From assembly GCF_000378605.1 (NCBI RefSeq), contig NZ_KB905158.1, forward strand, positions 124,001 through 188,000: 64,000 nt of DNA. Direction: 5' to 3'. The position numbers and the translations under genes are program-made. Under the pieces are notes generated by a model. That model was not told where the DNA came from, searched no databases, and was given only the letters and a program-made list of their open reading frames with translations. The stretch comes from Thioalkalivibrio sp. ALJ21. Its GTDB lineage: Bacteria; Pseudomonadota; Gammaproteobacteria; Ectothiorhodospirales; Ectothiorhodospiraceae. Positions 1-64,000 of this stretch are shown in pieces; positions within the stretch are counted from its first letter, which is position 1, and each line of letters starts with the position of its first letter.

Positions 1-2
1 AC

Positions 3-512
3 CTGCGTTTCGCAGCCGCGGCGGATCACGCTCTTTCGGCCGCGTACCAGGGGCAGTGCCCAGGGGTGGATCCGAGCAGGCTAGCGGAGTGGCGGCTTCG
101 GGAGCGGGCCGCAGCGCGGGGCATCCCAGTGGATCACGTTCGGGACCAGATGCGGGAAGCTGTCGACGTTATCGAGGCCACCAGCCATCACGGGGCGAGC
201 GGAGAGTCATTGGCGGGCGCGCCGCTCGTGCGCTTGGAAGATTCCATCCCGGAAGTTAGGGAGGCCGCAGCCTATCTTGGTGTGGCGGTTGAGTACGAGA
301 TCGAAGACATGGCCACCAATAATCGCAAGCTCGTTCTTGTTGGCGCGTCGCCCGGCCAGGTTGCCGAATGGATGGGGCAGAGGGCTCCGGATCTAGGCGG
401 CGAGCGAATCCACGGGTCCCCCAGCAAAGGGACGGCCCAGGCGACCTTGGACATCCCCTTGGTGCCTGACCGCCCCGATGGCGATCGCCCCGCGCCCATG
501 AGGATGCGTTAA
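3..512 (+). CDS. Hypothetical protein, 5' end outside the window
   Basis: The reading frame is open to the left edge of the window, so the gene starts before base 1; an internal GTG at 66 has no convincing ribosome site and the residues before it read as ordinary protein. The visible 169 residues hold a charged helical stretch (about 20-60), a probable alpha/beta segment around VEYEIEDM and LVLVGASPGQVAEWMG, and a low-complexity basic tail ending DRPAPMRMR. No family is recognised. The arginine-containing C-terminus resembles the tails of several proteins at 57-63 kb. Real gene with fair confidence; function unknown. Confidence 0.55.
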   Translation: MRFAAAADHALSAAYQGQCPGVDPSRLAEWRLRERAAARGIPVDHVRDQMREAVDVIEATSHHGASGESLAGAPLVRLEDSIPEVREAAAYLGVAVEYEIEDMATNNRKLVLVGASPGQVAEWMGQRAPDLGGERIHGSPSKGTAQATLDIPLVPDRPDGDRPAPMRMR

Positions 513-544
513 CCTCGATGCCGATCAGGCGGGCCGCCCAGAGA

Positions 545-841
545 TCACACCTCGTAGACTTCCACTGTCGCGCATACGGGGCTTTCCGCCGCGCTGTCCT
601 GGGGTGCAATCACATCTAGCTCGGCGGGCTCGCCGTTTCCGACATCCATGACGGACATGGTGTACATCTCAAGGTCCACATCGGGAAAAGCCTCAAGAAC
701 GCCGTCGACAGCCATAAATGGTACGGCTTGATGGTAGCAATCGCTCCCCATGACCTTTGCTTCGAACGTCCTCTCAGGTGCGCCTGACATTGCCGATGGT
801 GATGCCTCTACGCGCAGCATCCTAGGGTAGGCCCTTTGCAT
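545..841 (-). CDS. Hypothetical 98-aa acidic protein
   Basis: Unrecognised small acidic protein. The start is well fixed: on the minus strand AAGGAG lies five bases before the ATG. It begins 9 bases after the stop of the winged-helix gene at 851-1345, so the two probably form an operon with the regulator first. No signal peptide or membrane segment is visible; the sequence alternates hydrophobic and acidic residues (for example VLEAFPDVDLEMYTMSVMDV), consistent with a small beta-rich cytosolic protein. Function unknown. Confidence 0.6.
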   Translation of the reverse strand: MQRAYPRMLRVEASPSAMSGAPERTFEAKVMGSDCYHQAVPFMAVDGVLEAFPDVDLEMYTMSVMDVGNGEPAELDVIAPQDSAAESPVCATVEVYEV

Positions 842-850
842 GTGTTCTCC

Positions 851-1345
851 TTATGGCGCGCGACGGATTGACGGCGCGCTTTGTATGTCGTTCTCGGATG
901 ATTCGTCTGCGTCGCTCTTCAGCGCCCGGCCACCCCCAAGTTTCGAAAGGGCAGCCATCATCGCGAGTCCGTTCTCGCGGCCTTCGCCGCCAAATCCTTT
1001 GAACCCTGAGGCCTTGTCCTGCTCGGGCGGACTATCGAGATAGCTTTCTAGAGCTGGCGCCCTATGCTCTGCGCTCCGACCTGCTGGGGCCTGCCTATGC
1101 GCTGAAGGCTTCACGCGGACGACCTCCCATCGGGTGACCCTGCTTCCGGCCGCATTCACTGCATCGCGCCCTTGTATGCGGCCATCCTCCATCAACCGTG
1201 CGATTTCACCTCTCACTTCCCCGGGGTCCATCCGCATCGTCTCGGCGATCTGATCGAGAGTGCAGCCAGGGTTTAGCCGAATAAGGTCAACAACCTTAAC
1301 CGGCCGTTGCGCGCGCCCGTGGCGCCAATCGATTTCCCGGCTCAT
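851..1345 (-). CDS. Winged helix-turn-helix DNA-binding protein
   Basis: 164 residues from an ATG preceded by GGAGG at seven bases; a longer frame upstream exists but its residues are arginine/proline-rich shadow. Residues about 15-75 (VKVVDLIRLNPGCTLDQIAE, then ETMRMDPGEVRGEIARLMED) fit a winged helix-turn-helix of the MarR/ArsR-like class: a 'what to do next' helix pair followed by a recognition helix and a wing (DGRIQGRDA...TRWEVVRV). The remaining 85 residues are a flexible basic/acidic tail. Probably a local regulator of itself and the following 98-aa gene. Family assignment is by pattern only. Confidence 0.6.
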   Translation of the reverse strand: MSREIDWRHGRAQRPVKVVDLIRLNPGCTLDQIAETMRMDPGEVRGEIARLMEDGRIQGRDAVNAAGSRVTRWEVVRVKPSAHRQAPAGRSAEHRAPALESYLDSPPEQDKASGFKGFGGEGRENGLAMMAALSKLGGGRALKSDADESSENDIQSAPSIRRAP

Positions 1346-1672
1346 GACCTCGCCTCCGCGAAACAAGACAGCTAAGAGCCTGCCCGGCCCCTCAGGGAAT
1401 CGAGCCGGACCTGCCGCATTTTGCATATCAAGCCTAGTTCTAGCACGACCTCGGGTGGCCTTCAATGTCCGCAGGATATGGGCGCGGGCCTTAGGGTTCG
1501 GCCATGTAGATCGCACGAAACCACAGAGCGGCCTCTGTTGATTGTCGATCAAGTAGCAGCGCCGAAGCCTCAAAATTGGAGACCATCGCCTCACAGGCAG
1601 GCCGGGGCTTAACTTTGACTTTCGCTTGGCTGAACACCTATATTCATAGAAGGAATCTCATTGAGGAATAAG
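1346..1672. other. Intergenic region, no gene seen
   Basis: Divergent region between the minus-strand winged-helix gene and the SSB-like gene. It holds the plus-strand sigma70-type promoter at 1615-1644. Open frames through it on either strand are short or arginine/proline-rich shadows. A weak TGATATGC box lies on the minus strand near 1430 but matches the shared motif only in its -10 part. Nothing else seen. Confidence 0.5.
1615..1644 (+). promoter_or_regulatory. Sigma70-type promoter of the SSB-like gene
   Basis: TTGACT at 1615-1620 and TATATT at 1639-1644 are separated by 18 bases, close to the sigma70 consensus, and lie 28 bases before the ATG at 1673. This is one of the few promoters here that does not follow the shared GCGTAAG motif. 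Confidence 0.5.
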
Positions 1673-2122
1673 ATGTTCTGCATACTTGTAGGTTACATCG
1701 AAGGGGCGCTGCCGAGCCCGTCATCCGATGCGCTCTCCGCGGGCGTTATGTTTTCTCTCTCACCCATCTCTATCGATGGAAAAAGAAGCGGACAAACAGT
1801 ATCTTGTCGGATATCTCACGCGTCTTCCGGGGCGGTTTCTATACCGGGAGATAGTAGCGAGCCAGTAGTGGTTACCGGCTCCCTCGATGTCGGTCAAGGT
1901 GGACAGCAGAGCGGCCAGATTTGTCTGGAAGTCGCGAGTATTGCTCCAGCCGCTGAGGGCCACGCATTAGATGTCTCTGCCGTGCTCGCGCGATCCGATA
2001 TCCCAGCCCAGGGCCCAGCGCCCCTGGTCCCCCCGCCGGAGGGCGCGGCACAAAGAACCCAAGGGGTTGCGCCCGCCGGGAACCGGATGGTCGACCGAGA
2101 CGAGAGCGAGATCTGGTTTTAG
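1673..2122 (+). CDS. Diverged SSB-like single-stranded DNA-binding protein
   Basis: 149 residues from ATG 1673, with TTGAGGA six bases upstream; an in-frame TTG at 1661 is less likely. The opening ILVGYIEG matches the first OB-fold strand of bacterial SSB (typically ILVGNLG...), and VVVTGSLDVGQGGQQSGQIC plus LEVASIAP matches the strand pair around VYIEGQLRTRKW...QSGQDRYTTEV. A proline/glutamine-rich linker follows, and the protein ends DESEIWF, an acidic hydrophobic tip like the SSB partner-binding tail DDDIPF. The aromatic residues used by SSB for stacking are largely absent. Inference: plasmid-type SSB or PriB-like protein that can recruit SSB partners. Other OB-fold proteins remain possible. 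Confidence 0.5.
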   Translation: MFCILVGYIEGALPSPSSDALSAGVMFSLSPISIDGKRSGQTVSCRISHASSGAVSIPGDSSEPVVVTGSLDVGQGGQQSGQICLEVASIAPAAEGHALDVSAVLARSDIPAQGPAPLVPPPEGAAQRTQGVAPAGNRMVDRDESEIWF

Positions 2123-2160
2123 GCTGACCCCGATCAACCCCTCTCGACCCCGGTGGTATT

Positions 2161-2176
2161 ACGTAAGTGATATGGT
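2161..2176 (+). promoter_or_regulatory. Shared motif site ACGTAAGTGATATGGT
   Basis: Matches 13 of 14 informative positions of GCGTAAGTGATAYNNT. It sits 89 bases upstream of the family-1 gene at 2266. A second, sigma70-type promoter lies directly downstream. Confidence 0.6.
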
Positions 2177-2177
2177 C

Positions 2178-2205
2178 TTGACATCTCGGTGACTGATGGT
2201 ATCGT
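2178..2205 (+). promoter_or_regulatory. Sigma70-type promoter, tandem with the motif site
   Basis: TTGACA (2178-2183), 16-base spacer, TATCGT (2200-2205), starting two bases after the shared motif. Either two start sites serve the gene at 2266, or the upstream motif is an activator site for this promoter. Confidence 0.35.
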
Positions 2206-2265
2206 TTGCCATCACATTCAACGCCCGGCGTTACATGGGCGACCGAGAAAAGTGGGTTAAAAGTC

Positions 2266-3009
2266 ATGCAGGCCATTTTGCTGAGCACCGATGATGTCGC
2301 GGAAACTCCCCAGGCGGGTGGTCGCTCGTTCGCGACCTTGGAAGTGCACACGGAAAACGTGGAGCGCTATTTCCTTCCTCTCATCGCGCATGACCCCAGC
2401 ATTCCCCGGGGGGCGCACGATCGGCTTCGGGAGGCGCTCGATCCTCGCCATACTGAGATTTGCCCGATCGATGCCGCTAGCAATTCGCTAACGCCTACGA
2501 CCCTTATTCGCATTCACAGCCTTCCGACTGACGAAGTGCGCAGCAGGGCGCGCTCCCTGGTTGAGTTCTGCCGGGCCCTAGAGATCGGGTACAACCTGGT
2601 CACATCCGACTTTTCTGATCACTCACCCCGGCACTCTGTGCTCAGGGGCATGCCATCGCATGGTCGGGGCCTCGCTGAAGATGGAGGCGTTGTACCAGCA
2701 GCGGATTGCGGTGGCGCTCGAGATCACGATGCCATGCGGATGTATCACTTCCGGTCCATCTCGCTTGAGGATGCCTTGGCTGTGCATAAGGGGGCGTCTC
2801 CGGTGAGCACTGACCGACGGCTGGGCCATTTTCAAGTCGCAGATGTGAACTATCATGCCAACGCTTCCAGGGGTTCTGCGTTCTATCCTTTTGCCCTCGC
2901 TGCGTGCCGGCGCGCCAACCTCAGAAATGACAGCGGTGTTCGCGACCGAGTCCTCTCCGAAGATCTTCACCACGCCCGGCACCAATTCGAGGCATGCCCT
3001 GGTCTTTAG
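2266..3009 (+). CDS. Family-1 paralogue, unknown function
   Basis: 247 residues from ATG 2266; an in-frame TTG at 2206 overlaps the promoter region and is unlikely. Near the N-terminus, FATLEVHTENVERYFLPLIA carries the family-1 signature (hydrophobic strand, then [FV][DE]xLxxP-like segment) seen in six other proteins of this window (31316, 38686, 42715, 46265, 59582, 60462). The rest is histidine- and acid-rich without recognised motifs. No signal peptide. Likely expressed from the motif/sigma70 pair upstream. Function unknown; I found no match to a named domain. Confidence 0.6.
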   Translation: MQAILLSTDDVAETPQAGGRSFATLEVHTENVERYFLPLIAHDPSIPRGAHDRLREALDPRHTEICPIDAASNSLTPTTLIRIHSLPTDEVRSRARSLVEFCRALEIGYNLVTSDFSDHSPRHSVLRGMPSHGRGLAEDGGVVPAADCGGARDHDAMRMYHFRSISLEDALAVHKGASPVSTDRRLGHFQVADVNYHANASRGSAFYPFALAACRRANLRNDSGVRDRVLSEDLHHARHQFEACPGL

Positions 3010-3106
3010 GTTTCTACTCCAATCCTGAGTTCGTTTCTAAGCTTTGGACTTTCTCGCCCAATAGCGGATATTCTATTCTAGAACCGAAAGCAAGAGGCGG
3101 CCCGAC

Positions 3107-3667
3107 ATGATGGCGAACGAATCCATCAGCAGAGTTTTTGTTTACGCGATCGATGTCTCTAACGGGGAGCTTGAACGGTTCTCTGCGCCGCGCTCGGTCT
3201 TGAGCGCTCAGCACGCATCCGACCCCCGACTTCAGGGGCAGTCCGCCGAACAGATTAAGGCCTGGGTTCTCGATGCGGTATCGCGTAGAGATGGATCCAT
3301 CTCGACAATGGACCCACTGTTTGCGCCCCCGGTCGATGGTGCGAATGATGACGCCCTGGTCCTGCTGATCGGATATCTTGGCTCGCTGCTGGACCGCGAT
3401 GGCCATGGTGAGCCTAAGGATGCGCATGTTGCGGTCTCGTTTTACCGGAATTCTGGATCACATGTGATCTGCGAGCTCGACGCATCAATTCTTGAGGCAT
3501 CCACGCCTCCACCCGGAGGCTACCAGGCGGGCTCTGGATTTCTCGAGACGGAGGACGTTTTCGAGCGCGTTAACCCGGTCATCTTCGCGCGCCTCGGGGC
3601 TGCCAGGGGTCGGCTCGCTACTCCTGACTGGCGAGGGGCGCCCGGATCAATCGAATCGGCGGCTTAA
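3107..3667 (+). CDS. Family-2 paralogue (first of three), unknown function
   Basis: 186 residues, start ATG 3107 (a second ATG follows at once) with AGAGG nine bases upstream. It opens SRVFVYAIDVSNGELERFSA and has a later strand pair DAHVAVSFYRNSGSHVICEL. The genes at 4757 and 5496 share this plan (IFIYTIAPASG...DAHVAIAVYHHRGFESVSVE; VTIHLVDSMSG...EYAVIVYRTSG), so the three are diverged tandem paralogues interrupted by a minus-strand pair. Predicted cytosolic alpha/beta protein; no catalytic motif recognised. Confidence 0.6.
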   Translation: MMANESISRVFVYAIDVSNGELERFSAPRSVLSAQHASDPRLQGQSAEQIKAWVLDAVSRRDGSISTMDPLFAPPVDGANDDALVLLIGYLGSLLDRDGHGEPKDAHVAVSFYRNSGSHVICELDASILEASTPPPGGYQAGSGFLETEDVFERVNPVIFARLGAARGRLATPDWRGAPGSIESAA

Positions 3668-3677
3668 CGCCGCCGAT
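3655..3677. terminator. Hairpin between convergent genes
   Basis: Perfect 9-bp inverted repeat ATCGGCGGC / GCCGCCGAT with a 5-base loop, overlapping the stop codon of the 3107 gene and just past the end of the minus-strand gene at 3684. There is no T-run, so termination in either direction is plausible but unproven. Confidence 0.4.
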
Positions 3678-3683
3678 CGAGCC

Positions 3684-4310
3684 CTATCCCTCAAACTCCC
3701 CCGTATCGGGGTTATAAGTCCCGAGCCCGAATTGCTGCTGCATATAGCTAACGCGGCCAGGGCAGATCTCCTGTACCCAGTAGTTAAATCGCATTCGAGA
3801 TAGGGTCGGGTCCTCAACGACAATGTGCACAATGCGATTGAATTCTGTCATTAGTTGAAGCTCGTTGTACCCCTCATCCCAGGCGTCGCACCACTGGGTT
3901 GCGTACCAGCACTCGTACTCGCCATTCCATGCGTCCCAGTCGTATCGGCATTGAGGGGCCAGTTCCGTGTGGTGTATGTACGGAGGCCGGCTTAAGTCGA
4001 TTCCATCCCACTCAAAACTGTTCGTTGGGGATGACCATTGAAATCCGTCATCCGGCGGAGCTTCAGTTCCCGGGTTTACACGAATGTTTCCGCCGCGGTA
4101 GTCCGTCATGAAGTCGCCGTATCCACCGTAGTCCGATTGCATTGAATCAAACCCGCAACTGCCTCCGGCGCCACCCCCATATTGGGCGCTCGCCGTCGTG
4201 ATGCTGATGGCGACTAGCGCGGCGGCCGACACGGGGGCGCCAGCCCAAAAGGGTTGGCGCCGCTTCCGGTTGCCGGGTGTCAACGCCAGGGATTGTTCGT
4301 AATCAGTCAT
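3684..4310 (-). CDS. Exported glycine/tyrosine/tryptophan-rich protein
   Basis: 208 residues. Basic N-terminus then a hydrophobic segment PVSAAALVAISITTASAQ at about 27-43 fits a signal peptide ending ASA-QY, although the n-region is long. The mature part is rich in Gly, Tyr, Asp and Trp and has several cysteines (CGF, PQCRYDW, YECWYATQWCDAW), suggesting a disulfide-bonded periplasmic or surface protein. Its start overlaps the end of the upstream lipoprotein gene (4303-4674) by 8 bases, so the two are co-transcribed. Family not recognised. Confidence 0.6.
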   Translation of the reverse strand: MTDYEQSLALTPGNRKRRQPFWAGAPVSAAALVAISITTASAQYGGGAGGSCGFDSMQSDYGGYGDFMTDYRGGNIRVNPGTEAPPDDGFQWSSPTNSFEWDGIDLSRPPYIHHTELAPQCRYDWDAWNGEYECWYATQWCDAWDEGYNELQLMTEFNRIVHIVVEDPTLSRMRFNYWVQEICPGRVSYMQQQFGLGTYNPDTGEFEG

Positions 4311-4674
4311 GGTCGGGCCCGTCAGTGGATTGGGAGTGATCTTCTTGCTCTGTGATTGCTGTGGTGCACTCGGCCCCTCGCGGAACCGGGGAGGCCTCGC
4401 TCAGGATGGCGGGGTCGACATCGAGCTCCGCACCACACATAGAGAGCACTTTGTAAATGAAGCCCATTCGGTCCTCGATGCCGGCAAACCTGGCCACCCT
4501 GTCGGTCGTAAGCATGAAGCGATAGGCGTCGCCGTCCAGGCCTGGAGCGAGCTCGCATAGCCGCTCCGCCAACCGCTCGCTCGAAATGCTCTCGCTTTCG
4601 CTTGGCGAGCTGCAGCCAGAAACAACGAATGCCGCAGCGGAAGCTGCGGCAAGGTAAAGTGACGCCTTTCGCAT
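4303..4674 (-). CDS. Small outer-membrane-type lipoprotein
   Basis: 123 residues from ATG 4674; an upstream in-frame TTG at 4689 is less likely. MRKASLYLAAASAAAFVVSGC is a lipoprotein signal peptide with lipobox VSGC; the residues after Cys (SSPS) give no inner-membrane retention Asp. The mature part is short and acidic with one further cysteine pair (ERLCEL, SMCGAEL) and ends in an acidic histidine-rich tail. First gene of a two-gene minus-strand operon with the exported protein at 3684. Function unknown. Confidence 0.65.
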   Translation of the reverse strand: MRKASLYLAAASAAAFVVSGCSSPSESESISSERLAERLCELAPGLDGDAYRFMLTTDRVARFAGIEDRMGFIYKVLSMCGAELDVDPAILSEASPVPRGAECTTAITEQEDHSQSTDGPDHD

Positions 4675-4756
4675 TCTATTCGTTCTCAATTTTTGAGCGT
4701 GTTCTTCATATATGGTACTTTTAGTTCATCTGCAAATCAAAGAATAGGCTATCGAA

Positions 4757-5341
4757 ATGGCAGCCAGCCCCTCGATTTTCATCTATACGATAGCCCCCGC
4801 CTCGGGGGTGCTTGTGCAGTCGATATTCCCTGCGCGCTCACTGCGACCGGCCGCGGATCAAGAAGGCGTGAGCGCTGACTCCCTGGACGGGCTGCTCGGT
4901 GCGCTGACCTCGCCCGCAGACTCCGGCGACCACGCAGGAATCTCGCGGGCGGGCGGTCTCGCTGGCGCGAGCGCTTCCTGCGCTGCCATCACGCCAGGTG
5001 AATCCGACCCGAGTCGAGCGGTTTCGGTGATCTCGGGAATGAGGCTCGAGATCGAAGGAGGGGAGGGCTGGCGATCCCATGGGGGCGATGCGCACGTCGC
5101 GATCGCGGTCTATCACCACAGGGGATTTGAGTCCGTGTCGGTTGAGGTTGTGATTCTGGGTTCAATCGAAGTGAGCGCTGAGGCGGTGGATGACCACGGG
5201 AGCAGCCCACCCCTTCTTCCGCGGGAGCTGTACGCTATAGCGGGGCCGGTTCTGGAGGGCCGGTATCGAGCGAACCCGGAGCTGGAACCCCCGGTCGACG
5301 GAAGCGTCAGAGGGTTCTTTGAGGGCGTGCGCGCGGCCTAG
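4757..5341 (+). CDS. Family-2 paralogue (second of three)
   Basis: 194 residues from ATG 4757. IFIYTIAPASGVLVQSIFPA and DAHVAIAVYHHRGFESVSVE align with the 3107 protein; the middle is an alanine/glycine-rich insertion. A plausible sigma70 promoter (TTGAGC, 17 bases, TACTTT) lies at about 4694-4722. Lies divergent to the lipoprotein operon. Function unknown. Confidence 0.55.
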   Translation: MAASPSIFIYTIAPASGVLVQSIFPARSLRPAADQEGVSADSLDGLLGALTSPADSGDHAGISRAGGLAGASASCAAITPGESDPSRAVSVISGMRLEIEGGEGWRSHGGDAHVAIAVYHHRGFESVSVEVVILGSIEVSAEAVDDHGSSPPLLPRELYAIAGPVLEGRYRANPELEPPVDGSVRGFFEGVRAA

Positions 5342-5495
5342 CTTGCACCCATCTCCCTGGCCAACAAGCACATAGATCGCATACCGCGACTTTTTCTGAC
5401 CGAATCTCCGTAACTATCGGGTTTTAGGTCTCTTCTTGAGTTACGCCGGCGCGTCGCCTTGCCCTTTCAGTGGGGCCCTATCTACACTCTCACGG

Positions 5496-6050
5496 ATGGC
5501 TCTTATTCCACATGCACCCCCCCAAGATGAGCGCCCTCGCGGACACGGGGTGACCATCCATCTTGTGGACTCCATGTCGGGGCGTCACTTCCCCTTGCGC
5601 CTCCAGGCGTCGGATATCGAAGTCATTTCCGGCTCCGGGGTTCTTGATGATGGCTCGCCCCCGGTCGCCCGCTTCCTCGCCGAATCGCTGGACTTCTTAG
5701 CCGCGACGGCGTCCGCCCGAGAGGATGGTCGCACTGTTTCGTGGTGCGAGGTGGCCGAGCGGATCCGTATGGTCGGGATTTGCGCGGCCGCTTTCGCCCT
5801 CCGCGGCGAAGAGCTGGGGTCTGGAGGATCGCGTGCCCGGGAGTATGCAGTGATTGTCTACCGGACCTCCGGGGCCGGCAGGCCGGACTCCCCCTCGGTG
5901 GCCAGCATGGCGTTTCCCAGCTCCCCCGGTATCGATGCTGTAGCCCGTCGCCAAATACTGGAGCGCGCGGTGCAGCAACTCGCCCCCTGGTCTCAAGCGG
6001 AAGAAATCGCCGCTCGCCCCGTCCTCCAGGCTGCAGGCCAGGCAGCATAG
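5496..6050 (+). CDS. Family-2 paralogue (third of three)
   Basis: 184 residues from ATG 5496, chosen because the paralogues begin a few residues before the same strand; an in-frame TTG at 5436 with a weak AGG site would add 20 residues. VTIHLVDSMSGRHFPLRLQA matches the family-2 N-terminus, and REYAVIVYRTSGAGRPDSPS matches the later strand. Function unknown. Confidence 0.5.
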   Translation: MALIPHAPPQDERPRGHGVTIHLVDSMSGRHFPLRLQASDIEVISGSGVLDDGSPPVARFLAESLDFLAATASAREDGRTVSWCEVAERIRMVGICAAAFALRGEELGSGGSRAREYAVIVYRTSGAGRPDSPSVASMAFPSSPGIDAVARRQILERAVQQLAPWSQAEEIAARPVLQAAGQAA

Positions 6051-6189
6051 CTCTCCAGCGCTAACCGCCCTCGGTGAGCGCTACGGCGCCCTGAGCGGCG
6101 GGGGCGACGAAGGCCTGCGAATCCGCTTCTTGAGCGCCCCAAGCCGCACCCGGCGCGACCTTCTGATGTCTATGCTAGATTCGGCATTA

Positions 6190-6205
6190 TCTTAACTGAT
6201 ATACT
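6190..6205 (+). promoter_or_regulatory. Shared motif site TCTTAACTGATATACT
   Basis: 11 of 14 informative positions, with the extended -10 TGATATACT and the downstream TTACGC. It ends 42 bases before ATG 6248 and probably drives the four-gene 6248-8544 operon. Confidence 0.6.
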
Positions 6206-6247
6206 TTACGCTTACCGTTTATTATGAACCCGCATGAGGCCTTTGAC

Positions 6248-6664
6248 ATGAGCCCCAGGATTCGCCAGAGCGCATTTGCCGCTTTGACTCTGTGTTTCGC
6301 ATCCGCAGTTTCCGCCGACCCTTCTGATTCTTTTGTCGAGCTTGGTGATCTCGAGCGCGCGCACATCCAATACGTGCACGCCGAAGCCAAACTCGCGGAC
6401 GAGCTATGGGAGGCATCAAAGGGCGGGGACGCTGATGCAACCTATGCCGCGGCTGTGATGCATGAGAACGGGACCGCGGGCCACCGCAGCCCTGAGCTGG
6501 CGAGACAGCTCTATCGAGAGGCCGCGCAAGCGGGTCACCGGCCAGCACAGATCGCGCTCGCAAGGATGCTGATTGCAGGGTCCGGCGGCAAGCCAGACGC
6601 CTCGGAGGCACTGAAGTGGATGTCCGCAGATTCGTCGGCCGGACGGCCGAGCGGGAAGGACTAA
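6248..6664 (+). CDS. Secreted Sel1-repeat protein
   Basis: 138 residues from ATG 6248, selected over ATG 6224 because GAGG lies eight bases before it. A cleavable signal peptide (MSPRIRQSAFAALTLCFASA, cut near VSA-DP) is followed by about two Sel1-like helical repeats: ADATYAAAVMHENGTAGHRS, PELARQLYREAAQAGHRPAQ and ALARMLIAGSGGKPDASEAL. Sel1 repeats mediate protein contacts, often in signalling or envelope processes. It heads an operon with a PP2C-like protein and two membrane proteins. Two other short secreted Sel1 proteins occur at 30820 and 54027, each behind the same promoter motif. Confidence 0.75.
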   Translation: MSPRIRQSAFAALTLCFASAVSADPSDSFVELGDLERAHIQYVHAEAKLADELWEASKGGDADATYAAAVMHENGTAGHRSPELARQLYREAAQAGHRPAQIALARMLIAGSGGKPDASEALKWMSADSSAGRPSGKD

Positions 6665-6670
6665 GGCATC

Positions 6671-7582
6671 GTGAGCCAGCGATACCGCCTTACGGTGGAC
6701 CCCGGGGCCTCTGTTAGCGCATCTCCGGCCGGCCGGGGCGCATGGGTTCTTTTCAGTGACCGCGCAGCGGTGCTGGTCGACGCCGTCCCGGATCACCATG
6801 CTGAGCCCTTTGCGGCCGGCGTCGAATCAGACTCTTCCTGGTTTGCGGGAGTCTTCGCGGCGGGGTTTATCGAGGCGTTCGAGGCCAGCGGGGACACTGC
6901 GACCGCGATTTGCGACGCAGTTGAGTCTGCGGAGAGCCGGTTTGACGCGCTACTGCAGGAAGCGCGGAGCGCTGGGTCCGATGGGCCTATCGACGCGTCC
7001 ATGCTCGAGCCGCATCAGCAGCCATACACAAGCATGGCGATCGCCGCCCTGGAGGGCGACGCCCTTGTGATTGCACGAATCGGCGACACGGCGGTGTATT
7101 TCTCTGACGCCTCAGGCGCCACGCACTCGTTGCCGACGCATATGCACTACCCGGTTCTTCAGCAGGAAACATTCGTCAGGCTCGCAGAGAGGCACGATCT
7201 AGGGCTTGAAATCGGGCTGGATGAGCCGCGAGCGCTCGAGCTTTCTGCGTGGGAGCGATCCAAGATCAACAGCCCTCATGACCTGTCCGCTTTGACGGTG
7301 AGCCACGACTGCATCGAGTACATCGATTTTCGATCTCTGGATCTGTCATCCGAGAGCTCGGTCCTTCTTCTGAACGGCGGATTGAACCGGGCGCTCTCTT
7401 CAAACCGGTCCCTCGTGTCGGCAGAAGACGTGCTTTGTCGTCGCTTGGGCGCCCCAACGCGGGAAGTCGCCGCACAGGCAAGGGAGATCCTTAGATCGGA
7501 GCTTCCGGATTGCGGGGCTCACCCCATGTTCGATTCAAGACAGAGCTGTGTGGGCGCGCTCGTTAGCGTAGTCCAGGCATAG
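6671..7582 (+). CDS. PP2C-like pseudophosphatase
   Basis: 303 residues from GTG 6671, seven bases after the Sel1 stop, with AAGG upstream. The order of elements resembles bacterial PP2C/Stp phosphatases: an N-terminal strand GAWVLFSDRAAVLVDAVPDH, then TSMAIAALEGDALVIARIGD-TAVYF (the SMAIA...VGDSRAYL core), and SSVLLLNGGLNRALSSN where active enzymes read LLCSDGLTDAL. The metal-binding aspartates of the last motif are replaced (D to G/N) and the usual N-terminal DGMGG is absent, so catalysis is doubtful. Inference: a pseudophosphatase that binds phosphoprotein or the neighbouring membrane proteins. Assignment rests on pattern. Confidence 0.5.
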   Translation: MSQRYRLTVDPGASVSASPAGRGAWVLFSDRAAVLVDAVPDHHAEPFAAGVESDSSWFAGVFAAGFIEAFEASGDTATAICDAVESAESRFDALLQEARSAGSDGPIDASMLEPHQQPYTSMAIAALEGDALVIARIGDTAVYFSDASGATHSLPTHMHYPVLQQETFVRLAERHDLGLEIGLDEPRALELSAWERSKINSPHDLSALTVSHDCIEYIDFRSLDLSSESSVLLLNGGLNRALSSNRSLVSAEDVLCRRLGAPTREVAAQAREILRSELPDCGAHPMFDSRQSCVGALVSVVQA

Positions 7583-7609
7583 CTGCACACAAGCCGAGAG
7601 AGAGAGAAA

Positions 7610-8065
7610 ATGGAGGCAACTGTCCCATCCGCCGTCAGCGCAACATCTCGCCTGGAGCCAATGACTGAGGCTTCGATCAAGAAGCGCAAGACCACGCTCT
7701 CAGTTGCCTTGCTGCTCATCCTGCTCCTGGTTCTCGCGTCCGCTGCGGCGGTTTACTTCACTTCAGGGAGCCTGCTTTCCGCAGCGATTGCGACATCCGT
7801 CGTTCCCATGATGATGGTTGGTGGATCGCTCGCGCGGCTTATTCGATCTCTTCAGCCCGCCCGAAAGGAAGCCGACTTGAGCGCCATCGCGGTCATGCGG
7901 GACGAAGATCCAGCTGTCCGGGCGTATCTCGACCTGATCGCTGAGGAAGGGCGGGCCCCCTGCTCATTCGAGGTTGAATCGCTCGTCTCGGCCTATTTCT
8001 TCCGCCGATCCATTCGGGCTTCGGCCCTGGGCGAAAGCGTGCCGCCGAGGGACGTTGCGCTTTGA
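7610..8065 (+). CDS. Two-segment membrane protein
   Basis: 151 residues from ATG 7610 after a purine-rich GAGAGAGAGAAA; ATG 7661 would also serve. Basic residues (KKRK, about 24-27) precede two hydrophobic segments at about 31-51 and 55-75 (LLLILLLVLASAAAVYFTSG and AAIATSVVPMMMVGGSLARL), followed by an 80-residue cytosolic helical tail. Ends by overlapping the next start (TTGA). Co-transcribed with Sel1, PP2C-like and RDD proteins; probably a membrane partner of that set. Family unknown. Confidence 0.65.
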   Translation: MEATVPSAVSATSRLEPMTEASIKKRKTTLSVALLLILLLVLASAAAVYFTSGSLLSAAIATSVVPMMMVGGSLARLIRSLQPARKEADLSAIAVMRDEDPAVRAYLDLIAEEGRAPCSFEVESLVSAYFFRRSIRASALGESVPPRDVAL

Positions 8066-8544
8066 TTGCGCGCATCACAGGCGAGCCACTGGATTCGCTT
8101 CAGGCCCTACCGAGGCAATCCTTTGGTGGCTTCTGGGTGCGGTTTGGCGCTCTTGCGATTGATGTCGGCATCATCAGCCTGATTGGACATGCCGTGGCAA
8201 CGGTTGCGACCCCCCAGTTTGCCGCCGAAGTGATGCTGAATCCGGCTTTTAGCTTCTTTGTTTTGGCGATGTATTTTGCCGGGTTCCATTCCTCCCGCCT
8301 TCGGGCGACGCCCGGGAAGCTGCTTTTCAAGCTCCAGCTGATCCGCTATGACGGCGCGCGCGTCACGTTCTTGCAGGCACTGTGGCGCGTCGTAACCCAT
8401 CATATTTCCGCTGTGATCGGCGGAATAGGGTTCATCATGGCGGCCTTCACCGAGCACCGCCAGGGATTACACGACCAACTGGCAGCGACGCTGGTTGTGA
8501 GGAAGGGCTCGGTTCTCGATCCTTCCGGGCTCGAAGAGGGTTAG
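8062..8544 (+). CDS. RDD-family inner-membrane protein
   Basis: 160 residues from TTG 8062, which overlaps the previous stop. Shows the RDD pattern: FGGFWVRFGALAIDVGIISL (R and D in the first membrane segment), then FFVLAMYFAGFHSSRLRATP-GKLLFKLQL, then a C-terminal block with ALWRVVTHH and EHRQGLHDQLAATLVV, which carries the final conserved D. Three to four membrane segments. RDD proteins are poorly understood; some are transporters. Last gene of the motif-driven operon that starts at 6248. Confidence 0.8.
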   Translation: MIARITGEPLDSLQALPRQSFGGFWVRFGALAIDVGIISLIGHAVATVATPQFAAEVMLNPAFSFFVLAMYFAGFHSSRLRATPGKLLFKLQLIRYDGARVTFLQALWRVVTHHISAVIGGIGFIMAAFTEHRQGLHDQLAATLVVRKGSVLDPSGLEEG

Positions 8545-8579
8545 CACTGCTGCGCGAGGTTCGCCGACCCCTTTATGGG

Positions 8580-8609
8580 TTGTCAATCGGGTTGACAGCA
8601 GGCTAAACT
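8580..8609 (+). promoter_or_regulatory. Promoter with palindromic operator
   Basis: TTGTCA (8580-8585), 18 bases, TAAACT (8604-8609) form a sigma70-like promoter. A perfect interrupted palindrome TGTCAA-TCGGG-TTGACA (8581-8597) covers the -35 region and spacer. Because the gene directly downstream encodes a ribbon-helix-helix-like protein, autoregulation through this palindrome is a reasonable inference. Confidence 0.5.
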
Positions 8610-8644
8610 GGGGGCTTCTTGAGCTAAAAACTGCGATCAATCAG

Positions 8645-8974
8645 ATGGAACCCATTGCCAAGGTGCAGGGACGGCAGTCCAAGGCCGTATCAACCCATGT
8701 TTCTCTCCCCGAGGATGTCCTGAGGCGCCTCCGGTATGCCGGCGGAGGGAAGCTCTCCCAGGGAATCGTGAAGCTCGACCGATTAGCACAGGATCGCGCC
8801 CGAACGATCGATATGGATGTCGCCCTTCAGTCGGCCCACGCTCTTCTTCAGAAGGCGCTGCGGGATTCATCTGGAAACCTCCCCGGCGTCGGGCCAAAGG
8901 AGGTCTCCGTCAGCGTTGTAAACGCCAAGGCCGTCCTGGATCTAGTGGAGCTCGCCCTGCTACCCAATGAGTGA
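8645..8974 (+). CDS. Ribbon-helix-helix-like DNA-binding protein
   Basis: 109 residues from ATG 8645; no clear ribosome site. Residues about 15-45 (AVSTHVSLPEDVLRRLRYAG-GGKLSQGIVKL) fit a ribbon-helix-helix: strand THVSL, helix EDVLRRLRYA, turn, second helix LSQGIVKLDRLA. The C-terminal 60 residues are helical (ALQSAHALLQKALR, NAKAVLDLVELALL) and may oligomerise. A palindrome in its own promoter is the likely operator. Could be a plasmid copy/partition or local repressor. Confidence 0.6.
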   Translation: MEPIAKVQGRQSKAVSTHVSLPEDVLRRLRYAGGGKLSQGIVKLDRLAQDRARTIDMDVALQSAHALLQKALRDSSGNLPGVGPKEVSVSVVNAKAVLDLVELALLPNE

Positions 8975-8999
8975 GACCGAACATGTGCGCGTGACGGCA

Positions 9000-9015
9000 T
9001 CGTATGTGGTACGGT
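9000..9015 (+). promoter_or_regulatory. Shared motif site TCGTATGTGGTACGGT
   Basis: 11 of 14 informative positions; 40 bases separate it from ATG 9056. Confidence 0.5.
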
Positions 9016-9055
9016 GCTGTCACTCGTAACGTATCAATACGGACGGTCGCGCAGC

Positions 9056-10591
9056 ATGATCCCGGATTCCCTGAAGAGGCTCTTTACGCGAGACGCCAAG
9101 AGGCAGAGCGCCGACACACCCTCACCAGAGAAGTCTAAACCGGGCCGGTATGGCGGCTATCGATACATCACATTCGACGCCAGTCAGCGGTGCCTCCTCG
9201 ATGATGTGCTTCCGTATAAGGATGTCGACCAGGTTGTTCAGGCCCTCCTGGACAGCAGCAACTCCGAAAAGCAGGCCCACGTATTCTCGGAAATCACCAA
9301 TCTCGACAAGGGCACGGGCCGCCAGTCGGAACGCCAAGTCCTGGTGTTTCAAGAGGAGAACTACGACGAAGCAGCCTTTACCCGCCACGTAGGAGTGGTG
9401 AAGGGCTTGCTCGAAGACATAGGCCTGAAGGAGGCCCCGTACCAGGGGGCAATAAAGGGGGAAAGGCGCACCCTGACACGCCGCGAGAATGGGGCGTATC
9501 ACGACGAGCACGCTGAAATGGGCGCCGAAACCCGCACAGGCCTCCTGAGCCCATTTGCGAGCCTTTCCGCGTACATGGCCGGCAAGAGCAAGCGGGGGCG
9601 GGTGTCCAAAGAGTCCGGCGTTTCAGAGACCGTGCACTCGAGGGAGTTCAATCAGTGGGATGCCTCTGGCCTCCTGCTTGCAGCAATCGGGGATCGCCTA
9701 AACCTCTTGCACCCGCGGCGCCTTGCGCAGTTTGGGGATGCCGAAGACACCCTTTTTGAGACCCTCGCGTCGAATGACAGCTTGAGCTCGACGTACAAGC
9801 GGATCCGAATGATGGAGTCGCACCTCTTCAAGGCGGCCGGCGAGATCCTGCCGAAGGGGGAGACGGGCGATCGAGAGTTCGCAGATGGAAGGCTTCAGGT
9901 TGCGACCCTTCTAAAGGGCGGTTACGGCGCAGAAGCGCTTCGCCGCGCGACACGCCTCTATCAAGACAGCCTGGGTAACTCCCCGCCAAGCCGTCCCGAC
10001 GTGGTCTTGCACATCTTGGCGTACGGCCTGATGTACCAATCTGCCCGGCAGCGGATGGAGCAGGCGATGATCGACCGGTTGGCATCCATGGCGGAGGAGA
10101 AGGGGGTGCCGATCGAAGAGTGCTCGATCAATCGATCCCCCCTGTCCCGAATGCCAAGCGACCTTGCCAACACGATCGATGTCCCGAAAGGTGGCCGCTA
10201 CCTTAAGGGCATTCCATTTCCTGTTGGCATGCTCACCACTGAATCCGGGGGGGTCCGAATCATGGCAATGCCTGACGCCAAGGTTGGGGAAGATCGCATC
10301 CCCCGCAACCCAAGCCGACACACCTCATTCTTCTATACGCCTGAAGAGGTGGGCGATCTGTCGTCGTTGGTCTCCATGAATGACGCTGATGCCGTTGCCC
10401 GCATATCCCCTGACGACCCCGCATTTCTCGACAGCGATGGGGCCAGCACTCACCCCGTGCGAGCCCTGGAGCGGCTGATCAGCGAGGTGCACGCTCAGCG
10501 TGCCGCGCCGACGGATGCCCCGGTCATTTCCCTGAGTGAATTCCAGAGAGAGGTGTCGCTCAAGCAGTCCGGTGGCTCGATGCGGCCGTAG
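9056..10591 (+). CDS. Large hypothetical cytosolic protein (511 aa)
   Basis: Starts at ATG 9056, 40 bases after a shared promoter motif; a TTG-type start at 9014 overlaps the promoter. No signal peptide or membrane segment. A basic N-terminus (SLKRLFTRDAKRQ) leads to mixed alpha/beta sequence; residues about 200-330 look helical (ASGLLLAAIGDRLNLLHPRR, ALRRATRLYQDSLG), and a segment with LKGIPFPVGMLTTESGGVRI and MAMPDAKV follows. Ends GGSMRP. No recognised domain. The absence of a close neighbour in the operon gives no functional hint. Confidence 0.65.
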   Translation: MIPDSLKRLFTRDAKRQSADTPSPEKSKPGRYGGYRYITFDASQRCLLDDVLPYKDVDQVVQALLDSSNSEKQAHVFSEITNLDKGTGRQSERQVLVFQEENYDEAAFTRHVGVVKGLLEDIGLKEAPYQGAIKGERRTLTRRENGAYHDEHAEMGAETRTGLLSPFASLSAYMAGKSKRGRVSKESGVSETVHSREFNQWDASGLLLAAIGDRLNLLHPRRLAQFGDAEDTLFETLASNDSLSSTYKRIRMMESHLFKAAGEILPKGETGDREFADGRLQVATLLKGGYGAEALRRATRLYQDSLGNSPPSRPDVVLHILAYGLMYQSARQRMEQAMIDRLASMAEEKGVPIEECSINRSPLSRMPSDLANTIDVPKGGRYLKGIPFPVGMLTTESGGVRIMAMPDAKVGEDRIPRNPSRHTSFFYTPEEVGDLSSLVSMNDADAVARISPDDPAFLDSDGASTHPVRALERLISEVHAQRAAPTDAPVISLSEFQREVSLKQSGGSMRP

Positions 10592-10642
10592 CTCTAGCGC
10601 GGGGCAGCAAAAACAAACTACGCGCGCCATTTTATGCGGGAT

Positions 10643-10658
10643 GCGTAAGTGATACTAT
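10643..10658 (+). promoter_or_regulatory. Shared motif site GCGTAAGTGATACTAT (perfect)
   Basis: Matches all 14 informative positions and is followed by CAACGCAC, the downstream YGC element. It ends 30 bases before ATG 10689. Best single example of the motif. Confidence 0.75.
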
Positions 10659-10688
10659 CAACGCACTATTCTGGCAGGGAGTCTTGCT

Positions 10689-11744
10689 ATGGGGTGGGAT
10701 CCGGCACCTGAACCTGTTCTGGACGCGTTCCGCGCGGGGCATGACATTGAATTCCAAATCGCAAGCCGGTTTGGCGCAATGAAGGTGACCGGCATCCAGG
10801 CCCCAAACCCCAAGACTGGCGAGATGTACCCATTGCCGGAGAATGTGGACCTGGAGGCATTCGGCGACGTTCTCATGGACATGGTGGCTCACACCGCTGG
10901 GCACAGCTTTGCGGGCGCCGCCACCGCAGACGGGGTGGGCCGGCTTGCCTACTCCCCTTGCTACCAGCAAGCCGACGACCCTCACTTCGGGCTCAGTTTT
11001 CGCATCATCGAAGACAAGACAGGAAAGCAGGCCCATCATGAGAGCTCTTTCTCGATTCCATTTGAGTCTGAGCGCCCGGAAACCTCCCGTCTTGTGCGCC
11101 TCTTGGAGGAGGCGAAGCGTTCGAACCCGGATGCCCTCAAGTGGCATGAGTCAGAGGGCCCAGGCGAGCTCGAATTTCGACTCTATGATGCACCCAATGG
11201 CCGGTCCACGATCAGTCCCGATAGCCCTTTTAGCAGCATCGATTTAAGGCGAGTCGTCGCCGAGCATTACGCCGAAATGGGCGTAAACGAGCCTGAAAGA
11301 ATCGCTTGCTCTGCGGCCTGGTCGCCCGATACCGACCCCGCGGGGCACGACGGAAACCTCGACGGGGGAGGGGTGGTGGTCCAGCTGGGTACCGAAAGGA
11401 CTCCGTCTATGGTGTCGACGTGGGCGCGCGTCCGGTACGCGCGACACCAGACCATCCACCAAACGACGGCACCGGCACGCTGGGATCTCACGGATTTCGA
11501 GAAGATCGGACAGGACCGATTTGCAGCCATTCTTGATGTGTACTTATCCGGCAGTGAACTGCAGCCCATTATTCCCGAGGTAATCCTCTCGGGCGATCGA
11601 CTCCCCCCGGGATACAAGTCAATTACTGAGCGCAGATCGGAGCGATCGGCGGCCATGCTGGAGGCTGCCCGAAACTCCCAGCAGCACGCTTCATGCGATC
11701 CGGCCCAGCCAGCGCCCCCCTCAGGTAGAGCCGTCCGACCATAA
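10689..11744 (+). CDS. Hypothetical protein (351 aa)
   Basis: ATG 10689 has GGGAG seven bases upstream and the perfect shared motif 30 bases before it. Soluble, acidic, no signal peptide. Readable pieces include FAGAATADGVGRLAYSPCYQ, an acidic-helix region SERPETSRLVRLLEEAKR, and a C-terminal strand GGGVVVQLGTERTPSMVSTW. The tail is proline/alanine-rich and ends SGRAVRP, similar in character to other tails here. No domain recognised; single-gene unit. Confidence 0.65.
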   Translation: MGWDPAPEPVLDAFRAGHDIEFQIASRFGAMKVTGIQAPNPKTGEMYPLPENVDLEAFGDVLMDMVAHTAGHSFAGAATADGVGRLAYSPCYQQADDPHFGLSFRIIEDKTGKQAHHESSFSIPFESERPETSRLVRLLEEAKRSNPDALKWHESEGPGELEFRLYDAPNGRSTISPDSPFSSIDLRRVVAEHYAEMGVNEPERIACSAAWSPDTDPAGHDGNLDGGGVVVQLGTERTPSMVSTWARVRYARHQTIHQTTAPARWDLTDFEKIGQDRFAAILDVYLSGSELQPIIPEVILSGDRLPPGYKSITERRSERSAAMLEAARNSQQHASCDPAQPAPPSGRAVRP

Positions 11745-11952
11745 GGATCGAGATCTGCCTACCGAGACATCACACCATGCTCGGCAATGCTCGGCGTCAT
11801 TCTCAAGGCATCCTGATTTTTATGATGTGTTCATAAGTGATATGCTCTTGTTGTTCTAATTGCGGCTTCTGGGGGCGGCTTCCTCGATGCCCGATTCCAG
11901 CTGCTCATAAGGTTTTGGCTTAGCGCCAGACGTACAACCACAAGGAGGGGGC
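11745..11952. other. Promoter region and long leader of the GGDEF gene
   Basis: Contains the shared motif at 11831-11846; transcription from it would give a leader of about 250 bases before ATG 12108, much longer than for other motif-driven genes. I looked for a GEMM-type c-di-GMP riboswitch and did not find its conserved cores. The leader ends in the short ORF at 11953. Confidence 0.4.
11831..11846 (+). promoter_or_regulatory. Shared motif site TCATAAGTGATATGCT
   Basis: 12 of 14 informative positions. Lies 106 bases before the short upstream ORF and 261 bases before the GGDEF gene. Confidence 0.55.
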
Positions 11953-12114
11953 ATGCTCCTTCGGGCGTCACGCACCAACACATTCGGAATAAATCGGAGC
12001 GACTGCAGTGCTTATCGCTCAGAAAGGCGCCCGGCCGCGCCCGGCGGCATCTGCTGCATGCAGCTCCCAGGGGGATGCTTCCGAGGCACAAGAGGGGGTT
12101 CGACACCATGCTAG
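11953..12114 (+). CDS. Short upstream ORF (53 aa) overlapping the GGDEF gene
   Basis: ATG 11953 is preceded by AAGGAGGGGG, the strongest ribosome site of the area, and the frame runs to a TAG at 12112 that overlaps the ATG (12108) of the next gene as ATGCTAG. The peptide is arginine/cysteine/glycine-rich and not protein-like, which suggests a leader whose translation opens or blocks the start of the GGDEF gene rather than a functional product. Translational coupling is inference. Confidence 0.4.
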   Translation: MLLRASRTNTFGINRSDCSAYRSERRPAAPGGICCMQLPGGCFRGTRGGSTPC

Positions 12115-14501
12115 CCCGGGACGCACGCCCAGCTCGCGCCCTCAGCACGCGAGGCGCCACGCTCGCATTTGGCTCGCTTCTGTTTCTCGTAGCCGCCCTG
12201 ATGGTCTTCAGCCTCGCCCGCCTATCGAGCATTCATGCCGATATCGAATCCATCACGCATGGACACTCCGAGAAGTCATCTCTGCTGTCCGAAATGCACC
12301 TTTTCTCCACGCAAGGGCACAGCCAACTGCGGCCGATGCTTTCAGAGGACACTGGCCAGCTGCAGCGCGAGGCCCTCTATCTAGAATGGATGCGCTCTTC
12401 TGAGAAGCTTTCAGAGGCTGGGCGCGGTCTGTTTTCCCTGGATGCGACGAGTGACGAGCGCTCGCTCTTTGGTGCGCTTGAATCCGCAGTCGAGCGGGCG
12501 GCGTCTCTTCAGCGAGAGGTGGCAGAGCGGGCGATCGGCGGCGACCTAAAGGGTGCGTCAGAAATGATGCAAGAGCGAGCGATCCCGGCTCAGGGTGACT
12601 TAATCGCTCTTCTCGATGCGATCCAAGACACCCATTCGGGCTCCATTGCCGACAAAATCGATTCGGCCGGTTCGAGTTATGCGCTGGCAGCACTTCTGAT
12701 CGCTTCCGCAGGGGTGCTGTCGATTCTTCTCGGCGGGGGCGCCGGGCTTGCGGTTGCGTCTCGCCACAAACGAATCCGGAAGAGCCTTTCGGACTCAGCG
12801 GAGCAGCTCCAGTCAGTGCTGCATGCCATCTCTGAAGCCGTCATCACTACCGACACCTCGGGCCGTGTCGACCACATGAATCACGCGGCAGAGGCCATTA
12901 CCGGATGGCGCCTCGACGAGGCGAGAGGCCGCCAGGTCGGGAGTGTATTCTCGATCGTCTCGGAGGACACCGGCGCGCCGCTCATTCACCCCGTACTCGA
13001 GGAGATTCCCGACGGCGCCTTCTGCAGCTCCCTCTCGGGATCAATACTGCTCCGATCTCGCAATGGCCGCGAGCGCTCCATAGAGGACACCACGTCCCCC
13101 ATCCTGGACGAGAGCGGAGAGAAGATTGGCTCGGTTCTGGTGTTTCGTGACGTGACCGAATCCCGTGCCATGACTCGCGATCTTATGTGGGCTTCCACTC
13201 ACGACCGGTTGACCGGGCTGAAGAATCGCGACGTATTCGAAAGGCACCTTCGCGATGTTGTTGCCAGCGCCAAGACGACCAACCAGGAGCACGTTCTTCT
13301 TCTGGTCGACATCGATCAATTCAAGCTCATTAACGACTCTTTCGGGCACTCCGCTGGGGATGACCTCCTTCGGCAGCTCGCGCGCCGGTTGAAGGACCAG
13401 ATTCGCCCAGGGGACCTCTTCGCGCGCATGGGTGGCGACGAATTTGGAATCCTGATGACGGACGCGTCCCTCCCGGCAGCTCGGGAGTTCGCCAGCCACA
13501 TCCAAGCTGTTGCGGGCTCATTCAAGTTCGAGTGGGATGGGCAGAGCTTTGCCGTGGCCTTGAGCATCGGCATTGTCCCAATTCATGGCGACTACGGGTC
13601 GGCCGACCATTTCCTTACAAGAGCCGATGCCGCCTGCCACTCTGCAAAGCAGCACGGGCAAACGCAGATCCACATAGACCCCGCCTGGAACTCAACGCTG
13701 TCCGAGCGGAAAGAAGACATCGCCCGAATCCAGCGCATTCGAGATGCCGTTGACTCTCACCGGCTGTGGATTTTCGGACAAGAGATCTCACCTGTAAGCG
13801 GAACCTGGCCAGCTCCTCGCCATACGGAGATCCTTCTCCGGATGGTTACCGAGGATGGGCAGGTCCATGCGCCAGGGCAGTTCATTCCTGCCGCCGAGCG
13901 TTACAACCTCATGCCCATGATCGATCGATGGGTGATAACGCGGGTTATGAAGCACATCGCTGAGACAGGGGCGGCGTCTAGCGATCGATACGCGATCAAT
14001 CTGTCGGGGCAGTCGATTTGCGACCCGCAAATCCTTGAGTTCATCGTCGACCAGCTACGCAAGAACAGGGTTGATGCGTCAAGGGTTACGTTCGAGATCA
14101 CCGAGACCGCCGCTATAGAGAACATGCGGCAGGCTTCTCATCTTGTCCGCGTCCTTCGCCACCTTGGTTGCTCGTTTGCGCTCGATGATTTTGGCGCAGG
14201 GATGTCTTCATTCGGCTACCTCAAGGCGATGGAGGTTGACTACATAAAGATCGACGGAAGTTTCGTCAAGGACATCATCTCTGATCCGGTTAGCCGAGCG
14301 ATGGTGGAGAGCATCCACCATATCGGCCGAACCATCGGACTCAAGACTATCGCCGAATTCGTAGAGACCGACGACATCCTGGATGCCCTCAAGGATGTCG
14401 GGATTGATTACGCCCAAGGCTTCGGTGTCCATACGCCTGAGCCTCTTGAGGCTCCTCCGGTCCCTCTTTCTCAGCCGACCAAGTTCTCATCGGCCAGCTG
14501 A
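12108..14501 (+). CDS. Membrane PAS-GGDEF-EAL-type cyclic-di-GMP protein
   Basis: 797 residues from ATG 12108. Membrane segments at about 14-39 and 195-223 enclose a 150-residue periplasmic helical sensor. Then PAS (about 237-355, AISEAVITTDTSGRVDHMNH), GGDEF (about 365-525) with intact MGGDEF at about 441 and an RPGD inhibitory site five residues before it, and an EAL-type domain (about 560-780). The EAL motif reads EIL (TEILLR, about 573) but the catalytic Glu is kept, as are NLSGQS, FEITETA, LDDFGAG, YIKIDGSFV and QGFG. So both c-di-GMP synthesis and hydrolysis are possible. Placement 4 kb before the Pil-Chp operon fits control of surface motility or attachment. Possible translational coupling to the 53-aa upstream ORF. 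Confidence 0.9.
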   Translation: MLARDARPARALSTRGATLAFGSLLFLVAALMVFSLARLSSIHADIESITHGHSEKSSLLSEMHLFSTQGHSQLRPMLSEDTGQLQREALYLEWMRSSEKLSEAGRGLFSLDATSDERSLFGALESAVERAASLQREVAERAIGGDLKGASEMMQERAIPAQGDLIALLDAIQDTHSGSIADKIDSAGSSYALAALLIASAGVLSILLGGGAGLAVASRHKRIRKSLSDSAEQLQSVLHAISEAVITTDTSGRVDHMNHAAEAITGWRLDEARGRQVGSVFSIVSEDTGAPLIHPVLEEIPDGAFCSSLSGSILLRSRNGRERSIEDTTSPILDESGEKIGSVLVFRDVTESRAMTRDLMWASTHDRLTGLKNRDVFERHLRDVVASAKTTNQEHVLLLVDIDQFKLINDSFGHSAGDDLLRQLARRLKDQIRPGDLFARMGGDEFGILMTDASLPAAREFASHIQAVAGSFKFEWDGQSFAVALSIGIVPIHGDYGSADHFLTRADAACHSAKQHGQTQIHIDPAWNSTLSERKEDIARIQRIRDAVDSHRLWIFGQEISPVSGTWPAPRHTEILLRMVTEDGQVHAPGQFIPAAERYNLMPMIDRWVITRVMKHIAETGAASSDRYAINLSGQSICDPQILEFIVDQLRKNRVDASRVTFEITETAAIENMRQASHLVRVLRHLGCSFALDDFGAGMSSFGYLKAMEVDYIKIDGSFVKDIISDPVSRAMVESIHHIGRTIGLKTIAEFVETDDILDALKDVGIDYAQGFGVHTPEPLEAPPVPLSQPTKFSSAS

Positions 14502-14547
14502 ATTTCAAAACCATTCCACCAATCCAGCAGAGGCGGACACGTTCACA

Positions 14548-14712
14548 ATGTCAGATCAAAATCCAGCCCAGCCATCTCTATCGGATCTATTGAATTCGCG
14601 CGCGTCCGATCTCTCATCGGATCAGCTTCGGCACGCAGCCAGAGAGAAGGAGCGCCTGGAATTCACGCGCTCGAAGAAACGAGAAGACGGGGAGGCACCG
14701 GAGCATGTTTGA
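14548..14712 (+). CDS. Small hydrophilic protein (54 aa)
   Basis: ATG 14548 opens a 54-codon frame, MSDQNPAQPSLSDLLNSRAS..., a flexible N-terminus followed by a charged helix (QLRHAAREKERLEFTRSKKR). Its last 8 bases overlap the start of the membrane protein at 14705, so the two are translationally coupled. No family recognised. Too short to be sure, but the overlap and the soluble composition support it. Confidence 0.5.
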   Translation: MSDQNPAQPSLSDLLNSRASDLSSDQLRHAAREKERLEFTRSKKREDGEAPEHV

Positions 14713-15043
14713 TGGTAGTGGCGGAGTTGGATACCCGGCGCTGTTCTTTGTTGCGAGCTCGGTTGTGGCGTTCGTGTTCGCGTCGAGGCTGTTCGAGGGG
14801 CGGGCTGGCATTGCCCATCCGACCGCATACCTCGTGCCGCTTCTCGTGCTGGGTGTCGAGTTTTCCGTAACGGCCCTTTCTCATGTCGGGATCCCGCCGA
14901 GCCTCCTGCTGGACATGACGTTTGTTCCATCGGCCTTCTATTTGGCCGCTTGCGTCCTCTTCTTGTCGGTCCCGGTTCTACTGGGGTTTGTTCTTGCTGC
15001 TGCGCCTTTCTTTTCCAGGGCCGCGCATGGGGCGCCTTCCTGA
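14705..15043 (+). CDS. Small inner-membrane protein (112 aa)
   Basis: ATG 14705 with GGAG close upstream. Three hydrophobic segments (about 9-27 YPALFFVASSVVAFVFAS; 38-58; 72-105) predict a polytopic inner-membrane protein with almost no loops. Its stop overlaps the ATG of the next membrane gene (TGATG). Probably a partner of the 54-aa and 135-aa proteins around it. Family unknown. Confidence 0.6.
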   Translation: MFDGSGGVGYPALFFVASSVVAFVFASRLFEGRAGIAHPTAYLVPLLVLGVEFSVTALSHVGIPPSLLLDMTFVPSAFYLAACVLFLSVPVLLGFVLAAAPFFSRAAHGAPS

Positions 15044-15450
15044 TGGGTCTGCCGAGTAGCGACCACGAAGGAGTGGAAAGCCCGGACCGCGGCGAAGCCG
15101 GCCCTCATCTGCACGATGGTCCGCTTTGCGATGGGACCCCAGGGGCGCCGCCTCAGTCACTCAGGGAGGTCTTGGATGCCTCGGCCTCTTGGCGCCCCAA
15201 GGGGTGGGCTGAATGGTCGGCCATCGCCGCCCTAGCTCTAGCGGCCGCGTTTCAGCTCGCCGCAGGAATACCGGTGCCCTTTGTCGGGTTCTCGGTGGTG
15301 GCGTTCTGGATCACAGTCGCCTGCGTTCTCCCTTATCAGGGTTTGTCGGGGGAGTTGGCGTCTTTGCGCTCCCGCGGGTACTGGCTTTTGATAGGCGCAG
15401 CCTTGCTTGCTGCAGCAGTGCTCAACGCCATGGGGTATGGCGCCACTTAG
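15043..15450 (+). CDS. Inner-membrane protein with acidic N-terminal tail (135 aa)
   Basis: Start ATG 15043 overlaps the preceding stop. A 50-residue hydrophilic, acidic, proline/histidine-containing N-terminus is followed by three membrane segments (EWSAIAALALAAAFQLAAGI, FVGFSVVAFWITVACVLPY, GYWLLIGAALLAAAVLNAMG). Third gene of a compact operon (14548-15450), followed 43 bases later by the Tat-exported LolA-like gene. Function unknown. Confidence 0.6.
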   Translation: MGLPSSDHEGVESPDRGEAGPHLHDGPLCDGTPGAPPQSLREVLDASASWRPKGWAEWSAIAALALAAAFQLAAGIPVPFVGFSVVAFWITVACVLPYQGLSGELASLRSRGYWLLIGAALLAAAVLNAMGYGAT

Positions 15451-15493
15451 CCGCCCCGATTCCTTCGTTATCGCCTTTGGATTAAGAGCCGAC

Positions 15494-16342
15494 ATGACTG
15501 ACGCGCTATCCCGAAAAATCAATCGCCGGTCCCTTCTTGGGGCGGGCGCGGCTTTCTCGCTGGCAGCGAGTGCCCCTTTCGCTTTCGCCGGAGATCGCGG
15601 AGTGGTCCTCAGGTCCTCCATGCTGGAGCGGACGGTCCCTCGTGATAGCGTATTTCGCTGGCGCATGCGCATCGAGGATGGCGGAAGGGAGCAGGCCGAG
15701 CTTCGCTCGCTCACCGAATACCGAATCGATGACCCGGATCACGGTCGGCATCGAATTCTCCACTTTGACCAGCCTCGATTCATGTCCGGCACCACCTTGC
15801 TCGCCCGCAATCGGTTCGAAGGGGAGATGTCGTCGAGCGAGGCCGATCAGTCGGGCCTTTGGCTCATGATTCCGCCATCTACCCATCCTCGCCGAATCCG
15901 ACCAGAAGATCGTGGCTTCCAATTCATGGGGTCGGTATATGAGTACCAGGACTTTGTGATCCGCTCAACGCGACGCGATACGCACTGGATCCTTGGTGAG
16001 CACAACGTCAACGGCACATGGACCCAGGTTCTCGAGTCCATCCCCAGGGACATCAATGATTCCCCGTACACGAAGTGGGTTCGATATGTCGATGAAGAGA
16101 CACACGAACCCATTCAGATCGACTACTACCGGGGTCGAGAATCCCCTGTGAAGCGCTATCGCGTCCTGGAGCGCGAACGCGTGGGGCCTTACATCATTCC
16201 GGCTGTCTCCGAAATGGAAAGCTTCGAAGGGAATGGGCGAATGACTCTGGAGATCGTCTCAGCTGATATCAACGCAGGATTGGATCCTGAGATGTTCATG
16301 CCGGGATCGCTCGCAAGGCTATCCGATCTAGCCCCGGGGTGA
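15494..16342 (+). CDS. Tat-exported LolA-like outer-membrane lipoprotein-sorting family protein
   Basis: 282 residues from ATG 15494. A twin-arginine signal (NRRSLLGAGAAFSLAASAPF, cleaved near AFA-GD) directs export of a folded protein. The mature part fits the LolA-like family annotated as outer-membrane lipoprotein-sorting protein, often found near RND-type exporters: FRWRMRIEDGGREQAELR (early strand), ...SGLWLMIPPSTHPRRI, FMGSVYEYQDF (a form of the usual GSDFSYEDF), TKWVRYVDEETHEPIQIDYY and VSEMESFEGNGRMTLEIV. A Tat rather than Sec signal is unusual for the family. No RND gene lies nearby. Confidence 0.7.
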   Translation: MTDALSRKINRRSLLGAGAAFSLAASAPFAFAGDRGVVLRSSMLERTVPRDSVFRWRMRIEDGGREQAELRSLTEYRIDDPDHGRHRILHFDQPRFMSGTTLLARNRFEGEMSSSEADQSGLWLMIPPSTHPRRIRPEDRGFQFMGSVYEYQDFVIRSTRRDTHWILGEHNVNGTWTQVLESIPRDINDSPYTKWVRYVDEETHEPIQIDYYRGRESPVKRYRVLERERVGPYIIPAVSEMESFEGNGRMTLEIVSADINAGLDPEMFMPGSLARLSDLAPG

Positions 16343-16614
16343 TCTCGGGCGGTGGCGGCGTGAACGCCCGGGCACCGTAGCGGGTGTCACGATAAGGGGC
16401 GATATAGTTCCGTTTGTGATCGTTTATAGTCATCGGTTATTTCTTCCGGTTTGCGGGAATACGTGCTCGCCATGGCCTCATCTCAGGGCCGCCACAAGCC
16501 CCGCCTTGCGAACCCTGATCGAAATAGCAGTCGGCCCAGCCCGGCCTTGGCCTAGCAGTATTTATCGCCTACAAATCAACCCGATATGATCGATCCCCCT
16601 GGGGCCTTTTGCCG

Positions 16615-16644
16615 CGCGGAGGGAGGGCGCTCGCCCCCTCCGCG
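16615..16644. terminator. Strong GC hairpin upstream of pil promoter
   Basis: CGCGGAGGG (16615-16623) and CCCTCCGCG (16636-16644) form a perfect 9-bp stem, further pairing inside. No T-run follows on either strand; it may insulate the pil-chp promoter from upstream transcription. Confidence 0.35.
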
Positions 16645-16685
16645 TCGACGATGCGAGCTTCGAAGAGAGGCATAATCTCCCTGTA

Positions 16686-16713
16686 TTTACAATCCATTCC
16701 CTTCCTGTATAAT
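16686..16713 (+). promoter_or_regulatory. Sigma70 promoter of the pil-chp operon
   Basis: TTTACA (16686-16691), 16 bases, TATAAT (16708-16713) with a TG just before the -10. It is the best conventional promoter in the window and differs clearly from the shared GCGTAAG type. Confidence 0.6.
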
Positions 16714-16843
16714 TTCTAGACGTTGCGTAAGAGATGCTGCCTATGCTCGATGAGTCGACACGGGTTGCCGCGCAAGATTGGGGCTCCGGGTATTCGACGC
16801 CCGGCGCCTTCCTTCAACGAAGCAAATAAATCAGGGGTTCAGG

Positions 16844-17266
16844 GTGTCTGACGCGCTTAACGGATCCGGTCTTGGTGCTGAGTTCCAGGGCTTCAAGGTC
16901 ATGGTAATTGACGACAGCAAGACCATTCGCCGAACAGCAGAGTCTCTGCTGCAAAAACATGGCGCCGAAGTGATCACCGCTGTTGATGGATTCGAGGCTT
17001 TGTCCAAGGTCGCGGAGCAGCGGCCGGGCATCATCTTTATTGACGTAATGATGCCTCGCCTCGATGGATACCAGACGTGCGCCCTGATCAAGAACAACCG
17101 GGAATTCCGGTCTACCCCAATCATCATGCTGTCCAGCAAAGACAGTGTTTTCGACAAGGCCAAGGGTCGGGTTGTTGGGTCTGAGGACTACCTGACCAAG
17201 CCCTTTGCGAAAGAAGACCTGCTCGGTGCAGTTCGAAAATACGCCTCCCTGGCGTCACCGCGGTAA
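16844..17266 (+). CDS. pilG: PilG, type IV pilus response regulator
   Basis: 140 residues from GTG 16844 (pseudomonad PilG is about 135); the longer upstream frame is not PilG-like. A single receiver domain: acidic pocket VIDDSKTIRR, phospho-acceptor Asp in IIFIDVMMPRLDGYQTC, SSKD (Ser switch) and SEDYLTKPF (Lys). In Pseudomonas PilG acts with the ChpA kinase to promote pilus extension through the cAMP/FimV/PilZ network. First gene of pilGHIJ-chpA-chpC, transcribed from the TTTACA/TATAAT promoter. Confidence 0.9.
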   Translation: MSDALNGSGLGAEFQGFKVMVIDDSKTIRRTAESLLQKHGAEVITAVDGFEALSKVAEQRPGIIFIDVMMPRLDGYQTCALIKNNREFRSTPIIMLSSKDSVFDKAKGRVVGSEDYLTKPFAKEDLLGAVRKYASLASPR

Positions 17267-17311
17267 AACGCTCCAACTCACAAAACAACAAAAGTAAGGA
17301 AAAGCAAGATC

Positions 17312-17677
17312 ATGGCGCACATCCTTATCATTGATGACTCACCCACCGAAATTCATGTTCTCCGGGGAATCCTGGAGAAGAATGGCCACTCCGTCATTAC
17401 CGCTTCGAGTGGAGAGGAAGGCGTTGCGGTAGCGAAAGAGAAGGTTCCGGACCTGGTCCTGATGGATGTTGTGATGCCGGGCCTCAATGGCTTCCAGGCA
17501 ACACGTCAAATTGCCCAGGCGGCTGAGACAGCCGAAGTCCCTGTGATCGTGGTAAGCACGAAGGATCAGGCAGCCGACCGCGTTTGGGCTATGCGTCAGG
17601 GGGCGAAGGAGTACATCACCAAGCCTGTGGTCGAGAAGACCTTGATGGCCGCAATCAATAAGCAATTGGCCGCATGA
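17312..17677 (+). CDS. pilH: PilH, type IV pilus response regulator
   Basis: 121 residues, ATG 17312 with TAAGGA upstream, the same length as PilH of pseudomonads. Receiver domain with LIIDDSPTEIHVLRGILEKN, phospho-Asp in LVLMDVVMPGLNGFQATRQI, VSTKDQ and KEYITKPV. PilH opposes PilG, acting on retraction or as phosphate sink for ChpA. Overlaps pilI by four bases (ATGA). Confidence 0.92.
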   Translation: MAHILIIDDSPTEIHVLRGILEKNGHSVITASSGEEGVAVAKEKVPDLVLMDVVMPGLNGFQATRQIAQAAETAEVPVIVVSTKDQAADRVWAMRQGAKEYITKPVVEKTLMAAINKQLAA

Positions 17678-18252
17678 GCTTCAACGCCACCACCCCGTAT
17701 GGGTTGCTTGCCGACCTCGATGCTGCAGGCCGGCAGGTCAACCGCGATCTTCGCAGGGACATCGGTGTCGGCTGGCGTGGCGTTTTGCTGCGCGTGGGGA
17801 GCTTTCGTTTCCTGGTCGACATGGACTCGCTCTCTGAGGTCACCGACCCAATGCCGCTGGCGAACGTCCCCCTTGCGGGGGCGGGCGTTCTCGGCATCGG
17901 CAATCTTCGCGGTCTTGTTCTTCCGGTCTTCGATATGAGCCAGCTCTTGCTGGGGGAGCCGCTACCGGAGGATAAGGCCAATCGGCGCGTGGTTGTGGCG
18001 CCGCAGGGCTCGGGGATGGCTGGGCTACTGGTGAGCCAGGTTGAGGGGATGCGACGGTGCATCCCCTCTCAGCGGCGCCGGGAGGCTGACGCCCCCGAGA
18101 CCGCGATGCCATTCATTACAGGCGGATTTGATTTGGGTCACCGCCTTCATCCGGTCCTAGACCTGGATCTCTTTCTAAGTGACAGCAATCGCTTTTCTGG
18201 CGACCTAATCGCCGGTTTTTCTGATAACGAACAGCCTGCCGCGGTCGCCTAA
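17674..18252 (+). CDS. pilI: PilI, CheW-like coupling protein
   Basis: 192 residues, start overlapping the pilH stop. CheW-like fold: [60 protein letters not shown], then [20 protein letters not shown] and [20 protein letters not shown]. PilI couples the chemoreceptor PilJ to the ChpA kinase. Length and order match the pilGHIJ arrangement. Confidence 0.9.
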
Positions 18253-18292
18253 ATCAACCGTCTGGCCCCGAAGTGAGAGGGAGTATCAACCA

Positions 18293-20380
18293 ATGGTAGT
18301 GAGTCGTCGCAAACGGAATTCTGTCCTCGGGGGCATGCTTGCCGCCTCCCTTATTGTAACGGGCGGAGCATTCACCTATCACCAATACGAGCAGGGCCAG
18401 TACCGTGACCGCACGGCGCTCGCGAACGACATGCGCCTCCTGTCCCAGCGCATCGCGACGAGCTCGCTTGAGGCCGCCGGCGGTTCCGAAAGAGCGTTCG
18501 AGAACCTCGAGAGCCTGAGGGACGGATTCCAGGCGCGTCTCAACCACTTGCAAGAGGGCGGCGGAGGCCTGAAGCCTCTCCCGGCAGCTCTTCAAGAAGA
18601 GTTTTCTGGAGTAAGTGGCGAGTGGTCGAGCTACCTCGGAGGGGTTAACGCCGTCCTTCGTGGCCAATCCAGCATCGAGATGATGGGCATGTATTCGGAA
18701 GCCGTGGAGATGTTCTCGCCGGAACTTTCTCGGCTGTCTGATGACGTTGTCCGTCGCATGTCGAGCGTCGGTGCGGATCCTGAGCAGGTTTACATCGCGT
18801 CACGGCAAACGCTCCTGGTTCAGCGCATCGAGAACAGCCTCAGCCAGGTGCTCCGCGGCGGGGCCGAAGCGGAGGCCGCGATTGAGCGGTTTGAGCGGGA
18901 TGCCACCCTTTTTGGGCGTGTACTGGATGGCCTGATCGAGGGGTATGACGAGCTCGGCGTTGAAGCGGTTGATGATGCCCGCGTGCAGGCCTTCCTTCAG
19001 GAGTCGGCGACCGTCTTTATTGCGTTCAGTGAGGCGGTTGCGGGGGTCCTTGAAGCGTCGTCTGCCGTCCTTGAGGTGAGCGCTGCGGCGTCGAGCATCG
19101 AGGCCAGCAGCGCAGGGATGCTCGATGTCACGAGCGCCCTCGAGTCAGGTATTGCGCGCGAGGCCGACTCGCTGAGCTCGATCGCTGCGGTCGGGTATGC
19201 GACCGGCGGCCTGGCCTTCCTGTTGCTGATTGCTCTCGGTCTCTTGCTGCACCGTGACACTCGCCGGGAACTCGCTCAAACCGAGGCCCAGAATGAGCGA
19301 AACAATATGGCGATCGTTCAGCTTCTCGACGAGATGGCGAATCTTGCTGACGGGGATCTGACCGTGAATGCCACGGTTAGTGAGGACTTCACTGGAGCCA
19401 TCGCAGACTCGATGAACTTTGCAATCGAGAACCTGAGAAGCCTGGTGTCGACGATCAACAAGGCCTCCGCTGACATCAACGATTCGTCCTCCGCTACTCG
19501 CTCCCAGGTTCTTGGGTTGGCTGAGAAATCGGAAGAACAGGTGCGCGAAATCCAGCAGGCGAACGCCGCTATCGACGACATGAGTCAGTCGGTTAACAAG
19601 GTTGCGGAGGATGCCGGGCAGTCGGCCCAGGTGGCACGAAACTCGGTGGAGATCGCGTCCAAGGGGGCGGCCACGGTGCGTCGCTCGATCGAGGGGATGG
19701 ATACCATCCGCGAGCAGATCCAGGAGACCGCGAAACGGATCAAGCGCCTGGGCGAATCCTCGCAGGAGATCGGCGACATCATCGGGCTGATCAACGACAT
19801 CGCCGAACAGACCAACGTGCTTGCGTTGAACGCGGCGATCCAAGCCTCGGCCGCAGGCGAGGCGGGCCGTGGGTTTGCGGTGGTGGCGGACGAAGTTCAG
19901 CGTCTCGCGGAACGTTCCTCTAGCGCCACCCGTCAGGTTGAGGGTCTGGTCAAGGCGATCCAGGCGGATACGAGTGAGGCGGTCAGCTCCATGGAGCAGA
20001 GTACCGCGAACGTGGTTCACGGGGGCGAGCTTGCCCAGGCGGCCGGCAAGTCACTCGCCGAGATCGAACAGGTTTCCTCTGATCTGGCGCAGCTCATTGA
20101 CGGGATCTCTTCCTCCGCCCGCAAACAGTCCGTGATGGCCAAGGATGTGAGTGGGATTATGTCCAGCATTCGCGAGATCAGCTCGGAGACTGCCCAGGGT
20201 ACACAGTCCACGGCTGCTGCCATGGGGGACCTCACGGATCTCTCGGCGAAGCTGCGCTCGTCCGTATCCGACTTCAAACTTCCGGACACGGATACTACGG
20301 AGCCAGCAGCACCTGAAGGCACGGGTTCTTCTGCATCGAGCAACGACGAGATGACGCCTCCCGCTTTGAAGCGGGCCTAA
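18293..20380 (+). CDS. pilJ: PilJ, methyl-accepting chemoreceptor for twitching
   Basis: 695 residues (P. aeruginosa PilJ about 682), ATG 18293 with GGGAG nine bases upstream. Membrane segment near 10-30 ([20 protein letters not shown]), a large periplasmic region (about 30-300) with PilJ-type helical repeats and [10 protein letters not shown], second membrane segment about 303-322 ([17 protein letters not shown]), HAMP-like stretch, then the MCP signalling hairpin with tip [20 protein letters not shown] and [15 protein letters not shown]. Senses surface contact, probably via pilin, and drives ChpA. No methyltransferase gene (pilK) follows. Confidence 0.92.
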
Positions 20381-20395
20381 CGACGGGGCTATTTG

Positions 20396-23300
20396 ATGGC
20401 ATCCAGCGCACTGAATTGGGTCCGTGATGAACTGCTTACGCTCTTTGGCGAAGTTCAGGAATCGTTGCGGCACTACTCCGAGAACATGGAGCGAAAGGGT
20501 GACCTGGCTGAGGCCAGGGCCCGGGTTGAACAGATCCGGAACACACTCGTTGTCGTTCAGGTAGATAACGGGGTCTTGATCTGTGACGAGATGATCCAGG
20601 TTTTCGGTCATCTCGAGCAGCTGGAAGGGGGAGACTGGGCAGCTACGGAGGCGCTGTTGCGCGCCTCCATGCAGCTCCCGGACTATCTCGATAGCGAGAG
20701 CGATGGGCTTCTCCCGTCCCCCATGAATCTGGCGCCGGTGCTTACAGACCTTCGCGCAAGCAGGGGCGCCCCCCTGCTCCTGGATGCCGCCTCGCTTGTC
20801 GCGGATGCGCCGAGCCTTAAGGATGATGTGATCGTTTCGGAGGGAGATGGACTCCCGCCTGAAGCCCGCATCGGAGCCCTTCAGGATGTGCGCCGCGATT
20901 TCCAGCGTGACCTCCTGACCTTTGTTCGCGATGACAGCCCGGAAGGCGCTGCCGTCCAGATGCAGGAGAGCATGAAGGCGGCTGTGAAGTTGTGCCCACC
21001 CGGCGACCCCCGTCAGCTGTTCTGGATCGCTGACGCGCTGTTCGAGTGCGTCGCACGAGGCGAGCTCAAGGTTGGCACCGATTTGCGCCGGGTGGTTGGT
21101 CATATTGACCGCGATCTCAAGCGCTACATCGAGATTCTAAAAGAGCATGTGGAGCAGGGCGGGGGGGCGTCTGAGCCTGAGTATGCGACTCCGAACGACC
21201 TTACCAAGACGTTGCTCTTTCATGTGGCGTCCGCGCGATCGGAGGGCGAGCAGTCGCGGGCGGTGCGGCGGGCGTTTGGCCTCAATGACGATGCAGAGCA
21301 TGTCGGCCGCGAGGTGTATGACAGCCTCCGCCAGGCCATCGAGGAGGACCTTTCTGATCTGCGCGAGCGGATGGATATCTTGCTTCGCTCACCGCAGCGG
21401 AACGTAGACGATCTCGAAGCCATTCAAAGTCGGGTGTCTCGCATCGGATCCACGTTCAGCATTCTTGGCTCCGATGAGGGGCGGGATCTAACGGATAAGC
21501 TGACCCAGGCGCTGAGCCCGGATCACGCTGGCGAGGCGAGCGGCCAGCACGACATGGTATTGGCTGAGCATCTACTGGCCCTGGAGTCCCTTCTCGAAGC
21601 CGGCCTGCATCGGCGTAGTGCGAGTGGATCGCGCGATGAGACTGGATTCGATGAATCGCTCGCGACAGTGATCTACAAAGAAGCGCTTTCCGATGTCCGG
21701 CAGGTGCGGGATACGTTCTTGAGCTTCCTTTCATCCTCGGCTGGCAGCGAATCCGGCGACGGACTGAGCGGAGCGATTGAAGGCCTCCGCCGGATCATGG
21801 GCGCGATGTCGATGTCTGGTTTCGAGACGCTCCATGCGCTCTTGGCTCCGCTGACTCAGTATCTCGATCAGCGGGCGCCGCAATCAGCTGGCGACCTGAG
21901 CGAAGATGAAATCGAAGCTCTGGCGGAAGTGCTGATCAGCATTGAGGTTGCCCTGGAATCCTCCGGGCAGCCCTGGCGGGAGCTGGACAGCGTTCACGAA
22001 CGAGGCATCGAGGCGCTGCAGCGCCTTGGGGCCATTTCCGTCGCGGCCGATGGCCAAATTGCCATGCAGCACGACACGAACGAAGGGGCCAGCGACGATC
22101 ATGGCGTCGAGGCCGAGATCCCCGAGGTCGACGATGCAGTAGAGACCCTCGAGGCTATTGAGATCACCGAGGTAGCGGATGGCGACACCGAGATCGAGGG
22201 GGTTGCTGACGCCGGCAGCGAGCTCGAGGCCGCCCCTGAAGATGATGCGCTGGCTTCTCCTGTTGAAGAGGCATCGGATGCCCTCGAGGCCGAGGCGCTA
22301 GAGCTACCGGCTGATCCTGCCATCGATGAATCCGCCGAATCCGTAGAGGCAACCGATGAGCCTCCCAAGGGCCGCGGCCTGTCGGACGCATTCAATGAGG
22401 AAATCCTTTCTCAAGAGGTTCGCGGACTCGATGCGGACCTGGAAATCCTCGAGATTTTCATTGAAGAGGCTGACGAAGAGGTGGCAGGCCTGGGCGAGAA
22501 CTTCCCCCGCTGGAAGAGTAATCCGTCCGATCTTGACACCTTGGCTGTGATCCGTCGCTCATTCCACACCCTCAAGGGCTCCGGACGCCTGGCGGGCGCC
22601 CTGCGCCTTGGTGAGTTTGCCTGGGTCGTTGAGTCATACATGAATCGCATTCTCGAGCAAAAGGCGCCCGTGGATGCGGATTGCCTCCAGGCGATCGAAG
22701 ACGCGGTCAGCGTTCTTCCGGGTCTTGTGGACGAGGTTCGCGCCAACGCTCAACCGACGGTTCCCATCCTGGATATCGCCCTGCGCCTGAGCGCTCTGAT
22801 CGCTGGGGAGCGCATTGAGGCTACGCCGTCGCCGAAGCGGGATACCGCGGCTGCTCCGGTCGAGCCTGAAGGCGACGCGGGCATGGAGAAGGCAGAAGAA
22901 GGCCTCGATGTTGCCGACTCGAAAGGCGAGGGCGGCATTGAAGCCGACAAGCCGGGCGCCGAAGAGCAAGAAGATCGGGCCGACCTCGACAATGCCGTAT
23001 CCGACCTGGAGTCGGAGGCCGAACTCGACGACCTGGTGGCCGAGTGCTCCATCGGTGCGGAAGAGGGCACCCAGATCGAGACGGAGAACGTCCCCGAATC
23101 CTCACTCGAGGCACCAGATGCAAGCGGGTTCGAGGTGAGTTTCGAGTCTGTCGACTTGGGTGAAGAAGAACTCTCTGTCGACGACGAGCAGGCCACCGAG
23201 ACATCAGAAGCCCTCGAAAGCGCCGTCGAGCACGAGATTGACGAACAGCTATGGGCGGTTTTTTGTGCGGAAGCCCAGGTTCATCTGCTTACGCTGCGTT

Positions 23301-26224
23301 CGTGGCTCGACGACGCCGCAATGCACCCGGACCGAATCCCGAACAATGACGTCGAGCGAGCCCTTCACACCCTTCACGGCAGTGCCCGGACGGCAGAGGT
23401 CGGCGGGGTGTCCGCGGTTTGTGGTCCGTTTGAACGCATCGTACGAATTCATCGTGACGTGGAGACCCCGCTGTCATCGGAAGCGGTGGGTTTGCTTTGC
23501 AAGCTTGAGTCCTACGTCACCGAGGTCGTTGCGAATGAGGAGCCTGACCTCGAAAACGTGGTGAACCCCCCGGGGTGGGCTGGCGAGGTCTTCGATCTCC
23601 TGGATCAGGCGAGCGCGATTCAGGTGCTCAATTCCTGCGACTCCATGGAGGCCCAGCTCGCAAGGTACGAGGACGCCTTTAGCGCTGAGGACCCGGCCTC
23701 TAGCTCCGAACTTCCAGAAGCCGGGTCCGATGATGCGGAGGCTGGCGAAGTGGCCGCGCCCGCTCTCGAGGCGGATCATGAGATTGAGCAGTGTCCAGCC
23801 GCAGAACCCGAGCAGGCTCCCGAGGCATCGGGAGACCCTGAGTGTGAGATTGACTGGGAGTTTGGGGAAGTCTTCATTGAGGAAGCGGCGGACATTCTCG
23901 AGGGCGCCTTTGAGTCCCTAGGTGGGTGGCGTGACTCGGGCGGTCTGCCCGGGCCCGATCAGAACACTTTCCAGCGTGAGATCCACACCCTCAAAGGGAG
24001 TGCACGCATGGCGGGCTTTACGGTTGTCGGCGCTATCGCGCACGCCCTTGAGAGCGCTATGAGCATTGAGGCGGAGCGGGATCCTCGCGAAGGATTCTTC
24101 CCCCTCATTGAGCGGGCCCTTATGGATGTCCAGCAGCTTGTGGAGCGGGGCATTGGCTCTTGGCAAATGGACGAGGCCAGCAGTCAGTCCTTGATGGCGC
24201 TTCGTGAGTGGGCCGATGGCAATCCGGACAGCGGAGCTGATGCCACTGTGGCGGATGAAGATGCCGTCACCTCCGAGGCTGAAGCTGAAGGCGAACATGC
24301 TGACGATGCCGGTCAGGCCGAGGACTCGGGCAGCGCCCAGGAAGATGTGTCGCCCGCCAAGTCCCCGTCCGGGGAAGGGCGCCGCCTGCAGGAACAGGTC
24401 CGAATGGACGCCGACACCCTGGACGCCCTTATCGGGAACGCTGGGGAGCTATCAACGTTCCATCGTCGGTTCGAGCAAGGCATTGGGCGTGTCGAATCTC
24501 AAGCGGAGGAGCTGGGCCGAACCATCGCTCGCTTGCGGGAGCAGCTGCGCAAACTTGAGATCGAGACCGAGGCGCAGATTCTGTTCCGCGTGGAAGAGGA
24601 AAGTGGTGACGAGGCCATTGATTTTGACCCTCTGGAAATGGACCGCTATTCCGGTATCCAGCAGCTGTCTCGTTCGCTAGCCGAGAGCGTCAGCGACCTG
24701 GAAGCGCTTAAGCAGGATGTTGGCAATGAACTCCAGAGCGCCGGAGCCGTGCTCCTCCAGCAGCGCCGCATAGGAACGGATCTGCAGGATCAGCTCATGC
24801 GCCAGCGTATGGTCCGCTTCTCTCGGATGGTGCCGCGCCTGCAGCGTGTGGTTAGCCAAGCGGGGCAAGATCTGAGCAAGCCGGTCCGGATTGAATTTAC
24901 AGGCCAAGGGGCCGAGCTTGACCGAGCCCTTCTAGAGCGCCTGGTGCCGCCCATGGAGCACCTCCTTCGCAACGCGATCGCCCATGGCATCGAGGACAAG
25001 GGCGGACGCTCGAAGGCGAAAAAGCCGAATGAAGGCTTGATCCGTGTGAGCCTGAATCAATCTGGGGGCGAAATTCGCCTGCAGGTGGAAGACGACGGGA
25101 AGGGGATCGATGCTGAAGCCATCCGTCGGCGAGCGGTCGAGCGAGGGCTTCTCGCGTCGGATGCTGAGATCTCTGACGCACAGGCTCTGCAGTTGATTCT
25201 ACAGCCTGGTTTCTCTACGGCTAGCGAGGTGTCACAGGTTGCCGGTCGCGGCGTTGGCCTGGATGTCGTTAACAGCGACGTCAAGCAGCTGGGCGGGACC
25301 CTCGATATCCATTCAACCCCAGGAGAGGGCTCGCGGTTCACAATGCGGCTGCCCTTTACCCTCGCCATCTCGCAGGCTCTCTTGGTTCAGGTCGGCGAAG
25401 AGACCTTTGCCGTTCCGCTGGGGTCGGTCCAGGGCGTTGTTCGCGGCCGTAAAGACGAAATCGAGTACGAGAGCGGCTCTCCAGTCTACAGCTATGCTGG
25501 CCAGGACTTTACAGTTCGAGGGCTCGGTGAGCTGATGGGCGTCGAAAGCCAGGCGACTGCGGACGACCTCCCGGATCACGCGTTCCCGATGCTCCTCGTC
25601 AATTCGGACGAGGGCGGCATGGCCCTAAGGGTTGACGCCCTACATGGAAGCCAAGAGGTCGTCGTGAAGTCGGTAGGCCCGGTCCTGAGCCGAATCCCCG
25701 GGGTGGCTGGCGCAACCCTTCAGGGCGATGGCTCCGTCATGCTGATTCTCGACCTTGGCATGCTTATGCGATTCGCCACAGCGTCAATGGCGGAGTCGAT
25801 CGCTGCGGGATCCACCGAGCGCGCGCCACAGGCCACAAAGGCACCGGACACGCGGCGCGTCATGGTGGTCGATGACTCCATCACCATTCGCAAGGTGACC
25901 GCTCGACTCCTGAGTCGACACGGGTTTGATGTGGTCACCGCGAGAGATGGGCTCGACGCCCTGGGAATGCTTGAGGAGCAACGCCCAGACGTCATTCTCC
26001 TCGATGTGGAGATGCCGCGAATGGATGGGTTCGAGTTCGCAACGCATGTTCGTGAGCATGCGGAATTGGGGGCTACGCCGATCATCATGATCACCTCGCG
26101 CAGCGGCAGCAAACACCGCGACCGCGCCGAGCGTATCGGCGTCAATGACTATCTCGGAAAGCCATACCTTGAGGGGGACCTGATGTCGTCCATTAACGAG
26201 CAACTGGAAGGGGTTTCAGCGTGA
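20396..26224 (+). CDS. chpA: ChpA/PilL, multi-HPt CheA-type hybrid histidine kinase
   Basis: 1942 residues from ATG 20396 (a TTG directly before is in frame), shorter than P. aeruginosa ChpA (about 2480). N-terminal 560 residues are helical, FimV-like/HPt-derived without a His motif; then acidic linkers. Canonical HPt sites HTLKGS at about 722, HTLHGS at about 990 and HTLKGS at about 1195. CheA core: dimer/H-like helices about 1330-1500, N box LLRNAIAHGIED (about 1523), G boxes DDGKGID (about 1566) and GRGVGLDV (about 1617), CheW-like regulatory domain (about 1660-1800), and a C-terminal receiver with VVDDSITIRK and Asp in LLDVEMPRMDGF (about 1869). Integrates PilJ signals and phosphorylates PilG/PilH. 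Fewer HPt sites than pseudomonad ChpA. Confidence 0.93.
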   Translation: MASSALNWVRDELLTLFGEVQESLRHYSENMERKGDLAEARARVEQIRNTLVVVQVDNGVLICDEMIQVFGHLEQLEGGDWAATEALLRASMQLPDYLDSESDGLLPSPMNLAPVLTDLRASRGAPLLLDAASLVADAPSLKDDVIVSEGDGLPPEARIGALQDVRRDFQRDLLTFVRDDSPEGAAVQMQESMKAAVKLCPPGDPRQLFWIADALFECVARGELKVGTDLRRVVGHIDRDLKRYIEILKEHVEQGGGASEPEYATPNDLTKTLLFHVASARSEGEQSRAVRRAFGLNDDAEHVGREVYDSLRQAIEEDLSDLRERMDILLRSPQRNVDDLEAIQSRVSRIGSTFSILGSDEGRDLTDKLTQALSPDHAGEASGQHDMVLAEHLLALESLLEAGLHRRSASGSRDETGFDESLATVIYKEALSDVRQVRDTFLSFLSSSAGSESGDGLSGAIEGLRRIMGAMSMSGFETLHALLAPLTQYLDQRAPQSAGDLSEDEIEALAEVLISIEVALESSGQPWRELDSVHERGIEALQRLGAISVAADGQIAMQHDTNEGASDDHGVEAEIPEVDDAVETLEAIEITEVADGDTEIEGVADAGSELEAAPEDDALASPVEEASDALEAEALELPADPAIDESAESVEATDEPPKGRGLSDAFNEEILSQEVRGLDADLEILEIFIEEADEEVAGLGENFPRWKSNPSDLDTLAVIRRSFHTLKGSGRLAGALRLGEFAWVVESYMNRILEQKAPVDADCLQAIEDAVSVLPGLVDEVRANAQPTVPILDIALRLSALIAGERIEATPSPKRDTAAAPVEPEGDAGMEKAEEGLDVADSKGEGGIEADKPGAEEQEDRADLDNAVSDLESEAELDDLVAECSIGAEEGTQIETENVPESSLEAPDASGFEVSFESVDLGEEELSVDDEQATETSEALESAVEHEIDEQLWAVFCAEAQVHLLTLRSWLDDAAMHPDRIPNNDVERALHTLHGSARTAEVGGVSAVCGPFERIVRIHRDVETPLSSEAVGLLCKLESYVTEVVANEEPDLENVVNPPGWAGEVFDLLDQASAIQVLNSCDSMEAQLARYEDAFSAEDPASSSELPEAGSDDAEAGEVAAPALEADHEIEQCPAAEPEQAPEASGDPECEIDWEFGEVFIEEAADILEGAFESLGGWRDSGGLPGPDQNTFQREIHTLKGSARMAGFTVVGAIAHALESAMSIEAERDPREGFFPLIERALMDVQQLVERGIGSWQMDEASSQSLMALREWADGNPDSGADATVADEDAVTSEAEAEGEHADDAGQAEDSGSAQEDVSPAKSPSGEGRRLQEQVRMDADTLDALIGNAGELSTFHRRFEQGIGRVESQAEELGRTIARLREQLRKLEIETEAQILFRVEEESGDEAIDFDPLEMDRYSGIQQLSRSLAESVSDLEALKQDVGNELQSAGAVLLQQRRIGTDLQDQLMRQRMVRFSRMVPRLQRVVSQAGQDLSKPVRIEFTGQGAELDRALLERLVPPMEHLLRNAIAHGIEDKGGRSKAKKPNEGLIRVSLNQSGGEIRLQVEDDGKGIDAEAIRRRAVERGLLASDAEISDAQALQLILQPGFSTASEVSQVAGRGVGLDVVNSDVKQLGGTLDIHSTPGEGSRFTMRLPFTLAISQALLVQVGEETFAVPLGSVQGVVRGRKDEIEYESGSPVYSYAGQDFTVRGLGELMGVESQATADDLPDHAFPMLLVNSDEGGMALRVDALHGSQEVVVKSVGPVLSRIPGVAGATLQGDGSVMLILDLGMLMRFATASMAESIAAGSTERAPQATKAPDTRRVMVVDDSITIRKVTARLLSRHGFDVVTARDGLDALGMLEEQRPDVILLDVEMPRMDGFEFATHVREHAELGATPIIMITSRSGSKHRDRAERIGVNDYLGKPYLEGDLMSSINEQLEGVSA

Positions 26225-26706
26225 CGGAGGAAGCGAACAATCAGTCTCTCGAGGCGGTCATCGTCCAGCTCGATAATGGCTCGATCTTGCTTCCTCGGAG
26301 CGCCTTTCTGGAGGTCTCGACGCGGCCGGGCGGGGCGAACACCGATCGCCAGAACGACTCCAGGGGCTGCATGGAGCCCGACTTCACCTGGCAAGATCTC
26401 GATATTCCCGTGGTGAATGTCTCCCGATTGCTTGACCCCGATCAGGCAGAGGGGACGGTTGGAAAGCGCAACCGCTTCACACGCCTCCTGGTGATGCAGT
26501 CGATCGCGAACACGGAATCGCTCCCTTTCTACGCACTGGAAGTGAAGGGTACCCCGCACCCTGTGCAGATTACGCCCCAGAACATCCAGGGCCTGGGCGA
26601 GGCGGACTCGACCCCTTGGTCCTGGCGCGTAAGGGCCTCCGGCGTTACCTCCCACCTCCTTCGTCTAGATGCGATCGAGGAGCACATTCTGGCCACGGCT
26701 GGGTAG
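26221..26706 (+). CDS. chpC: ChpC, second CheW-like coupling protein
   Basis: 161 residues from GTG 26221, overlapping the chpA stop (GTGA). A reduced CheW-like domain: AVIVQLDNGSILLPRSAFLE, FTWQDLDIPVVNVSRLLDPD, RFTRLLVMQSI, FYALEVKGTPHPVQITPQNI. Matches ChpC, the accessory CheW homologue at the end of chp clusters. The methylesterase gene chpB, normally between chpA and chpC, is absent, in line with the missing pilK. Confidence 0.82.
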   Translation: MTEEANNQSLEAVIVQLDNGSILLPRSAFLEVSTRPGGANTDRQNDSRGCMEPDFTWQDLDIPVVNVSRLLDPDQAEGTVGKRNRFTRLLVMQSIANTESLPFYALEVKGTPHPVQITPQNIQGLGEADSTPWSWRVRASGVTSHLLRLDAIEEHILATAG

Positions 26707-26814
26707 ATTTATAGGGTCTCCAGGGCGTCTATTTACCTTCAACCGAACCTTCTTTATAGCTCTCCCTTTCTGGTGTATTCTTTTATGACCACACCACCAA
26801 ACCGAAGGTACAAG

Positions 26815-27090
26815 ATGGGCGATATCACAAAGAAGGACCTCATTGAGATGATCGCGGAAGAGTACGACATCACCAAGTCGCGATCGAAGGAAATCATTGA
26901 GCGGATTTTTGTCCGGATCGCGGAAGAGGCCGCGAATGGCAACAAAACTCGAATTCCTGAAATCGGAACGTTCGAGCCCAAGCATCGAAATGCCCGATCC
27001 GCACGGAACCCATTGACTGGCGAGAAGATCGAGGTAAAGGCAAAGACGGTCCTGTCATACAAGCCGTCGCCCGCTCTGCGAGACCTTTAG
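26815..27090 (+). CDS. HU-family DNA-binding protein
   Basis: 91 residues, ATG 26815 with AAGG six bases upstream. Full HU/IHF-length protein: helices TKKDLIEMIAEEYDITKSRS and KEIIERIFVRIAEEAANG, strand TRIPEIGTFEPKHRNARSAR, arm NPLTGEKIEVKAKTVLSYKP. The arm tip RNPLTGEKI with the intercalating proline is kept. Bends and compacts DNA; on an accessory replicon it may aid replication, partition or silencing. Cannot say HU versus IHF. Ends at a clear hairpin terminator. Confidence 0.92.
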   Translation: MGDITKKDLIEMIAEEYDITKSRSKEIIERIFVRIAEEAANGNKTRIPEIGTFEPKHRNARSARNPLTGEKIEVKAKTVLSYKPSPALRDL

Positions 27091-27107
27091 AGGTCCACCT
27101 TATTCGC

Positions 27108-27143
27108 GCCGGGGCCTTCGCAAGATGGGCCCCGGCCATTTTC
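27108..27143 (+). terminator. Rho-independent-type terminator after HU gene
   Basis: Perfect 9-bp stem GCCGGGGCC / GGCCCCGGC (27108-27116, 27128-27136), 11-base loop, followed by CATTTTCC. Short T-run but strong stem. Confidence 0.6.
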
Positions 27144-27222
27144 CTTTCCGCGCATCCCCGAGCAGGGAATGCCCCGTTTCCCCCCTAGAGATATAGATCC
27201 TGGACCGGATTCTCGCGCTTGT

Positions 27223-27771
27223 CTAAGCGCAAGACCGCTCCGCCCTCGCGACACGCCACATTCCCAGTATGCTGGCTGCAGTGTAGAGAACCCCCGCCAA
27301 CGCACCAGGTAGGGATCCGATCATTATGGAATACAGGACCCAGCCGGGGGTGACGACTAGCAGCATCACCCAGCGAATGTTCTGGTTATCCCTGATGGCA
27401 TAGGCAAGGAACGAGACCCAGGTGACAAGCAGCACAATAATGTCGTGCCACCCACTGTAGAGAAAGACAATCAGGGCCGAAGCTAGAAGCAACAGAAGGC
27501 CGCGCATCAACCACTCGGCCGCGGCTGCCTGGCTCATCATCCCGGTCGCCGCAGCAGCCGCATAGAGGAGCGACAAGGCTGCCCCATAGGCGCCCCCAAG
27601 GCCCCAAAAATGCGCTGCGTAAACGGTGTCAGCGGCAACTTTGCTGCTCAACAAAGCCGTCCTAGAGGAAAGGGTGAGCCCGACAGCCGCGATTATGAGG
27701 CCAGCCCACCCGAGCCCCTCTATCACCCATTCATGCCATTCAGTGAGCATGGGGTTACCGGGCGCCCGCAA
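27223..27771 (-). CDS. YgjV-like inner-membrane protein
   Basis: 182 residues, close to E. coli YgjV. Start TTG 27771 is favoured by AGGAG seven bases upstream; ATG 27750 is the alternative. Six or so hydrophobic segments; pieces such as GLGWAGLIIAAVGLTLSSRT, KVAADTVYAAHFWGLGGAYG, AALSLLYAAA and a C-terminal NQNIRWVMLLVVTPGWVLYS follow the YgjV pattern. The family has no established function. Convergent with the HU gene. Confidence 0.6.
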   Translation of the reverse strand: MRAPGNPMLTEWHEWVIEGLGWAGLIIAAVGLTLSSRTALLSSKVAADTVYAAHFWGLGGAYGAALSLLYAAAAATGMMSQAAAAEWLMRGLLLLLASALIVFLYSGWHDIIVLLVTWVSFLAYAIRDNQNIRWVMLLVVTPGWVLYSIMIGSLPGALAGVLYTAASILGMWRVARAERSCA

Positions 27772-27847
27772 AGAGGCGCTCCTCCCGGAACGGAACGCGA
27801 GAGAGCGCCGAGGGGGGAGGCGGGGTAGAGATGGATGCCACCTCTAG

Positions 27848-28324
27848 CTAGCCTGCGCCCCCAACCCCTTCGTTCCGCGGCCGGATCCGACCCAGAAGGG
27901 GCACTACGGGAACCGGGGTCCCCATCATCAGATTGAAGTGCTTGGCCTCAGCCTCTTGAACTTCAACGTGCACCGCCTCAAGGCTTGGGAGATCGTGTTT
28001 CTGAATCTCAGCCATGGTCGCCTGGAGCTGCCGGTAGATGTCGTCCACTACGTCCTTCATGACGCTGACTTCAACCCGAAGGACTGTCTCCTCCTGGGTG
28101 GTCGTGTCCGCATACGCTTTACGGTCGCGAGCGTTTGCCTCCGGTGACCAGAAGCCTTTTTGCAGGCTCATCGTGCATCCGCCCGCGACCTTGGTGAGCT
28201 CCCGCCCAAGGAACCTCTGAACCCGAGCCTGGGTTCGCTCGTCTTTCGCATCGCTGATATTGATGAATGCGAGCAGTCGAACCCGAGTGCGGTCTACCTC
28301 GTCCTGAGTCCTTCGATCTATCAC
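27848..28324 (-). CDS. Hypothetical protein (158 aa)
   Basis: GTG 28324 with AGGGG seven bases upstream and a shared motif on the minus strand 38 bases before it. Mostly helical and charged: TRVRLLAFINISDAKDERTQ, RVQRFLGRELTKVAGGC, VSVMKDVVDDIYRQLQATMA, EIQKHDLPSLEAVHVEVQ. No signal peptide, no membrane segment. Possible coiled-coil between about 85 and 130. Function unknown. Confidence 0.65.
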   Translation of the reverse strand: MIDRRTQDEVDRTRVRLLAFINISDAKDERTQARVQRFLGRELTKVAGGCTMSLQKGFWSPEANARDRKAYADTTTQEETVLRVEVSVMKDVVDDIYRQLQATMAEIQKHDLPSLEAVHVEVQEAEAKHFNLMMGTPVPVVPLLGRIRPRNEGVGGAG

Positions 28325-28361
28325 TTCCTTTCCCCTGTATGTTCTGCAAGAGGAAGCATAA

Positions 28362-28377
28362 CAGATATCGCTTACGC
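28362..28377 (-). promoter_or_regulatory. Shared motif site GCGTAAGCGATATCTG (minus strand)
   Basis: 12 of 14 informative positions and downstream TTATGC. Lies 38 bases before the GTG at 28324. A weaker plus-strand copy overlaps it, giving an inverted GCATAA...TTACGC arrangement. Confidence 0.6.
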
Positions 28378-28544
28378 ATCGACAAGATGAGCGTAACTGG
28401 TTCGCGCCTCATGGCGGGCAGGCTCGGGATGGTCGTCCGACAATAGATTTGGGGCCTGATCTTGCCGGAAGTGGCGGCAATAATCTGCCGACCTAAGGTG
28501 GTTTTACGTTGCCAGCATCGGGCTTGAATCGATCTTAAGGAAGT

Positions 28545-28560
28545 GCGTAAGATATATCGA
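28545..28560 (+). promoter_or_regulatory. Shared motif site GCGTAAGATATATCGA
   Basis: 11 of 14 informative positions; perfect GCGTAAG half but the TG of the extended -10 is lost. 255 bases before ATG 28816, so it may serve a long leader or an upstream start. Confidence 0.45.
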
Positions 28561-28815
28561 GATTGCATACCAAGTGCAAATCGGATGCCTCGGCCTTCGG
28601 GTCGCATCCATTCCAGGTCACCCGGGAGCCGGGGCGGCCCCAAAGAAGAAAGAGCGTGCGCACGGGGCTACCAGGGCCTCAAAGGCTCGAGCGGTTCGGC
28701 ACCGCTAGCGGCTCCTTATCTCGCAAGCAAGTTGCCACCCAGAGTGAGGCGGCCGGCTTCACGATCAGCGATCGATCGCCCCAAGGTCGTTCGGCAGAAC
28801 TCAGCGGACTTAACC

Positions 28816-29703
28816 ATGAGCAGAAAAGACACATCTCACCGACTTCTGATCGAGGAAGGACTCCCCAGGCCGGCTGGCCTGTCTGAAGGCGGCGCGTTTG
28901 TGGTCGGAGGGGTTCGATATTCCGTCACTTTCTTCGCAGAGGACGATTTTCTGGGGGGGCAGGTCGCATTTGACGAGCACGACCTTGTGATGGGGTCTGG
29001 AGCTGTCTACGAGTTTCGCGCGTTCGTCAACGAAGGCGCGCCAGCGCCAACGGTTTCGCGGTTTCCAATTCCATTGAGGCGGTTTCTGAGGAGGCCCGTG
29101 GGCAAGACGACGCTCGAGAAGGCGAAACGTGGCGCGCGTTCCCAACTAGATATCGCTTCGGTTAAGCCGGGCCTCTTCGACCCCAGCGTGCTTGATCCGC
29201 TGAACCCTAAATCACTCCGAATCCGAGGTGGGCGGCATTCGAACGCTGACATTTGGGTCTCCCCGGCGCTCCCTGATCACATGCCATATAGGGCCTTCAT
29301 CGTTGATGGCAAAGTGGACGGCCTAGCGCCGGCACCCCAAAGCGAGTCGCCTTTTGACGCGAAGAAGGCCCAGCTGGTCGCGAGTGAGTGGGCCCGATCC
29401 GGCGCAGCGTGGTGCGGCTTTCCACCGAGGGTCTACGCCCTCGATCTCGGGGTCACGTCCAGCGGTGAAACATTCTTGATCGGGGTCGCGGATCCACTCC
29501 TGGCCACATGGGCTGACGGCTACCCGTTCGAGCGCTATCTCTTCTTTTCCGCGCTCGCTCAAGAGCGAATTGCCCGGCCAACATCCTGCACTGCCGCTTC
29601 TTCTGGGGCCTTCACGCCTGAGGAGGGCGAGCTGACGGAATCAACCGGGGGCGACAGGGCATGCAGCTCAAAATCGCGATCGGGTTCCATAGGTCTCCAC
29701 TGA
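28816..29703 (+). CDS. Hypothetical protein (295 aa)
   Basis: ATG 28816 chosen because coding character improves there; the same frame is open back to 28543 but that overlaps the promoter motif. Soluble; strands GGAFVVGGVRYSVTFFAEDD, LVMGSGAVYEFRAFVNEG, later PRVYALDLGVTSSGETFLIG and VADPLLATWADGYPFERYLF. The last phrase is reminiscent of ATP-grasp-like or aminoglycoside-type C-termini (DxG...LI...), but no full domain can be claimed. Serine-rich tail. Function unknown. Confidence 0.55.
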   Translation: MSRKDTSHRLLIEEGLPRPAGLSEGGAFVVGGVRYSVTFFAEDDFLGGQVAFDEHDLVMGSGAVYEFRAFVNEGAPAPTVSRFPIPLRRFLRRPVGKTTLEKAKRGARSQLDIASVKPGLFDPSVLDPLNPKSLRIRGGRHSNADIWVSPALPDHMPYRAFIVDGKVDGLAPAPQSESPFDAKKAQLVASEWARSGAAWCGFPPRVYALDLGVTSSGETFLIGVADPLLATWADGYPFERYLFFSALAQERIARPTSCTAASSGAFTPEEGELTESTGGDRACSSKSRSGSIGLH

Positions 29704-29764
29704 CCGCGGGCCTCTTTTCTTCGGCACTTCAACCCATATTGCATCTGTTAACTGCGAGGTTCAC

Positions 29765-30529
29765 ATGACCCGGAGCCCACTTCGCTCGGTAGTGATTTCT
29801 TTGGCGCTAGCCGCCGTGACATCGTCGGCCACATTGTCGATTGCCCACTCTAGCGACGGATCTGAAGCGCCGGATGCCGTCATGAGCCTCCTCTCCTCTT
29901 TGTCCAGGGACGCGACCCCAGATAGGGTCGTGAAAAGCCCGATTGCGGGGCTGTACGAGGCTCATTATGGCGCCGACATCCTGTATGTCGACGCAGCAGG
30001 TGAGCACGTTATTGAGGGGCCCATTCATGAGCCAGGGACCGGTCGCAATCTAACCAAGGAGAGCGCGAACTCGATCAGGCGAGATCTGTTCGATCGGATC
30101 CCCGAGAGCGAGATGGTGATCTTCGAGCCTAGCGGCGACGTGAACGGCCAACTCACGGTATTCACGGATCCGGCCTGCCCATATTGCCAAGCCCTACATG
30201 GGGACCTTTGGGAGTATATGGATGCCGGCATTCGGATCCGCTATCTCATGTACCCCCTGGTTGGTCGAGATTCCCCGGAGCTTATGGATGCGATCTGGTG
30301 CAGCGATGACCCCACACGGATGATGAACCGAGCCAAGTCCTCTGGAAGTCGTGGCGCCAATTTGCGCGCGGACGCCTCCTGCGATTCTCCTCGGGAGAAC
30401 CATATCGCCCTGGGTAAAGCCCTTGGCGTCACCGCTACGCCGGCCGTTGTCACCCATGAGGGCGACATGCTCCAAGGTTATGCGCCTGCGCACGAAATGA
30501 TCGACCGCATGGGCCCCATGGAGCCTTGA
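29765..30529 (+). CDS. DsbC/DsbG-type periplasmic thiol-disulfide isomerase
   Basis: 254 residues, ATG 29765 with GAGG five bases upstream. Signal peptide to about residue 28. N-terminal dimerisation-like region (AVMSLLSSLSRDATPDRVVK, SPIAGLYEAHYGADILYVDA), then a thioredoxin fold with CPYC at 138-141 in VFTDPACPYCQALHGD and a cis-proline loop GVTATPAVVTHEGDMLQGY. Typical DsbC has CGYC. Likely repairs disulfides in exported proteins; the cysteine-rich exported protein at 3684 is a candidate client. Lies just upstream of the putative small RNA. Confidence 0.82.
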   Translation: MTRSPLRSVVISLALAAVTSSATLSIAHSSDGSEAPDAVMSLLSSLSRDATPDRVVKSPIAGLYEAHYGADILYVDAAGEHVIEGPIHEPGTGRNLTKESANSIRRDLFDRIPESEMVIFEPSGDVNGQLTVFTDPACPYCQALHGDLWEYMDAGIRIRYLMYPLVGRDSPELMDAIWCSDDPTRMMNRAKSSGSRGANLRADASCDSPRENHIALGKALGVTATPAVVTHEGDMLQGYAPAHEMIDRMGPMEP

Positions 30530-30578
30530 GTGGGGGGGCAGAGAGGGAGTGGGCTCCAGAGGGGTTGGCAACGTAGTT

Positions 30579-30594
30579 GCTTAACAGATATACT
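30579..30594 (+). promoter_or_regulatory. Shared motif site GCTTAACAGATATACT, no gene downstream
   Basis: 11 of 14 informative positions followed by GCGTGC. The near-identical TAACAGATATACT core also precedes the Sel1 gene at 54027. A terminator follows after about 75 bases, so this promoter seems to serve a non-coding RNA. Confidence 0.55.
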
Positions 30595-30600
30595 GCGTGC

Positions 30601-30695
30601 TGCTGGAACCTCCATCTCCGGCATGCAGACTGAGGACTCCTCCACTCTCCTTTGGTCTCCTCTCTTTTGCCCCGCATCATGTGCGGGGCTTTTTT
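30601..30695 (+). ncRNA. Putative small RNA with repeated CUCC tracts
   Basis: Bounded by the shared promoter motif (predicted start about seven bases after TATACT) and the terminator at 30669-30695, giving about 95 nucleotides with no credible ORF. The middle is pyrimidine-rich with several CTCC/CTCCT repeats that could pair with AGGAG ribosome sites. Alternatively the segment is just the 3' UTR and terminator of the upstream dsbC-like gene. Exact ends are inferred. Confidence 0.45.
30669..30695 (+). terminator. Rho-independent terminator
   Basis: GCCCCGCA / TGCGGGGC 8-bp perfect stem, 5-base loop, six T residues. The clearest terminator in the window. Confidence 0.85.
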
Positions 30696-30739
30696 ATGCC
30701 GTTAGGCCAGGTTTGCGGGCCCGGCCTGTCGCAGTAATT

Positions 30740-30755
30740 GCATAAGTGATACCGT
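30740..30755 (+). promoter_or_regulatory. Shared motif site GCATAAGTGATACCGT
   Basis: 13 of 14 informative positions; 64 bases before ATG 30820. Starts 45 bases after the terminator of the putative small RNA. Confidence 0.7.
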
Positions 30756-30819
30756 GACGAGATCCATTCCCGCGGATCACAAGAACGATCCCGACACTAA
30801 CTACAAGGACGACAAGCGT

Positions 30820-31302
30820 ATGACCAAGCTTGGAATTTCGGCGGCCCTGATCTCCATCATCGCTCTGGCCGCACCCGCTGCGGCCCATGAGGACCATAAT
30901 GCCCTTGAGTTTGACCGCCTATCTCATCTGGCGGCGGATGGCGATGCTGGCGCCATGTTTGCGCTCGGGCGCATGCACGAGCGCGGCCGCGGCACGTACG
31001 CTAGCGTGACCGAAGCGCACCGCCTGTACCTGAAATCGGCCAACGAAGGCTTTCCTGGCGCTATGGCGGCCGTCGGGCACAACTACCTCGAGGGGGTAGG
31101 GGTGAACCGGAATGCGAGCCTGGGCATGCACTGGATCCAGCGTGCTGCGGATGGGGGCCACCTCCGATCGCAGGTCTGGCTGGCTTCGTCGTCCGCACCC
31201 AGGGATGTCACCTCTCATTACGCCAAAATGGCGGAGAGTCAGCACGAAACGCCCGCGGGAGCCCGTTGCGAGAGCCCGCTTTCGCTGGCTTCGGGGTGGT
31301 GA
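30820..31302 (+). CDS. Secreted Sel1-repeat protein
   Basis: 160 residues, ATG 30820 with AAGGA ten bases upstream. Signal peptide MTKLGISAALISIIALAAPA, cut near AAA-HE. Sel1 repeats: GDAGAMFALGRMHERGRGTY, SVTEAHRLYLKSANEGFPGA, AVGHNYLEGVGVNRNASLGM-HWIQRAADGGH. The last repeat is close to that of the 54027 protein (LGMHWMQRAADAGH), marking these as paralogues. Followed 13 bases later by the family-1 gene at 31316. Confidence 0.8.
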   Translation: MTKLGISAALISIIALAAPAAAHEDHNALEFDRLSHLAADGDAGAMFALGRMHERGRGTYASVTEAHRLYLKSANEGFPGAMAAVGHNYLEGVGVNRNASLGMHWIQRAADGGHLRSQVWLASSSAPRDVTSHYAKMAESQHETPAGARCESPLSLASGW

Positions 31303-31315
31303 GAACACCCCGGGT

Positions 31316-32119
31316 ATGATTGGCGCTGACGACCTGGCAACCGGCGAATGGGAGTGCCGCGAAATCCTCGAGATACGGGGAACCGATTTCGATCGCCTAG
31401 TGAAGCCATACCTCGATGGCGAAATTCCGCTCCCCCTCCTCATGACGCGTGGCCGGCTACTCCAATGCCCCAGTGAAATCCTTGGGCGTCGCGAATGTGA
31501 TGATCGGTTTGGGGAGATCGATTACACCATCCAGGCCATCCCCCTGGATCCTGTAACAGCGTTTCTCTCTCTTGAGCGCAAGTTGGTTCAAATCCGCATC
31601 TATGAGCGGGGGCTAAGTGATTCTTACGCGCCCTTTGCCACGAGGGCAGGCTTTGCTCGTCCGCTTAATACAGCCCTCGTTGGGGGGCAGATTCCCCACA
31701 ACCGGCTATCCGTATTGATTCACCGAGACCTTGAAACCGGCCTTGATAGCGCTTGTTTCAGGGGGCTGTTCCTGAGAGACCGTCGACCGGCGGGGTCCGG
31801 AGTGATGGCGCCTCACACTGTTGACCTTCTTTCCGAAGAGGGGAGTCGGGAAGAGGTGAGGGGACGTACGATGGAATACTACCGTACAGCTCTCGAACGC
31901 CACGGCCGCATCTTGGGTGGAACCCTGGCTTGGATATTCAAGCCCAGCGCGACGTCGAGTGTGAACGGCACCAGAGACATTGAATTTGTGCCCCCGGGGA
32001 CCCCTGATGAGTATGCATCCATCGCCCCGCCGAGCCCAAAGTTCATTCGGCCACTGATCCAGCAGGCCGCAGACCATTATCGCTCCAAGGTGGAAGGATC
32101 GTGGCCCCTCGAGCGCTGA
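31316..32119 (+). CDS. Family-1 paralogue, unknown function
   Basis: 267 residues from ATG 31316; the longer upstream frame overlaps the Sel1 gene out of phase and is shadow. Begins after about 17 residues with the family-1 signature ILEIRGTDFDRLVKPYLDGE. Later parts contain SLERKLVQIRIYERGLSDSY, NRLSVLIHRDLETGLDSACF and a C-terminal helix KFIRPLIQQAADHYRSK. Soluble. Co-transcribed with the Sel1 gene, so one possibility is a cytosolic partner of an exported process. Function unknown. Confidence 0.6.
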   Translation: MIGADDLATGEWECREILEIRGTDFDRLVKPYLDGEIPLPLLMTRGRLLQCPSEILGRRECDDRFGEIDYTIQAIPLDPVTAFLSLERKLVQIRIYERGLSDSYAPFATRAGFARPLNTALVGGQIPHNRLSVLIHRDLETGLDSACFRGLFLRDRRPAGSGVMAPHTVDLLSEEGSREEVRGRTMEYYRTALERHGRILGGTLAWIFKPSATSSVNGTRDIEFVPPGTPDEYASIAPPSPKFIRPLIQQAADHYRSKVEGSWPLER

Positions 32120-32143
32120 AGCCCTCGGAGCAGCGGCAGCGCG

Positions 32144-32371
32144 CTATCGCTCAATCTGAACGTGGACCTTGAGGCTCAAGTCGGAAGCCATATCCACCAG
32201 TCGATCCAGGCTAGCGGACGATCCGTCCGCACGACGGATCCTGGATATGCTTGGCTGGGTGACCCCGAGGTAATCCCCCGCTTCAACCTGGGTCCAGCCT
32301 CTGCGCTCGATCTCATCCCGGATTGCAGCTTCGAGTTCTGACCTCATTGCACGAGCTCTAGGACCCTTCAT
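32144..32371 (-). CDS. XRE-family helix-turn-helix regulator
   Basis: 75 residues, ATG 32371 with GGGGA upstream. AAIRDEIERRGWTQVEAGDY-LGVTQPSISRIRRADGSSAS carries the five-helix XRE pattern: WTQVEAGDYLGVTQPSISRI is the helix-turn-helix. Small enough to be an antitoxin or a local repressor; resembles HigA/HTH_37-type short regulators, but no toxin partner is evident. End of a minus-strand run from 34222. Confidence 0.78.
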   Translation of the reverse strand: MKGPRARAMRSELEAAIRDEIERRGWTQVEAGDYLGVTQPSISRIRRADGSSASLDRLVDMASDLSLKVHVQIER

Positions 32372-32437
32372 TAATCCCCATACCCCCTGTAGGTAGAATT
32401 CTTCCGTGATCGCGTGAAAAGCGCGCGGCCTTTGTCA
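32321..32437. other. Short spacer before the XRE gene
   Basis: The spacer proper is 32372-32437 and separates the XRE gene from the 34222-32438 operon. It holds CCCCCTGTAGGTAGAATTC-type sequence without a recognisable motif or terminator, so read-through from the operon is possible. Confidence 0.25.
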
Positions 32438-32689
32438 TTAGCTGATGCGAAACAGATCCCCGTCGATGTCAGCGATGATTATTGAGTCCGCCGACTCCAC
32501 CTGCTTGACCGCCCGGTCATCGGCCAGGGTCCATGTTTCGCATCGAGCCTCCCCGTGAATCGCCCATATCAATCGGAGCATCCCGTCCGCTTCTACGCTC
32601 GACGTCAGCTCTCCTCCCTCCCCATTTGAAAGCCGCGCAATGCGCCGCCCTGGCGTTTCCAGAAAACTCCTGAGAACGCCTCGGTTCAC
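32438..32689 (-). CDS. Hypothetical protein (83 aa)
   Basis: GTG 32689 overlaps the stop of the upstream gene (GTGA). Small acidic protein with strands RRIARLSNGEGGELTSSVEA, MLRLIWAIHGEARCETWTL and a terminal SADSIIIADIDGDLFRIS. Co-translated with 32686-33033; the two may form a complex. No family recognised. Confidence 0.55.
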   Translation of the reverse strand: MNRGVLRSFLETPGRRIARLSNGEGGELTSSVEADGMLRLIWAIHGEARCETWTLADDRAVKQVESADSIIIADIDGDLFRIS

Positions 32690-33033
32690 GGCTCGAGAGG
32701 GTGGCAGTCGAAATAGAGGTAGAGGGCTTCTCCCTCGAGGTCCTGCAGGAACATCACCTGGACCCCGGGGATCGCGATTGCGTAAGGGTTATCTTCAATT
32801 GAGATCACATGCTCTCCCAGGCCTTTCCCTGGGGAGTCCCATCGAATCACGAGCTGATACTCTTCGTCGATCCTATAACTGACCAGGGAGCCATTCTTCT
32901 CCGGATCTCTCAATGCCACGAAAACATGGTCCGCTTGCATGATTCGTGCGGCAACGCTCTGCATCCCCTTGAGAGGAGCGGCGCGCGTCGACCGGAGACT
33001 GTGCGCCCGGGGGTGGTTCGTGCCCTCCATCAT
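32686..33033 (-). CDS. Hypothetical protein (115 aa)
   Basis: ATG 33033 with AGGAGG eight bases upstream; it overlaps the previous stop. After a basic N-terminus, SVAARIMQADHVFVALRDPE, SLVSYRIDEEYQLVIRWDSP, HVISIEDNPYAIAIPGVQVM and FLQDLEGEALYLYFDC suggest an all-beta protein. Part of the 34222-32438 operon. Unknown function. Confidence 0.6.
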   Translation of the reverse strand: MMEGTNHPRAHSLRSTRAAPLKGMQSVAARIMQADHVFVALRDPEKNGSLVSYRIDEEYQLVIRWDSPGKGLGEHVISIEDNPYAIAIPGVQVMFLQDLEGEALYLYFDCHPLEP

Positions 33034-33365
33034 TAGGGCGTCCTCCTGCGGGGTATTGCCGGAGGCTTTCGATCGGGCGTTTGCGGGATCGATTCAGCGT
33101 CAACAAGGGTGCGCGCCGCCACCCAGCCGGATGGGACCTCATCAGCAGCCTTCATTCCTTCATATGCCCTTTGAAACGCATCGATATCTTCGAAGCAATA
33201 TCGTTGTCGGTAGACGGCCACCCCGGGCTCGATCACGCAGATGGCCCGCGTGAAAAGAAGATCCATGGCGCCGATGTAATTACCATCATCCATCTTTCGG
33301 GCCATCTTGTAGCCTAAATCCTCTACAAGCACCCTTTGAAAGTCTTTTGTCTTGATTTCCGTCAT
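33033..33365 (-). CDS. Hypothetical protein (110 aa)
   Basis: ATG 33365. TKDFQRVLVEDLGYKMARKM, DGNYIGAMDLLFTRAICVIE, YRQRYCFEDIDAFQRAYEGM read as a compact alpha/beta protein; the tail is basic and proline-rich (AIPRRRTP), again an arginine-containing C-terminus. Six bases separate it from the membrane-protein gene upstream. Unknown. Confidence 0.6.
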   Translation of the reverse strand: MTEIKTKDFQRVLVEDLGYKMARKMDDGNYIGAMDLLFTRAICVIEPGVAVYRQRYCFEDIDAFQRAYEGMKAADEVPSGWVAARTLVDAESIPQTPDRKPPAIPRRRTP

Positions 33366-33371
33366 GGCTGC

Positions 33372-33908
33372 CTACGTGCCGGATTGACTCTCGGAACACG
33401 CATATGCGTACTCACAGCTGAAGCAGCGCGCCGGCGTTGGCCTCGCTTCTCCGCCATTACCGCTTTTGATCTCGCGCGCCTCGGCCATCTCTCCTCGGAT
33501 GTGGAGCGCGAGTTGCTCATCCTCTGATGGAAAATCGAACTCCCTGGCGTCCGAGTTCGTTTCCACTCGAACGCGCGTAACGGAATACTTGGATCCTCGG
33601 GCCGCCAGAGCGGTCGCCGCTGCCACCTTCCTGTCGGACTCATAGACACCGCGGTCACGATCGATTCGGATGGTGGCGACGAGCGTGCCGTCATCTTCCT
33701 CATGAATTCGTTCTGCACGACCGCTCAGTCGGTATGTGGTGCTGTACATCAATCCGATTCGGGCGCGGTCGTGATCGACGGGGCCCGAGGGGCGCCCCCT
33801 AATCCAAAGCACGATTCCGACTGCCAGGAGCGCGGACAGTATGAGCGAGGCCCCAACCAGAACATGAGCGGAAAGTGCCAACCCTGGAACGCCGTCAGCG
33901 ATCGTCAT
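33372..33908 (-). CDS. Membrane-anchored protein with C-terminal cysteine cluster
   Basis: 178 residues, ATG 33908 overlapping the preceding stop (TAATG). One membrane segment about 10-34 (LSAHVLVGASLILSALLAVG), then a soluble region with repeated strands and RGSKYSVTRVRVETNSDARE, ending in CFSCEYAYACSES, a possible metal or disulfide site. Operon member; function unknown. Confidence 0.6.
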   Translation of the reverse strand: MTIADGVPGLALSAHVLVGASLILSALLAVGIVLWIRGRPSGPVDHDRARIGLMYSTTYRLSGRAERIHEEDDGTLVATIRIDRDRGVYESDRKVAAATALAARGSKYSVTRVRVETNSDAREFDFPSEDEQLALHIRGEMAEAREIKSGNGGEARPTPARCFSCEYAYACSESQSGT

Positions 33909-34222
33909 TATTCTGAGCCTGCCTTCCGCTCTTTGCGAGCATCGAGATACCGCCTGATTCTCGCGAAGATTCCGTGGTTGTCATAGTAGTGATCCATCGC
34001 TCTAAGGTCGCGCACTGGGGCGCCGCCATTCGTTCGATCTTGATTCGGGCGGATGGGGTGCGCATGCGGACCCTCAACCCTCCTAGCCTGGACGCCTCTC
34101 TCTTTCAGCTCGAGCTGCCGAGGGCACACCGCGGTCAGGCCAATCTCGGCGGCGTCTATCTTAGGCGCACTAGGTATCGGCCTGACGTCATAGACGACCT
34201 TTCTTTCCCGGATGTCTCCCAT
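33908..34222 (-). CDS. Hypothetical protein (104 aa), first gene of operon
   Basis: ATG 34222 chosen for GAGGG eight bases upstream; the frame is open further but without a start site. Charged protein with KVVYDVRPIPSAPKIDAAEI and a basic C-terminal helix HGIFARIRRYLDARKERK that could bind membrane or nucleic acid. Heads the minus-strand run 34222-32438, with a shared motif 98 bases upstream. Confidence 0.55.
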   Translation of the reverse strand: MGDIRERKVVYDVRPIPSAPKIDAAEIGLTAVCPRQLELKERGVQARRVEGPHAHPIRPNQDRTNGGAPVRDLRAMDHYYDNHGIFARIRRYLDARKERKAGSE

Positions 34223-34320
34223 CGTATCAACCCTCTGTGATGCGCCCGGCTTCGTCGCCTCGCATGCGTTGACGCGGAACCCGCGGAAGGGGCGGTCAGG
34301 CTGGGCTCTTAAACTCAAAA

Positions 34321-34336
34321 AGCATATCACATACCA
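34321..34336 (-). promoter_or_regulatory. Shared motif site TGGTATGTGATATGCT (minus strand)
   Basis: 11 of 14 informative positions, 98 bases before ATG 34222; probable promoter of the 34222-32438 operon. Confidence 0.45.
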
Positions 34337-34487
34337 TACAATATGCCACAGGTGCTTGTTCGGCTCGATTCTGTTCGGGCCGACTCGGGCGCGATAAATT
34401 TACTTACCCCGCGGATCGTGAGAGGCTGCCTATCCAGGGGGGCGGAAGATAATAGATGATCTTTTTTGAAGGCGAAGTCTGACAAGC

Positions 34488-34847
34488 ATGATATATGACG
34501 CGCTTAGACTTGCGGCGACGCCGTTTGCGCTCCCGCCCGCGATTGGATCGCAGGACTCGCCCGACGGGCCCACTTATCGGGTCGAATTCCAGGGCGCCTC
34601 AGCCCTTGGCTATTGCGCAATCAGCGAGGCTCTTCGCTCATCTGGCCAAATCCGCAAGCATTCTCTTGTGGGCGAGACGGAGGTCGACGGGGGGTGCCGC
34701 GTGCAGGGGGAGGCCCATGTTGTCTCGGGCTCGCCAATGGCGGCCGCCCGGGAGATTCTTGAAGCGCTCTCCGGGGTCGACTTTCAGGTCTCGGGGTTCG
34801 ATGTCTCTCTGCGGCCGGGTACGAGCACGCCAGATCGGGGCGCTTAG
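34488..34847 (+). CDS. Hypothetical protein (119 aa)
   Basis: ATG 34488; an overlapping frame at 34495 is arginine-rich shadow. Soluble: TYRVEFQGASALGYCAISEA, GGCRVQGEAHVVSGSPMAAA, REILEALSGVDFQVSGFDVS. Alpha/beta character. Convergent with the minus-strand gene at 34869. Unknown function; could be a small enzyme subunit or immunity-type protein but nothing supports either. Confidence 0.5.
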   Translation: MIYDALRLAATPFALPPAIGSQDSPDGPTYRVEFQGASALGYCAISEALRSSGQIRKHSLVGETEVDGGCRVQGEAHVVSGSPMAAAREILEALSGVDFQVSGFDVSLRPGTSTPDRGA

Positions 34848-34868
34848 GGGCCCGATTTTCCCGCGTCC

Positions 34869-35543
34869 TTAACGCATCCCAGGCTTCCGCCAAACCATGC
34901 TGGATTCTTTCTTGATCTGGAGGCGGTCCCAGTCTACCAAGGGTGGAAATTGGTGCCGGAATGCTCCGTCCTCCTCCTGCTTCAAGGGGAGGCGAGCCAT
35001 GATCTTTTGCTCCACCTCTTTCGGGTCCAGCTTGGCGAGGTCTTCAATTGCCTCATGGGGATTCGCTTTCTGGTTCATGTAGACAGCCGGCGCCATCAGG
35101 CGGAATTGCTCTTTCCGCTGACCAACAACCCATTGAAGCATCTCATCCGACAGAAACTCGGGCTTTCGCTCAAGCGGTACAGAGATCCCCTCCAGAGCGC
35201 GCTCAATGCGCTCATGGATCTCGCGTGCTCGCGCTCTGCGCTCATCCATGTCTTCGGGCTCAGGAGGGTATGGGTCGCCGAAGTACACCCACCTGGATAG
35301 CGTTGTCTGCCCCCAGTCCCTTGGGATTTCCTCATGCGTAATGGTGGCCCGACGGGGCTGCCCATCTGGAGTCAGAGCGGGCTCTTTCCTGTATAGGGTC
35401 TTAAAGATCTCGACGCTTTGCTGATACCCCTTCAGGTCTCCAGACCTCTTTTTGCTATACGCACTTTGCGCAAACTCGATCATCTCGACCGTTGCTTGAA
35501 TAGCCCGCTTTCGGGTCTCGATGTGGCGATCCTGGTCGGTCAT
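34869..35543 (-). CDS. Hypothetical charged helical protein (224 aa)
   Basis: ATG 35543 (GGGGAGAAGG directly upstream) is preferred over 35588. Long charged helices: HIETRKRAIQATVEMIEFAQ, DERRARAREIHERIERALEG, and APAVYMNQKANPHEAIEDLA. Contains PRDWGQTTLSRWVYFGDPYP. No membrane segment. Divergent from the gene at 35595, with direct repeats of GTTGACAT between them. Ends MVWRKPGMR. Unknown. Confidence 0.6.
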   Translation of the reverse strand: MTDQDRHIETRKRAIQATVEMIEFAQSAYSKKRSGDLKGYQQSVEIFKTLYRKEPALTPDGQPRRATITHEEIPRDWGQTTLSRWVYFGDPYPPEPEDMDERRARAREIHERIERALEGISVPLERKPEFLSDEMLQWVVGQRKEQFRLMAPAVYMNQKANPHEAIEDLAKLDPKEVEQKIMARLPLKQEEDGAFRHQFPPLVDWDRLQIKKESSMVWRKPGMR

Positions 35544-35568
35544 CCTTCTCTCCCCAATTCGGCAGCAG

Positions 35569-35588
35569 GTTGACATGAATGTTGACAT
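35569..35588. repeat. Direct repeat GTTGACAT x2 in divergent promoter
   Basis: Two copies of GTTGACAT (35569-35576, 35581-35588), 12 bases apart, in the divergent promoter region between 35543(-) and 35595(+). A regulator footprint or -35 elements are both possible. Confidence 0.35.
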
Positions 35589-35594
35589 ATTATC

Positions 35595-36122
35595 GTGAAT
35601 TTGTCAGCATTTCCAGTCTCGTTCACGCATCAAATAGAGAGCCTGAAAGTGGTCACAAAGAAGTACACCGGCACCATGAGCTTGCCGCTCCCTGTCCAAA
35701 AAAAGGGGCCTGTCGTCCTTATGCCTTCGGTGCGGATCGGCGGCAAGTCGTTGCGGAACCTGCGCCTAAGTCGGAAGCTTTTCATGCGCCTTAGCGAGAT
35801 GGGCGAGAAGGGCATCACCCTCCACCTGCTCAGCAATCATCAGGACGTTCTCGCTATCCAGGGGGAGCGCTGCAGAGAGATCGCCATTGATGGCACCGCG
35901 CTAAGCAGGACCCGCCGATGGGCCTACCTCTGGATCATGACGTCGATGGTCACGTTGGTTTTGTCTGTAGGCTCTCCGGACGTGCCGAGCGTTATGGGCG
36001 TGGTGGCGTTCCCGATGCTTCTCGGGAGCACATACTTCTTCGCCAAGGCGCGCGCCATGCGCACGGCTGCGACCCAGTTGCTTGGCTCAATTGAGGGCGG
36101 TTGGCAAATCCGCTCCGTTTAA
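35595..36122 (+). CDS. Inner-membrane protein with cytosolic N-domain
   Basis: 175 residues from GTG 35595 (or 148 from ATG 35676; the first 27 residues read as protein so the longer form is kept). A soluble N-terminal region with strands PVVLMPSVRIGGKSLRNLRL and DVLAIQGERCREIAIDG, then two membrane segments (AYLWIMTSMVTLVLSVGS; SVMGVVAFPMLLGSTYFF) and a short tail. Unknown function. Confidence 0.55.
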   Translation: MNLSAFPVSFTHQIESLKVVTKKYTGTMSLPLPVQKKGPVVLMPSVRIGGKSLRNLRLSRKLFMRLSEMGEKGITLHLLSNHQDVLAIQGERCREIAIDGTALSRTRRWAYLWIMTSMVTLVLSVGSPDVPSVMGVVAFPMLLGSTYFFAKARAMRTAATQLLGSIEGGWQIRSV

Positions 36123-36170
36123 CCCTGAGAGCTGCGCTCTCGTGTCGTTTGGATTCTAAAGGGAGGGGAC

Positions 36171-36830
36171 ATGGCCCCGGAATGCGATCATGCAAAGAGG
36201 CTGATTTTGGGCTTAATGTTGACGGCTGCCGCCTGGGCGCCGGCCTTGATGGCGGGCCAGAGCGCCTCCCCTGATTGGGCAAACGGGGAGCTCACTCACC
36301 TCGAGAGCGCGAGACCTGGGGCGCACCCCGGGGCGGCGGCCAGCATGGACAGTACCGATGCCTTTGGGGCGTTCCTGCGGGAGACGTTCTACCTAGGTCT
36401 GGCCGGCATTCTAGCTCCGCCCGTGCCCTCGGCGACCGACGACGCACCCTCCCTGAGTCTCTTTCTGGAGTCGCACTCGAGGCAGGTTGCGTCTCTGATC
36501 AGGCTCGCGGGTAGCGATCTCACGGGGGCGTCACAGCCCATCATCGATCAGGCCGTTTCTCAGGCGGTCTGGGTGGATGTCGTCAATGCGGATCTTGAGG
36601 GGGCATGGATCGATGCCAGCCCCGAACCTCGCCGCCGGGCCGTCGCCTTCGTGCACTTCGGGCGTGAAGGGGATGAATATCGCGCTGCGGTGCGCGGTTG
36701 CGACGCTGCTCCTGGGGAGGGGGCTCACCCATGTGAGATCCTCGGGAACCTGGTTGCCTCCTACGAAGTCCCGCGCCCAAGCCGGGAAGATGTGGAGATG
36801 GGCTTTACCGCCATTCGCCTTAGCCCCTAG
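36171..36830 (+). CDS. Exported hypothetical protein (219 aa)
   Basis: ATG 36171 has GGGAGGGGAC directly upstream. Signal peptide about residues 1-28 (KRLILGLMLTAAAWAPALMA). Mature part is soluble, helical then beta: AFGAFLRETFYLGLAGILAP, SLSLFLESHSRQVASLIRLA, RRAVAFVHFGREGDEYRAAV, with one cysteine pair (RGCDAA, HPCEIL). Periplasmic. The word pattern 'HFGREGDEYRAAV' recalls 'SFGREGSEACD' of the family-1 protein at 38686 but I do not claim homology. Confidence 0.65.
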   Translation: MAPECDHAKRLILGLMLTAAAWAPALMAGQSASPDWANGELTHLESARPGAHPGAAASMDSTDAFGAFLRETFYLGLAGILAPPVPSATDDAPSLSLFLESHSRQVASLIRLAGSDLTGASQPIIDQAVSQAVWVDVVNADLEGAWIDASPEPRRRAVAFVHFGREGDEYRAAVRGCDAAPGEGAHPCEILGNLVASYEVPRPSREDVEMGFTAIRLSP

Positions 36831-36870
36831 GTGCCCTCGATTACATCCCCTTCGAGTTGTCACTGAGGTT

Positions 36871-36886
36871 GCGAAACTGATACTGT
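36871..36886 (+). promoter_or_regulatory. Shared motif site GCGAAACTGATACTGT
   Basis: 12 of 14 informative positions plus ATCCGCAC downstream; 29 bases before ATG 36916. Drives the AcaB-like/exonuclease/family-1/HD operon. Confidence 0.65.
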
Positions 36887-36915
36887 ATCCGCACTTAATT
36901 GCGGAGCGTTTTCAG

Positions 36916-37734
36916 ATGAAACCCGATCAAGGTGACGGATACAGCGGCACCGAACGCCCGACCGGGCGCCCCTCGAAATATGTCCAGGAGGAGATTTTCG
37001 TCTACACCCGGATTGGGCGGGACCTGATCGAAGGGCATCGCCCGACTCCATTGGGCGCTGATGGTCGACGCCAGCATATGCTCGTTGGTCTGCCGCTGTA
37101 CGAGAGGAAAGCGCGCCGCTTCTGGTTTGATGCGGCACACGACAACCCTTACGCGAAGCTTTGGATCCAGCGGTGTCGCCTCGGCGTCCAAGAGGCCGGA
37201 ACGGTAATCGACGGCCTCCTGGATCAGGCTGAGGAACGCCTTGGGCGGCGAGGGATGGCTCTAAAGGACCTCCCGTCCGAAACGCCGGTGCATCAGCGCG
37301 GCGTCAAGCTCAAGACCGGTCTCGGCACGCAGATGAGAGACCTGATCAACGATGCCGACCTGCTCGATAGCGCTTGCTTCCAGCTTCACCGCATGGGCGA
37401 CATCAGCAAATATGAGCGCCGCGACCTGCAGTCCCGATATGGCCGGGTAGCTCGGCTTGCCATGCGCAACTGCCTCGGCTACCGGCAGCTGCGGCTCTCT
37501 GCAGAGGATGTCCTCAGGGATCGCGCCGTTGCGCGAGAGGCCAGGGAGGCGATGGGCGATCTGCCGCGGGCTTTTCTTACGATGCCTGGGGATGACGCAT
37601 GGCTAAACCCCGAGCTTGCGGTGGACCGGAGCGAACTTTGTCGGCCAATTAACCCGCAGAAGATTTTCCTAAAGGGTGCCCCCGAACCCCGGGTGTGCTC
37701 TAGCGTGACGCGCGCAATCGCAATGCACCCCTAG
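36916..37734 (+). CDS. AcaB / PFL_4669-like mobile-element regulator
   Basis: 272 residues from ATG 36916; the longer upstream frame is shadow of the exported-protein gene. The order YTRIGRDLIEGHR ... KARRFWFDAAHDNPYAKLWI ... GTQMRDLINDADLLDSACFQ ... GRVARLAMRNCLGYRQLRLS-AEDVL ... AREAREAMGDLP matches what I know of the PFL_4669/TIGR03761 family (DUF1845, AcaB) of integrative conjugative elements and IncC-type plasmids, which keep a 'DDPYAdwwL', 'DYD', 'gYr..gvtreDl' and 'A...mGelP' pattern. AcaB acts as a transcriptional activator in IncC plasmids. First gene of an operon with exonuclease, family-1 and HD genes; start codons are spaced by 25-30 bases. By inference it is a candidate regulator of this replicon. 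Confidence 0.6.
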   Translation: MKPDQGDGYSGTERPTGRPSKYVQEEIFVYTRIGRDLIEGHRPTPLGADGRRQHMLVGLPLYERKARRFWFDAAHDNPYAKLWIQRCRLGVQEAGTVIDGLLDQAEERLGRRGMALKDLPSETPVHQRGVKLKTGLGTQMRDLINDADLLDSACFQLHRMGDISKYERRDLQSRYGRVARLAMRNCLGYRQLRLSAEDVLRDRAVAREAREAMGDLPRAFLTMPGDDAWLNPELAVDRSELCRPINPQKIFLKGAPEPRVCSSVTRAIAMHP

Positions 37735-37762
37735 GTGTTCAAAGAAACCGCAGGAGATGGAC

Positions 37763-38659
37763 ATGAGTGAATCCCAGACAACGCTTAGGCTTGGCATCGT
37801 TGATACCGAAACGACCGGGTTTAGCCACGAGGATGACCGCCTCATTCAGGTGGCTCTGATTCTTCCGCAGCCCAACACGCCAGTGGAGGAGTGGCCGGTC
37901 TTCAACCAATACTGCAATCCCGGGATCCCCATCCCCGCCACCGCTTCGGCTGTGCACCACATCACCGACTTGGATGTAGCGCAGGCGCCTCCGGTTGAGT
38001 CCCTAGTGGAGGACCTCGTGGGGTTCATCAGGGCGCATGCTGCGGACATCGATGCGCTAGTTGCGCACAACGCCCCATTCGATCGCGGGTTCCTCCCGGC
38101 GCTGTCGGACCATGCATGGATCGATACGCGCCGGTGGGCTCAACACCTCATTCCCGAAGCGCCCGGCTTCTCCAACCAGGTCCTCCGCTACCATCTTGGC
38201 TGCGATGTCCCGAAGACATACAAAGGAAGAACTCTTGAGGCCCATGACGCCCTGGCTGACGTCATCGTTACATCGCGAATTGCCCAGAACCTCATGCGAA
38301 TGCATCACGACGCTGGGCACGACCTTAGCGTTGACGGGGTCCGGTCTGTCTGCGAGCGGCCGCTCATGATCGAATCCTTTCCATTCGGGAAGCATCGAGG
38401 GGTGGCGGTTTCCGACGTCATTAAGAAGGACCCAGGTTATGTTCGCTGGGCGTTGTCGAACATTGAGGATATGGACGCCGACCTGAAGGCAACCCTGATC
38501 AAACGGAGCCCTGACGCCCTTCTCTCTGCGATTGCCGGGTCCGATACAAATGAGGATTCTGCTAGCCCCTCATCCATGGCACGCGAAGAGCTATTCGCTC
38601 GATCTGCGCAGCCCGCTGATCCTTCGCGAAGCGTCCGCTCAGCTCGTTTCGGCGTCTAA
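37763..38659 (+). CDS. DnaQ-like 3'-5' exonuclease with DUF3820-like C-terminus
   Basis: 298 residues from ATG 37763 (AGGAG six bases upstream; the ATG at 37757 is too close). DEDDh exonuclease motifs: Exo I IVDTETTG (about 12-19), Exo II VAHNAPFDRGFL (about 100), Exo III EAHDALADV (about 157). A second segment SFPFGKHRGVAVSDVIKKDP-GYVRWAL (about 210-236) matches the DUF3820-type domain seen C-terminal to such exonucleases. Degrades or trims DNA/RNA 3' ends; on an accessory replicon perhaps replication proofreading or repair. Tail basic (SVRSARFGV). Confidence 0.85.
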   Translation: MSESQTTLRLGIVDTETTGFSHEDDRLIQVALILPQPNTPVEEWPVFNQYCNPGIPIPATASAVHHITDLDVAQAPPVESLVEDLVGFIRAHAADIDALVAHNAPFDRGFLPALSDHAWIDTRRWAQHLIPEAPGFSNQVLRYHLGCDVPKTYKGRTLEAHDALADVIVTSRIAQNLMRMHHDAGHDLSVDGVRSVCERPLMIESFPFGKHRGVAVSDVIKKDPGYVRWALSNIEDMDADLKATLIKRSPDALLSAIAGSDTNEDSASPSSMAREELFARSAQPADPSRSVRSARFGV

Positions 38660-38685
38660 GGGAAAGGGCAGGGATTCGAGGCGTC

Positions 38686-39558
38686 ATGAGCGAGCTACCT
38701 ATCATTCGGCACCTTTCGACCATGGGCGCCCGCGGCTTGGTTGTATGGATGCACGGGTCTCACTATGAAACCCTGGTTCGCCCCTGGGTCACGGAACTCG
38801 ACGGCGAACGAGTGCTCGAGCACATGAGCCTGCGGGAGACCTACCCAGCGGCGCTCCAGATGATCGATGAACCCCTAAGGCATCTCAGTGCTTCCGTGGT
38901 CGAGAGCTCACCCGATGATGGCATTGTCGCGGTCGACCTTTCGTTTGGTCGGGAGGGGAGCGAGGCCTGCGACCGAACACCCATCCTCAGGTTCCTAGAC
39001 CTTCTGCCAATTCCCTTCGATGTGGCTATCAAGGACGGGGGCGAATGGGTCATCAATTTCACTCGAGAGCATGTAGCGCCAACCCGGGCGAACCGGGGTG
39101 GCCTTGTATTGGCGCACACCCTTCATTCGGTAGGTCCGGCAAGCATTGAGGGCAATACTCTCCCGATTGATTTCTTCGGCGCCCTGGTTCAGGGGCTCCG
39201 CGGGAGAGCGGGGGTCGAGATCGACTGGGTGAGTGTCACCCGCCACCTTGAGTCTCCCCCGTCTGATGGCAGGCATGGGCTCCCCATTCACAATGCCTCG
39301 GGGCTTCTTCAGGATGTGGCCCAGAGGCGCGACCTCGCTTCGCTTTGCCTCTCGCGAGAGCCTGAGCGCGACGTTGAAGAGTTGCTTGACGGAGAAGGAT
39401 GGAGGGCCCCCGTTTGCTCTCTCCCGGGGTCACCCCAGGAGAAGCTTGCTCACGATATCCTGGCGATGTCTAGGGCCGCCTCGCGGCGCAAGAAGCTCGC
39501 CGCGCTAGTGCCTGCTGCCCAGAACGCTTCGCCCGCCCGCGTCAGTCGCCGCCTCTGA
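38686..39558 (+). CDS. Family-1 paralogue with R-L tail
   Basis: 290 residues, ATG 38686 with GAGG upstream. Family-1 signature GLVVWMHGSHYETLVRPWVT near the N-terminus. Further strands GIVAVDLSFGREGSEACDRT, LPIPFDVAIKDGGEWVINFT and GLVLAHTLHSVGPASIEGNT. Ends NASPARVSRRL, an alanine/proline linker followed by arginines and Leu like the proteins at 57-63 kb. Third gene in the AcaB-like operon. Function unknown. Confidence 0.6.
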   Translation: MSELPIIRHLSTMGARGLVVWMHGSHYETLVRPWVTELDGERVLEHMSLRETYPAALQMIDEPLRHLSASVVESSPDDGIVAVDLSFGREGSEACDRTPILRFLDLLPIPFDVAIKDGGEWVINFTREHVAPTRANRGGLVLAHTLHSVGPASIEGNTLPIDFFGALVQGLRGRAGVEIDWVSVTRHLESPPSDGRHGLPIHNASGLLQDVAQRRDLASLCLSREPERDVEELLDGEGWRAPVCSLPGSPQEKLAHDILAMSRAASRRKKLAALVPAAQNASPARVSRRL

Positions 39559-39584
39559 ACCCGCTGCCAACTTCAGGTTCTGCC

Positions 39585-40142
39585 ATGCACCCCGACCTAG
39601 AGTCGAATCTAGAAAGGCGCGCCCGCCTTTTTGCCACCGAGGCCCACGCGAGCGCCGGGAACATCCGAAAGTACACCGGGGCTCCGTATATCGAGCACCC
39701 CAAGGCTGTTGCGGCGATTGTCCGCTCGGTCCCCCATACGCCCGAGATGCTAGCGGCCGCCTGGCTCCATGACACTGTTGAGGACACACCGACCACGCTG
39801 GCGTGCCTGCATTCAGCCTTTGGCAGCGAGGTGGCCCAAATGGTCGAGATGCTCACCGATGTGAGCCGCCCAGTGGATGGAAACCGAGCCCAGAGAAAAT
39901 CCCTTGACCGCGACCATATCTCGAGGGCGTCGCCGGAAGCGAAAACAGTCAAATTGGCCGATCTGCTGGACAATTCGCAGTCGATATTGCGGCATGACCC
40001 CCGGTTTGCGGTGATCTACCTCCAGGAGAAGCGCGCTCTTCTGGGTGTTCTCCATGAGGGCGACCCCGCCCTTTATTCGCGCGCTCTGGATGTGGTTAGG
40101 AAAAACCTGGAGGGCTCACCCCCTCGGGGTCCGCACCCCTAA
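39585..40142 (+). CDS. HD-domain (p)ppGpp hydrolase-like protein
   Basis: 185 residues, ATG 39585. A stand-alone HD hydrolase of the RelA/SpoT type: ARLFATEAHASAGNIRKYTG, APYIEHPKAVAAIV (first His), AAAWLHDTVEDTPTT (HDxxED), VKLADLLDN (final Asp). The catalytic set H-HD-ED-D is complete and there is no synthetase domain, so this fits a small alarmone hydrolase (MESH1/SAH class) or another nucleotide phosphohydrolase. Last gene of the AcaB-like operon. May lower (p)ppGpp or clear modified nucleotides. Confidence 0.8.
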   Translation: MHPDLESNLERRARLFATEAHASAGNIRKYTGAPYIEHPKAVAAIVRSVPHTPEMLAAAWLHDTVEDTPTTLACLHSAFGSEVAQMVEMLTDVSRPVDGNRAQRKSLDRDHISRASPEAKTVKLADLLDNSQSILRHDPRFAVIYLQEKRALLGVLHEGDPALYSRALDVVRKNLEGSPPRGPHP

Positions 40143-40216
40143 AATTACTTTATAAACGATATCTTATATTTCGCCGTTCTCGCTCTGGACATTTACATTT
40201 CGCCACGGAGTATGTA

Positions 40217-40232
40217 TCGTAAGTTATATTGC
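40217..40232 (+). promoter_or_regulatory. Shared motif site TCGTAAGTTATATTGC
   Basis: 11 of 14 informative positions followed by TTGCGC. 279 bases upstream of the next start (40512), unusually far, with the structured region in between. Confidence 0.5.
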
Positions 40233-40299
40233 TTGCGCTCCACTGTGGCGTCTCGTCCAGCCCCCCAGGAACAAGGGGGGGCTTCGAGCGTAAGCGCTT

Positions 40300-40389
40300 C
40301 GCGCCCTGAAGAGTGCGCCTTACGACGCTATGGCCACCTCTCCCCAAGAAGCGTTCGCCTCGGCTCTGAGGCGCACTCTTCAGGGCGCG
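40300..40389. repeat. 21-bp perfect inverted repeat, 48-base loop
   Basis: Left arm 40300-40320 (core GCGCCCTGAAGAGTGCGCCT) is exactly complementary to right arm 40369-40389. As RNA this is a very stable stem; as DNA it could be a cruciform or protein site. No transposase or terminal repeats suggest a mobile element. Confidence 0.7.
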
Positions 40390-40511
40390 CGCATGTGACG
40401 CGTCGGTTTTGTCTTGGGCGTTGCGCGCTTTGTTGGCGCGCCTTCCTGCAAGGCGAGGGCGATGGTTTGCGTCCCTTTGTTTCGATTAATCACAACGTAT
40501 GAGGCATTGTT

Positions 40512-40796
40512 ATGTCAGCTAGTTCTTGTCAGTTGGTCACCGAAGAAGTCGATCCTCCTGTTCACGAATCCGCCGCGGACCAGCAGTCGCTGGAGCTCCA
40601 AGAAGATGTTCAGCGGAACCTCGACATTATTCTACGCCGCAAGAGTGACGGGGCTACCCCGGAGCTCACGGCGCGTGATCATGAGGTGGCGGGGCAGATC
40701 ATTGCGTGGCTGATCTCCGATGAATGCGAAACGCCGGAGGCGGAGTCACTTCGCCAGCGGGTCCTGGATAAGACGTGCACGCAAGAGTGCGGTTAA
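40512..40796 (+). CDS. Hypothetical acidic protein (94 aa)
   Basis: ATG 40512 with GAGG seven bases upstream. MSASSCQLVTEEVDPPVHES..., then LELQEDVQRNLDIILRRKSD and ELTARDHEVAGQIIAWLISD, mostly helical and acidic; ends in KTCTQECG with two cysteines. Precedes the double-Rrf2 gene by 49 bases, probably in one operon. Unknown. Confidence 0.55.
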   Translation: MSASSCQLVTEEVDPPVHESAADQQSLELQEDVQRNLDIILRRKSDGATPELTARDHEVAGQIIAWLISDECETPEAESLRQRVLDKTCTQECG

Positions 40797-40845
40797 TTCA
40801 GGTGGCGCCTGTCGATCATTCAGCAACCTACTGGAGCACCCTCTA

Positions 40846-41763
40846 ATGTTGATCAACGAACGGAGCCTCTACACGTTACGAGTGGCCCTGCAGATCGCCC
40901 ATCACTCGCAATCCCGCTCAGTTCCCACGTCCGAACTGTTGGCGGCGCATGGCTTCAAGGATTCATACCTGTGTTTGCTGACACGAGACCTTTCGGACGC
41001 CGGACTGGTGACCGCAAAGAAAAGGGGCACCTCAAAATACCGTCTCACGCGGCCTGCGAGCGAGGTGTCCGTTGGTGACGTTGTAGCCTCAGTTGAGGGC
41101 GGAAGAGGGCTTTCGTTCGGCGGAGACCCCGAGGCAGATCCTGCATCTGGCCACCCGATTTCCAAGGGCATGAAGGACATGAGCGCCAAATTGAGGGCCT
41201 GGATGGACTCGGTTTCTCTCGAGAGCCTCCTCTCAGAGTCCCACGGAGAGTTTTCGGGGCAGCTCCATGTGGTTCCGGTCGATCACGCCCTCAACACGGC
41301 TGCGCGTGAGCGCGATGCGATTATGGCGTCTGCCTACATCGCCGAGCATGACGACCAGCGCGTCCGGGCTCACACGATCGCGGATTTGCTGGAGCTAAAA
41401 GAGCCCTACGTACTCGCGGTTCTGAGAACGCTTGTGCGTCACTCAGTTCTGGACCGCACGCCTGGAAAGTTCGGCGGCTACAAACTGAAGCGGCCGGCAT
41501 GCGAGCTCAAGGTCTACGATGTGATGAAAGTGATGGCGGATACCAGGCGCTTCCGTGGGGCCACTATCGATCTCTCCATTACGCCCGAGAACGCCCCGGT
41601 ATTCCGCGCCAGCAATGGCTTCATCCATCAGTTTGAGGAGTTCTTCAGGTCGATGACCTTCGCAGATATCCTCGGGCATTCGGTGGACCGCAGGAAGACG
41701 CTGGTGCAGGACCTGAAGACGTCCATCAACAAGCACCACTTCATTTTTGAGCTCCAGCCTTAA
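40846..41763 (+). CDS. Tandem Rrf2-like regulator
   Basis: 305 residues, ATG 40846 with GGAG nine bases upstream. Two Rrf2-type winged-helix domains in one chain: residues about 5-85 (SLYTLRVALQIAHHSQSRSV, PTSELLAAHGFKDSYLCLLT, RDLSDAGLVTAKKRGTSKYR-LTRPASEVSVGDVVASVEGG) and about 160-240 (AIMASAYIAEHDDQRVRAHT, IADLLELKEPYVLAVLRTLV, RHSVLDRTPGKFGGYKLKRP-ACELKVYDVMKVM). Rrf2 proteins normally have one domain and dimerise; here one polypeptide may form a pseudo-dimer. The Fe-S cysteines of IscR/NsrR are absent, so it is not an obvious Fe-S sensor. Confidence 0.72.
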   Translation: MLINERSLYTLRVALQIAHHSQSRSVPTSELLAAHGFKDSYLCLLTRDLSDAGLVTAKKRGTSKYRLTRPASEVSVGDVVASVEGGRGLSFGGDPEADPASGHPISKGMKDMSAKLRAWMDSVSLESLLSESHGEFSGQLHVVPVDHALNTAARERDAIMASAYIAEHDDQRVRAHTIADLLELKEPYVLAVLRTLVRHSVLDRTPGKFGGYKLKRPACELKVYDVMKVMADTRRFRGATIDLSITPENAPVFRASNGFIHQFEEFFRSMTFADILGHSVDRRKTLVQDLKTSINKHHFIFELQP

Positions 41764-41772
41764 CCGCGATCT

Positions 41773-41801
41773 GAGGGGCGCTCCGCGACGGGGCGCCCCT
41801 C
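41773..41801 (+). terminator. Hairpin after the double-Rrf2 gene
   Basis: GAGGGGCGC / GCGCCCCTC 9-bp perfect stem with an 11-base loop, ten bases past the stop. Followed by TCACCC, no T-run; a weak terminator at best. Confidence 0.4.
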
Positions 41802-41950
41802 TCACCCTTCGTCGCATCTATCGCAATCCCTCGCAGGGCCTCGCCGCCCTTCACCCGAGGCCTCGGGTCTTGGCCCATTCATTCATGGGGCCGATACCCC
41901 CCCGCCAGGCCCCCTCGCTCCCCGGTTGATGTCCCTTTCCATGTGCATAT

Positions 41951-41966
41951 ACAATATCACTAACGA
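41951..41966 (-). promoter_or_regulatory. Shared motif site TCGTTAGTGATATTGT, reversed orientation
   Basis: 12 of 14 informative positions plus ATATGC downstream, but on the minus strand with no minus-strand gene following. It lies 22 bases before the plus-strand nuclease start. Either an operator, or the promoter of an antisense RNA reading toward the Rrf2 gene. Confidence 0.45.
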
Positions 41967-41988
41967 TAAAAGGAAAAGGACTCACACG

Positions 41989-42573
41989 ATGAACCAACTG
42001 CGCACCATCCGCTCTTTGTGGCTTGCTCTCACGGGGGTTATCGCTCTCGCCGCCCTTGCACCAGCTGGGGCGCAACAGGCAACGCCGTTTCAGGTGCATT
42101 CGAATGGGACGGTGTCCTGGGTTGCAGATGGCGACACCATGCGTGTCCAGATTGATAACAGGAGCGCCTATGAGACCCTTAAGCGGGAGGCCCGGGGCCT
42201 TCAGAGCACCGTGGACCGAGATCTTCGCGTGAACGATCGATTTCGCGATCGCGACATGAGCGCCCTTGTTCGGATTGGCAACATCGACACCCCGGAAAGC
42301 GTTCATGAGGATGAGTCCCGCAATACGGAGGAGGGCGCGCAGGCCTCGGCATACGTGAAGGAGCTGATGGAGGGTACACGGGTCGAGCTGGTGTGCTGGG
42401 ACATCGGTCACTGGGGGCGCCCGATCTGCTCTCTCTACGGCGGAGACCATGGCGATCGATTTGATCTTGGCGTGCACCTGGTGCAGAAGGGGTATGCTGA
42501 GTACGTAGGCTCGTTTGGCGCCCATCCATACTGGGACGACGAATATCGTCGCGCAGCCCAGGACGCGCGCTAA
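41989..42573 (+). CDS. Secreted thermonuclease-family (SNase-like) protein
   Basis: 194 residues, ATG 41989 with AAGGA eight bases upstream. Signal peptide to about residue 29 (WLALTGVIALAALAPAGA-QQ). SNase fold pieces: GTVSWVADGDTMRVQI, LVRIGNIDTPES, ASAYVKELMEGTRVELVC, and LGVHLVQKGYAEYV. The calcium/catalytic Asp residues of DGDT and IDTPE are present; the usual R of 'vRL.giD.PE' is RIGNIDTPE. Has an insertion (about 55-90). Likely periplasmic or secreted nuclease. Confidence 0.8.
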   Translation: MNQLRTIRSLWLALTGVIALAALAPAGAQQATPFQVHSNGTVSWVADGDTMRVQIDNRSAYETLKREARGLQSTVDRDLRVNDRFRDRDMSALVRIGNIDTPESVHEDESRNTEEGAQASAYVKELMEGTRVELVCWDIGHWGRPICSLYGGDHGDRFDLGVHLVQKGYAEYVGSFGAHPYWDDEYRRAAQDAR

Positions 42574-42714
42574 TGCCAGCGCCTGAGCGATCCCTGGCGG
42601 GCATGTCCCCGGCATCTAGCGTCGGGGGTCACCCATATCACGAGATGACGACCCAAGCATGACACCATTACTGGCTAGCCTGGCGCGCAGGTCCACAGAG
42701 CAGCAGGCCGACTG

Positions 42715-43497
42715 ATGGCCCCTTCATCCGGGGAAGAGGGTGGTCGCCATGTCCAGATATGGATTCCGGGCGCGCAATTTCGATCGCTTCTTCAGCCGTT
42801 CGCTGTGGACGTTGATACCCAGGATGAGCCCTCATTTCGCCTCCCGGGAGTCAACGCTGACGGATCTCAGGAGCGAGAACCTGGCGATGCTTCCATCCAT
42901 CTATCCGAAACCCGATTCGCTCGGCTACCTTGCAGCCGAGAGGGCATGACGCGACTGCAGATCTTCTCTGGGTCGATTGATTTTGCGGAGCACTTCCCCG
43001 CACCTCTCGACATCCTCGGCGATGGATTTATCGAGTCCGTTCGCTGGTCGAGCCAAGAGGGTGGCACGCGGCAGTGGGTTCTCACGACCATCAAGATCCT
43101 TACCCGCACCCCGGCCGAGTTGGCGAATGTGGTGAATGAAGATGGCCTGCTCGATATGACTCGGATCCGAAGGCGCATTGAATCAGAGGCCTTCTTTGTC
43201 TCCTCGTGCCCATCATTCTTCCGGGGCCTATGCGCTCAACCTGGCGCTGGGCGCTACAGGCTTTCCGATAGGGACATCCATCAGCGCTTCCAGCTCGGTG
43301 AAGCTAATAGCCAGCCGTTGTCCGAGCTGCGCTCCATGCATCTCCCGGAATGGCTTCCTCATGCTCAATCCGATCTAACGCTAGCCCACCAGTGGATCAT
43401 TGGTGCCTGGTTGCACGACCTCGAGCAGCGGCGCCAGGGGGCCTCCGGCAGCGTCCCTTCGATGTCGACAAAACAGCGAGGCCGCGATTCACTCTAG
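42715..43497 (+). CDS. Family-1 paralogue
   Basis: 260 residues, ATG 42715 with AGG seven bases upstream. Family-1 signature HVQIWIPGAQFRSLLQPFAV. Further: MTRLQIFSGSIDFAEHFPAP, DILGDGFIESVRWSSQEGG, RQWVLTTIKILTRTPAELAN. The tail is serine/glutamine-rich and ends KQRGRDSL. Soluble. Position after the nuclease gene with 141 bases between. Function unknown. Confidence 0.6.
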   Translation: MAPSSGEEGGRHVQIWIPGAQFRSLLQPFAVDVDTQDEPSFRLPGVNADGSQEREPGDASIHLSETRFARLPCSREGMTRLQIFSGSIDFAEHFPAPLDILGDGFIESVRWSSQEGGTRQWVLTTIKILTRTPAELANVVNEDGLLDMTRIRRRIESEAFFVSSCPSFFRGLCAQPGAGRYRLSDRDIHQRFQLGEANSQPLSELRSMHLPEWLPHAQSDLTLAHQWIIGAWLHDLEQRRQGASGSVPSMSTKQRGRDSL

Positions 43498-43577
43498 GAG
43501 CCAGGGTATGCTCGATGACGACCCTCATGGGAGGGCGGACGCGAATCTTTTGCCCCCGCAATAGCATGGAGGTCAAC

Positions 43578-43928
43578 TTGACCAACCAAGTGTTCGAGTA
43601 CCGCGGCTACCAGGGATCGATCGAGTTCTCTCTTCCCGATGGTGTTTTGAATGGGAGGGTCCTCCACATTGACGACCTCGTTACATACGAAGGCACCACC
43701 CTGGAGGAGTTGAAGCGCGAGTTTTGTGCGTCGGTGGACGGCTATCTGGAATTCTGCGAGGCCGAGGGGGTCGAGCCCAATAGGCCGTACAGCGGCGCAA
43801 TCAAGGTGCGAGTGCACCCCGAAATCCACCGAGAGCTGGCGCTGACGGCCGCACGCTCAGGTGTGACGTTAGACGCGGCCCTCGAGCGGATCATCAAAGA
43901 CTTTCTCCAGTCACACCCTCGGGGATAA
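43578..43928 (+). CDS. HicB-family protein without HicA
   Basis: 116 residues from TTG 43578, which has GGAGG five bases upstream; ATG 43566 in the same frame lacks a site. FEYRGYQGSIEFSLPDGVLN-GRVLHIDDLVTYEGTTLEEL, FCASVDGYLEFCEAEGVEPN and a C-terminal ribbon-helix-helix-like KVRVHPEIHRELALTAARSG match HicB with a CopG-like tail. No hicA toxin gene flanks it, so it is an orphan, perhaps a repressor. Unusual codon for the start. Confidence 0.8.
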   Translation: MTNQVFEYRGYQGSIEFSLPDGVLNGRVLHIDDLVTYEGTTLEELKREFCASVDGYLEFCEAEGVEPNRPYSGAIKVRVHPEIHRELALTAARSGVTLDAALERIIKDFLQSHPRG

Positions 43929-43975
43929 GAAGCGCGCCGCAAAGCGCTGCGGCGCTCGGGATGAGCTCTAGATCC

Positions 43976-44350
43976 TTAGGCGGCTACGCGATGGAGCAGC
44001 GACTTCCAGCCACCTTTCCGCTTCAAGCCCGGGAACAGTGTGTCGCGCCATTCGCCCGGGTCCCGGGGGCACGGCTTTTGCGCCCTGCCTGTTGGCAGCA
44101 CGCGGAAGAACGTGTGAGTTGATAGGTTGCATTGATTGCAGATGCACCCAACCGTGAAGTAGTCCGCCCCATCTTCGGCTGCGCGGTGAACTACATAGAT
44201 GTCCTCCGGCTCGAAATCTTCTTTGCACGCGCCGCACTTCATGTGAAAGGAGCTAATTTCGCCTGACCGGATGGCAAGAGGCAGAATATCGATTGCCTGA
44301 GAGCCTGACATCAGCACGTTTCTAGCCTGTTTTGTATAGTTAGATGCCAC
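43976..44350 (-). CDS. Zinc-ribbon protein
   Basis: 124 residues from GTG 44350 with GAGGA seven bases upstream. Cysteine pairs CGAC (in SFHMKCGACKEDFEPEDIYV) and CICNQC with following LSTHTFFRVLPTGRAQ form a four-Cys zinc ribbon. The protein at 59163 has the same plan (SCSACGESV ... GLCDSC ... TTSWRRLMPDGR), so they are paralogues. Could bind nucleic acid or a partner protein. TATAAT-like sequence at about 44370 may be its promoter. Confidence 0.62.
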   Translation of the reverse strand: MASNYTKQARNVLMSGSQAIDILPLAIRSGEISSFHMKCGACKEDFEPEDIYVVHRAAEDGADYFTVGCICNQCNLSTHTFFRVLPTGRAQKPCPRDPGEWRDTLFPGLKRKGGWKSLLHRVAA

Positions 44351-44432
44351 CCAATAGTCCTCATCCTTTATTATAATAATAGCGTACCCATTCCGGATTT
44401 TATCTGCAACCCATCTGTCACCCTATGGAATT

Positions 44433-44936
44433 ATGAATACGACCCCTATGGTTCCCTTTCGTTACCACCCAATGATTGATTTTGCTATTGGGTCGACAAT
44501 GGAGTTCGCGATCGAGGACGCCCCACCTCCATCATCGGTGTTCCTTGGCAATAGCAGGGAGTCGAACGAGGTTGCTCGAATTCTTATCGATCACGGAGAT
44601 CCGGGCTCCAACGTGAGCGGCTATGCCGCCGCAGTAGAGTGCTTCGCTGAAGAGATCAGGGCAGACTTCTATATCTTGGTGCTCACGCAGGATGCGTGCG
44701 ATCGAGGCGTAAAGCAGGAGCGGGAGGGGTTGCGACCCTCCGATGGTCATTTCGTCATGATGATCGAAACTTTGTCTGGCGCCTGGGCTACCGAGATCCC
44801 GTTTGGATATCGGGCGTTCTCGGATAAGAGCCCGACTGCGTTTTCATTTTCTTTCTCGGGCATCGCGATTCCATTGCCCGAGTTTCGAGGCGTATTGGCG
44901 CACTCAGCAGCCCAGGCTGCCGGGTTCGCTCATTAG
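44433..44936 (+). CDS. Hypothetical protein (167 aa)
   Basis: ATG 44433 just after a TTATAATAAT box (44371-44380). Alpha/beta: VPFRYHPMIDFAIGSTMEFA, NEVARILIDHGDPGSNVSGY, RADFYILVLTQDACDRGVKQ, GHFVMMIETLSGAWATEIPF. Possibly a small globular domain with FSFSFSGIAIPLPEFRGVLA near the end. No recognised family. Divergent from the zinc-ribbon gene. Confidence 0.55.
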   Translation: MNTTPMVPFRYHPMIDFAIGSTMEFAIEDAPPPSSVFLGNSRESNEVARILIDHGDPGSNVSGYAAAVECFAEEIRADFYILVLTQDACDRGVKQEREGLRPSDGHFVMMIETLSGAWATEIPFGYRAFSDKSPTAFSFSFSGIAIPLPEFRGVLAHSAAQAAGFAH

Positions 44937-44992
44937 CTGGAAAGCCCGAGGGTGGGGCGCGCCCAGGCTCGTCCTTCAGCCCCCAATGGTGA

Positions 44993-45928
44993 TTAAGCTT
45001 TATTGGGCCCGCCATCGTTGCCCGCGTCATTATCCTGATCTTGGGCTGGCGCATGATCTTCGGCTGGGATTGCGTCCAGCGCCTCGTGGATCAACGACAC
45101 CTCTTCATGGGTCAGCTCGACCGTTACAGGCTTGGATTCGTCGCCCGTCAAGGTCGAGACCTTCGAGCCAATGACTTGCAGTGCGTTTGTCATCTTTCGG
45201 GCCGCTTTTTTGGGAATTCTTCCCGTTGCTTTTGGGCGCTGATGCCTGGAGTTCGCGCTTTCCAGTTTCTTCCTGGTGAGCCGCCCCTTTCCCGATCGCA
45301 GAACCTCTTCGACGCCATCTTGAAGCATTTCAACGGCCTTTGTGCCGTGCTTCTGATAGGTCTGAAGCGCCAGGGTTGCAGACACCACCTCCTGAGACAC
45401 TAGGTCCTTGATGGCGTCCGGCATGGTGTGCATTTCCAGCGACATTCGTACGTGCTGGGTGGTTTTCCCGACGATCCTGGCGATGTCGTCTTCGGTCTTC
45501 CCTCGGTTCTTCATCCGGCTGTACATCGCAGCCACTTCGATGGGCGTGAGCTTCATGCCCGATTGACTGGTCAACACCAGCGCATCGGCCTCGATCTCGT
45601 CGCCTCGAAACTCGATAACAGGCTGCGGCCCCAGGTCCGCCCCTTCCTCGATCGCTAGAAGCATCGCTCTGCGTCGGCAGTGGCCGTCACGGATATAGAT
45701 CCTCCCGTCGATCACCTGGACGGCGACGGGCTCGACGTATCGTCCGGCGGTGTACGCGTCGGCCAAGGCTCGGATGTGCCGCTTCAGGTCCTCGCGTTCG
45801 TAATCACGAGGGTTGAATCCATTGATCTCATGCAGATCCTTCGGATGAGCATAGAACTGGTTCGATTTGCGGACATCAATCAGCTTGGATCGATGTATCT
45901 TGTCTAGCGACTGCGCAACGTTCTTCAT
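44993..45928 (-). CDS. ParB/KorB-like partition or regulatory protein
   Basis: 311 residues, ATG 45928. ParB/Srx-type N-domain: INGFNPRDYEREDLKRHIRA, PVAVQVIDGRIYIRDGHCRR-RAMLLAIEEG (standing for the GERRxxA box, here GHCRRRA), then a helix-turn-helix region LTPIEVAAMYSRMKNRGKTE, DDIARIVGKTTQHVRMSLEM. A basic linker and acidic tail follow. Divergence in the GERR box makes CTP binding uncertain. No parA lies in the window. Could be partition, or a phage/plasmid regulator of the same fold. Confidence 0.8.
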   Translation of the reverse strand: MKNVAQSLDKIHRSKLIDVRKSNQFYAHPKDLHEINGFNPRDYEREDLKRHIRALADAYTAGRYVEPVAVQVIDGRIYIRDGHCRRRAMLLAIEEGADLGPQPVIEFRGDEIEADALVLTSQSGMKLTPIEVAAMYSRMKNRGKTEDDIARIVGKTTQHVRMSLEMHTMPDAIKDLVSQEVVSATLALQTYQKHGTKAVEMLQDGVEEVLRSGKGRLTRKKLESANSRHQRPKATGRIPKKAARKMTNALQVIGSKVSTLTGDESKPVTVELTHEEVSLIHEALDAIPAEDHAPAQDQDNDAGNDGGPNKA

Positions 45929-46264
45929 GATCGAGATCCGTTCGGTTGTTCCGGTTCCGCATTCCAGTGCACTGACGCTCTATGGGTGCGGCTTCATTCC
46001 AACGCCATGCCTGACTCTCCTTTCTGGGCCCATTCTACAAGCGGGCCTGGTCTACACTGGGTTCTCTAAATCATGGACATGCCGCTCAGTTCGACGTTTC
46101 TCTCTGGCCCCCTATTGTATGACGAAATTCACATTCCTGTATTGGCATCGTTTGTGTGGTAATTATGGATTGCGTGCAAAAACGGTCACATCTCGCGGGT
46201 TCTTTGCTGCGACTTGGCATCCAGCCGACGCGTCACACGAAAGCACTGCACGAAGCGCTAGCAA
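45929..46264. other. Intergenic region upstream of parB-like gene
   Basis: Contains the likely promoter of the parB-like gene on the minus strand; a TACAAT -10-like box can be read near 46110. A plus-strand frame starting at 46156/46165 runs into and across the end of the minus-strand gene at 46265; it lacks a ribosome site and turns arginine/serine-rich, so it is not called. No parS-like palindromes recognised. Confidence 0.35.
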
Positions 46265-47008
46265 CTAAATCGAGACTCGGCGCCGAGGTTGCGCTTTATC
46301 GCGAAATTGGCGCACGGGCCCCGAAACCGCGGCATGAAGCCCGTCGGCGGAAAGACTTGAGATCCACTTTTGAAGCCCTTGCTCGCCAGGCGGCGCCATG
46401 CCCCCATAGCAGGCAGCCTTCTTCGCGTCATCAAGAGAGAAAGGCGGATTCCGAACCGGTGCAATTTCGGAGCAGAGAAGGGCGACACCCCCGGTCTTCA
46501 TCTCGATCCTGGGCGGCTTGGAGCCCCCTCGGTCAGCGGAGCGGTTGAAGACCCAATCAACGGGATCCTCTGCGCCATCTCGAACTGCCCGGCAGAACGC
46601 GCCAGCTGGGACAAATGCGTCCGCTTTCAGAGAGTAGGGCGCGCGCGAGTTCGGTCTCCTTAGGCCTGCCGTCGTAACACGCGAAGAATCCATTCCAACC
46701 GGCATGGTGTATGTCAGCTGGTGCTCGACCTGGAACCTCTCAAGCGCCCACTGCAGGTCCCTTAGGGCTGAGATGGGCGCCCCGAACTTCTTCACAGGCC
46801 CGAGCTCGAGCGAAACGGTTCCTGGATAGCCAAATCGGTTTCGCATGAGGAGGTCACCGGACCGGAGCAATTCATCCACGGATGTATTTCCCGTGGATGC
46901 CACTCCCTCCATCACCGGCTTCAGCATGACGTCGAACCCTCGCTCGCCGACTTGCAGTATCGCCCGAAACGGCGGCTGAACCACCAGGCAACCGGCTTTC
47001 TTCGTCAC
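46265..47008 (-). CDS. Family-1 paralogue
   Basis: 247 residues from GTG 47008, chosen because AGGAGG lies five bases upstream; the frame is open to 47053. Family-1 signature AILQVGERGFDVMLKPVMEG at about 15-34. Further: PGTVSLELGPVKKFGAPISA, LRDLQWALERFQVEHQLTYT, and RIEMKTGGVALLCSEIAPVR. Ends in a basic tail QPRRRVSI. Third gene of the 48690-46265 minus-strand operon. Function unknown. Confidence 0.6.
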   Translation of the reverse strand: MTKKAGCLVVQPPFRAILQVGERGFDVMLKPVMEGVASTGNTSVDELLRSGDLLMRNRFGYPGTVSLELGPVKKFGAPISALRDLQWALERFQVEHQLTYTMPVGMDSSRVTTAGLRRPNSRAPYSLKADAFVPAGAFCRAVRDGAEDPVDWVFNRSADRGGSKPPRIEMKTGGVALLCSEIAPVRNPPFSLDDAKKAACYGGMAPPGEQGLQKWISSLSADGLHAAVSGPVRQFRDKAQPRRRVSI

Positions 47009-47065
47009 TTCAACCTCCTGGTCTCGATTGGCCTTTTTATCTGCATGTCGCACCGTATTTCGCCG

Positions 47066-47749
47066 CTACCGAGGATCGCCTGCGCTCCATCCCGCCAAGA
47101 GGGAGTGCAGATAGCTACCAGACCCAACAAACCCAACCCGAAAGGCTCTTGCGAGAAGCCACATGCTGAGAGTGAACATCGCCAACCCTCCGATGACGAC
47201 CCAGCCTGCTAGCGCATCTGGAAGCGCGGGAGCCGCGACAGCGGAGAGCGCCGCGGACGTTGCCGCCACTGTAAACAGGAGGGTGAACGCTACTAGCGCC
47301 TGAAATCGGATGAGCACGCTGTAGGCGGCCGGCCCAGTGAGACTCAGGATGAAAACCGTGGCGGTGTAGGCAATCAGGCCAACCGAGATGTTGTCGCGAA
47401 GGTCATACCATGTGTGATCGGCAAACAGGCCGGGCCCCGCGGAACTAACAGAGTCAGCCAGGTACAGGATGCTATAGAGGACTGCGTGCCCAAGCAGAAC
47501 CGTTTGCAGCAGCGTCCCCAAAAAGCCGTTGCGGCTCTCTGGCGCGTCTTCCCTGAACATGAACCACAGCGCGAAAAGGAGGACCATCACGGCGTAGGCC
47601 GCGATTTTTCCAACCCTGAGCTCTGGCGGGGCCTCCCAGATGCTCGTTACGTGCGTCAGCATGAGCCCGATGACCGCCATGATTGCGACCGCCTGCAGCG
47701 CCGCCCGACTGCACCTGTCTCTCCGCATCGTGATCGCGCCGCTTAGCAT
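47066..47749 (-). CDS. Polytopic inner-membrane protein (227 aa)
   Basis: ATG 47749 overlaps the stop of the phosphatase gene (ATGCTAA), with AAGAGG just upstream; GTG 47767 is an alternative. Six hydrophobic segments (AALQAVAIMAVIGLMLTHVT; KIAAYAVMVLLFALWFMF; LGTLLQTVLLGHAVLYSILY; NISVGLIAYTATVFILSLTG; ALVAFTLLFTVAATSAALSA; WVVIGGLAMFTLSMWLLARA). No transporter motif seen. Co-transcribed with the PPP phosphatase and a family-1 gene. Confidence 0.65.
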   Translation of the reverse strand: MLSGAITMRRDRCSRAALQAVAIMAVIGLMLTHVTSIWEAPPELRVGKIAAYAVMVLLFALWFMFREDAPESRNGFLGTLLQTVLLGHAVLYSILYLADSVSSAGPGLFADHTWYDLRDNISVGLIAYTATVFILSLTGPAAYSVLIRFQALVAFTLLFTVAATSAALSAVAAPALPDALAGWVVIGGLAMFTLSMWLLARAFRVGFVGSGSYLHSLLAGWSAGDPR

Positions 47750-48690
47750 GCCTCTTGCGCCGAGCACGATGGTGGATCCTCAAGCGACAGCAGCTCTTGT
47801 GCGTCAATGAGAGGGAAAGCGGTATTGGCCTGGAGTGCCGCCCCCTGCGAAGCTCCCGCTTTCCAGGTGTGCCCGGTGTCCAGGTATGCGACGTCTCCGT
47901 GGCGCACGAATTCCGGAACAGGGGTATGCCCCACTGCGCACACTCGGATTCCCGATTTGGGGGCAGGGGTGATCTTGGCCGGGTCTTGCCTGACAAGCCA
48001 GTCCGTGACTTCGGGCGCAATGCCCAGTCCCTCCAGCTTTCGCACAAGCCGTTCAAACCCGTCCCTTTTGATGGCGGAGATGCGGATGCGCCCCCATATT
48101 GCCGACAGCTGCGCAACTGGATAGCGCTCCGGGTATAAGGCCTCCTCTCGAAGGGTGTCGCAAAACGCCTGCCAAGTCAGCCCGATGGGGACCTCCGCGT
48201 GGGTCACGCCAATGGTCTGGCCGCACGTTGTCTTGACCGAGATTGCATAGGGCAAAACACTCAGCTGCCCCTTTAGGCTGTCCAGGCACCGCTCCGGTAG
48301 CCCGTCCGCCCATCCGCCGCCATTCAGCATCCAAATCCGCAGTAGGCTTCCATCAAGCGCGGACTCGATCGCCATTTGCTCGTGATTTCCGCGGACTGAA
48401 AAGAACCAGTCATGCCTCAGCCACTCTAGGGACCGCTCGGAATCCGGGCCGCGATCAATAAGGTCCCCGACACAGATCAAGCGGTCTTTGCTTGAGTCGA
48501 ACCCGATTAAGTCGAGCGATCGCTCGAGATCTCCGAAGTGCCCATGGACATCCCCAGCAAAGAAGTCGCGACCCCGCTCATTCGCCTCAAGGTCTAGAAC
48601 CGCCGATTCCGGAGTCGCTCGGTCAAGGGTGTTTCCGGGGAAGCTCCCAAGTGCCTCCTGGATGATTTGATTGTAGGTGACATCGATCAT
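47743..48690 (-). CDS. PPP-family (PrpA/lambda-type) metallophosphatase
   Basis: 315 residues, ATG 48690 with GAGGG five bases upstream and a shared motif 57 bases before. Complete PPP signature: DFFAGDVHGHFGDL (about 43-55), CVGDLIDRGPDSE, SVRGNHEQM, GVTHAEVP and CAVGHTPVPE, providing the D-H-D-N-H-H metal ligands. Resembles E. coli PrpA/PrpB and phage lambda phosphatase; these act on Ser/Thr/Tyr phosphoproteins, and some relatives on dinucleoside polyphosphates (ApaH). The longer N-terminus (about 40 residues) is extra. Heads an operon with a membrane protein and a family-1 protein. Confidence 0.85.
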   Translation of the reverse strand: MIDVTYNQIIQEALGSFPGNTLDRATPESAVLDLEANERGRDFFAGDVHGHFGDLERSLDLIGFDSSKDRLICVGDLIDRGPDSERSLEWLRHDWFFSVRGNHEQMAIESALDGSLLRIWMLNGGGWADGLPERCLDSLKGQLSVLPYAISVKTTCGQTIGVTHAEVPIGLTWQAFCDTLREEALYPERYPVAQLSAIWGRIRISAIKRDGFERLVRKLEGLGIAPEVTDWLVRQDPAKITPAPKSGIRVCAVGHTPVPEFVRHGDVAYLDTGHTWKAGASQGAALQANTAFPLIDAQELLSLEDPPSCSAQEAC

Positions 48691-48746
48691 TATCGCCCTC
48701 TTTGGCGCCTTATTCTCTTATTAGGCTATCACGCGACAGAGACGGA

Positions 48747-48762
48747 ACGATATCGCTTAAGA
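48747..48762 (-). promoter_or_regulatory. Shared motif site TCTTAAGCGATATCGT (minus strand)
   Basis: 11 of 14 informative positions, 57 bases before ATG 48690; probable promoter of the phosphatase operon. Confidence 0.55.
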
Positions 48763-49013
48763 CATGATCTCGGTATTGCCGACGCCCAGCGCCAGCCGAC
48801 CCTTCGCCCCTGTTCCGCGATACGGCCTCAAGACGCTTGGGCGCGGCAGATGGCCGCGCACGCTTAGTTGCGCGCGCCGTTCCGATATGGCCGCAAGGGG
48901 CGCCCAGGCTGCTTGTTCAAGCCGACCCACATGGTCGCATCGCGCAAGAATAAAGAGGTCTCAGTCGAATCTGCCGGGGGTGCTCATCTCGGCCCCGTTC
49001 TGATATGATGCAT

Positions 49014-49029
49014 ACGGTATCACTTTGGC
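49014..49029 (-). promoter_or_regulatory. Shared motif site GCCAAAGTGATACCGT (minus strand, no gene)
   Basis: 12 of 14 informative positions, but points away from fadL and has no gene for over 300 bases. Either an orphan promoter (RNA), a second upstream promoter for the phosphatase operon, or an operator for fadL. Confidence 0.45.
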
Positions 49030-49145
49030 AACACGATACCCATGCGGTCTACGCATACGTAATTTTTGAGCGCCTGATTGACCCAGCCGGGGCGAGATAT
49101 GGCGGTACTTGTTATGGATAAAACCGAAGAAGGGGAGAAGGTTAA

Positions 49146-50408
49146 ATGAATGCAAACGTGATCCGCCGGAGCCTGGTTGCTGCCGCGGTCGGGATTGCCA
49201 TGGGGGGCGTTGGCTCCGCGCACGCGACGAATGGCTACTTTGCCCATGGCTACGGCACTACCGCGAAAGGAATGGGTGGCACTGGCATGGCTATCTCGCA
49301 GGATGCCTATGCCCCAGGCACCAATCCGGCCGGCATTGCCGGCATGGAATCTCGCTTCGATATTGGGGTGTCCTATTTCCGCCCGAAGCGCTCCGTCACC
49401 CTCGATAGCCCTCAGGGTTCGATGGAGGTGGAGTCCGGCAACAGCAGCTTCAACATCCCGTCTATGGGGTACGTCCGCCAGATCGATGAGCGCCGCTCCT
49501 GGGGTATCGCCTTGCTTGGCAACGGCGGCATGAATACGGAGTACCCGGCATTTGCGACCGGCAACCCGGAATGCGATATGGGCGGTGGCGGCCTCTTCTG
49601 CGGGGGCGCGGCTGGAGTCAATCTGGAGCAGCTGGCGATCATTCCCACCTATGCCCAGAAATCCGAAAGCGGGCGCGTGAGTGTCGGTTTCAGCCCGATC
49701 ATCAGCCACCAGCGTTTCAGTGCTACGGGTCTGGGCCAGTTCGCCCAAATGAGCAACGACCCGGAGCGTGTTAGCGACAATGGCACGGATTCCACCTGGG
49801 GTTATGGCGCCCAAGTGGGCTTCCAGGCGGAGCTTTCCGACACCGTGACGCTGGGCGGCAGCTATCGCTCCAAGATTCGTAACGGCAAGTTCAGCGACTA
49901 CAGCGGCCTCTTTGCCGGTGGTGGCAGTTTCGACATCCCGTCGACGCTGGGGCTAGGGGTGTCGGTCGAAGCCACCCCGAACCTAACGATCGCGGCGGAT
50001 TACCTGCGGATCAACTACTCCGATATCGATGCCATCTCGAACACGATGCATACGCACGAACCCCTGGGTGCTTCCGGCGGCCCCGGCTTTGGGTGGCGTG
50101 ATATCGGCGTCTTTCGACTTGGCGCCCAGTACGAGGCCGGCAACAACTGGACCTGGCGCGTCGGTTACAACCGTGGCCAGAACCCGATCTCGTCCGACGA
50201 AGTCATGTTCAATATCGTGGCGCCGGCTGTGACGACGGACCACTACACGTTCGGCTTCACCAAGGCGTTCAACAGCAACCATGAGCTGAACTTTGCGGCG
50301 ATGTACGCGCCCCGAAACAGCGTTTCCGGCCCGATCGGAAACGGCATGGACGCCACCATCGAGATGCGTCAATACGAGCTCGAGATCGGGTACGCCTACC
50401 GCTTCTAA
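49146..50408 (+). CDS. FadL/OmpP1-family outer-membrane porin
   Basis: 420 residues, ATG 49146 with GGAGAAGG upstream. Signal peptide cut near AHA-TN. The mature N-terminus TNGYFAHGYGTTAKGMGGTG and MAISQDAYAPGTNPAGIAGM is the FadL hatch signature (NPAG). Regular amphipathic strands follow and the protein ends ELEIGYAYRF, an aromatic C-terminal Phe needed for outer-membrane assembly. Transports hydrophobic compounds such as long-chain fatty acids, alkanes or aromatics. Probably co-regulated with the next exported protein. Confidence 0.9.
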   Translation: MNANVIRRSLVAAAVGIAMGGVGSAHATNGYFAHGYGTTAKGMGGTGMAISQDAYAPGTNPAGIAGMESRFDIGVSYFRPKRSVTLDSPQGSMEVESGNSSFNIPSMGYVRQIDERRSWGIALLGNGGMNTEYPAFATGNPECDMGGGGLFCGGAAGVNLEQLAIIPTYAQKSESGRVSVGFSPIISHQRFSATGLGQFAQMSNDPERVSDNGTDSTWGYGAQVGFQAELSDTVTLGGSYRSKIRNGKFSDYSGLFAGGGSFDIPSTLGLGVSVEATPNLTIAADYLRINYSDIDAISNTMHTHEPLGASGGPGFGWRDIGVFRLGAQYEAGNNWTWRVGYNRGQNPISSDEVMFNIVAPAVTTDHYTFGFTKAFNSNHELNFAAMYAPRNSVSGPIGNGMDATIEMRQYELEIGYAYRF

Positions 50409-50427
50409 CCGAGCCCGTCATGAGATG

Positions 50428-50468
50428 GCGGGCCTGATTCGGATTCCTTTCGTTCGGGCCCGCTTTTT
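50428..50468 (+). terminator. Rho-independent terminator after fadL-like gene
   Basis: GCGGGCC (50428-50434) pairs with GGCCCGC (50457-50463), followed by TTTTT. The loop is long (22 bases). Confidence 0.6.
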
Positions 50469-50500
50469 CCTCATTCCCACACGCACTACAGGTATATCAA

Positions 50501-51457
50501 ATGAAAGCATTCAAGAAGCTCCGTTTGCTTTCCGGGGTCACCGGATTGCTTATGGCCGCGGCAGTATCGACGGCGCCCGCTGTAGCGAGCGACACGTACC
50601 GCCCGCTCGTTCTCGCCTATACCGAATCTGGCCACGATGTTTCGGAGGAAGCCGCCAATGTGCGCGAGCGTCTGGAGGAGGCAAATTTCCAGTTCCTCGG
50701 CGAGTACCCGATCAACGACCAGCGGCATGTTGTCGTGGTCACGCACAATGATCTCCTGGCTGCAGCTGGATCGCATGATCGTGCCGGGTACATCGCGCCC
50801 ATTCGCGTCTCAGTAACTTCGGTGAATGGCGAGATCCAGGTGAGCTACAACAACCTGGACTATTTCGGACACGCGTACCGCATTGAAGAGCCACTGGATT
50901 CCGTGTCGAGCCTGCTGGCCGATACGCTCGGGGCCGAGAAAGAGTTCGGCTCCGAAGAGGGCCTGACAGAGCGCGAATTGAGCCGATATCGCTATTCGTT
51001 CGGCATGGAGCGGTTCCATCAGCCGTTCGAGCTCGGAAGCCATGGCTCCTATAGCGAGGCCCTCACTGAAGTCACCTCGAATCTCGAGGCTGGCCTAGAG
51101 GGTGTGACCAAAGTTTATCGGGTCGAGATCCCCGGCCAGGACACCACCATTTTCGGAGTGGCGATTCGTGAAGCGGATGGCGCTAACGAAGATGCGGCCG
51201 ACCTTCATCATCTGGACACCGTCGATGTGCGCGGCCTAAGGCACACCGCGACCGTGCCGATCGAGGTGATGGTGCGAGGCAGTGATGTCGAAGCCCTGAG
51301 CATGCGCTACCGAAAGGCGCTGCACTTCCCGGATCTCAACATGCTGGGGGATGGGAGCTTCATGCGCCTGCGCCGCTCTCCGGATGCCGTTGAGGCCAGC
51401 CTTCGGGTTATTGCCGGGTATGAAGAGGAAGAGCAGTTCGGGTTCGACGACTGGTAG
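50501..51457 (+). CDS. Exported periplasmic protein (318 aa)
   Basis: ATG 50501. Signal peptide MKAFKKLRLLSGVTGLLMAA to about 29 (VAS-DT). The mature protein seems to hold two related alpha/beta units: VSEEAANVRERLEEANFQFL-GEYPIN...VVVVTHNDLLAAA and SYSEALTEVTSNLEAGLEGV-TKVYRVEIPG...TTIFGVAIRE. This resembles DUF302-like folding in outline, but I do not assert that family. Lies right after the fadL terminator, so probably a separate unit; a role in uptake or homeostasis is guesswork. Confidence 0.65.
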   Translation: MKAFKKLRLLSGVTGLLMAAAVSTAPAVASDTYRPLVLAYTESGHDVSEEAANVRERLEEANFQFLGEYPINDQRHVVVVTHNDLLAAAGSHDRAGYIAPIRVSVTSVNGEIQVSYNNLDYFGHAYRIEEPLDSVSSLLADTLGAEKEFGSEEGLTERELSRYRYSFGMERFHQPFELGSHGSYSEALTEVTSNLEAGLEGVTKVYRVEIPGQDTTIFGVAIREADGANEDAADLHHLDTVDVRGLRHTATVPIEVMVRGSDVEALSMRYRKALHFPDLNMLGDGSFMRLRRSPDAVEASLRVIAGYEEEEQFGFDDW

Positions 51458-51484
51458 GCAACCTCTTTGAACCTCTCTATTTGA

Positions 51485-51508
51485 ACGGGCCCGCCTGGGC
51501 CCGTATTT
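51485..51508 (+). terminator. Hairpin terminator
   Basis: Perfect 8-bp stem ACGGGCCC / GGGCCCGT with a 4-base loop, then ATTT. Follows the 50501 gene by 28 bases. Confidence 0.6.
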
Positions 51509-51546
51509 CATAACCCGTTTGGCTAATTGTTGAGGCATTTGAGTTG

Positions 51547-52239
51547 ATGCTATCCGTGGACGATATCTCGCGACCCTGTCACCGGTGGGCGGCCGATGTT
51601 TATGACGCTTTTCTGAAAGACTCCGACAGCCGGGCAGATCGCCCCCTGGACGAGAGCCAAGGCAAAGAGATCGAGGCGGTCTTCAAGGCCGCGATGGGTG
51701 TATCACGGCGCTATGCACTCCCGGAGCCGACCCTCAAGGAGGTCCTGGCGACCAAGAGGGAAGCCGCTGGGCGTCCTGATTTCGCAAGCTACTGGGCTAC
51801 CAGTCTGATCCTTAGGATGCTTTCTCGCTCTACGCTCTATCCGCGTCCAAGAACGGATGCGGAGCGTCGGAGTCTTCCAGATCCCGCTTTCGCACTTCCG
51901 CCTCTGCATCCTCTTGAGCGCCGACTCTATGACGCGTTCATGAAAACGGCGGCATTTCGTGCCGGCCGGTCGCTGCAGGAGTGGGACGCAGCCGAAGACC
52001 GAGCGATGCGCGCAGCCACGAAAAAAGTGGCGGAAGAAATCGGGGCCCCATGTCTCAGCCACCGAGAGATCGAGGCGGCCCGACTAGAGGCGGAATGCAC
52101 CCTGAATTACGGGGCCTCATGGGCGAGGGGAGTCCGCGCGCGCCTTCATGCCCGCCTGCCAACGGTTCGCCCGAAGCGGGTCGCCCCAGAGAGTGTGTTC
52201 ACGATGGAGCACAACGTCTGGCCTGCGGCGCCGCAATGA
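51547..52239 (+). CDS. Hypothetical protein made of two repeats (230 aa)
   Basis: ATG 51547 (TTG 51544 is also in frame). The sequence contains an internal duplication: unit 1 VYDAFLKDSDSRADRPLDES...SYWATSLILRML (about 17-95) and unit 2 LYDAFMKTAAFRAGRSLQEW...SWARGVRARLH (about 125-205) align throughout. Each unit is helical. No signal peptide or known domain. Tail is proline-rich. Lies directly ahead of an exported protein and a TPR protein with overlapping or adjacent genes. Confidence 0.6.
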   Translation: MLSVDDISRPCHRWAADVYDAFLKDSDSRADRPLDESQGKEIEAVFKAAMGVSRRYALPEPTLKEVLATKREAAGRPDFASYWATSLILRMLSRSTLYPRPRTDAERRSLPDPAFALPPLHPLERRLYDAFMKTAAFRAGRSLQEWDAAEDRAMRAATKKVAEEIGAPCLSHREIEAARLEAECTLNYGASWARGVRARLHARLPTVRPKRVAPESVFTMEHNVWPAAPQ

Positions 52240-52275
52240 GTGCAAGTGGCAACCTATCCCGAGGCTGAGAGATCA

Positions 52276-52722
52276 ATGATGCACAGAATCCTGTTTCTTC
52301 TTCTATCCCTCGGGCTTGGCCCGCTGGCAAACGCCGCCCCGGACGAGGAGAGGTCGATCCCGTTCTTGCCGTCTCCGTCTGAGGGGCGCTCGTTTTCCCC
52401 TTCGGTGATGATCTGCAACCTTGATGATCATCCGTATTTTGACATCGTGACATGGATGCCAGAGACGCAAGACGCCGGATTCCGAGACCACTACGGCAAC
52501 TATCACTATGGCGATATGACGCGTGCCGCGAAGGATCCAGGCATTGACCCTCAGAATCTACGTTTCGATATCGCCCGCGGGGGATCTTTCTATTCCAGGA
52601 TTGAAGTCCTAATCGAGCCTCAGTTTGATGGCTTCTCGATCTTTGGAGTTGGGTACAGCCGCGAGAACCACGCACAGCACATCACCATGGTCTGGCCGGA
52701 GTATAGGTCTGCATGTCAATGA
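52276..52722 (+). CDS. Exported protein (148 aa)
   Basis: ATG 52276 (a second ATG follows). Signal peptide MMHRILFLLLSLGLGPLANA cut before AP. Mature part is acidic and aromatic: MICNLDDHPYFDIVTWMPET, FRDHYGNYHYGDMTRAAKDP, SFYSRIEVLIEPQFDGFSIF, GVGYSRENHAQHI. Periplasmic; single cysteine pair possible. Overlaps the next gene by 10 bases. Unknown function. Confidence 0.6.
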   Translation: MMHRILFLLLSLGLGPLANAAPDEERSIPFLPSPSEGRSFSPSVMICNLDDHPYFDIVTWMPETQDAGFRDHYGNYHYGDMTRAAKDPGIDPQNLRFDIARGGSFYSRIEVLIEPQFDGFSIFGVGYSRENHAQHITMVWPEYRSACQ

Positions 52723-53819
52723 ATAAACGCTCACGCACAGGCCGCGATCAGGAGGCACCAATCGCCTTCAAGCTCCCCTTGGGCGCGATCGATACATCGA
52801 ACCTGCCTCTGCCCGGAAGCCCGGATTACGGCGAGGCGCTGCGGCGCCACGTTTCCGCCATGTACAAGAGCGAAGGTTATAGCCTACGCATTGCGGTCAA
52901 AGAGGATTACGTTTACGGGGTCGGCGTCCGCCCCACCTCAATGCATCCCCAGGAGTATGTCGAAGGCCTCCTGAAGAGCGGCTTCTACAGCGACGCGCTT
53001 CCTTTTCTGCAGGCAATGTCTCTCATCACTCCGAGCCCAGACCTGCTGTACAACCAAGGGCTCGCACTGGCCTCGCTTGGGCGCCCAGGGGAGTCGATTG
53101 AGCCCTTGACGGTGGCGGCGCAAATGTCGCCTAACGACCCAGCGATGCGGACCGCTCTCGCGCTATCTTTCTTGAAGCTGAACAAGGCGGAAGCAGCCGA
53201 GATGAACTTGCGCGAGGCGATCCGGGTTCAGCCCGATTACCACTGGGCGAATCGGAACTTGGCCGCACTGCTAAGCCAGCAGGGCTCCCTGGAGGAGGGA
53301 GAGCGCCTCTTCCGGGCCGCCCTCGAGGCCCAGCCCAACGAGCCGCATAGTTTGTTTGGCCTGGCACAGAATCTCGCCGCACAAGGCAGCCACCGCACAG
53401 AGGATGCTGCCTCGGCCTACAAGGACCTCATTCGCGAGCACCCGGATCACAAGCTCGCTGAGGAGGCGAGGCGGCAAGTGAACCGGATGATGGAGGTTCA
53501 TCTTCGGTCCGATTCGGGGGGTGGCCTGCGACCCGATGCCGTGATGTACATGAGGGGGGCCCTCGAGCGTTTCGAGGGCATGGATCGCAACCAAATCCTG
53601 GCGGTCATGACGGAAATTGCCGAGAAGGGCGAGCAGGGCATCGAAGTTGGAAACGCGGACAAGCGGTACCGCCTAGACGCCCTACCTGGCGAATTCACGG
53701 GTCTTCATCTCCTTTGTCTCTTGCACGTTTCCGCAAAAATGATGGCGCCTGATCTGGATACCGGGTCGGGGCTGGACCCAGAGTACGAGGCGGCCATCGG
53801 GCAACCTGTAGAGCCTTAA
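52713..53819 (+). CDS. TPR-repeat protein (368 aa)
   Basis: Start ATG 52713 overlaps the previous gene; ATG 52719 is an alternative. The central region (about 85-260) has TPR motifs: LYNQGLALASLGRPGESIEP, MRTALALSFLKLNKAEAAEM, ANRNLAALLSQQGSLEEGER, HSLFGLAQNLAAQGS. N-terminus has a small beta unit GYSLRIAVKEDYVYGVGVRP; C-terminal region (RGALERFEGMDRNQILAVMT ... GLHLLCLLHVSAKMM) is helical. No signal peptide, so cytosolic scaffold. Function unknown. Confidence 0.7.
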   Translation: MSMNKRSRTGRDQEAPIAFKLPLGAIDTSNLPLPGSPDYGEALRRHVSAMYKSEGYSLRIAVKEDYVYGVGVRPTSMHPQEYVEGLLKSGFYSDALPFLQAMSLITPSPDLLYNQGLALASLGRPGESIEPLTVAAQMSPNDPAMRTALALSFLKLNKAEAAEMNLREAIRVQPDYHWANRNLAALLSQQGSLEEGERLFRAALEAQPNEPHSLFGLAQNLAAQGSHRTEDAASAYKDLIREHPDHKLAEEARRQVNRMMEVHLRSDSGGGLRPDAVMYMRGALERFEGMDRNQILAVMTEIAEKGEQGIEVGNADKRYRLDALPGEFTGLHLLCLLHVSAKMMAPDLDTGSGLDPEYEAAIGQPVEP

Positions 53820-53921
53820 AGGGCCTCAGGACGCGGATTCCCGGGCTCTCTACCTTGTCGCCGAACGGCATCTCACGCAGATGTCTTTGCCCGTCTATTA
53901 GATTTTGCTTGTATTCCGATT

Positions 53922-53937
53922 TCGTAACAGATATACT
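53922..53937 (+). promoter_or_regulatory. Shared motif site TCGTAACAGATATACT
   Basis: 11 of 14 informative positions followed by ATGTGC; 89 bases before ATG 54027, leaving an AT-rich leader of about 80 bases. Confidence 0.6.
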
Positions 53938-54026
53938 ATGTGCAGTTGGCTGGTTAGCGGGACCAAGCGTCCTTCCGGCGAATACCTTTTTAACCCTTAA
54001 ACACACCTTTATATGGAGACTAAACA

Positions 54027-54533
54027 ATGAAAAAGCTGAGCACTCTTCTGATTTCTTCCACCCTGATGGCCCTGTCCTTCGGCACCGCGAACGCGAACGC
54101 CGCGTGGGACGCAGAGCGCCACGCGTTCGAATCCATTTCCGTAAAGGCTCTGCAGGGTGATGTGTCCGCGAAGACCTCCCTGGGCCATCTGTACGAATCC
54201 GGTATCGGCGTAACCGAGAACCCGGTGCGCGCCCGCATGGCCTACCAAGAGGCCGCGGAAGGCGGAAATGAGATTGCGATGGCTGCGCTCGGCCGGATGT
54301 ACCTTCAGGGCAAAGGCGTGAGCGTTGATCACGCACTGGGAATGCACTGGATGCAGCGCGCGGCCGATGCCGGTCACGTTGGTGCGCAGTACATGGTCGG
54401 CGTCGCCTACCTGGACGGCAAATACATCGGTGCGAACGAGGACACCGCCCTGTACTGGCTGAGCATGGCGGCTGAGAGTGGCCACCAGGTCGCCCGCCAG
54501 CTGCACACGGATTACGTGTCCTTCGCTGAGTAA
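54027..54533 (+). CDS. Secreted Sel1-repeat protein
   Basis: 168 residues, ATG 54027 with GGAG eight bases upstream. Signal peptide MKKLSTLLISSTLMALSFGT, cut near ANA-AW. Three Sel1 repeats: DVSAKTSLGHLYESGIGVTE, ARMAYQEAAEGGNEIAMAAL-GRMYLQGKGVS, LGMHWMQRAADAGHVGAQYM-VGVAYLDGKY. Uses more CTG/GGC/AAC-type codons than neighbours and has an AT-rich leader, consistent with strong expression. Own promoter motif and terminator: a single-gene unit. Paralogue of 6248 and 30820. Confidence 0.85.
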   Translation: MKKLSTLLISSTLMALSFGTANANAAWDAERHAFESISVKALQGDVSAKTSLGHLYESGIGVTENPVRARMAYQEAAEGGNEIAMAALGRMYLQGKGVSVDHALGMHWMQRAADAGHVGAQYMVGVAYLDGKYIGANEDTALYWLSMAAESGHQVARQLHTDYVSFAE

Positions 54534-54557
54534 TCGTTTGCGGCTTCGCGCCGAGAG

Positions 54558-54588
54558 CCCGCGTTCAGAGATGAGCGCGGGTTTTTTG
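54558..54588 (+). terminator. Rho-independent terminator after Sel1 gene
   Basis: CCCGCG / CGCGGG stem (54558-54563, 54576-54581), 12-base loop, six T residues. Confidence 0.8.
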
Positions 54589-54658
54589 TTTGGAGCCCGG
54601 GACTCATAGGGCCATAGAATATGTAGCCGTCCCTCGCGACAAAGGATGCAGTCGGAAG

Positions 54659-55687
54659 ATGTCCAGCACCAGCGGCGCCCATCGTTCGGCGGTTGTCCTG
54701 AACGTATCGACGCATACGGCCGACGTCTACATCGGGCGAGGCAGCCCGTTCGGGAATCCGTTTGTGATGCGGGACCGAAGTGACGAAGAGCGCAAGCGCG
54801 TCATCCAGGCATTTCGCGAGTGGATCAAGTGCCAGCCGGAGCTGCTTCGCCTTGTGAGGCGTTCGCTGCATGGCAAGACGCTGGGATGCCACTGCGCTCC
54901 ACAGGAATGTCATGGTGATGTGCTGGCAGAGATCGCGAGAGGAGAGTGGGACGATCGGATCCCCTTGGAACCGGTGATGACTTTCTGGTCAGACCTGGCC
55001 GGGCGCCATGGGCGCGGGGCCGCCTTGTTCGCCAAACGAAATCTAGGGGCGGACGAGTCCGTTACTCGCGGCCCATCTGGGTCTTCGTACGCGATTCCCG
55101 CGAAAGACGACCGGCTTAGGCCCCTGCCTCTGGAGCAGATCCACGAAGAGGTGCAAGCGTTTATTCGGCATGCCCGGGCGCACCCTGAAATACCATTCCA
55201 GGTGGCGCGCTCCGGACGCGGGTTGATGAGCTATTCAGACGAGCAGGTGGCGGCCCTGTTTGCGGGGGCCCCGATGAACGTCGATCTTCCCGGGGTCTGG
55301 AGGAGGGCGCTGGCACCGGAATCGACGCCCATCCAGGTGATTATCGCCGGCGGTCGATCCTTCACTGACTGGACACGCCTTCAATCCAAGCTTACTCACC
55401 TTCTTGGGAATCACCCCGACGCGACGGTGGTGAGCGGAGGCGCTCGAGGCGCCGACTCCCTTGGAGAGAGGTTTGCAGTGCAGCACGGGCTCCGGCTCCG
55501 CCGGCTGCCTGCAGAGTGGGATCGCTTCGGTAAGAAGGCTGGGCCGAACAGGAACCACGCAATGGCGCGACTCGCTACACACCTGGTCGCCTTCTGGGAT
55601 GGCCATAGTCGCGGCACCCACCACATGATTGACACGGCCGATCGCTGCGGCCTGGAGATTCGCGTCGTCCGGATTGACGGCGGTTAG
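54659..55687 (+). CDS. DUF4326 - DUF2493 (SLOG) fusion protein
   Basis: 342 residues from ATG 54659. N-terminal DUF4326 (about 12-100): VVLNVSTHTADVYIGRGSPF-GNPFVM, FREWIKCQPELLRLVRRSLH-GKTLGCHCAPQECHGDVL with the typical L.CWC/LGCHC and CHGD motifs. A linker (100-215) then DUF2493, a SLOG-superfamily domain: IQVIIAGGRSFTDWTRLQSK, ATVVSGGARGADSLGERFAV, EWDRFGKKAGPNRNHAMARL, VAFWDGHSRGTHHMIDTA. Both domains are common in phages and plasmids. SLOG proteins bind nucleotides or nucleotide-derived signals. Fusion suggests action on one nucleotide-like substrate. Confidence 0.82.
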   Translation: MSSTSGAHRSAVVLNVSTHTADVYIGRGSPFGNPFVMRDRSDEERKRVIQAFREWIKCQPELLRLVRRSLHGKTLGCHCAPQECHGDVLAEIARGEWDDRIPLEPVMTFWSDLAGRHGRGAALFAKRNLGADESVTRGPSGSSYAIPAKDDRLRPLPLEQIHEEVQAFIRHARAHPEIPFQVARSGRGLMSYSDEQVAALFAGAPMNVDLPGVWRRALAPESTPIQVIIAGGRSFTDWTRLQSKLTHLLGNHPDATVVSGGARGADSLGERFAVQHGLRLRRLPAEWDRFGKKAGPNRNHAMARLATHLVAFWDGHSRGTHHMIDTADRCGLEIRVVRIDGG

Positions 55688-55744
55688 GGCGAGGGGCCGG
55701 GCGCATGATTGTTCACGACTCGGCGCCTCTCGCGCGCACACGCC

Positions 55745-56173
55745 CTAAACGGGAAGGTTCTTGGATCCGACAAGAAGGGGGGATCTGGAGCGCCGCCCCG
55801 AGAGAGCACTCACGACATCCTGGGTGATCCCAAATGTCATCAGCCCGACGACAGAGGAGCCGAGGATCAGCGCAACCCCATACGGCGAAAGTGCCGCCTC
55901 AACGATCGAGAGTCCTCCGGTTTGATCGCCGATAGCCCAGATGCTCCACGCGAGCAAGCCAGACCAAAGAAGCCCAAACACATAGAACCCGCATTCTTGA
56001 CGGTGCACTCGGAGAGCCAGTCCGCTCGCGGACACAGCAATGGCGAGGGCGGATGCTGACCACACCCCCAAGAACGCACTCGAAGCCATCATGGCCCCAT
56101 AGAGCAGGGCGACGGCTGCCGCGAGCGCCGCAGCCGCCTGGTTCCGCGATCGATTCGAGCGTCCCCGGCTCAT
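55745..56173 (-). CDS. Inner-membrane protein (142 aa) coupled to thyA
   Basis: ATG 56173 overlaps the thyA stop by four bases, so translation is coupled. Four hydrophobic segments (ALAAAVALLYGAMMASSAFL; ASALAIAVSASGLAL; FYVFGLLWSGLLAWSIWAIG; YGVALILGSSVVGLMTFG). Basic N-terminus and C-terminus point to the cytosol. Unknown function; association with thyA is only positional. Confidence 0.6.
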   Translation of the reverse strand: MSRGRSNRSRNQAAAALAAAVALLYGAMMASSAFLGVWSASALAIAVSASGLALRVHRQECGFYVFGLLWSGLLAWSIWAIGDQTGGLSIVEAALSPYGVALILGSSVVGLMTFGITQDVVSALSGRRSRSPLLVGSKNLPV

Positions 56174-57126
56174 ACCGCAACCGGCGCCTTGATCGTCGCC
56201 ATCGGCTGGTACCCCTCGATCGAGAAATGATCGATCTTGAAGTCGTCAATTTCTGTCACGCCCGTGTCCATGCGGAGACGGGGAAGGGGGAGGTCGTCCG
56301 GCCGCTCCAGGAGCTCGCTCACCTGGTCGAAATGGTTGTGGTAGATGTGCGCGTCCCCGATCGACCAGACCAAGTCCCCGACGGCATGGCCCGTCACCTG
56401 GGCGATCATCTGGGTGAGCAGCGCATAGGAGGGAACGTTGAAGTACCCGCCGAGAAAAAGGTCCGCCGACCGCTGGTATAGCTGGCAGGAGAGCGCCCTT
56501 GATGGTGCCCCAGCCTCGCTCAGAACCGCGTGCAAGTGATCATCGTCCTGGACCCCGCGCAGATCCAGCGACTCACGCCCCCCGGCGTTCCAGTCAAGCC
56601 ACTCAAGCCGCTGATTCGACGTCATGGGCGCCGAGTAGAACTGGAACAGAACATGGCACGGCGGCAGGGCCATATCACCGCTCTCGACGTCCGACACGTT
56701 CCAGGCGCTCACCAGCATGCGGCGAGAATCCGGGTTAGTGAGGAGCTGGTCGATCACGATCGCGATTTGATCGATACCCCCCGCATGAATCCCCCGGTCA
56801 GGGTCCACCGGAAGCGCGGTCGGCCAAGACCGCCACTGTTTCCCGTAAATCGGCCCAAAGGTGCCGTCATCCTTCGCCCACTCGTCCCAGATGTGGTTCT
56901 CATGCTCATGTAGATAGGCGATGTCTGGATTCCCTTTCAGGAACCACAGTAGCTCGGTGGCGATGAGCTTGAAGGGCACGAACTTTGCGGCTTCCAGCGG
57001 AAATCCCTGCCGGAGGTCGAAGCGCTGCTGAGCCCCGAACACACTGCGGGTTCCCGTCCCAGTTCGATCGGGGCGGTCCACCCCGTTTTCCATTACGTTT
57101 CGGAGCAGTGCGTGCATCTGTTGCAT
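56170..57126 (-). CDS. thyA: Thymidylate synthase ThyA with internal insertion
   Basis: 318 residues against 264 in E. coli. dUMP to dTMP using methylene-THF. Recognisable: DRTGTGTRSVFGAQQRFDLR, WFLKGNPDIAYLHEHENHIW-DEWA, GPIYGKQWRSW, catalytic Cys157 in MALPPCHVLFQF, LSCQLYQRSADLFLGGYFNV-PSYALLTQMIAQ, GDAHIYHNHFDQV and C-terminal IKAPVAV. About 45 extra residues (166-210) separate the Cys strand from SCQLYQRS. Its promoter carries a 13-of-14 shared motif 31 bases upstream, so it belongs to the replicon-wide regulon. Possibly supports dTMP supply for replicon replication. Confidence 0.95.
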   Translation of the reverse strand: MQQMHALLRNVMENGVDRPDRTGTGTRSVFGAQQRFDLRQGFPLEAAKFVPFKLIATELLWFLKGNPDIAYLHEHENHIWDEWAKDDGTFGPIYGKQWRSWPTALPVDPDRGIHAGGIDQIAIVIDQLLTNPDSRRMLVSAWNVSDVESGDMALPPCHVLFQFYSAPMTSNQRLEWLDWNAGGRESLDLRGVQDDDHLHAVLSEAGAPSRALSCQLYQRSADLFLGGYFNVPSYALLTQMIAQVTGHAVGDLVWSIGDAHIYHNHFDQVSELLERPDDLPLPRLRMDTGVTEIDDFKIDHFSIEGYQPMATIKAPVAV

Positions 57127-57145
57127 AGCGGACTTTCCCGTTTTG

Positions 57146-57173
57146 GCGTAAGCGGATACAATAGCACTTACGC
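57146..57173. promoter_or_regulatory. Divergent overlapping shared motifs at thyA
   Basis: Minus strand GCGTAAGTGCTATTGT (57158-57173, 13 of 14) points to thyA. Plus strand GCGTAAGCGGATACAAT (57146-57162, one extra base before a TACAAT box) points to the small gene at 57247. Their GCGTAAG parts form an inverted repeat GCGTAAG...CTTACGC with 14 bases between, indicating that GCGTAAG itself is a recognised half-site. Confidence 0.7.
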
Positions 57174-57246
57174 AATTCTATGTCATGTCTTCGAGCTTTA
57201 GAGCGGCATCGCTGCCTTTCGCTCGCCCAACTACAGGAGAAGCCAA

Positions 57247-57453
57247 GTGAAGCAAGCTGCAGGGGAACGCACCCCCTCGATGCCCGGGGCCGCGACCGAC
57301 AAAGCATCTGAGGCGGACGTCAATGGCGCCCTGAAGTCCCCGTGCCGTGAACCGGTTGGCGCGCGATCTTTGGGGCTGGCGGACTCAGCCGACGAAATCA
57401 TCGCCTCGGGCCTCGACCCCCAGTGGAGGGGCGTTGGCGAAGAGCACTTCTAG
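57247..57453 (+). CDS. Small hypothetical protein (67 aa)
   Basis: GTG 57247 with AGGAG seven bases upstream. Alanine/glycine/serine-rich, low in hydrophobics: likely disordered, ending DSADEIIASGLDPQWRGVGE. Divergent to thyA. The strong ribosome site and dedicated promoter half-site support a real gene; function unknown. It could instead be a regulator leader. Confidence 0.5.
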   Translation: MKQAAGERTPSMPGAATDKASEADVNGALKSPCREPVGARSLGLADSADEIIASGLDPQWRGVGEEHF

Positions 57454-57477
57454 CGTCGATTCGCTTCCCACGGTGTA

Positions 57478-57493
57478 ACGTAAGTGATACGGT
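57478..57493 (+). promoter_or_regulatory. Shared motif site ACGTAAGTGATACGGT
   Basis: 13 of 14 informative positions followed by AATCGCAC; 31 bases before ATG 57525. Confidence 0.75.
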
Positions 57494-57524
57494 AATCGCA
57501 CATTCTTCGACACGAGATCCGGAC

Positions 57525-58463
57525 ATGACCAGCCGACCAGCCATTGCCTCCGGGCAGAGTGATGACTACCGCGAGAAGCTTCTTGCTCGGGCCTCCAAGA
57601 AGGGGTCTGAGATCCGTTTGAGCAAGTATCCGGGGGCGGACGGCAAGCGCAGGATCTACCGGGTTCAGTCACGCCCAGGTGGGCATGGTGCCAGTGGGGC
57701 CAAGCCGGGCCGCCTCTCGGATGCCGATATGGCCTCGATCTCTGCAGCAAACATGCACACTCCGGCTGGCTATAGCGTCCGAGCCGAGGGCTCCATCTTG
57801 GTTCTTTCGGGGCCATTCAGCCGCACCCTGCATGCCGACATCAAGGCGATTGGGGGCCGGTGGGATGGGAAGCAGGGGGAAAATCGGCGCGTTTGGATGG
57901 TGCCCGCTGGAAAAGGCCTCGACCTTGAACGAGTCCTGTGGGAGCGCATCCTTAGGGAGCGAGGGATTGATCGAGAGACCTCCAGTCCGCATGAGGTCGC
58001 AACCCAGTGGCTCCATTTCCTGGAAGCCTCTCTCCATGACGGAACGATCGAACCATCTCATTTTCTCGAGGCTCAACCGCGGGTGACTCGATTTGAGGAT
58101 CTGGCTCCCCGGTTTGACGACCTCGTGAGTCGATACGACCTATCCACGTCAGCCCCCGGATTCCACTCGATGTCCGAGGAAGAGGTGGCTGAGCGGGTGG
58201 CAAACCGAAGCATTGTTCGCGGCATTGCGCCGGCACTTCGGGAGCCCGCACAGCTGGGCGATCGCTGGGTTGTCTACGAATTCATCGGGATTCCATTCAA
58301 CCTTGAGAAGCGCCACTGGGTCCGCGAAGACGGCACCCCCTTGCCTGGCGTTGTTACCGGCCGGGCACAATTCGCCTACCACCGACCAGCGACTCATGAA
58401 GAGATCAGCGCATGCCAGGCCTCGGTTACCGCGAACGAGGGCAGGCTCCGGCGACGGATGTGA
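57525..58463 (+). CDS. Hypothetical protein with DUF5710/HARP-like motif, R-M tail
   Basis: 312 residues from ATG 57525. The segment ILVLSGPFSRTLHADIKAIG-GRWDGKQG...RRVWMVPAGKGLD (about 75-120) resembles the DUF5710/HARP-like unit (aiKalGgRWd...W.vP) found in plasmid primases, helicases and antirestriction proteins. An N-terminal basic region SKYPGADGKRRIYRVQSRPG precedes. The C-terminal half is helical. Ends EGRLRRRM. May bind nucleic acid. First gene of a pair with 58502. Confidence 0.55.
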   Translation: MTSRPAIASGQSDDYREKLLARASKKGSEIRLSKYPGADGKRRIYRVQSRPGGHGASGAKPGRLSDADMASISAANMHTPAGYSVRAEGSILVLSGPFSRTLHADIKAIGGRWDGKQGENRRVWMVPAGKGLDLERVLWERILRERGIDRETSSPHEVATQWLHFLEASLHDGTIEPSHFLEAQPRVTRFEDLAPRFDDLVSRYDLSTSAPGFHSMSEEEVAERVANRSIVRGIAPALREPAQLGDRWVVYEFIGIPFNLEKRHWVREDGTPLPGVVTGRAQFAYHRPATHEEISACQASVTANEGRLRRRM

Positions 58464-58501
58464 TCGGCGCCCCAAGACACTCATCACTACGGAGATAGAC
58501 C

Positions 58502-59077
58502 ATGACGACAGAACAAGACACCTCGAAAGACCTTCTGGGGCGGGAATTGGCAGCGCGTTTTTTCAGGGGGGAGATCGAGTTTGAATTCACGATCAACGGA
58601 TCTGGAGACAGCGGCTCGGTGGTCGAGGCGCTCGTTTCGCCTTCGCCGTTTCATGTCGGAACCTCAACCGAAGCGCCGTCCTGCTCGTTCGTGGAGGAGC
58701 TTGGGGTGCTCGCCGAAGATCGACACTGCGATCTATTTCCAGGTTGGGAGGTTGATGAAGGTTCGAATGGATCTGCGACGCTGCGTGGGGACGCTGCGGC
58801 TTTCGCCGAAGGTCGCCTAGGGGTCACTGCCGTGAGCGAATCGGCCTTTGGCGAGGATACCCTTGTCGCGGGGAGCGAAGATGAAGGCAACGCCGTGTAC
58901 GAGACCGAGTTTGGCGAGCCGCAGCGCGAAAACTGGACCCTGAGCGAACAGGAAATCCTGGATTCTGGCATTGCCGATGCGGCGGCCTTTGCTCGCGCTC
59001 AATCAATGGCCGAAAGAATGAACAGCAACGCCTCCCCATCCCCAGCCGCCGCCAGCCCTGCGCGCCCGAGAATGTAG
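58502..59077 (+). CDS. Hypothetical acidic protein with RPRM tail (191 aa)
   Basis: ATG 58502 with GGAG seven bases upstream. Strongly acidic with repeated E/D/G/S stretches; LLGRELAARFFRGEIEFEFT near the N-terminus and NWTLSEQEILDSGIADAAAF toward the end. The last 12 residues, alanine/proline linker plus ARPRM, resemble the other tails of the neighbouring genes. Co-transcribed with 57525. Unknown. Confidence 0.6.
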   Translation: MTTEQDTSKDLLGRELAARFFRGEIEFEFTINGSGDSGSVVEALVSPSPFHVGTSTEAPSCSFVEELGVLAEDRHCDLFPGWEVDEGSNGSATLRGDAAAFAEGRLGVTAVSESAFGEDTLVAGSEDEGNAVYETEFGEPQRENWTLSEQEILDSGIADAAAFARAQSMAERMNSNASPSPAAASPARPRM

Positions 59078-59087
59078 CGCGAATTAA

Positions 59088-59103
59088 CCATAAGTGGTAT
59101 TGT
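59088..59103 (+). promoter_or_regulatory. Shared motif site CCATAAGTGGTATTGT
   Basis: 11 of 14 informative positions with TCTTGCG downstream; 59 bases before ATG 59163. Appears to drive the eight-gene run to the window end. Confidence 0.55.
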
Positions 59104-59162
59104 TCTTGCGTTTATGGGCTGCATGATCTAATCTGCGGTGACTTCCGACATGGCGCAGACGC

Positions 59163-59585
59163 ATGAATGCTGGTGGTGACGCTAACCTTCGACCTGTGAC
59201 ACCAGGGGAGCCGAGCCTCCTCCATGAGGGTGTCACGCACGAGGCAGCCTTTCCGGTCAGGCTCCCAAACGGGAGCGCACTAACGGGGTATCGGATTTCG
59301 TGCTCAGCCTGCGGGGAGAGCGTTCCAACCCCTCAGTGCAGGTTCCGAATCTTGACCCCGATTGAGCATACGCACGTTATTGAGGCGGCCGGACTTTGCG
59401 ACTCATGTGCCGTGGTGACCACCAGCTGGCGCCGGCTAATGCCGGATGGGCGCCTGCAGTGGCAGATGGACAACGGAGCCTGGGTGGAGACCCCATTCCT
59501 GCAGTCGCGCCCAATCCCCTGGTGGGATCTTTATCGTCTCTCAAGACGCCTCATCAGGCGCGCACTGCGGAATTCTCAAGCGTGA
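59163..59585 (+). CDS. Zinc-ribbon protein (140 aa)
   Basis: ATG 59163. Cys pairs in YRISCSACGESVPTPQCRFR and GLCDSC, then TTSWRRLMPDGRLQWQ and WVETPF; matches the plan of the 44350 protein. Ends in a basic helix SRRLIRRALRN. Its stop overlaps the start of the next gene (GTGA). First gene of the 59163-64000 operon. Function unknown; zinc-binding is inferred from the cysteines. Confidence 0.6.
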   Translation: MNAGGDANLRPVTPGEPSLLHEGVTHEAAFPVRLPNGSALTGYRISCSACGESVPTPQCRFRILTPIEHTHVIEAAGLCDSCAVVTTSWRRLMPDGRLQWQMDNGAWVETPFLQSRPIPWWDLYRLSRRLIRRALRNSQA

Positions 59586-60331
59586 TCCCGGAAAGATGGG
59601 AGCCACCCCTTCTTGAGGCGCCCGATGAGCCCAGCCTCCCCGTTGAACCCGGAGCGGCTGAGCCCGATGTCGGCTGGGTGCTAATGAAGCGGCGCGACTT
59701 CGACTTTCTGTTTCGGCCCGCGCTGGACCAGGCGGGCGCACCGAATCGATTCACCCTGAACGACACGGGATCGATCCTTCGCGAGGTTTGCTCCCAGGTG
59801 GAGCCGTTCGCCCACCCCGGAGGAGCCATCATGGCCTTGCGCATGAAAGGGTATCCGAAGCAGTTCTCGATCTGCCTCCCGGCCTCGATCGATTTCGACG
59901 TAATCACTCCCGGGTCAATCGTGATCATGCGGTCTTACGAGGATTCACAGGATCTTGTCCGCCGCATGCATGCCCGCGTACCCGTTCGGGCCACCAGCAG
60001 CGACGTCCTGTCGAATCTTTATGCAGATGCCTCTCGCAACGGGGGCTTCAACTTGGCGGCACTTGCGGACTACGAGCGCATGACCGGGGGCAGTCAGCTT
60101 CAGCAAGTCGAGGCCCTGGCGCCTCCCCGGGGCACCCTAGAGCAGGGGTTGAGGGATTCGCATTTGGCGCATTCATTGGGCATCCCGAGGCGCCGACTCA
60201 CTGAAATGCCGGACCCGGAAGAGATCGAAAAGAAATGGATCCCCGCGGCCTTCGCAGCCGAGCAATCCAGGGCGCTCTCCAGCTCCGTAAACCCAACCGA
60301 TCAAAGGCCGCGTCAGCGGCCACGACTGTGA
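59582..60331 (+). CDS. Family-1 paralogue with RPRL tail
   Basis: 249 residues from GTG 59582, which overlaps the zinc-ribbon stop; the longer upstream frame is shadow. Family-1 signature GWVLMKRRDFDFLFRPALDQ at about 35-55. Further: GAIMALRMKGYPKQFSICLP and IDFDVITPGSIVIMRSYED. Ends DQRPRQRPRL, with alternating arginines. Member of the long terminal operon. Function unknown. Confidence 0.6.
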   Translation: MIPERWEPPLLEAPDEPSLPVEPGAAEPDVGWVLMKRRDFDFLFRPALDQAGAPNRFTLNDTGSILREVCSQVEPFAHPGGAIMALRMKGYPKQFSICLPASIDFDVITPGSIVIMRSYEDSQDLVRRMHARVPVRATSSDVLSNLYADASRNGGFNLAALADYERMTGGSQLQQVEALAPPRGTLEQGLRDSHLAHSLGIPRRRLTEMPDPEEIEKKWIPAAFAAEQSRALSSSVNPTDQRPRQRPRL

Positions 60332-60354
60332 GCGTTCCTAGGAGGCCAAGGATT

Positions 60355-60465
60355 ATGGAGTCTCAATTACACTCCAGTGTTGATCGCACTCTGCGATCCA
60401 TCGAATTTGGCGGACCGAATCAGCCTCGGGCTTTTCGCGTCCTGCGGCTAGGGCGAGCCGCATGA
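60355..60465 (+). CDS. Micro-protein (36 aa)
   Basis: ATG 60355 with AGGAGG nine bases upstream (and AAGG closer) opens 36 codons, MESQLHSSVDRTLRSIEFGG..., whose stop overlaps the start of the next gene (ATGA). Basic, amphipathic. The combination of a very good ribosome site and the overlap suggests a genuine small protein or a coupling element for the family-1 gene. Confidence 0.5.
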   Translation: MESQLHSSVDRTLRSIEFGGPNQPRAFRVLRLGRAA

Positions 60466-61211
60466 TGCCGCACCCATCCGTTCGCGAAGCCCTTGAGCCG
60501 CGAGGCACCGGCGATCTCTTGCTCATTGGGAAAGTTCATTTTGAGCGCATTCTTCAGCCTTGCGCGCCAATTTCCGACCACCAGATTCTCCGGGGGCCGT
60601 CCAGCGAATCGGACACCGTTCTGTTGGTCGAGCACTTTGACGCCAGAAGGGACCTGGCATCCCCAGGCGCCGAGGACCTTCGTGACATCTTGGAATGGAT
60701 CCCGTTTCTTGGTGGCGACGTCGTTCATTTCTCGGAGGGCTCGATCATGCATATGGCGTGCTATCGCCCCGAGTGGCTCCAGGATGAGCAGGATGGCGAG
60801 GTGAATCTGCGGCAATACATCCATTTCCCGGCTGGGGATGGCCGGCAATCGACTGAGAGCCGCCACTCTTCATCTTCCGTCGACCAGATCCTTTCCGGGG
60901 ACTGGGATGCCAACGATATTCTCGCGACCGGTGACACGCGCTCGATGCAGCGCTACCAGGACACATGGCGCGCGAGTACAGGGCTCACCCGTATTCCGAC
61001 GCCTGGGGCTTACCAGAAGGTGACCCCTTCATTCTGCCTTGCCGTTCTGGGGGATCTGATCACGTCGGAGCCGGATGAGCGCACGCGCAATCGCATTGAG
61101 GAAGGCAGCGCGGCCTTCCGCGGCCGTCTTATGGGCGCTCAAAATCGGTCCCTTCGCGATGAAGTTTCGGCTATTCATTCCGCGCCACATCGCCCGCGAC
61201 CGCGCCTGTAG
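60462..61211 (+). CDS. Family-1 paralogue with RPRPRL tail
   Basis: 249 residues; ATG 60462 (or 60465), overlapping the micro-protein stop. Family-1 signature GDLLLIGKVHFERILQPCAP. Then SDTVLLVEHFDARRDLASPG and a helical C-terminal half, QRYQDTWRASTGLTRIPTPG. Ends SAPHRPRPRL, an R-x-R-x-R-L-like tail. Function unknown. Confidence 0.6.
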   Translation: MMPHPSVREALEPRGTGDLLLIGKVHFERILQPCAPISDHQILRGPSSESDTVLLVEHFDARRDLASPGAEDLRDILEWIPFLGGDVVHFSEGSIMHMACYRPEWLQDEQDGEVNLRQYIHFPAGDGRQSTESRHSSSSVDQILSGDWDANDILATGDTRSMQRYQDTWRASTGLTRIPTPGAYQKVTPSFCLAVLGDLITSEPDERTRNRIEEGSAAFRGRLMGAQNRSLRDEVSAIHSAPHRPRPRL

Positions 61212-61239
61212 CCAAGCCGACCGAAACGAGATTCCAGCC

Positions 61240-61776
61240 ATGCGCTACGCCCACAAATTCAAGCTTCAGCGCGATTTTTCCAGCGACGAGTGGGCTGGCG
61301 TCGTCAAGGATGCGCTGTCCCTTCAGGCCAACCTGGGCACGCTATCGGATCCTAGCGGGCTCAATCTCATGCGTGACCCAGTGATCCTGGAGGGGGTTTC
61401 TGATGAGCATCCTGAGCGAATTTTCGATTCCAAGGAGGAGCGTATCGTCTTCATCGACGCGTCGCCCGGTATCTCGTATGGAGCGGTCAAGGGGGTGAAT
61501 TTTGGCTACTTCGTGCTGAACCGCTCTACGCGGAGCCCGAGCCTGCTGGGGAACGCGTGCAATACCGCCCGAAAGCCTTACGACATCATGGTGTGCGCAA
61601 CGCTGATTGCGGCCTACGACCGGGCCCCGGCCGCGCTCTCGATCACATCCCATGGCGAGCCCAAAGACTGGGCTCCCGCCCAGGCCTTTGCCGAGCACAC
61701 GCTTGGCCGCCCCTTAAAAATTCCTGCCGGGGTATTCCCGGCGCCGACTCCGCGCACCATCCGACGCGGCCCTTAG
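61240..61776 (+). CDS. Conserved phage/plasmid-type hypothetical, first tandem copy
   Basis: 178 residues from ATG 61240. Starts MRYAHKFKLQRDFSSDEWAG and has NACNTARKPYDIMVCATLIA and WAPAQAFAEHTLGRPLKIP. I recall a phage/plasmid hypothetical family with the start MGYTHYW and the block FCKTARKPYDLAV; this looks like a member. Clearly duplicated in the next gene (same length). Ends TPRTIRRGP. Function unknown. Confidence 0.7.
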   Translation: MRYAHKFKLQRDFSSDEWAGVVKDALSLQANLGTLSDPSGLNLMRDPVILEGVSDEHPERIFDSKEERIVFIDASPGISYGAVKGVNFGYFVLNRSTRSPSLLGNACNTARKPYDIMVCATLIAAYDRAPAALSITSHGEPKDWAPAQAFAEHTLGRPLKIPAGVFPAPTPRTIRRGP

Positions 61777-61798
61777 CTCACAAGAGGACGGTTTCAGC

Positions 61799-62335
61799 AT
61801 GGGTTATGCGCACTACATGAAACAGCAACGGGACTTCACCGAAGATGAATGGTCGGGGACCGTAAACGACATCCGCGCCCTGCAGGCCAGGCTGCCGAAA
61901 CACTCTGAATCCGCCGGCGGGTACTATCGAGACGCGCCGCTGGCCATTACCGGGTTAGACCCGGATCTCCCTGCCGAGCAGATCTATGACCCCAAGCACG
62001 AAACGATCGCATTCAATGGGTGCGCCCCGGGGGATGGGGGCGATGAAGAGGACCTCTCCCACGAATCTTTCAGCCTCAACCGACTCAAGGACAGCCAACA
62101 CTCACTCGAAGGTTTTTGCAAAACCGCCCGCAAGCCTTATGACTTGATGGTGTGCGCATCCCTGATCGTAGCGGAAGACCGCGCTCCTGGGGCCCTCCGC
62201 ATCCGGTCGGATGGGGACCCTGGCGAATGGGCCCCCGCTCAGGCGTTTGCCGAACAGGTGCTGGGGCGCCCGCTCAAGATCCCCGGTGGCGTCTATCCGA
62301 CCCCGACACCGAGAACGATCCGGAGGGGCCCGTGA
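61799..62335 (+). CDS. Conserved phage/plasmid-type hypothetical, second tandem copy
   Basis: 178 residues, ATG 61799 with GAGGA ten bases upstream. MGYAHYMKQQRDFTEDEWSG and SLEGFCKTARKPYDLMVCAS-LIVAEDRAPGALRI, WAPAQAFAEQVLGRPLKIPG match the preceding gene closely, and the start MGYAHY is nearer the phage/plasmid pattern. Ends TPRTIRRGP as does its partner. Overlaps the next gene (GTGA). Confidence 0.72.
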   Translation: MGYAHYMKQQRDFTEDEWSGTVNDIRALQARLPKHSESAGGYYRDAPLAITGLDPDLPAEQIYDPKHETIAFNGCAPGDGGDEEDLSHESFSLNRLKDSQHSLEGFCKTARKPYDLMVCASLIVAEDRAPGALRIRSDGDPGEWAPAQAFAEQVLGRPLKIPGGVYPTPTPRTIRRGP

Positions 62336-63285
62336 CGGCGCCTCTCGACTCCTGCATTGACCGGCTGCTTGCCGGCGAGACGCTTTCCTGCCAGGTCTCG
62401 GGAATCATCGAGGTCTTCCCGTTTGCGGATGATCCCGATCTCCTCGGGATCGTCAAAGGCATTCGATTTCCGAGTGATCAGGGCTTCTCCCCGCCTCAAC
62501 AATCAACTGCAGACGAGCTCTTAACGCCGCTGGCGGAAGCGCTCTCCGCCCATCTGAACCGATCCCTTTCAACCAAAGGGGAGTCCCACTACGAGGGCGT
62601 TTTCGATGTGTCGGTCGTTCGCGATGAGACAGCCGGCCTCAAACTCGATTTCGACCTCTCTCTGCGGGGCGAGCCCAAACCCAAGACCTATAACCTGGCT
62701 CTCGATCTAGACGGCCTGAAGGAGGAATCGGCGCTTTGTCCGTTTATTCATGGCCGTGATTTTCGGGACCAGGGTTGGAGTGCGCTTTCCCGGCACTCCG
62801 GACTCGATCTGATCCGTCTGGAGGAGGGCGAAGTGAGGGCGTATGCCCCGCACAGAGGCGAGATGGTCGATATCTCACCCCTGATCCAGCAGGCCTGTGA
62901 CGCCTACCCGGATCTTCAGGCGCTCCTGCACGCATCCGTGGAGCACGACGTCCCTCTTGAACAATTCTTCAAGCTCGAGGGTCCTGCGCGGAACAATGCG
63001 GTGCATTTCTCCCGAGTAGCCGTGAGCGAAAAGGATCACGCCCCCCTGGAGTTAACCGTGACGCTCCATCAGCACGAGGCTGCTCCACTTCACCCGGTCA
63101 CTCGCGGAGAAAACGCCAATATGGCACCCGTGCACGTCGGCCGGTCTCGCCCGGACCGAATTCCCGAACTCCCGGGAAAGATCCCGGAGCTACTTTCGCG
63201 GATTCTGGCGCGCGACCTGCACCAGACTGCAGACTCGAGCGCCGCGCTAACTGAGCACTCCAGGCGCCCTAGGGCCCGACTTTGA
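62332..63285 (+). CDS. Hypothetical protein with R-L tail, paralogue of the next gene
   Basis: 317 residues from GTG 62332, overlapping the preceding stop. Alpha/beta: SCQVSGIIEVFPFADDPDLL, LSLRGEPKPKTYNLALDLDG, and a segment LQALLHASVEHDVPLEQFFK-LEGPARNNAVHFSR that reappears in the next gene as LQSIFDGVRDGDRESFLKLE-GADRSGATHPSR. Ends EHSRRPRARL. No known domain. Eight-gene operon member. Confidence 0.6.
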   Translation: MTAPLDSCIDRLLAGETLSCQVSGIIEVFPFADDPDLLGIVKGIRFPSDQGFSPPQQSTADELLTPLAEALSAHLNRSLSTKGESHYEGVFDVSVVRDETAGLKLDFDLSLRGEPKPKTYNLALDLDGLKEESALCPFIHGRDFRDQGWSALSRHSGLDLIRLEEGEVRAYAPHRGEMVDISPLIQQACDAYPDLQALLHASVEHDVPLEQFFKLEGPARNNAVHFSRVAVSEKDHAPLELTVTLHQHEAAPLHPVTRGENANMAPVHVGRSRPDRIPELPGKIPELLSRILARDLHQTADSSAALTEHSRRPRARL

Positions 63286-63292
63286 GGCTGAA

Positions 63293-64000
63293 ATGAGCGC
63301 ACATTCAGGCCCCACCCATACACTCGCCCTGGTCGCCCAGCACCTTCATGAAGGCGGCGCCGCATCCTTTCGTGCGCGCGTCGAAGTCAGCGATCCGGGA
63401 GGATTCCCTGAGTTGAAAGCACAGGGCCGGGCGCTTGCACTGCAACCGGCGCATGAGCGAAGCCTAGAGGCCATACCTCCCGCATCCTCTGATCCAGTCC
63501 CACAAGCTCTCGCCGCAGTCGCCAAGCCTTTGGTGGATTATCTTGGCGCAAAACAGCCTTTCGATTTCGACTATGCGTTCGCTGGATGGGTCGAGATCCG
63601 CCTCGATCCCTCGACCGGGGCGCTGGTCCTGGCGCATGAAGGCGAATTTCTCCTGAATCCGGCGGAGTCCTTGCAGCACGTCTCGATCTCACCGGGCCAC
63701 GCCGCCTACAGCGCCATGAACCACCTGATTGAACACTCAGGATCACGCTTTGCGCCGGGCGCCCTGATTCTGCGGGACGATGAGATCCGGGTTGAGCGAA
63801 ACCCTAACGGCGAACTCAGCATGCGCGTTCAAGGGGGTGGCGACCTCGATCTAGCCCGGGTCGCCCTTGAGTGCGGAAATCGTTCGCAGCTGCAGTCCAT
63901 TTTTGATGGCGTGCGCGACGGCGACCGTGAGTCATTCCTCAAACTGGAGGGCGCGGACCGATCCGGAGCCACCCACCCATCTCGAATCCAGATCGAACGG
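63293..64000 (+). CDS. Hypothetical protein, paralogue of 62332, cut by window end
   Basis: ATG 63293 opens a frame that stays open to base 64000 (236 codons shown). Contains DFDYAFAGWVEIRLDPSTGA-LVLAHEGEFLL and the shared FLKLEGADRSGATHPSRI segment, so it is the tandem paralogue of the preceding gene. The 3' end, including any tail, is outside the window. Function unknown. Confidence 0.6.
   Translation, partial: MSAHSGPTHTLALVAQHLHEGGAASFRARVEVSDPGGFPELKAQGRALALQPAHERSLEAIPPASSDPVPQALAAVAKPLVDYLGAKQPFDFDYAFAGWVEIRLDPSTGALVLAHEGEFLLNPAESLQHVSISPGHAAYSAMNHLIEHSGSRFAPGALILRDDEIRVERNPNGELSMRVQGGGDLDLARVALECGNRSQLQSIFDGVRDGDRESFLKLEGADRSGATHPSRIQIER

Follow-up and report, generated by a model that had tools for sequence, protein, structure and literature searches.

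Roughly 75 copies of a near-palindromic site of about 24 bases are carried by C4, a replicon of 289,720 bp in Thioalkalivibrio sp. ALJ21, and the site is scarce elsewhere in the genome. The site is probably a palindromic operator lying over the -10 box of sigma70 promoters and read by one plasmid regulator, likely a repressor, for which a tandem Rrf2 protein is the favoured candidate. The window analysed here, a stretch of 64 kb, is part of C4; of the 77 merged sites found on the replicon with a refined matrix at a threshold of at least 13 bits, 25 lie within it (Table 1).

An earlier note on this DNA had listed 19 places in the window as copies of a replicon-wide, promoter-like motif. All 19 contain the sequence, and when each was scored by a matrix made from the others, 18 reached 15.5-25.8 bits, with the site at 49014 at 6.8. 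The listed copies are real but the list was incomplete, the sites at 4706, 16410, 16725, 35607, 40150 and 40495 having been missed. When a matrix built from the 19 sites was applied to the remainder of C4 at 12 bits or more, 41 matches were found in 34.1 kb of intergenic DNA and 4 in 191.6 kb of coding DNA; thus the two rates are unequal, and the element is indeed replicon-wide. At the same threshold there were 4 matches in 327,114 bp sampled from other contigs. Allowing up to two mismatches, the pattern GCGTAAGTGATAYNNT matches 29 times in the whole genome (2.96 Mb), of which 26 are on C4 (290 kb), two on C1 and one on C2; its reversed control gave 9 matches genome-wide. The C4-refined matrix, at 14 bits or more, yielded 92 matches on C4, every one intergenic, whereas the 327-kb sample gave 1 and Markov sequence averaged 4.3; because this matrix was trained on C4 it is only the comparison among these counts that matters.

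Table 1. Sites and genes in the window. Site positions are those of the 22-bp core of the dyad; bits are from the C4 matrix. The earlier list is that of the earlier note.
Feature	Position	Strand	Details
Putative operator/promoter site	2161..2182	+	21.6 bits
Site absent from earlier list	4706..4727	+	23.6 bits; -35-like TTGAGC at 17 bp
Site ahead of Sel1-repeat gene 6224-6664	6190..6211	+	24.0 bits; PF08238
Site ahead of gene 9056-10591	9000..9021	+	17.1 bits
Site ahead of gene 10689-11744	10643..10664	+	23.4 bits; opposite strand 18.1
Site ahead of PAS-GGDEF-EAL gene 12108-14501	11831..11852	+	18.6 bits; PF00990, PF00563
Weaker site absent from earlier list	16410..16431	+	15.3 bits
Weaker site absent from earlier list	16725..16746	+	13.9 bits
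Two-strand dyad between gene 27848-28324 (-) and R2K ATP-grasp ORF opening at 28543 (+)	28356..28377	.	24.7 bits on +, 23.9 on -; ORF PF18299
Second site of ATP-grasp region, overlapping first possible start of ORF	28545..28566	+	19.3 bits
Site ahead of Sel1 gene 30754-31302	30579..30600	+	14.9 bits; -35-like TTGGCA at 18 bp
Second site of Sel1 gene 30754-31302, overlapping called start	30740..30761	+	14.1 bits
Leftward-reading site	34315..34336	-	21.2 bits
Weaker site absent from earlier list	35607..35628	+	15.6 bits
Site ahead of AcaB-like gene	36871..36892	+	19.6 bits; -35-like TTGTCA at 18 bp
AcaB-like regulator, rival candidate binder	36916..37734	+	PF08900, E 9.8e-21
Dyad 1 of 3 ahead of operon 40512-41763	40150..40171	.	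19.9 bits on -, 16.5 on +
Dyad 2 of 3 ahead of operon 40512-41763	40217..40238	+	23.7 bits on +, 18.0 on -
Site 3 of 3 ahead of operon, overlapping called start 40512	40495..40516	+	15.9 bits
Gene for 94-aa protein, preceding tandem Rrf2 gene	40512..40796	+	Pfam and NCBIfam: no match
Favoured candidate binder, a fused tandem Rrf2 protein	40846..41763	+	PF02082, E 1.1e-30, two stretches
Top-scoring site, ahead of SNase homologue 41989+	41945..41966	.	28.5 bits on -, 19.3 on +; PF00565
KorB-domain protein	44993..45928	-	PF08535, E 1.5e-6; no site directly in front
Site ahead of calcineurin-like phosphoesterase gene 47743-48690	48741..48762	-	17.8 bits; PF00149
Weak dyad ahead of FadL-like gene 49146+	49008..49029	.	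13.7 bits on +, 13.4 on -; PF03349
Site ahead of Sel1 gene 54027-54533	53922..53943	+	23.6 bits; PF08238
thyA	56170-57126	-	PF00303, E 2.5e-99
Site ahead of thyA	57152..57173	-	21.1 bits; -35-like ATGACA at 17 bp
Site ahead of gene 57525-58463	57478..57499	+	21.1 bits; -35-like TTCCCA at 17 bp
Rightward-reading site	59088..59109	+	23.7 bits

Blind EM motif discovery returned the motif in all 8 best of 60 random starts, the top version being TttCgTAAGTGATATtGTtT.tgCatt-like at 22.1 bits. An artefact, either a base-composition effect or a dispersed repeat, might be suspected, since the motif is A+T-rich in a replicon of 60% G+C and could be favoured by A+T-rich gaps. However, blind EM on Markov-shuffled gaps reached 13.7 bits and gave nothing similar, convergent gaps are empty, and other contigs are near background. 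Furthermore, across the 77 sites conservation ends at a 26-bp element, apart from a weak -35. Refuted by these controls, an artefact is scarcely credible.

At least one merged site is present in 60 of the 182 gene gaps of C4, about one third. None of the 19 convergent gaps holds a site, whereas 39 of the 133 tandem gaps and 21 of the 30 divergent ones do, making 60 of 163 non-convergent gaps. The genes behind the sites are metabolic, replicative, signalling and functionally unassigned, with several sites standing before a TrfA-like gene. A single promoter-associated element would unite thyA and the Sel1, phosphoesterase, GGDEF/EAL and AcaB-like genes as a regulon, as had been supposed. The contention that the sites point at genes holds in part: between co-directional genes, 36 of 48 sites agree with the genes and 12 are opposed, although some of the 12 may depend on doubtful gene calls. 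Two sites thought to have no gene behind them in fact do, since a nuclease homologue begins at 41989 (+), beyond 41951, and a FadL-like gene at 49146 (+), beyond 49014, each facing away from whichever strand gives its site the higher score.

The earlier note had set the blocks GCGTAA and YGC apart from ordinary promoters. They are best understood as the half-sites of one dyad, TnCGTAA-N10-TTACGCA, which encloses an extended -10, TGATAYNGT. Among 52 centres (mean 0.49, sd 0.42) the dyad centre, 11.5, scores 2.24; with outer pairs alone it is again the best, at 1.15 with a runner-up of 0.90, and outer-pair complementarity there is 36.4%, compared with 33.6% at the next centre and a median of 25.3%. 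A number of sites give high scores whichever strand is read. For the 26 tandem sites of at least 18 bits the gene-oriented consensus is TnCGTAAGTGATATnGTTTACGCA, and 17 of them agree with gene direction, a polarity as low as is expected of a palindrome. In held-out DNA at 12 bits or more, a symmetric matrix (43 intergenic, 1 coding and 1 chromosomal places) and an asymmetric one (41, 1 and 3) predict the sites equally well. Covariation of the two halves within sites was not found (362 complementary pairs versus 382, sd 10, for shuffled halves). Complementary half pairs are, if anything, fewer than in shuffled halves. Given that the position pairs 7/16 and 8/15 of the element are anti-symmetric and that most tandem sites agree with their genes, conservation is partly directional.

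Likeness to TTGACA, scored with our own rough matrix, peaks 17 bp upstream (z 4.6; 18 bp, z 2.7; 16 bp, z 2.5), with no comparable likeness at the mirror position. Four or five of the six bases match at 16 of the 77 sites, where about 7 are expected, and three or fewer at the other 61. The claim that there is no consistent -35 is consequently only half right: the likeness has a definite peak, but few sites match well. At 49 of the 77 sites an A occupies the predicted +1 (position 23). Reading the core as an extended -10 is supported as part of a promoter-associated element. Together, the dyad and the -35 peak at 17 bp predict sigma70 promoters in which the -10 lies inside a palindromic operator, the dyad centre falling within the extended -10.

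The same features bear on other proposals for how the element is read. A dedicated sigma factor of the sigma70 type encoded on the plasmid is not supported, as a search of the genome for Sigma70_r2 gave seven matches, all on C1-C3 and none on C4. A polymerase that reads a long one-way consensus accords poorly with a weak sigma70-type -35 at 17 bp and outer blocks that read as dyad halves. In particular, a single-subunit phage-type RNA polymerase would suit the length of the consensus, about -23 to +1, but is very improbable, since the sites show a sigma70-type -35 and -10 as well as a dyad; PF00940 was unmatched in the genome, a weak argument since control genomes also gave no match. A different proposal is a promoter of altered specificity, or one that depends on an activator, at which a plasmid factor at CRTAAG (-21 to -16) offsets the poor -35 and turns the regulon on rather than off. 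The combination, in 61 sites, of an extended -10 and a poor -35 would agree with this, as would the prevailing orientation of tandem sites and a directional promoter-like element on the related plasmid pTK9001, of which 40 tandem sites face a gene and none is opposed. However, the C4 consensus contains a dyad, a quarter of its tandem sites (12/48) are opposed, C4 lacks a Sigma70_r2 protein, and the conserved blocks lie on both sides of the -10 and extend to +1, where an activator would not usually bind. Such activation is therefore rather unlikely.

The favoured candidate binder, the tandem Rrf2 protein, has 305 residues, and its halves are 22% identical over 95 residues. Each half separately matches rrf2_super (1.2e-16 and 3.8e-13), below the curated cut-off, which the whole chain exceeds. 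Three other Rrf2 matches over the cut-off occur in the genome, all on C1 and all single. An AlphaFold model of the tandem protein without an alignment had a pLDDT of 37. The two-gene operon 40512-41763 has three upstream sites, although this argues only weakly for autoregulation because an upstream site is common on C4 (60/163 non-convergent gaps) and multiple sites occur in other regions too, such as that ahead of the TrfA-like gene. Among the genomes searched, motif and tandem Rrf2 are both in this genome only, and no further replicon encoding a tandem Rrf2 was found. Like the C4 element, Rrf2 operators (NsrR, IscR, RsrR) are dyads of about 23-25 bp, and C4 encodes two Rrf2 winged-helix modules (PF02082) alongside its sites. 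According to the available portion of one report, NsrR binds as a dimer and has a 23-bp consensus, and in three Rrf2-type complexes no base-specific contacts are made to the central 7 bp (PMC9338935). Such an uncontacted centre fits the two outer blocks of the C4 dyad around a free core; on C4 the outer blocks surround a promoter core. The solved matching Rrf2 chains have 141-170 residues, as compared with the 305 of the plasmid-borne fused tandem, and the 24-bp C4 sequence was matched to no known Rrf2 motif.

It is possible, though unlikely, that the same dyad and promoters are read by another plasmid protein: the AcaB-like regulator, g24 or an unrecognised one. The AcaB-like protein (PF08900) has a site centred 34 bp upstream of its gene; the divergent gap that precedes g24 (C4 24310-25293), a protein with two HTH-like halves and a weak HTH_3 match, contains a site of 15.3 bits; and a regulator could have gone unrecognised, since the Pfam scan covered part of the C4 proteins. 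However, the preceding gap holds one site for the AcaB-like gene and one for g24, as against three for the Rrf2 operon. Moreover, pTK9001, which has matches to 48 C4 proteins, encodes an AcaB homologue but lacks the C4 motif. This weakens the suggestion of the AcaB-like protein as binder, although 33% identity leaves room for altered specificity and the protein is still a rival candidate. Neither KorA-family g94 nor KorB-domain g145, the latter weighed as binder but not preferred, is directly preceded by a site, though sites do precede upstream genes of the same orientation. A small protein, g231, was rejected as binder, having no upstream site and a dyad at C4 240669 that lies beyond its 3' end.

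A scan of pTK9001 likewise detected no match to the tandem Rrf2. The directional element of that plasmid, ARAAATCGACAG-N10-TTCGnTAnnCTGG, is replicon-wide and differs from the C4 dyad.

Control of a whole plasmid by one repressor has precedents, on smaller plasmids that carry a few operators. C4 resembles IncP-1 RK2 in encoding a KorA-family protein (g94, PF16509), a KorB-domain protein and a TrfA-like initiator. The KorA operator is TTTAGCTAAA, of which C4 has 0 copies, and g94 itself has no motif site directly upstream, the preceding same-direction g95 having one of 13.7 bits. In the accessible part of the RK2 literature, KorA (TrfB) binds seven sites, in the -10 region, with negative feedback (PMC3199767); the C4 operators would likewise be plasmid-regulated and lie in the -10 region of predicted promoters. 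On RK2 (60 kb) there are 7 KorA and 12 KorB sites, whereas one motif alone accounts for about 77 on C4 (290 kb), which relative to KorA is some ten times the sites on a plasmid five times larger, or roughly twice the density. As far as the excerpted account goes, the R388 network, which includes ArdK, KorA and StbA, is also plasmid-wide and consists entirely of repressors, with negative feedback (PMC3937220), but it uses six repressors for 15 active promoter regions, as opposed to one motif in about 60 gaps. The putative operator half-sites of Streptomyces SGR3979, TGCGTAA/TTACGCA in the part of the report available (PMC3511530), are identical to those of C4, but the spacing is 3 rather than 10 and the protein is of the TetR family; we take the identity as coincidence.

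Taken together, these results lead to a model in which the operator would span about -23 to +1 of a sigma70 promoter whose -10 is extended and whose -35 is mostly weak, and one plasmid-encoded regulator would bind it in about 60 gene gaps. Because the operator covers the -10 box, we infer that this regulator most likely represses. The tandem Rrf2, with two fused winged-helix modules, may act as a single-chain pseudo-dimer and control its own operon through the three sites. In a settled host the regulon would be quiet; entry into a repressor-free cell would bring a burst of expression, followed by negative feedback.

The sites of C4 far outnumber those of the well-known plasmid systems, and all are copies of one private operator-like dyad that lies over the -10 box. 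Were one regulator to read them all, a single protein would determine the cost of a whole megaplasmid as well as its burst on entry. A regulator in which two fused Rrf2 modules work as a pseudo-dimer within one chain would also be of unusual design. The differing replicon-wide element of the sister plasmid pTK9001 suggests that marking promoters in this way may be a repeated strategy. Tentatively, and with less chance of being right than wrong, each large plasmid of this bacterial group may mark its promoters with a private, replicon-wide element that is recognised by an equally private regulator, with shared genes adopting the element of the plasmid that hosts them; on C4, a single-chain tandem Rrf2 would then command about 75 operators. 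If this is true, such a plasmid governs its own genes as one block wherever it is carried.

The window occupies positions 124001-188000 of C4, a replicon of 289,720 bp (60% G+C) in a genome totaling 2.96 Mb in five contigs. C4 encodes a TrfA-like initiator, a KorA-family protein (g94), and a KorB-domain protein (g145), as well as proteins that match those annotated as ParA and ParB on pTK9001, a plasmid of 240,256 bp from Thioalkalivibrio sp. K90mix. The best plasmid matches of its conjugation ATPase, among those listed, are annotated as IcmB (~38% identity); a search of genome contigs for IcmB confirmed nothing. Because of its TrfA-like initiator, KorA/KorB-type and ParA/ParB-matching proteins, and IcmB-like ATPase, C4 is read as a large conjugative plasmid. 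Its first and last 80 bases are identical and are built of short tandem repeats; circular closure is thus plausible, although it would depend on a repeat. In addition, 42 of the 293 called C4 proteins, otherwise dissimilar, end in a basic tail, R-x-R-[LMI] or a close variant, with RPRL and RPRM frequent, vs. 0 of 314 called proteins in a sample of the other contigs, although the pattern was defined after the tails had been seen. Given the IcmB-type conjugation system, the tail could be a common export or sorting signal.

It had been proposed from inspection of the window that a promoter-like motif recurs across this replicon, and the counts bear this out. All 19 of the sites listed in the earlier note were extracted from the sequence, and a position matrix built from them, when applied to the rest of C4 at >=12 bits, gives 41 matches in 34,100 intergenic bases vs. 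4 in 191,620 coding bases. The same matrix at the same threshold finds 4 matches in 327,114 bases sampled from the other contigs (C1-C3 and C5). A matrix refined on C4 yields 92 matches of at least 14 bits, all of which (92/92) are intergenic, and 1 match in the other-contig sample; a pattern search of the whole genome allowing up to 2 mismatches places 26 of its 29 matches on C4. Furthermore, blind EM on the intergenic DNA of C4 arrived at the motif in all 8 best of 60 random starts, and a blind search of shuffled gaps did not recover it. Among other genomes, the pattern CRTAWGTGATAYNNT, with 11 matches in the source genome, has at most 2 in any of 368 others of the class; a stricter pattern has 6 matches in the source genome and 0 in 46 other genomes of the order, and two exact patterns have no match in viral contigs.

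When matches no more than 15 bp apart are merged, C4 has 77 sites at >=13 bits. Sites occur in 60 of its 182 gaps of at least 40 bp. Divergent gaps have them most often (21 of 30), tandem gaps less so (39 of 133), and the 19 convergent gaps not at all; these counts per class carry uncertainty because the genes come from a home-made caller, whose starts and a few small genes are doubtful. By matrix orientation, 65 of the 77 sites point at the next gene, with the predicted transcript start ~150 bases or less from that gene in 44 of the 65, while for the remaining 12 the gene that they precede is on the opposite side. Between co-directional genes, the site matches the gene direction in 36 of 48 cases and opposes it in 12; at >=18 bits, 17 of 26 match.

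Column conservation over the merged sites spans positions about -1 to 25, TTKCRTAWGTGATAYNGTTTNYGCAT, in which an extended -10 (TG-A-TAYNGT) occupies positions 8-16. The predicted +1 falls at position 23, where an A is present in 49 of 77 sites. Likeness to TTGACA, which played no part in construction of the motif, is maximal 17 bp upstream of the -10 (z 4.6), with no such peak at the mirror position, and the best -35 at 15-19 bp spacing scores above windows farther upstream (p 5e-5). This -35 is weak, with 4-5 of 6 TTGACA matches in 16 of 77 sites vs. about 7 expected. Given an extended -10 together with a weak -35 peak at 17 bp, the host sigma70 holoenzyme would be the natural reader of these predicted promoters. 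A dedicated sigma factor, which the earlier note had offered as one explanation, was rejected on the lack of any Sigma70_r2 match on C4. A phage-type polymerase as reader of the motif was set aside; a genome search for one gave no informative signal.

A dyad is the best reading of the motif's outer blocks. Symmetry is greatest about a center between positions 11 and 12 (2.24 vs. a mean of 0.49, sd 0.42), and the consensus of 26 tandem sites of at least 18 bits, oriented by their genes instead of by the matrix, is TnCGTAAGTGATATnGTTTACGCA. In a held-out scan, a symmetrised matrix, which has half as many free columns, performs on a par with the asymmetric one: at >=12 bits, intergenic matches number 43 vs. 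41, coding matches 1 vs. 1, and chromosomal matches 1 vs. 3 (symmetrised vs. asymmetric). Position pairs 7/16 and 8/15 are anti-symmetric, as is expected since the TG and the final T of the -10 must be one-directional. Counter to a strict palindrome, the halves do not covary within sites (362 pairs vs. 382, sd 10), and when the outer pairs are taken alone, the dyad center is ahead only narrowly (1.15 vs. 0.90; 36.4% vs. 33.6%).

The search for regulators on C4 combined visual inspection with Pfam matches and covered part of the 293 called genes. The favored candidate for the binder of the dyad is the tandem Rrf2 protein, which has two Rrf2 modules, 22% identical over 95 residues, in one chain of 305 residues; the solved chains nearest to it by sequence are those of IscR. 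According to PMC9338935, the NsrR consensus spans 23 bp, and its central 7 bp receives no base-specific contacts, an operator layout that resembles the C4 motif in having an outer dyad about a free core. Three sites lie upstream of the two-gene operon of the tandem Rrf2 protein, but as evidence for the candidate such autoregulation is weak, since motif sites are common on C4. Also ahead of this operon, CCTGAAGAGTGC and an inverted copy of it form part of a longer stem; the 12-mer is found nowhere else on C4, and the repeat may serve as an attenuator for the operon. Besides C4's own protein, homologues spanning both halves were found in none of 25 plasmid records, 9 phage records, 369 genomes of the class sample, or 47 of the order sample; 12 other genomes of the class have a single-module match. 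A search of genome and viral contigs, made with a single protein and reaching close relatives only, confirmed no tandem protein.

Several other candidates were rejected. The KorA operator is absent from C4, and no motif site stands directly before the KorA-family gene or directly in front of g145. For ParB, ten identical TTAGCGCGCGCTAA copies near the parAB-like genes, a centromere-like array, are likelier to be the target (parS) than is the motif. The small protein g231 was dropped as a site-bearing regulator, the dyad there falling past its 3' end, and at the three loci of chromosomal Rrf2 genes that were read the sole motif match of at least 6 bits (L088, 7.0 bits) is within a coding region. 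The protein g24 has 327 residues with, as judged by eye, apparently two similar HTH halves and a weak HTH_3 match, and would be a second, possibly duplicated, regulator on C4. It is rather unlikely that g24, the AcaB-like protein, or a plasmid regulator that escaped recognition binds the dyad in place of the tandem Rrf2 protein; since this alternative shares the operator reading, the confidences of the two overlap.

Coordinates of features discussed in the text (window positions unless C4 or a locus is named)
Feature	Position	Strand	Remark
Small called gene	2257-2451		doubtful call
AcaB-like gene	36916-37734	+
Sites upstream of the tandem Rrf2 operon	40150, 40217, 40495
Inverted repeat CCTGAAGAGTGC and complement	40305-40316 / 40373-40384		between dyad 40217 and gene 40512
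Tandem Rrf2 gene	40846-41763	+
Genes with R-x-R-[LMI] tails in the window	starts 38686, 57525, 58502, 59582, 60462, 62332, 63533
g24	C4 24310-25293 (L010:4310-5293)
TTAGCGCGCGCTAA array	C4 82360-84468 (L013:2360-4468)		outside the window
Dyad past g231	C4 240669

Matches to 48 of the 293 C4 proteins (E <= 1e-4, some partial) are found on pTK9001, at up to 89% identity. They include ParA, ParB, an HTH regulator (g258, 53%), and the AcaB-like protein, for which pTK9001 is the single plasmid record matched, so that a Thioalkalivibrio-like host is likely. The tandem Rrf2 protein has no protein match there, nor is an Rrf2 among the products listed in an incomplete gene table, and the C4 motif is at background (4 matches of at least 14 bits, 3 of them coding). 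A blind search of pTK9001 revealed a different replicon-wide element, ARAAATCGACAG-N10-TTCGnTAnnCTGG, with 51 matches, of which 47 are intergenic; 40 are tandem toward the gene, 0 opposed, 9 in divergent gaps, and 2 convergent. Scanned at >=12 bits, its matrix has no match on C4 and 3 matches in the 327-kb sample; in form, the element resembles a promoter whose -35 is altered. For the 25 of the 48 orthologue pairs that were listed (>=38% identity over 100 residues), a C4 site no more than 350 bp upstream is present in 9 and the pTK9001 element in 7; both, each on its own plasmid, occur in 4 (g98, g142, g207, and g272), a bare count for which no excess over chance is claimed. Another recurring sequence on pTK9001 (L091-L096) is CCGGCCCGAAGCCGG, which forms a hairpin and precedes a purine-rich stretch, with 31 matches, 29 of them intergenic, 28 along the tandem gene direction and 3 in divergent gaps; it is perhaps a 5' leader element.

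Taken together, these results have led to a model in which a plasmid-encoded regulator, favored to be the tandem Rrf2 protein, would bind over -23 to +1 and thereby exclude RNA polymerase. In this it is likened to KorA of RK2, whose site of action on the promoters of that plasmid is, according to PMC3199767, the -10 region. The model takes site placement, the dyad consensus, the weak -35, plasmid specificity, and the Rrf2 tandem as observed, and infers the binder, repression, and a burst of expression. Such regulatory logic is already known; the operator sequence, its scale, and the architecture of the candidate regulator were not found described in the literature searched, whose coverage left most subscription papers outside. 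By analogy with R388, as presented in PMC3937220, repression of this kind would keep the settled plasmid quiet and allow a burst upon entry.

Follow-up and report, generated by a model that had tools for sequence, protein, structure and literature searches.

The locus and its setting

The locus lies between dsbC, which encodes a DsbC-like disulfide isomerase, and a gene for a Sel1-repeat protein (Table 1). It is part of a stretch of 64,000 nucleotides from Thioalkalivibrio sp. ALJ21 (the window), which corresponds to bases 124001–188000 of the 289,720-base contig C4 in a 2.96-Mb genome of five contigs. C4 is probably a plasmid, because its last 80 bases are identical to its first 80 and it encodes a KorB/ParB protein, with 53–54% identity to the versions on Halomonas plasmids. 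The terminal overlap falls inside a coding repeat with a 27-base period; outside the window, a coding repeat with the unit TGGTTGCCACCACCACCGCCGCCGCCT is found at both ends of C4. The locus had no DNA similarity to any plasmid record searched. Elsewhere in the window, at 16778–26706, the probable plasmid has a signalling cluster of the chemotaxis/pili type, recognised by eye, with genes for a response regulator, a CheW-like protein, a methyl-accepting protein and a CheA-like hybrid kinase of 1943 aa.

Table 1. Features of the locus and further copies of the promoter motif, in positions of the window
Feature	Position	Strand	Basis or remark
dsbC, DsbC-like disulfide isomerase, upstream gene	29765–30529	+	PF10411, PF13098
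Promoter: -35 TTGGCA (30565–30570), 18-bp spacer, -10 TATACT (30589–30594)	30565–30594	+	sequence, sigma70-like
Predicted small RNA, about 95 nt	30601–30695	+	promoter–terminator spacing, covariance-model match; 5' end inferred, 7 nt after -10
5' hairpin with CU-rich loop, UGCUGGA-ACCUCCAUC-UCCGGCA	30601–30623	+	predicted fold
Remodelled middle hairpin GAGGA...UCCUC, inner CC/GG	30632–30662	+	predicted fold, covariance-model alignment
Conserved core GGACTCCTCCACTCTCCTTTGGT	30634–30656	+	21/23 identical to relatives
U-rich stretch before terminator	30662–30668	+	sequence
Intrinsic terminator GCCCCGCATCATGTGCGGGGC TTTTTT, 9-pair stem and T6	30669–30695	+	sequence; homologous stem covaries in relatives
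Sel1-repeat protein, signal-peptide-like N terminus, downstream gene	30820–31302	+	PF08238
Second motif copy	6190–6205	+	about 43 bp before Sel1-repeat gene 6248–6664
Third motif copy	53922–53937	+	about 89 bp before Sel1-repeat gene 54027–54533

An earlier note on this DNA had described a motif promoter followed by a terminator with no gene between them, and this description held. The motif, GCTTAACAGATATACT (30579–30594), has the -10 hexamer as its 3' end, and the -35 and -10 hexamers of the predicted sRNA match the consensus at 10 of 12 positions. No credible ORF was found in the interval: a 71-aa GTG frame runs across the terminator and, on the minus strand, a frame of 76 aa overlaps dsbC.

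A promoter motif restricted to three Sel1-repeat genes

The 13-base core of the motif, TAACNGATATACT, is specific to the replicon: it occurs three times in the genome, always on the + strand of C4, and was absent from 46 other family genomes. Each site is located upstream of one of the exactly three Sel1-repeat genes of C4, whose proteins share 32–39% identity over their aligned parts. At the Sel1 gene 30820, the sRNA and its terminator intervene between motif and gene, and the simplest account would be that the sRNA ended up downstream of a plasmid-specific promoter of the Sel1 type. The 'regulon' of the motif would then consist of the Sel1 genes of the replicon and the sRNA. A one-mismatch version of the motif, TAAGTGATATACT, is present outside the window at C4:230786 (window +106786), 46 bp before an ATG of a non-Sel1 frame of 143 aa.

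Structure of the predicted RNA

The terminator, seven of whose nine pairs are G-C, had been singled out as the best in the window, and it did rank first as a stem-plus-T-tail in the parts scanned (1–20000 and 22000–60000), where two more 9-pair stems had poor T tails. Taken as classes, sites resembling promoters or terminators were no commoner than in shuffled sequence; therefore, a promoter or a terminator alone proves nothing.

The several CUCC tracts reported previously were also found, and they are far more frequent than in shuffled sequence: six CTCC occur in about 68 nt, compared with a mean of 1.8 in dinucleotide shuffles, of which 0.06% contained at least six, and only 0.003% of the 68-nt segments of the contig reached that number. 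The conserved core holds two anti-Shine-Dalgarno segments, ACUCCUCCA and CUCUCCUUU, and the predicted GAGGA/UCCUC hairpin, which takes the place of a CC-CCA/UGG-GG hairpin in the family described below, would display the CU-rich core as its loop. The U-rich stretch before the terminator and the terminal U run are a possible Hfq contact. The fold of the 95-nt RNA was better than those of all 200 shuffles (z = -4.4; z = -1.9 with the terminator removed), and no competing antiterminator appeared in the predicted folds.

Homology to a conserved family and to a copy on the chromosome

The homologue search proposed in the earlier note was carried out and led to the core in related genomes, followed by a covarying terminator. 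When the interval was compared with 58 related genomes by BLAST, there was no overall match, and a single 23-base piece matched at 21 of 23 positions at one site in about 16 genomes; each of the sites inspected was located between promoter-like sequence and a terminator. A scan of 84,980 genomes for the exact core GACTCCTCCANNCTCCTTTGG returned 68 stretches, one of them in a Prevotella bin, which is probably a chance match. The others belonged to gammaproteobacterial or to unspecified proteobacterial or bacterial genomes, with taxa including Thioalkalivibrio, Thiomargarita, Chromatiales, Thiotrichales and Acidiferrobacteraceae. A G-C-rich stem and a T run directly follow the core in all but a few of these stretches, and the terminator stem of the relatives covaries, with changes on both sides in seven of eight pairs.

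A covariance model (R1) was built from 40 exact-core stretches with the window left out. It matched 30635–30697 with 37.0 bits, a chromosomal copy in the same genome with 69.2 bits, and nothing else in that genome above 22.4 bits. The E-values of the window match (1.5e-8 in the window, 7.1e-7 genome-wide) are rough, and the argument for homology rests on the gap between 37 and 22 bits together with the 21/23 core. R1 matches were present in 46 of 47 genomes of the family, including all 38 well-assembled ones, and in 131 of 369 sampled genomes of the class. The proposal of a small RNA candidate is thus strongly supported, since homology to a conserved sRNA family is the decisive evidence.

Because the same genome keeps a standard chromosomal copy (69 bits), the window copy is, judged by sequence, a second, diverged paralogue of a conserved chromosomal RNA. 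The chromosomal copy (G000:C2:93921-93980, locus L133) resembles the window copy in the core (21/23), the 5' hairpin and the terminator. It differs in its promoter, in its intact UCCUCCUUUGGUGG hairpin, in its site before a sensor-kinase gene, and in the loop of the 5' hairpin, which is C6 where the window copy has a CU-rich loop in the corresponding place. The pattern GACUCCUCCA-NN-CUCCUUUGG followed by a terminator is present in the window copy, while the middle hairpin of the family is not kept, two outer pairs of five being broken. The upstream element TTGACA...TATTAGAA, seen in many relatives, is absent from the window copy, which has TTGGCA-18-TATACT with TTAACAGA in its place.

No orthologue of the window copy was found with R1 elsewhere among the 47 family genomes; secondary matches in G003, G021, G005, G015, G022 and other genomes were rejected as 3'-end or terminator hairpins of other genes. 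Neither the core nor its variant matched the viral contigs searched.

Several further arrangements were observed among the relatives. A tRNA gene is found no more than about 1.3 kb from the standard copy in many gammaproteobacteria (loci L149, L151, L155, L157, L158, L160, L169, L170 and L171). At two Thiotrichaceae loci (L035, 5898–6056; L164, 1281–1560) the core is arranged in tandem in up to three copies, with one terminator defective. At loci L134 (1556–1614, minus strand) and L135 (1527–1585, minus strand), a hairpin ACCACCCCTTCCTCCTTTGGTGGT with a terminator directly follows the stop codon of a gene whose 148-aa product looks secreted and, as a guess by eye, may be DsrE-like; this hairpin is a possible 3'-end-derived relative of the sRNA.

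Relation to known small RNAs

No Rfam family matched in the window at gathering thresholds. Several CU-rich Rfam sRNAs matched weakly, among them SorY and mmgR. The alphaproteobacterial CUCCUCCC anti-Shine-Dalgarno sRNAs likely act on the same principle, by blocking ribosome sites, and showed no significant match to the window RNA in sequence or structure. The nearest family was RF02278 ('Betaproteobacteria toxic small RNA'), with 30.6 bits (E 0.005) and an alignment that covers only the terminator and one CUCC. Since this score is below the gathering score of 50, the window RNA is not a formal RF02278 member. Gammaproteobacterial relatives (L103–L174 tested) scored up to 48.5 bits against the same cut-off, and RF02278 looks under-annotated in gammaproteobacteria on the basis of these sequences. 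An open-access literature search found no description of the sRNA from gammaproteobacteria or Thioalkalivibrio.

The RNAs of RF02278, which include the double-hairpin RNAs ncS03, ncS05, ncS27 (bdhR1) and ncS62 of Burkholderia cenocepacia, have CUCCUCCA in common with the window RNA and share with it the short length, a CU-rich hairpin loop, a terminator and the occurrence of several copies per genome. The window RNA differs from them in being gammaproteobacterial, in its extra 5' hairpin, in its probable plasmid location and in its rebuilt middle hairpin: of its two hairpins, the second is the terminator with its U run, and the first is built from other pairs than that of RF02278. The CU-rich regions of the B. 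cenocepacia RNAs are predicted to cover ribosome sites, and overexpression of ncS27 slows growth (PMC5688073).

A further likeness, compared by description, is to S17 of Bordetella pertussis, which has a 3' terminator and CU-rich sites through which it represses mRNAs by pairing near the ribosome site. S17 is Hfq-dependent; 91-92 genes were up on its deletion, 70 of the raised genes show complementarity to S17 at the ribosome site or close to it, and direct pairing was proven for one target by compensatory mutations (PMC11722255). In contrast to the window RNA, S17 is BvgA-regulated and is made as a long transcript, from which RNase E produces the stable short form S17S (PMC11722255). S17 is barely toxic.

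Hfq and candidate targets

Hfq is encoded in the genome (PF17209, E 1.1e-28). The target search suggested in the earlier note was performed on C4, with 248 gene starts predicted by a home-made gene caller. In a scan for contiguous helices, ribosome sites were preferred over control regions, but the reversed RNA was equally good. Among the best matches were the 5' regions of C4:160171 and C4:209610. Because the reversed core letters do as well, the preference is not evidence of tuned targets and reflects CU-richness. Full-length duplex energies against the same gene starts were uninformative, as long duplexes ignore the RNA's own structure.

The matches did not establish that the RNA shares a regulon with its targets: the motif marks three Sel1 genes, and a good ribosome-site match was found in one only. 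This gene, 54027, ranked 7th of 248 for the RNA match at the ribosome site, while the other two ranked 140th and 200th. Its ribosome site GGAGACUAAA pairs over 10 bp (one G-U) with the RNA segment UUUGGUCUCC, which differs from the chromosomal copy. With three genes tried, Sel1 gene 54027 as a target is a lead only.

Interpretation and alternative explanations

Taken together, 30601–30695 very probably encodes a trans-acting sRNA, namely a second, diverged version of a double-hairpin anti-Shine-Dalgarno RNA that is conserved in gammaproteobacteria. The sequence elements, the homology of core and terminator, the standard chromosomal copy and the specificity of the motif are observed at the locus and in its relatives. 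For the window RNA we infer expression, the 5' end, Hfq binding, targets and repression, the mechanism being modelled on work on its relatives S17 and ncS27. The RNA would be transcribed from its own sigma70-type promoter, the spacer and -10 of which are common only to the three Sel1-repeat genes of the replicon, and the transcript would end at its own terminator. Its CU-rich segments (the ACCUCC of the 5' loop, ACUCCUCCA and CUCUCCUUU of the core, and GGUCUCCUC) would base-pair, probably together with Hfq, with mRNAs at their purine-rich ribosome sites and block their translation. Such action of CUCC tracts on ribosome sites, as previously suggested, is strongly supported by analogy, through the family homology and the published betaproteobacterial relatives.

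It is unlikely that the short RNA is mainly processed from the 3' end of the dsbC mRNA, with the motif promoter minor or silent. In its favour, no further terminator was detected from dsbC to 30669, the relative S17S is itself cut from a longer RNA by RNase E, and the related hairpin of L134 and L135 directly follows a stop codon; against this, the expected 5' end is preceded at 7 bp by a promoter with 10 of 12 matches, the 13-mer of which recurs at two other promoter regions of the replicon and in no relative's genome. The earlier note had regarded transcription solely by read-through from dsbC as fatal to the sRNA. By analogy such read-through would not refute it, because with S17, too, RNase E cuts a longer transcript to yield the stable short form.

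A transcription attenuator in place of a trans-acting RNA, in which a controllable terminator would sit in the leader of Sel1 gene 30820, is quite improbable. The motif stands directly before the other two Sel1 genes, and the copy upstream of 30820 plausibly served that gene until the sRNA intervened, but the homologues of the core and terminator are free-standing sRNAs with differing downstream genes, and the folds show no antiterminator that would compete. That the window copy is a duplicate of the chromosomal sRNA in decay and without function seems just as doubtful. The strong divergence outside the core, the partial loss of the family hairpin and the failure to find this copy in other family genomes would fit decay; however, the core is kept at 21/23 despite its changed flanks, and the promoter, the terminator and the new hairpin around the core are all intact. 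Convergence of an unrelated RNA on a CU-rich anti-Shine-Dalgarno sequence is hardly credible. Short CU-rich tracts are cheap to evolve and several Rfam CU-rich sRNAs match weakly, but here 23 nt and a terminator agree in order and spacing and 37 bits are well clear of the genome background of 22 bits.

Beyond the identification of the locus as a diverged sRNA copy, a more far-reaching scenario, which we consider rather unlikely, is that the plasmid captured a copy of the host's conserved anti-Shine-Dalgarno sRNA and that this copy, with a rebuilt hairpin and additional CUCC tracts, was put behind the plasmid-specific promoter shared with the Sel1 genes. Through this RNA the plasmid might then impose silencing at the level of translation, or rewire it, for genes of the host and of its own, Sel1 gene 54027 among them.

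In conclusion, these analyses point to a widely conserved gammaproteobacterial sRNA family, notably in sulfur oxidisers, that is just missed by the betaproteobacterial model of Rfam. A single genome with a standard chromosomal copy and a diverged, probably plasmid-borne copy would provide a natural pair for studying how anti-Shine-Dalgarno RNAs choose their targets, and the same pair would be suited to asking whether plasmids use such RNAs on the translation of their hosts.
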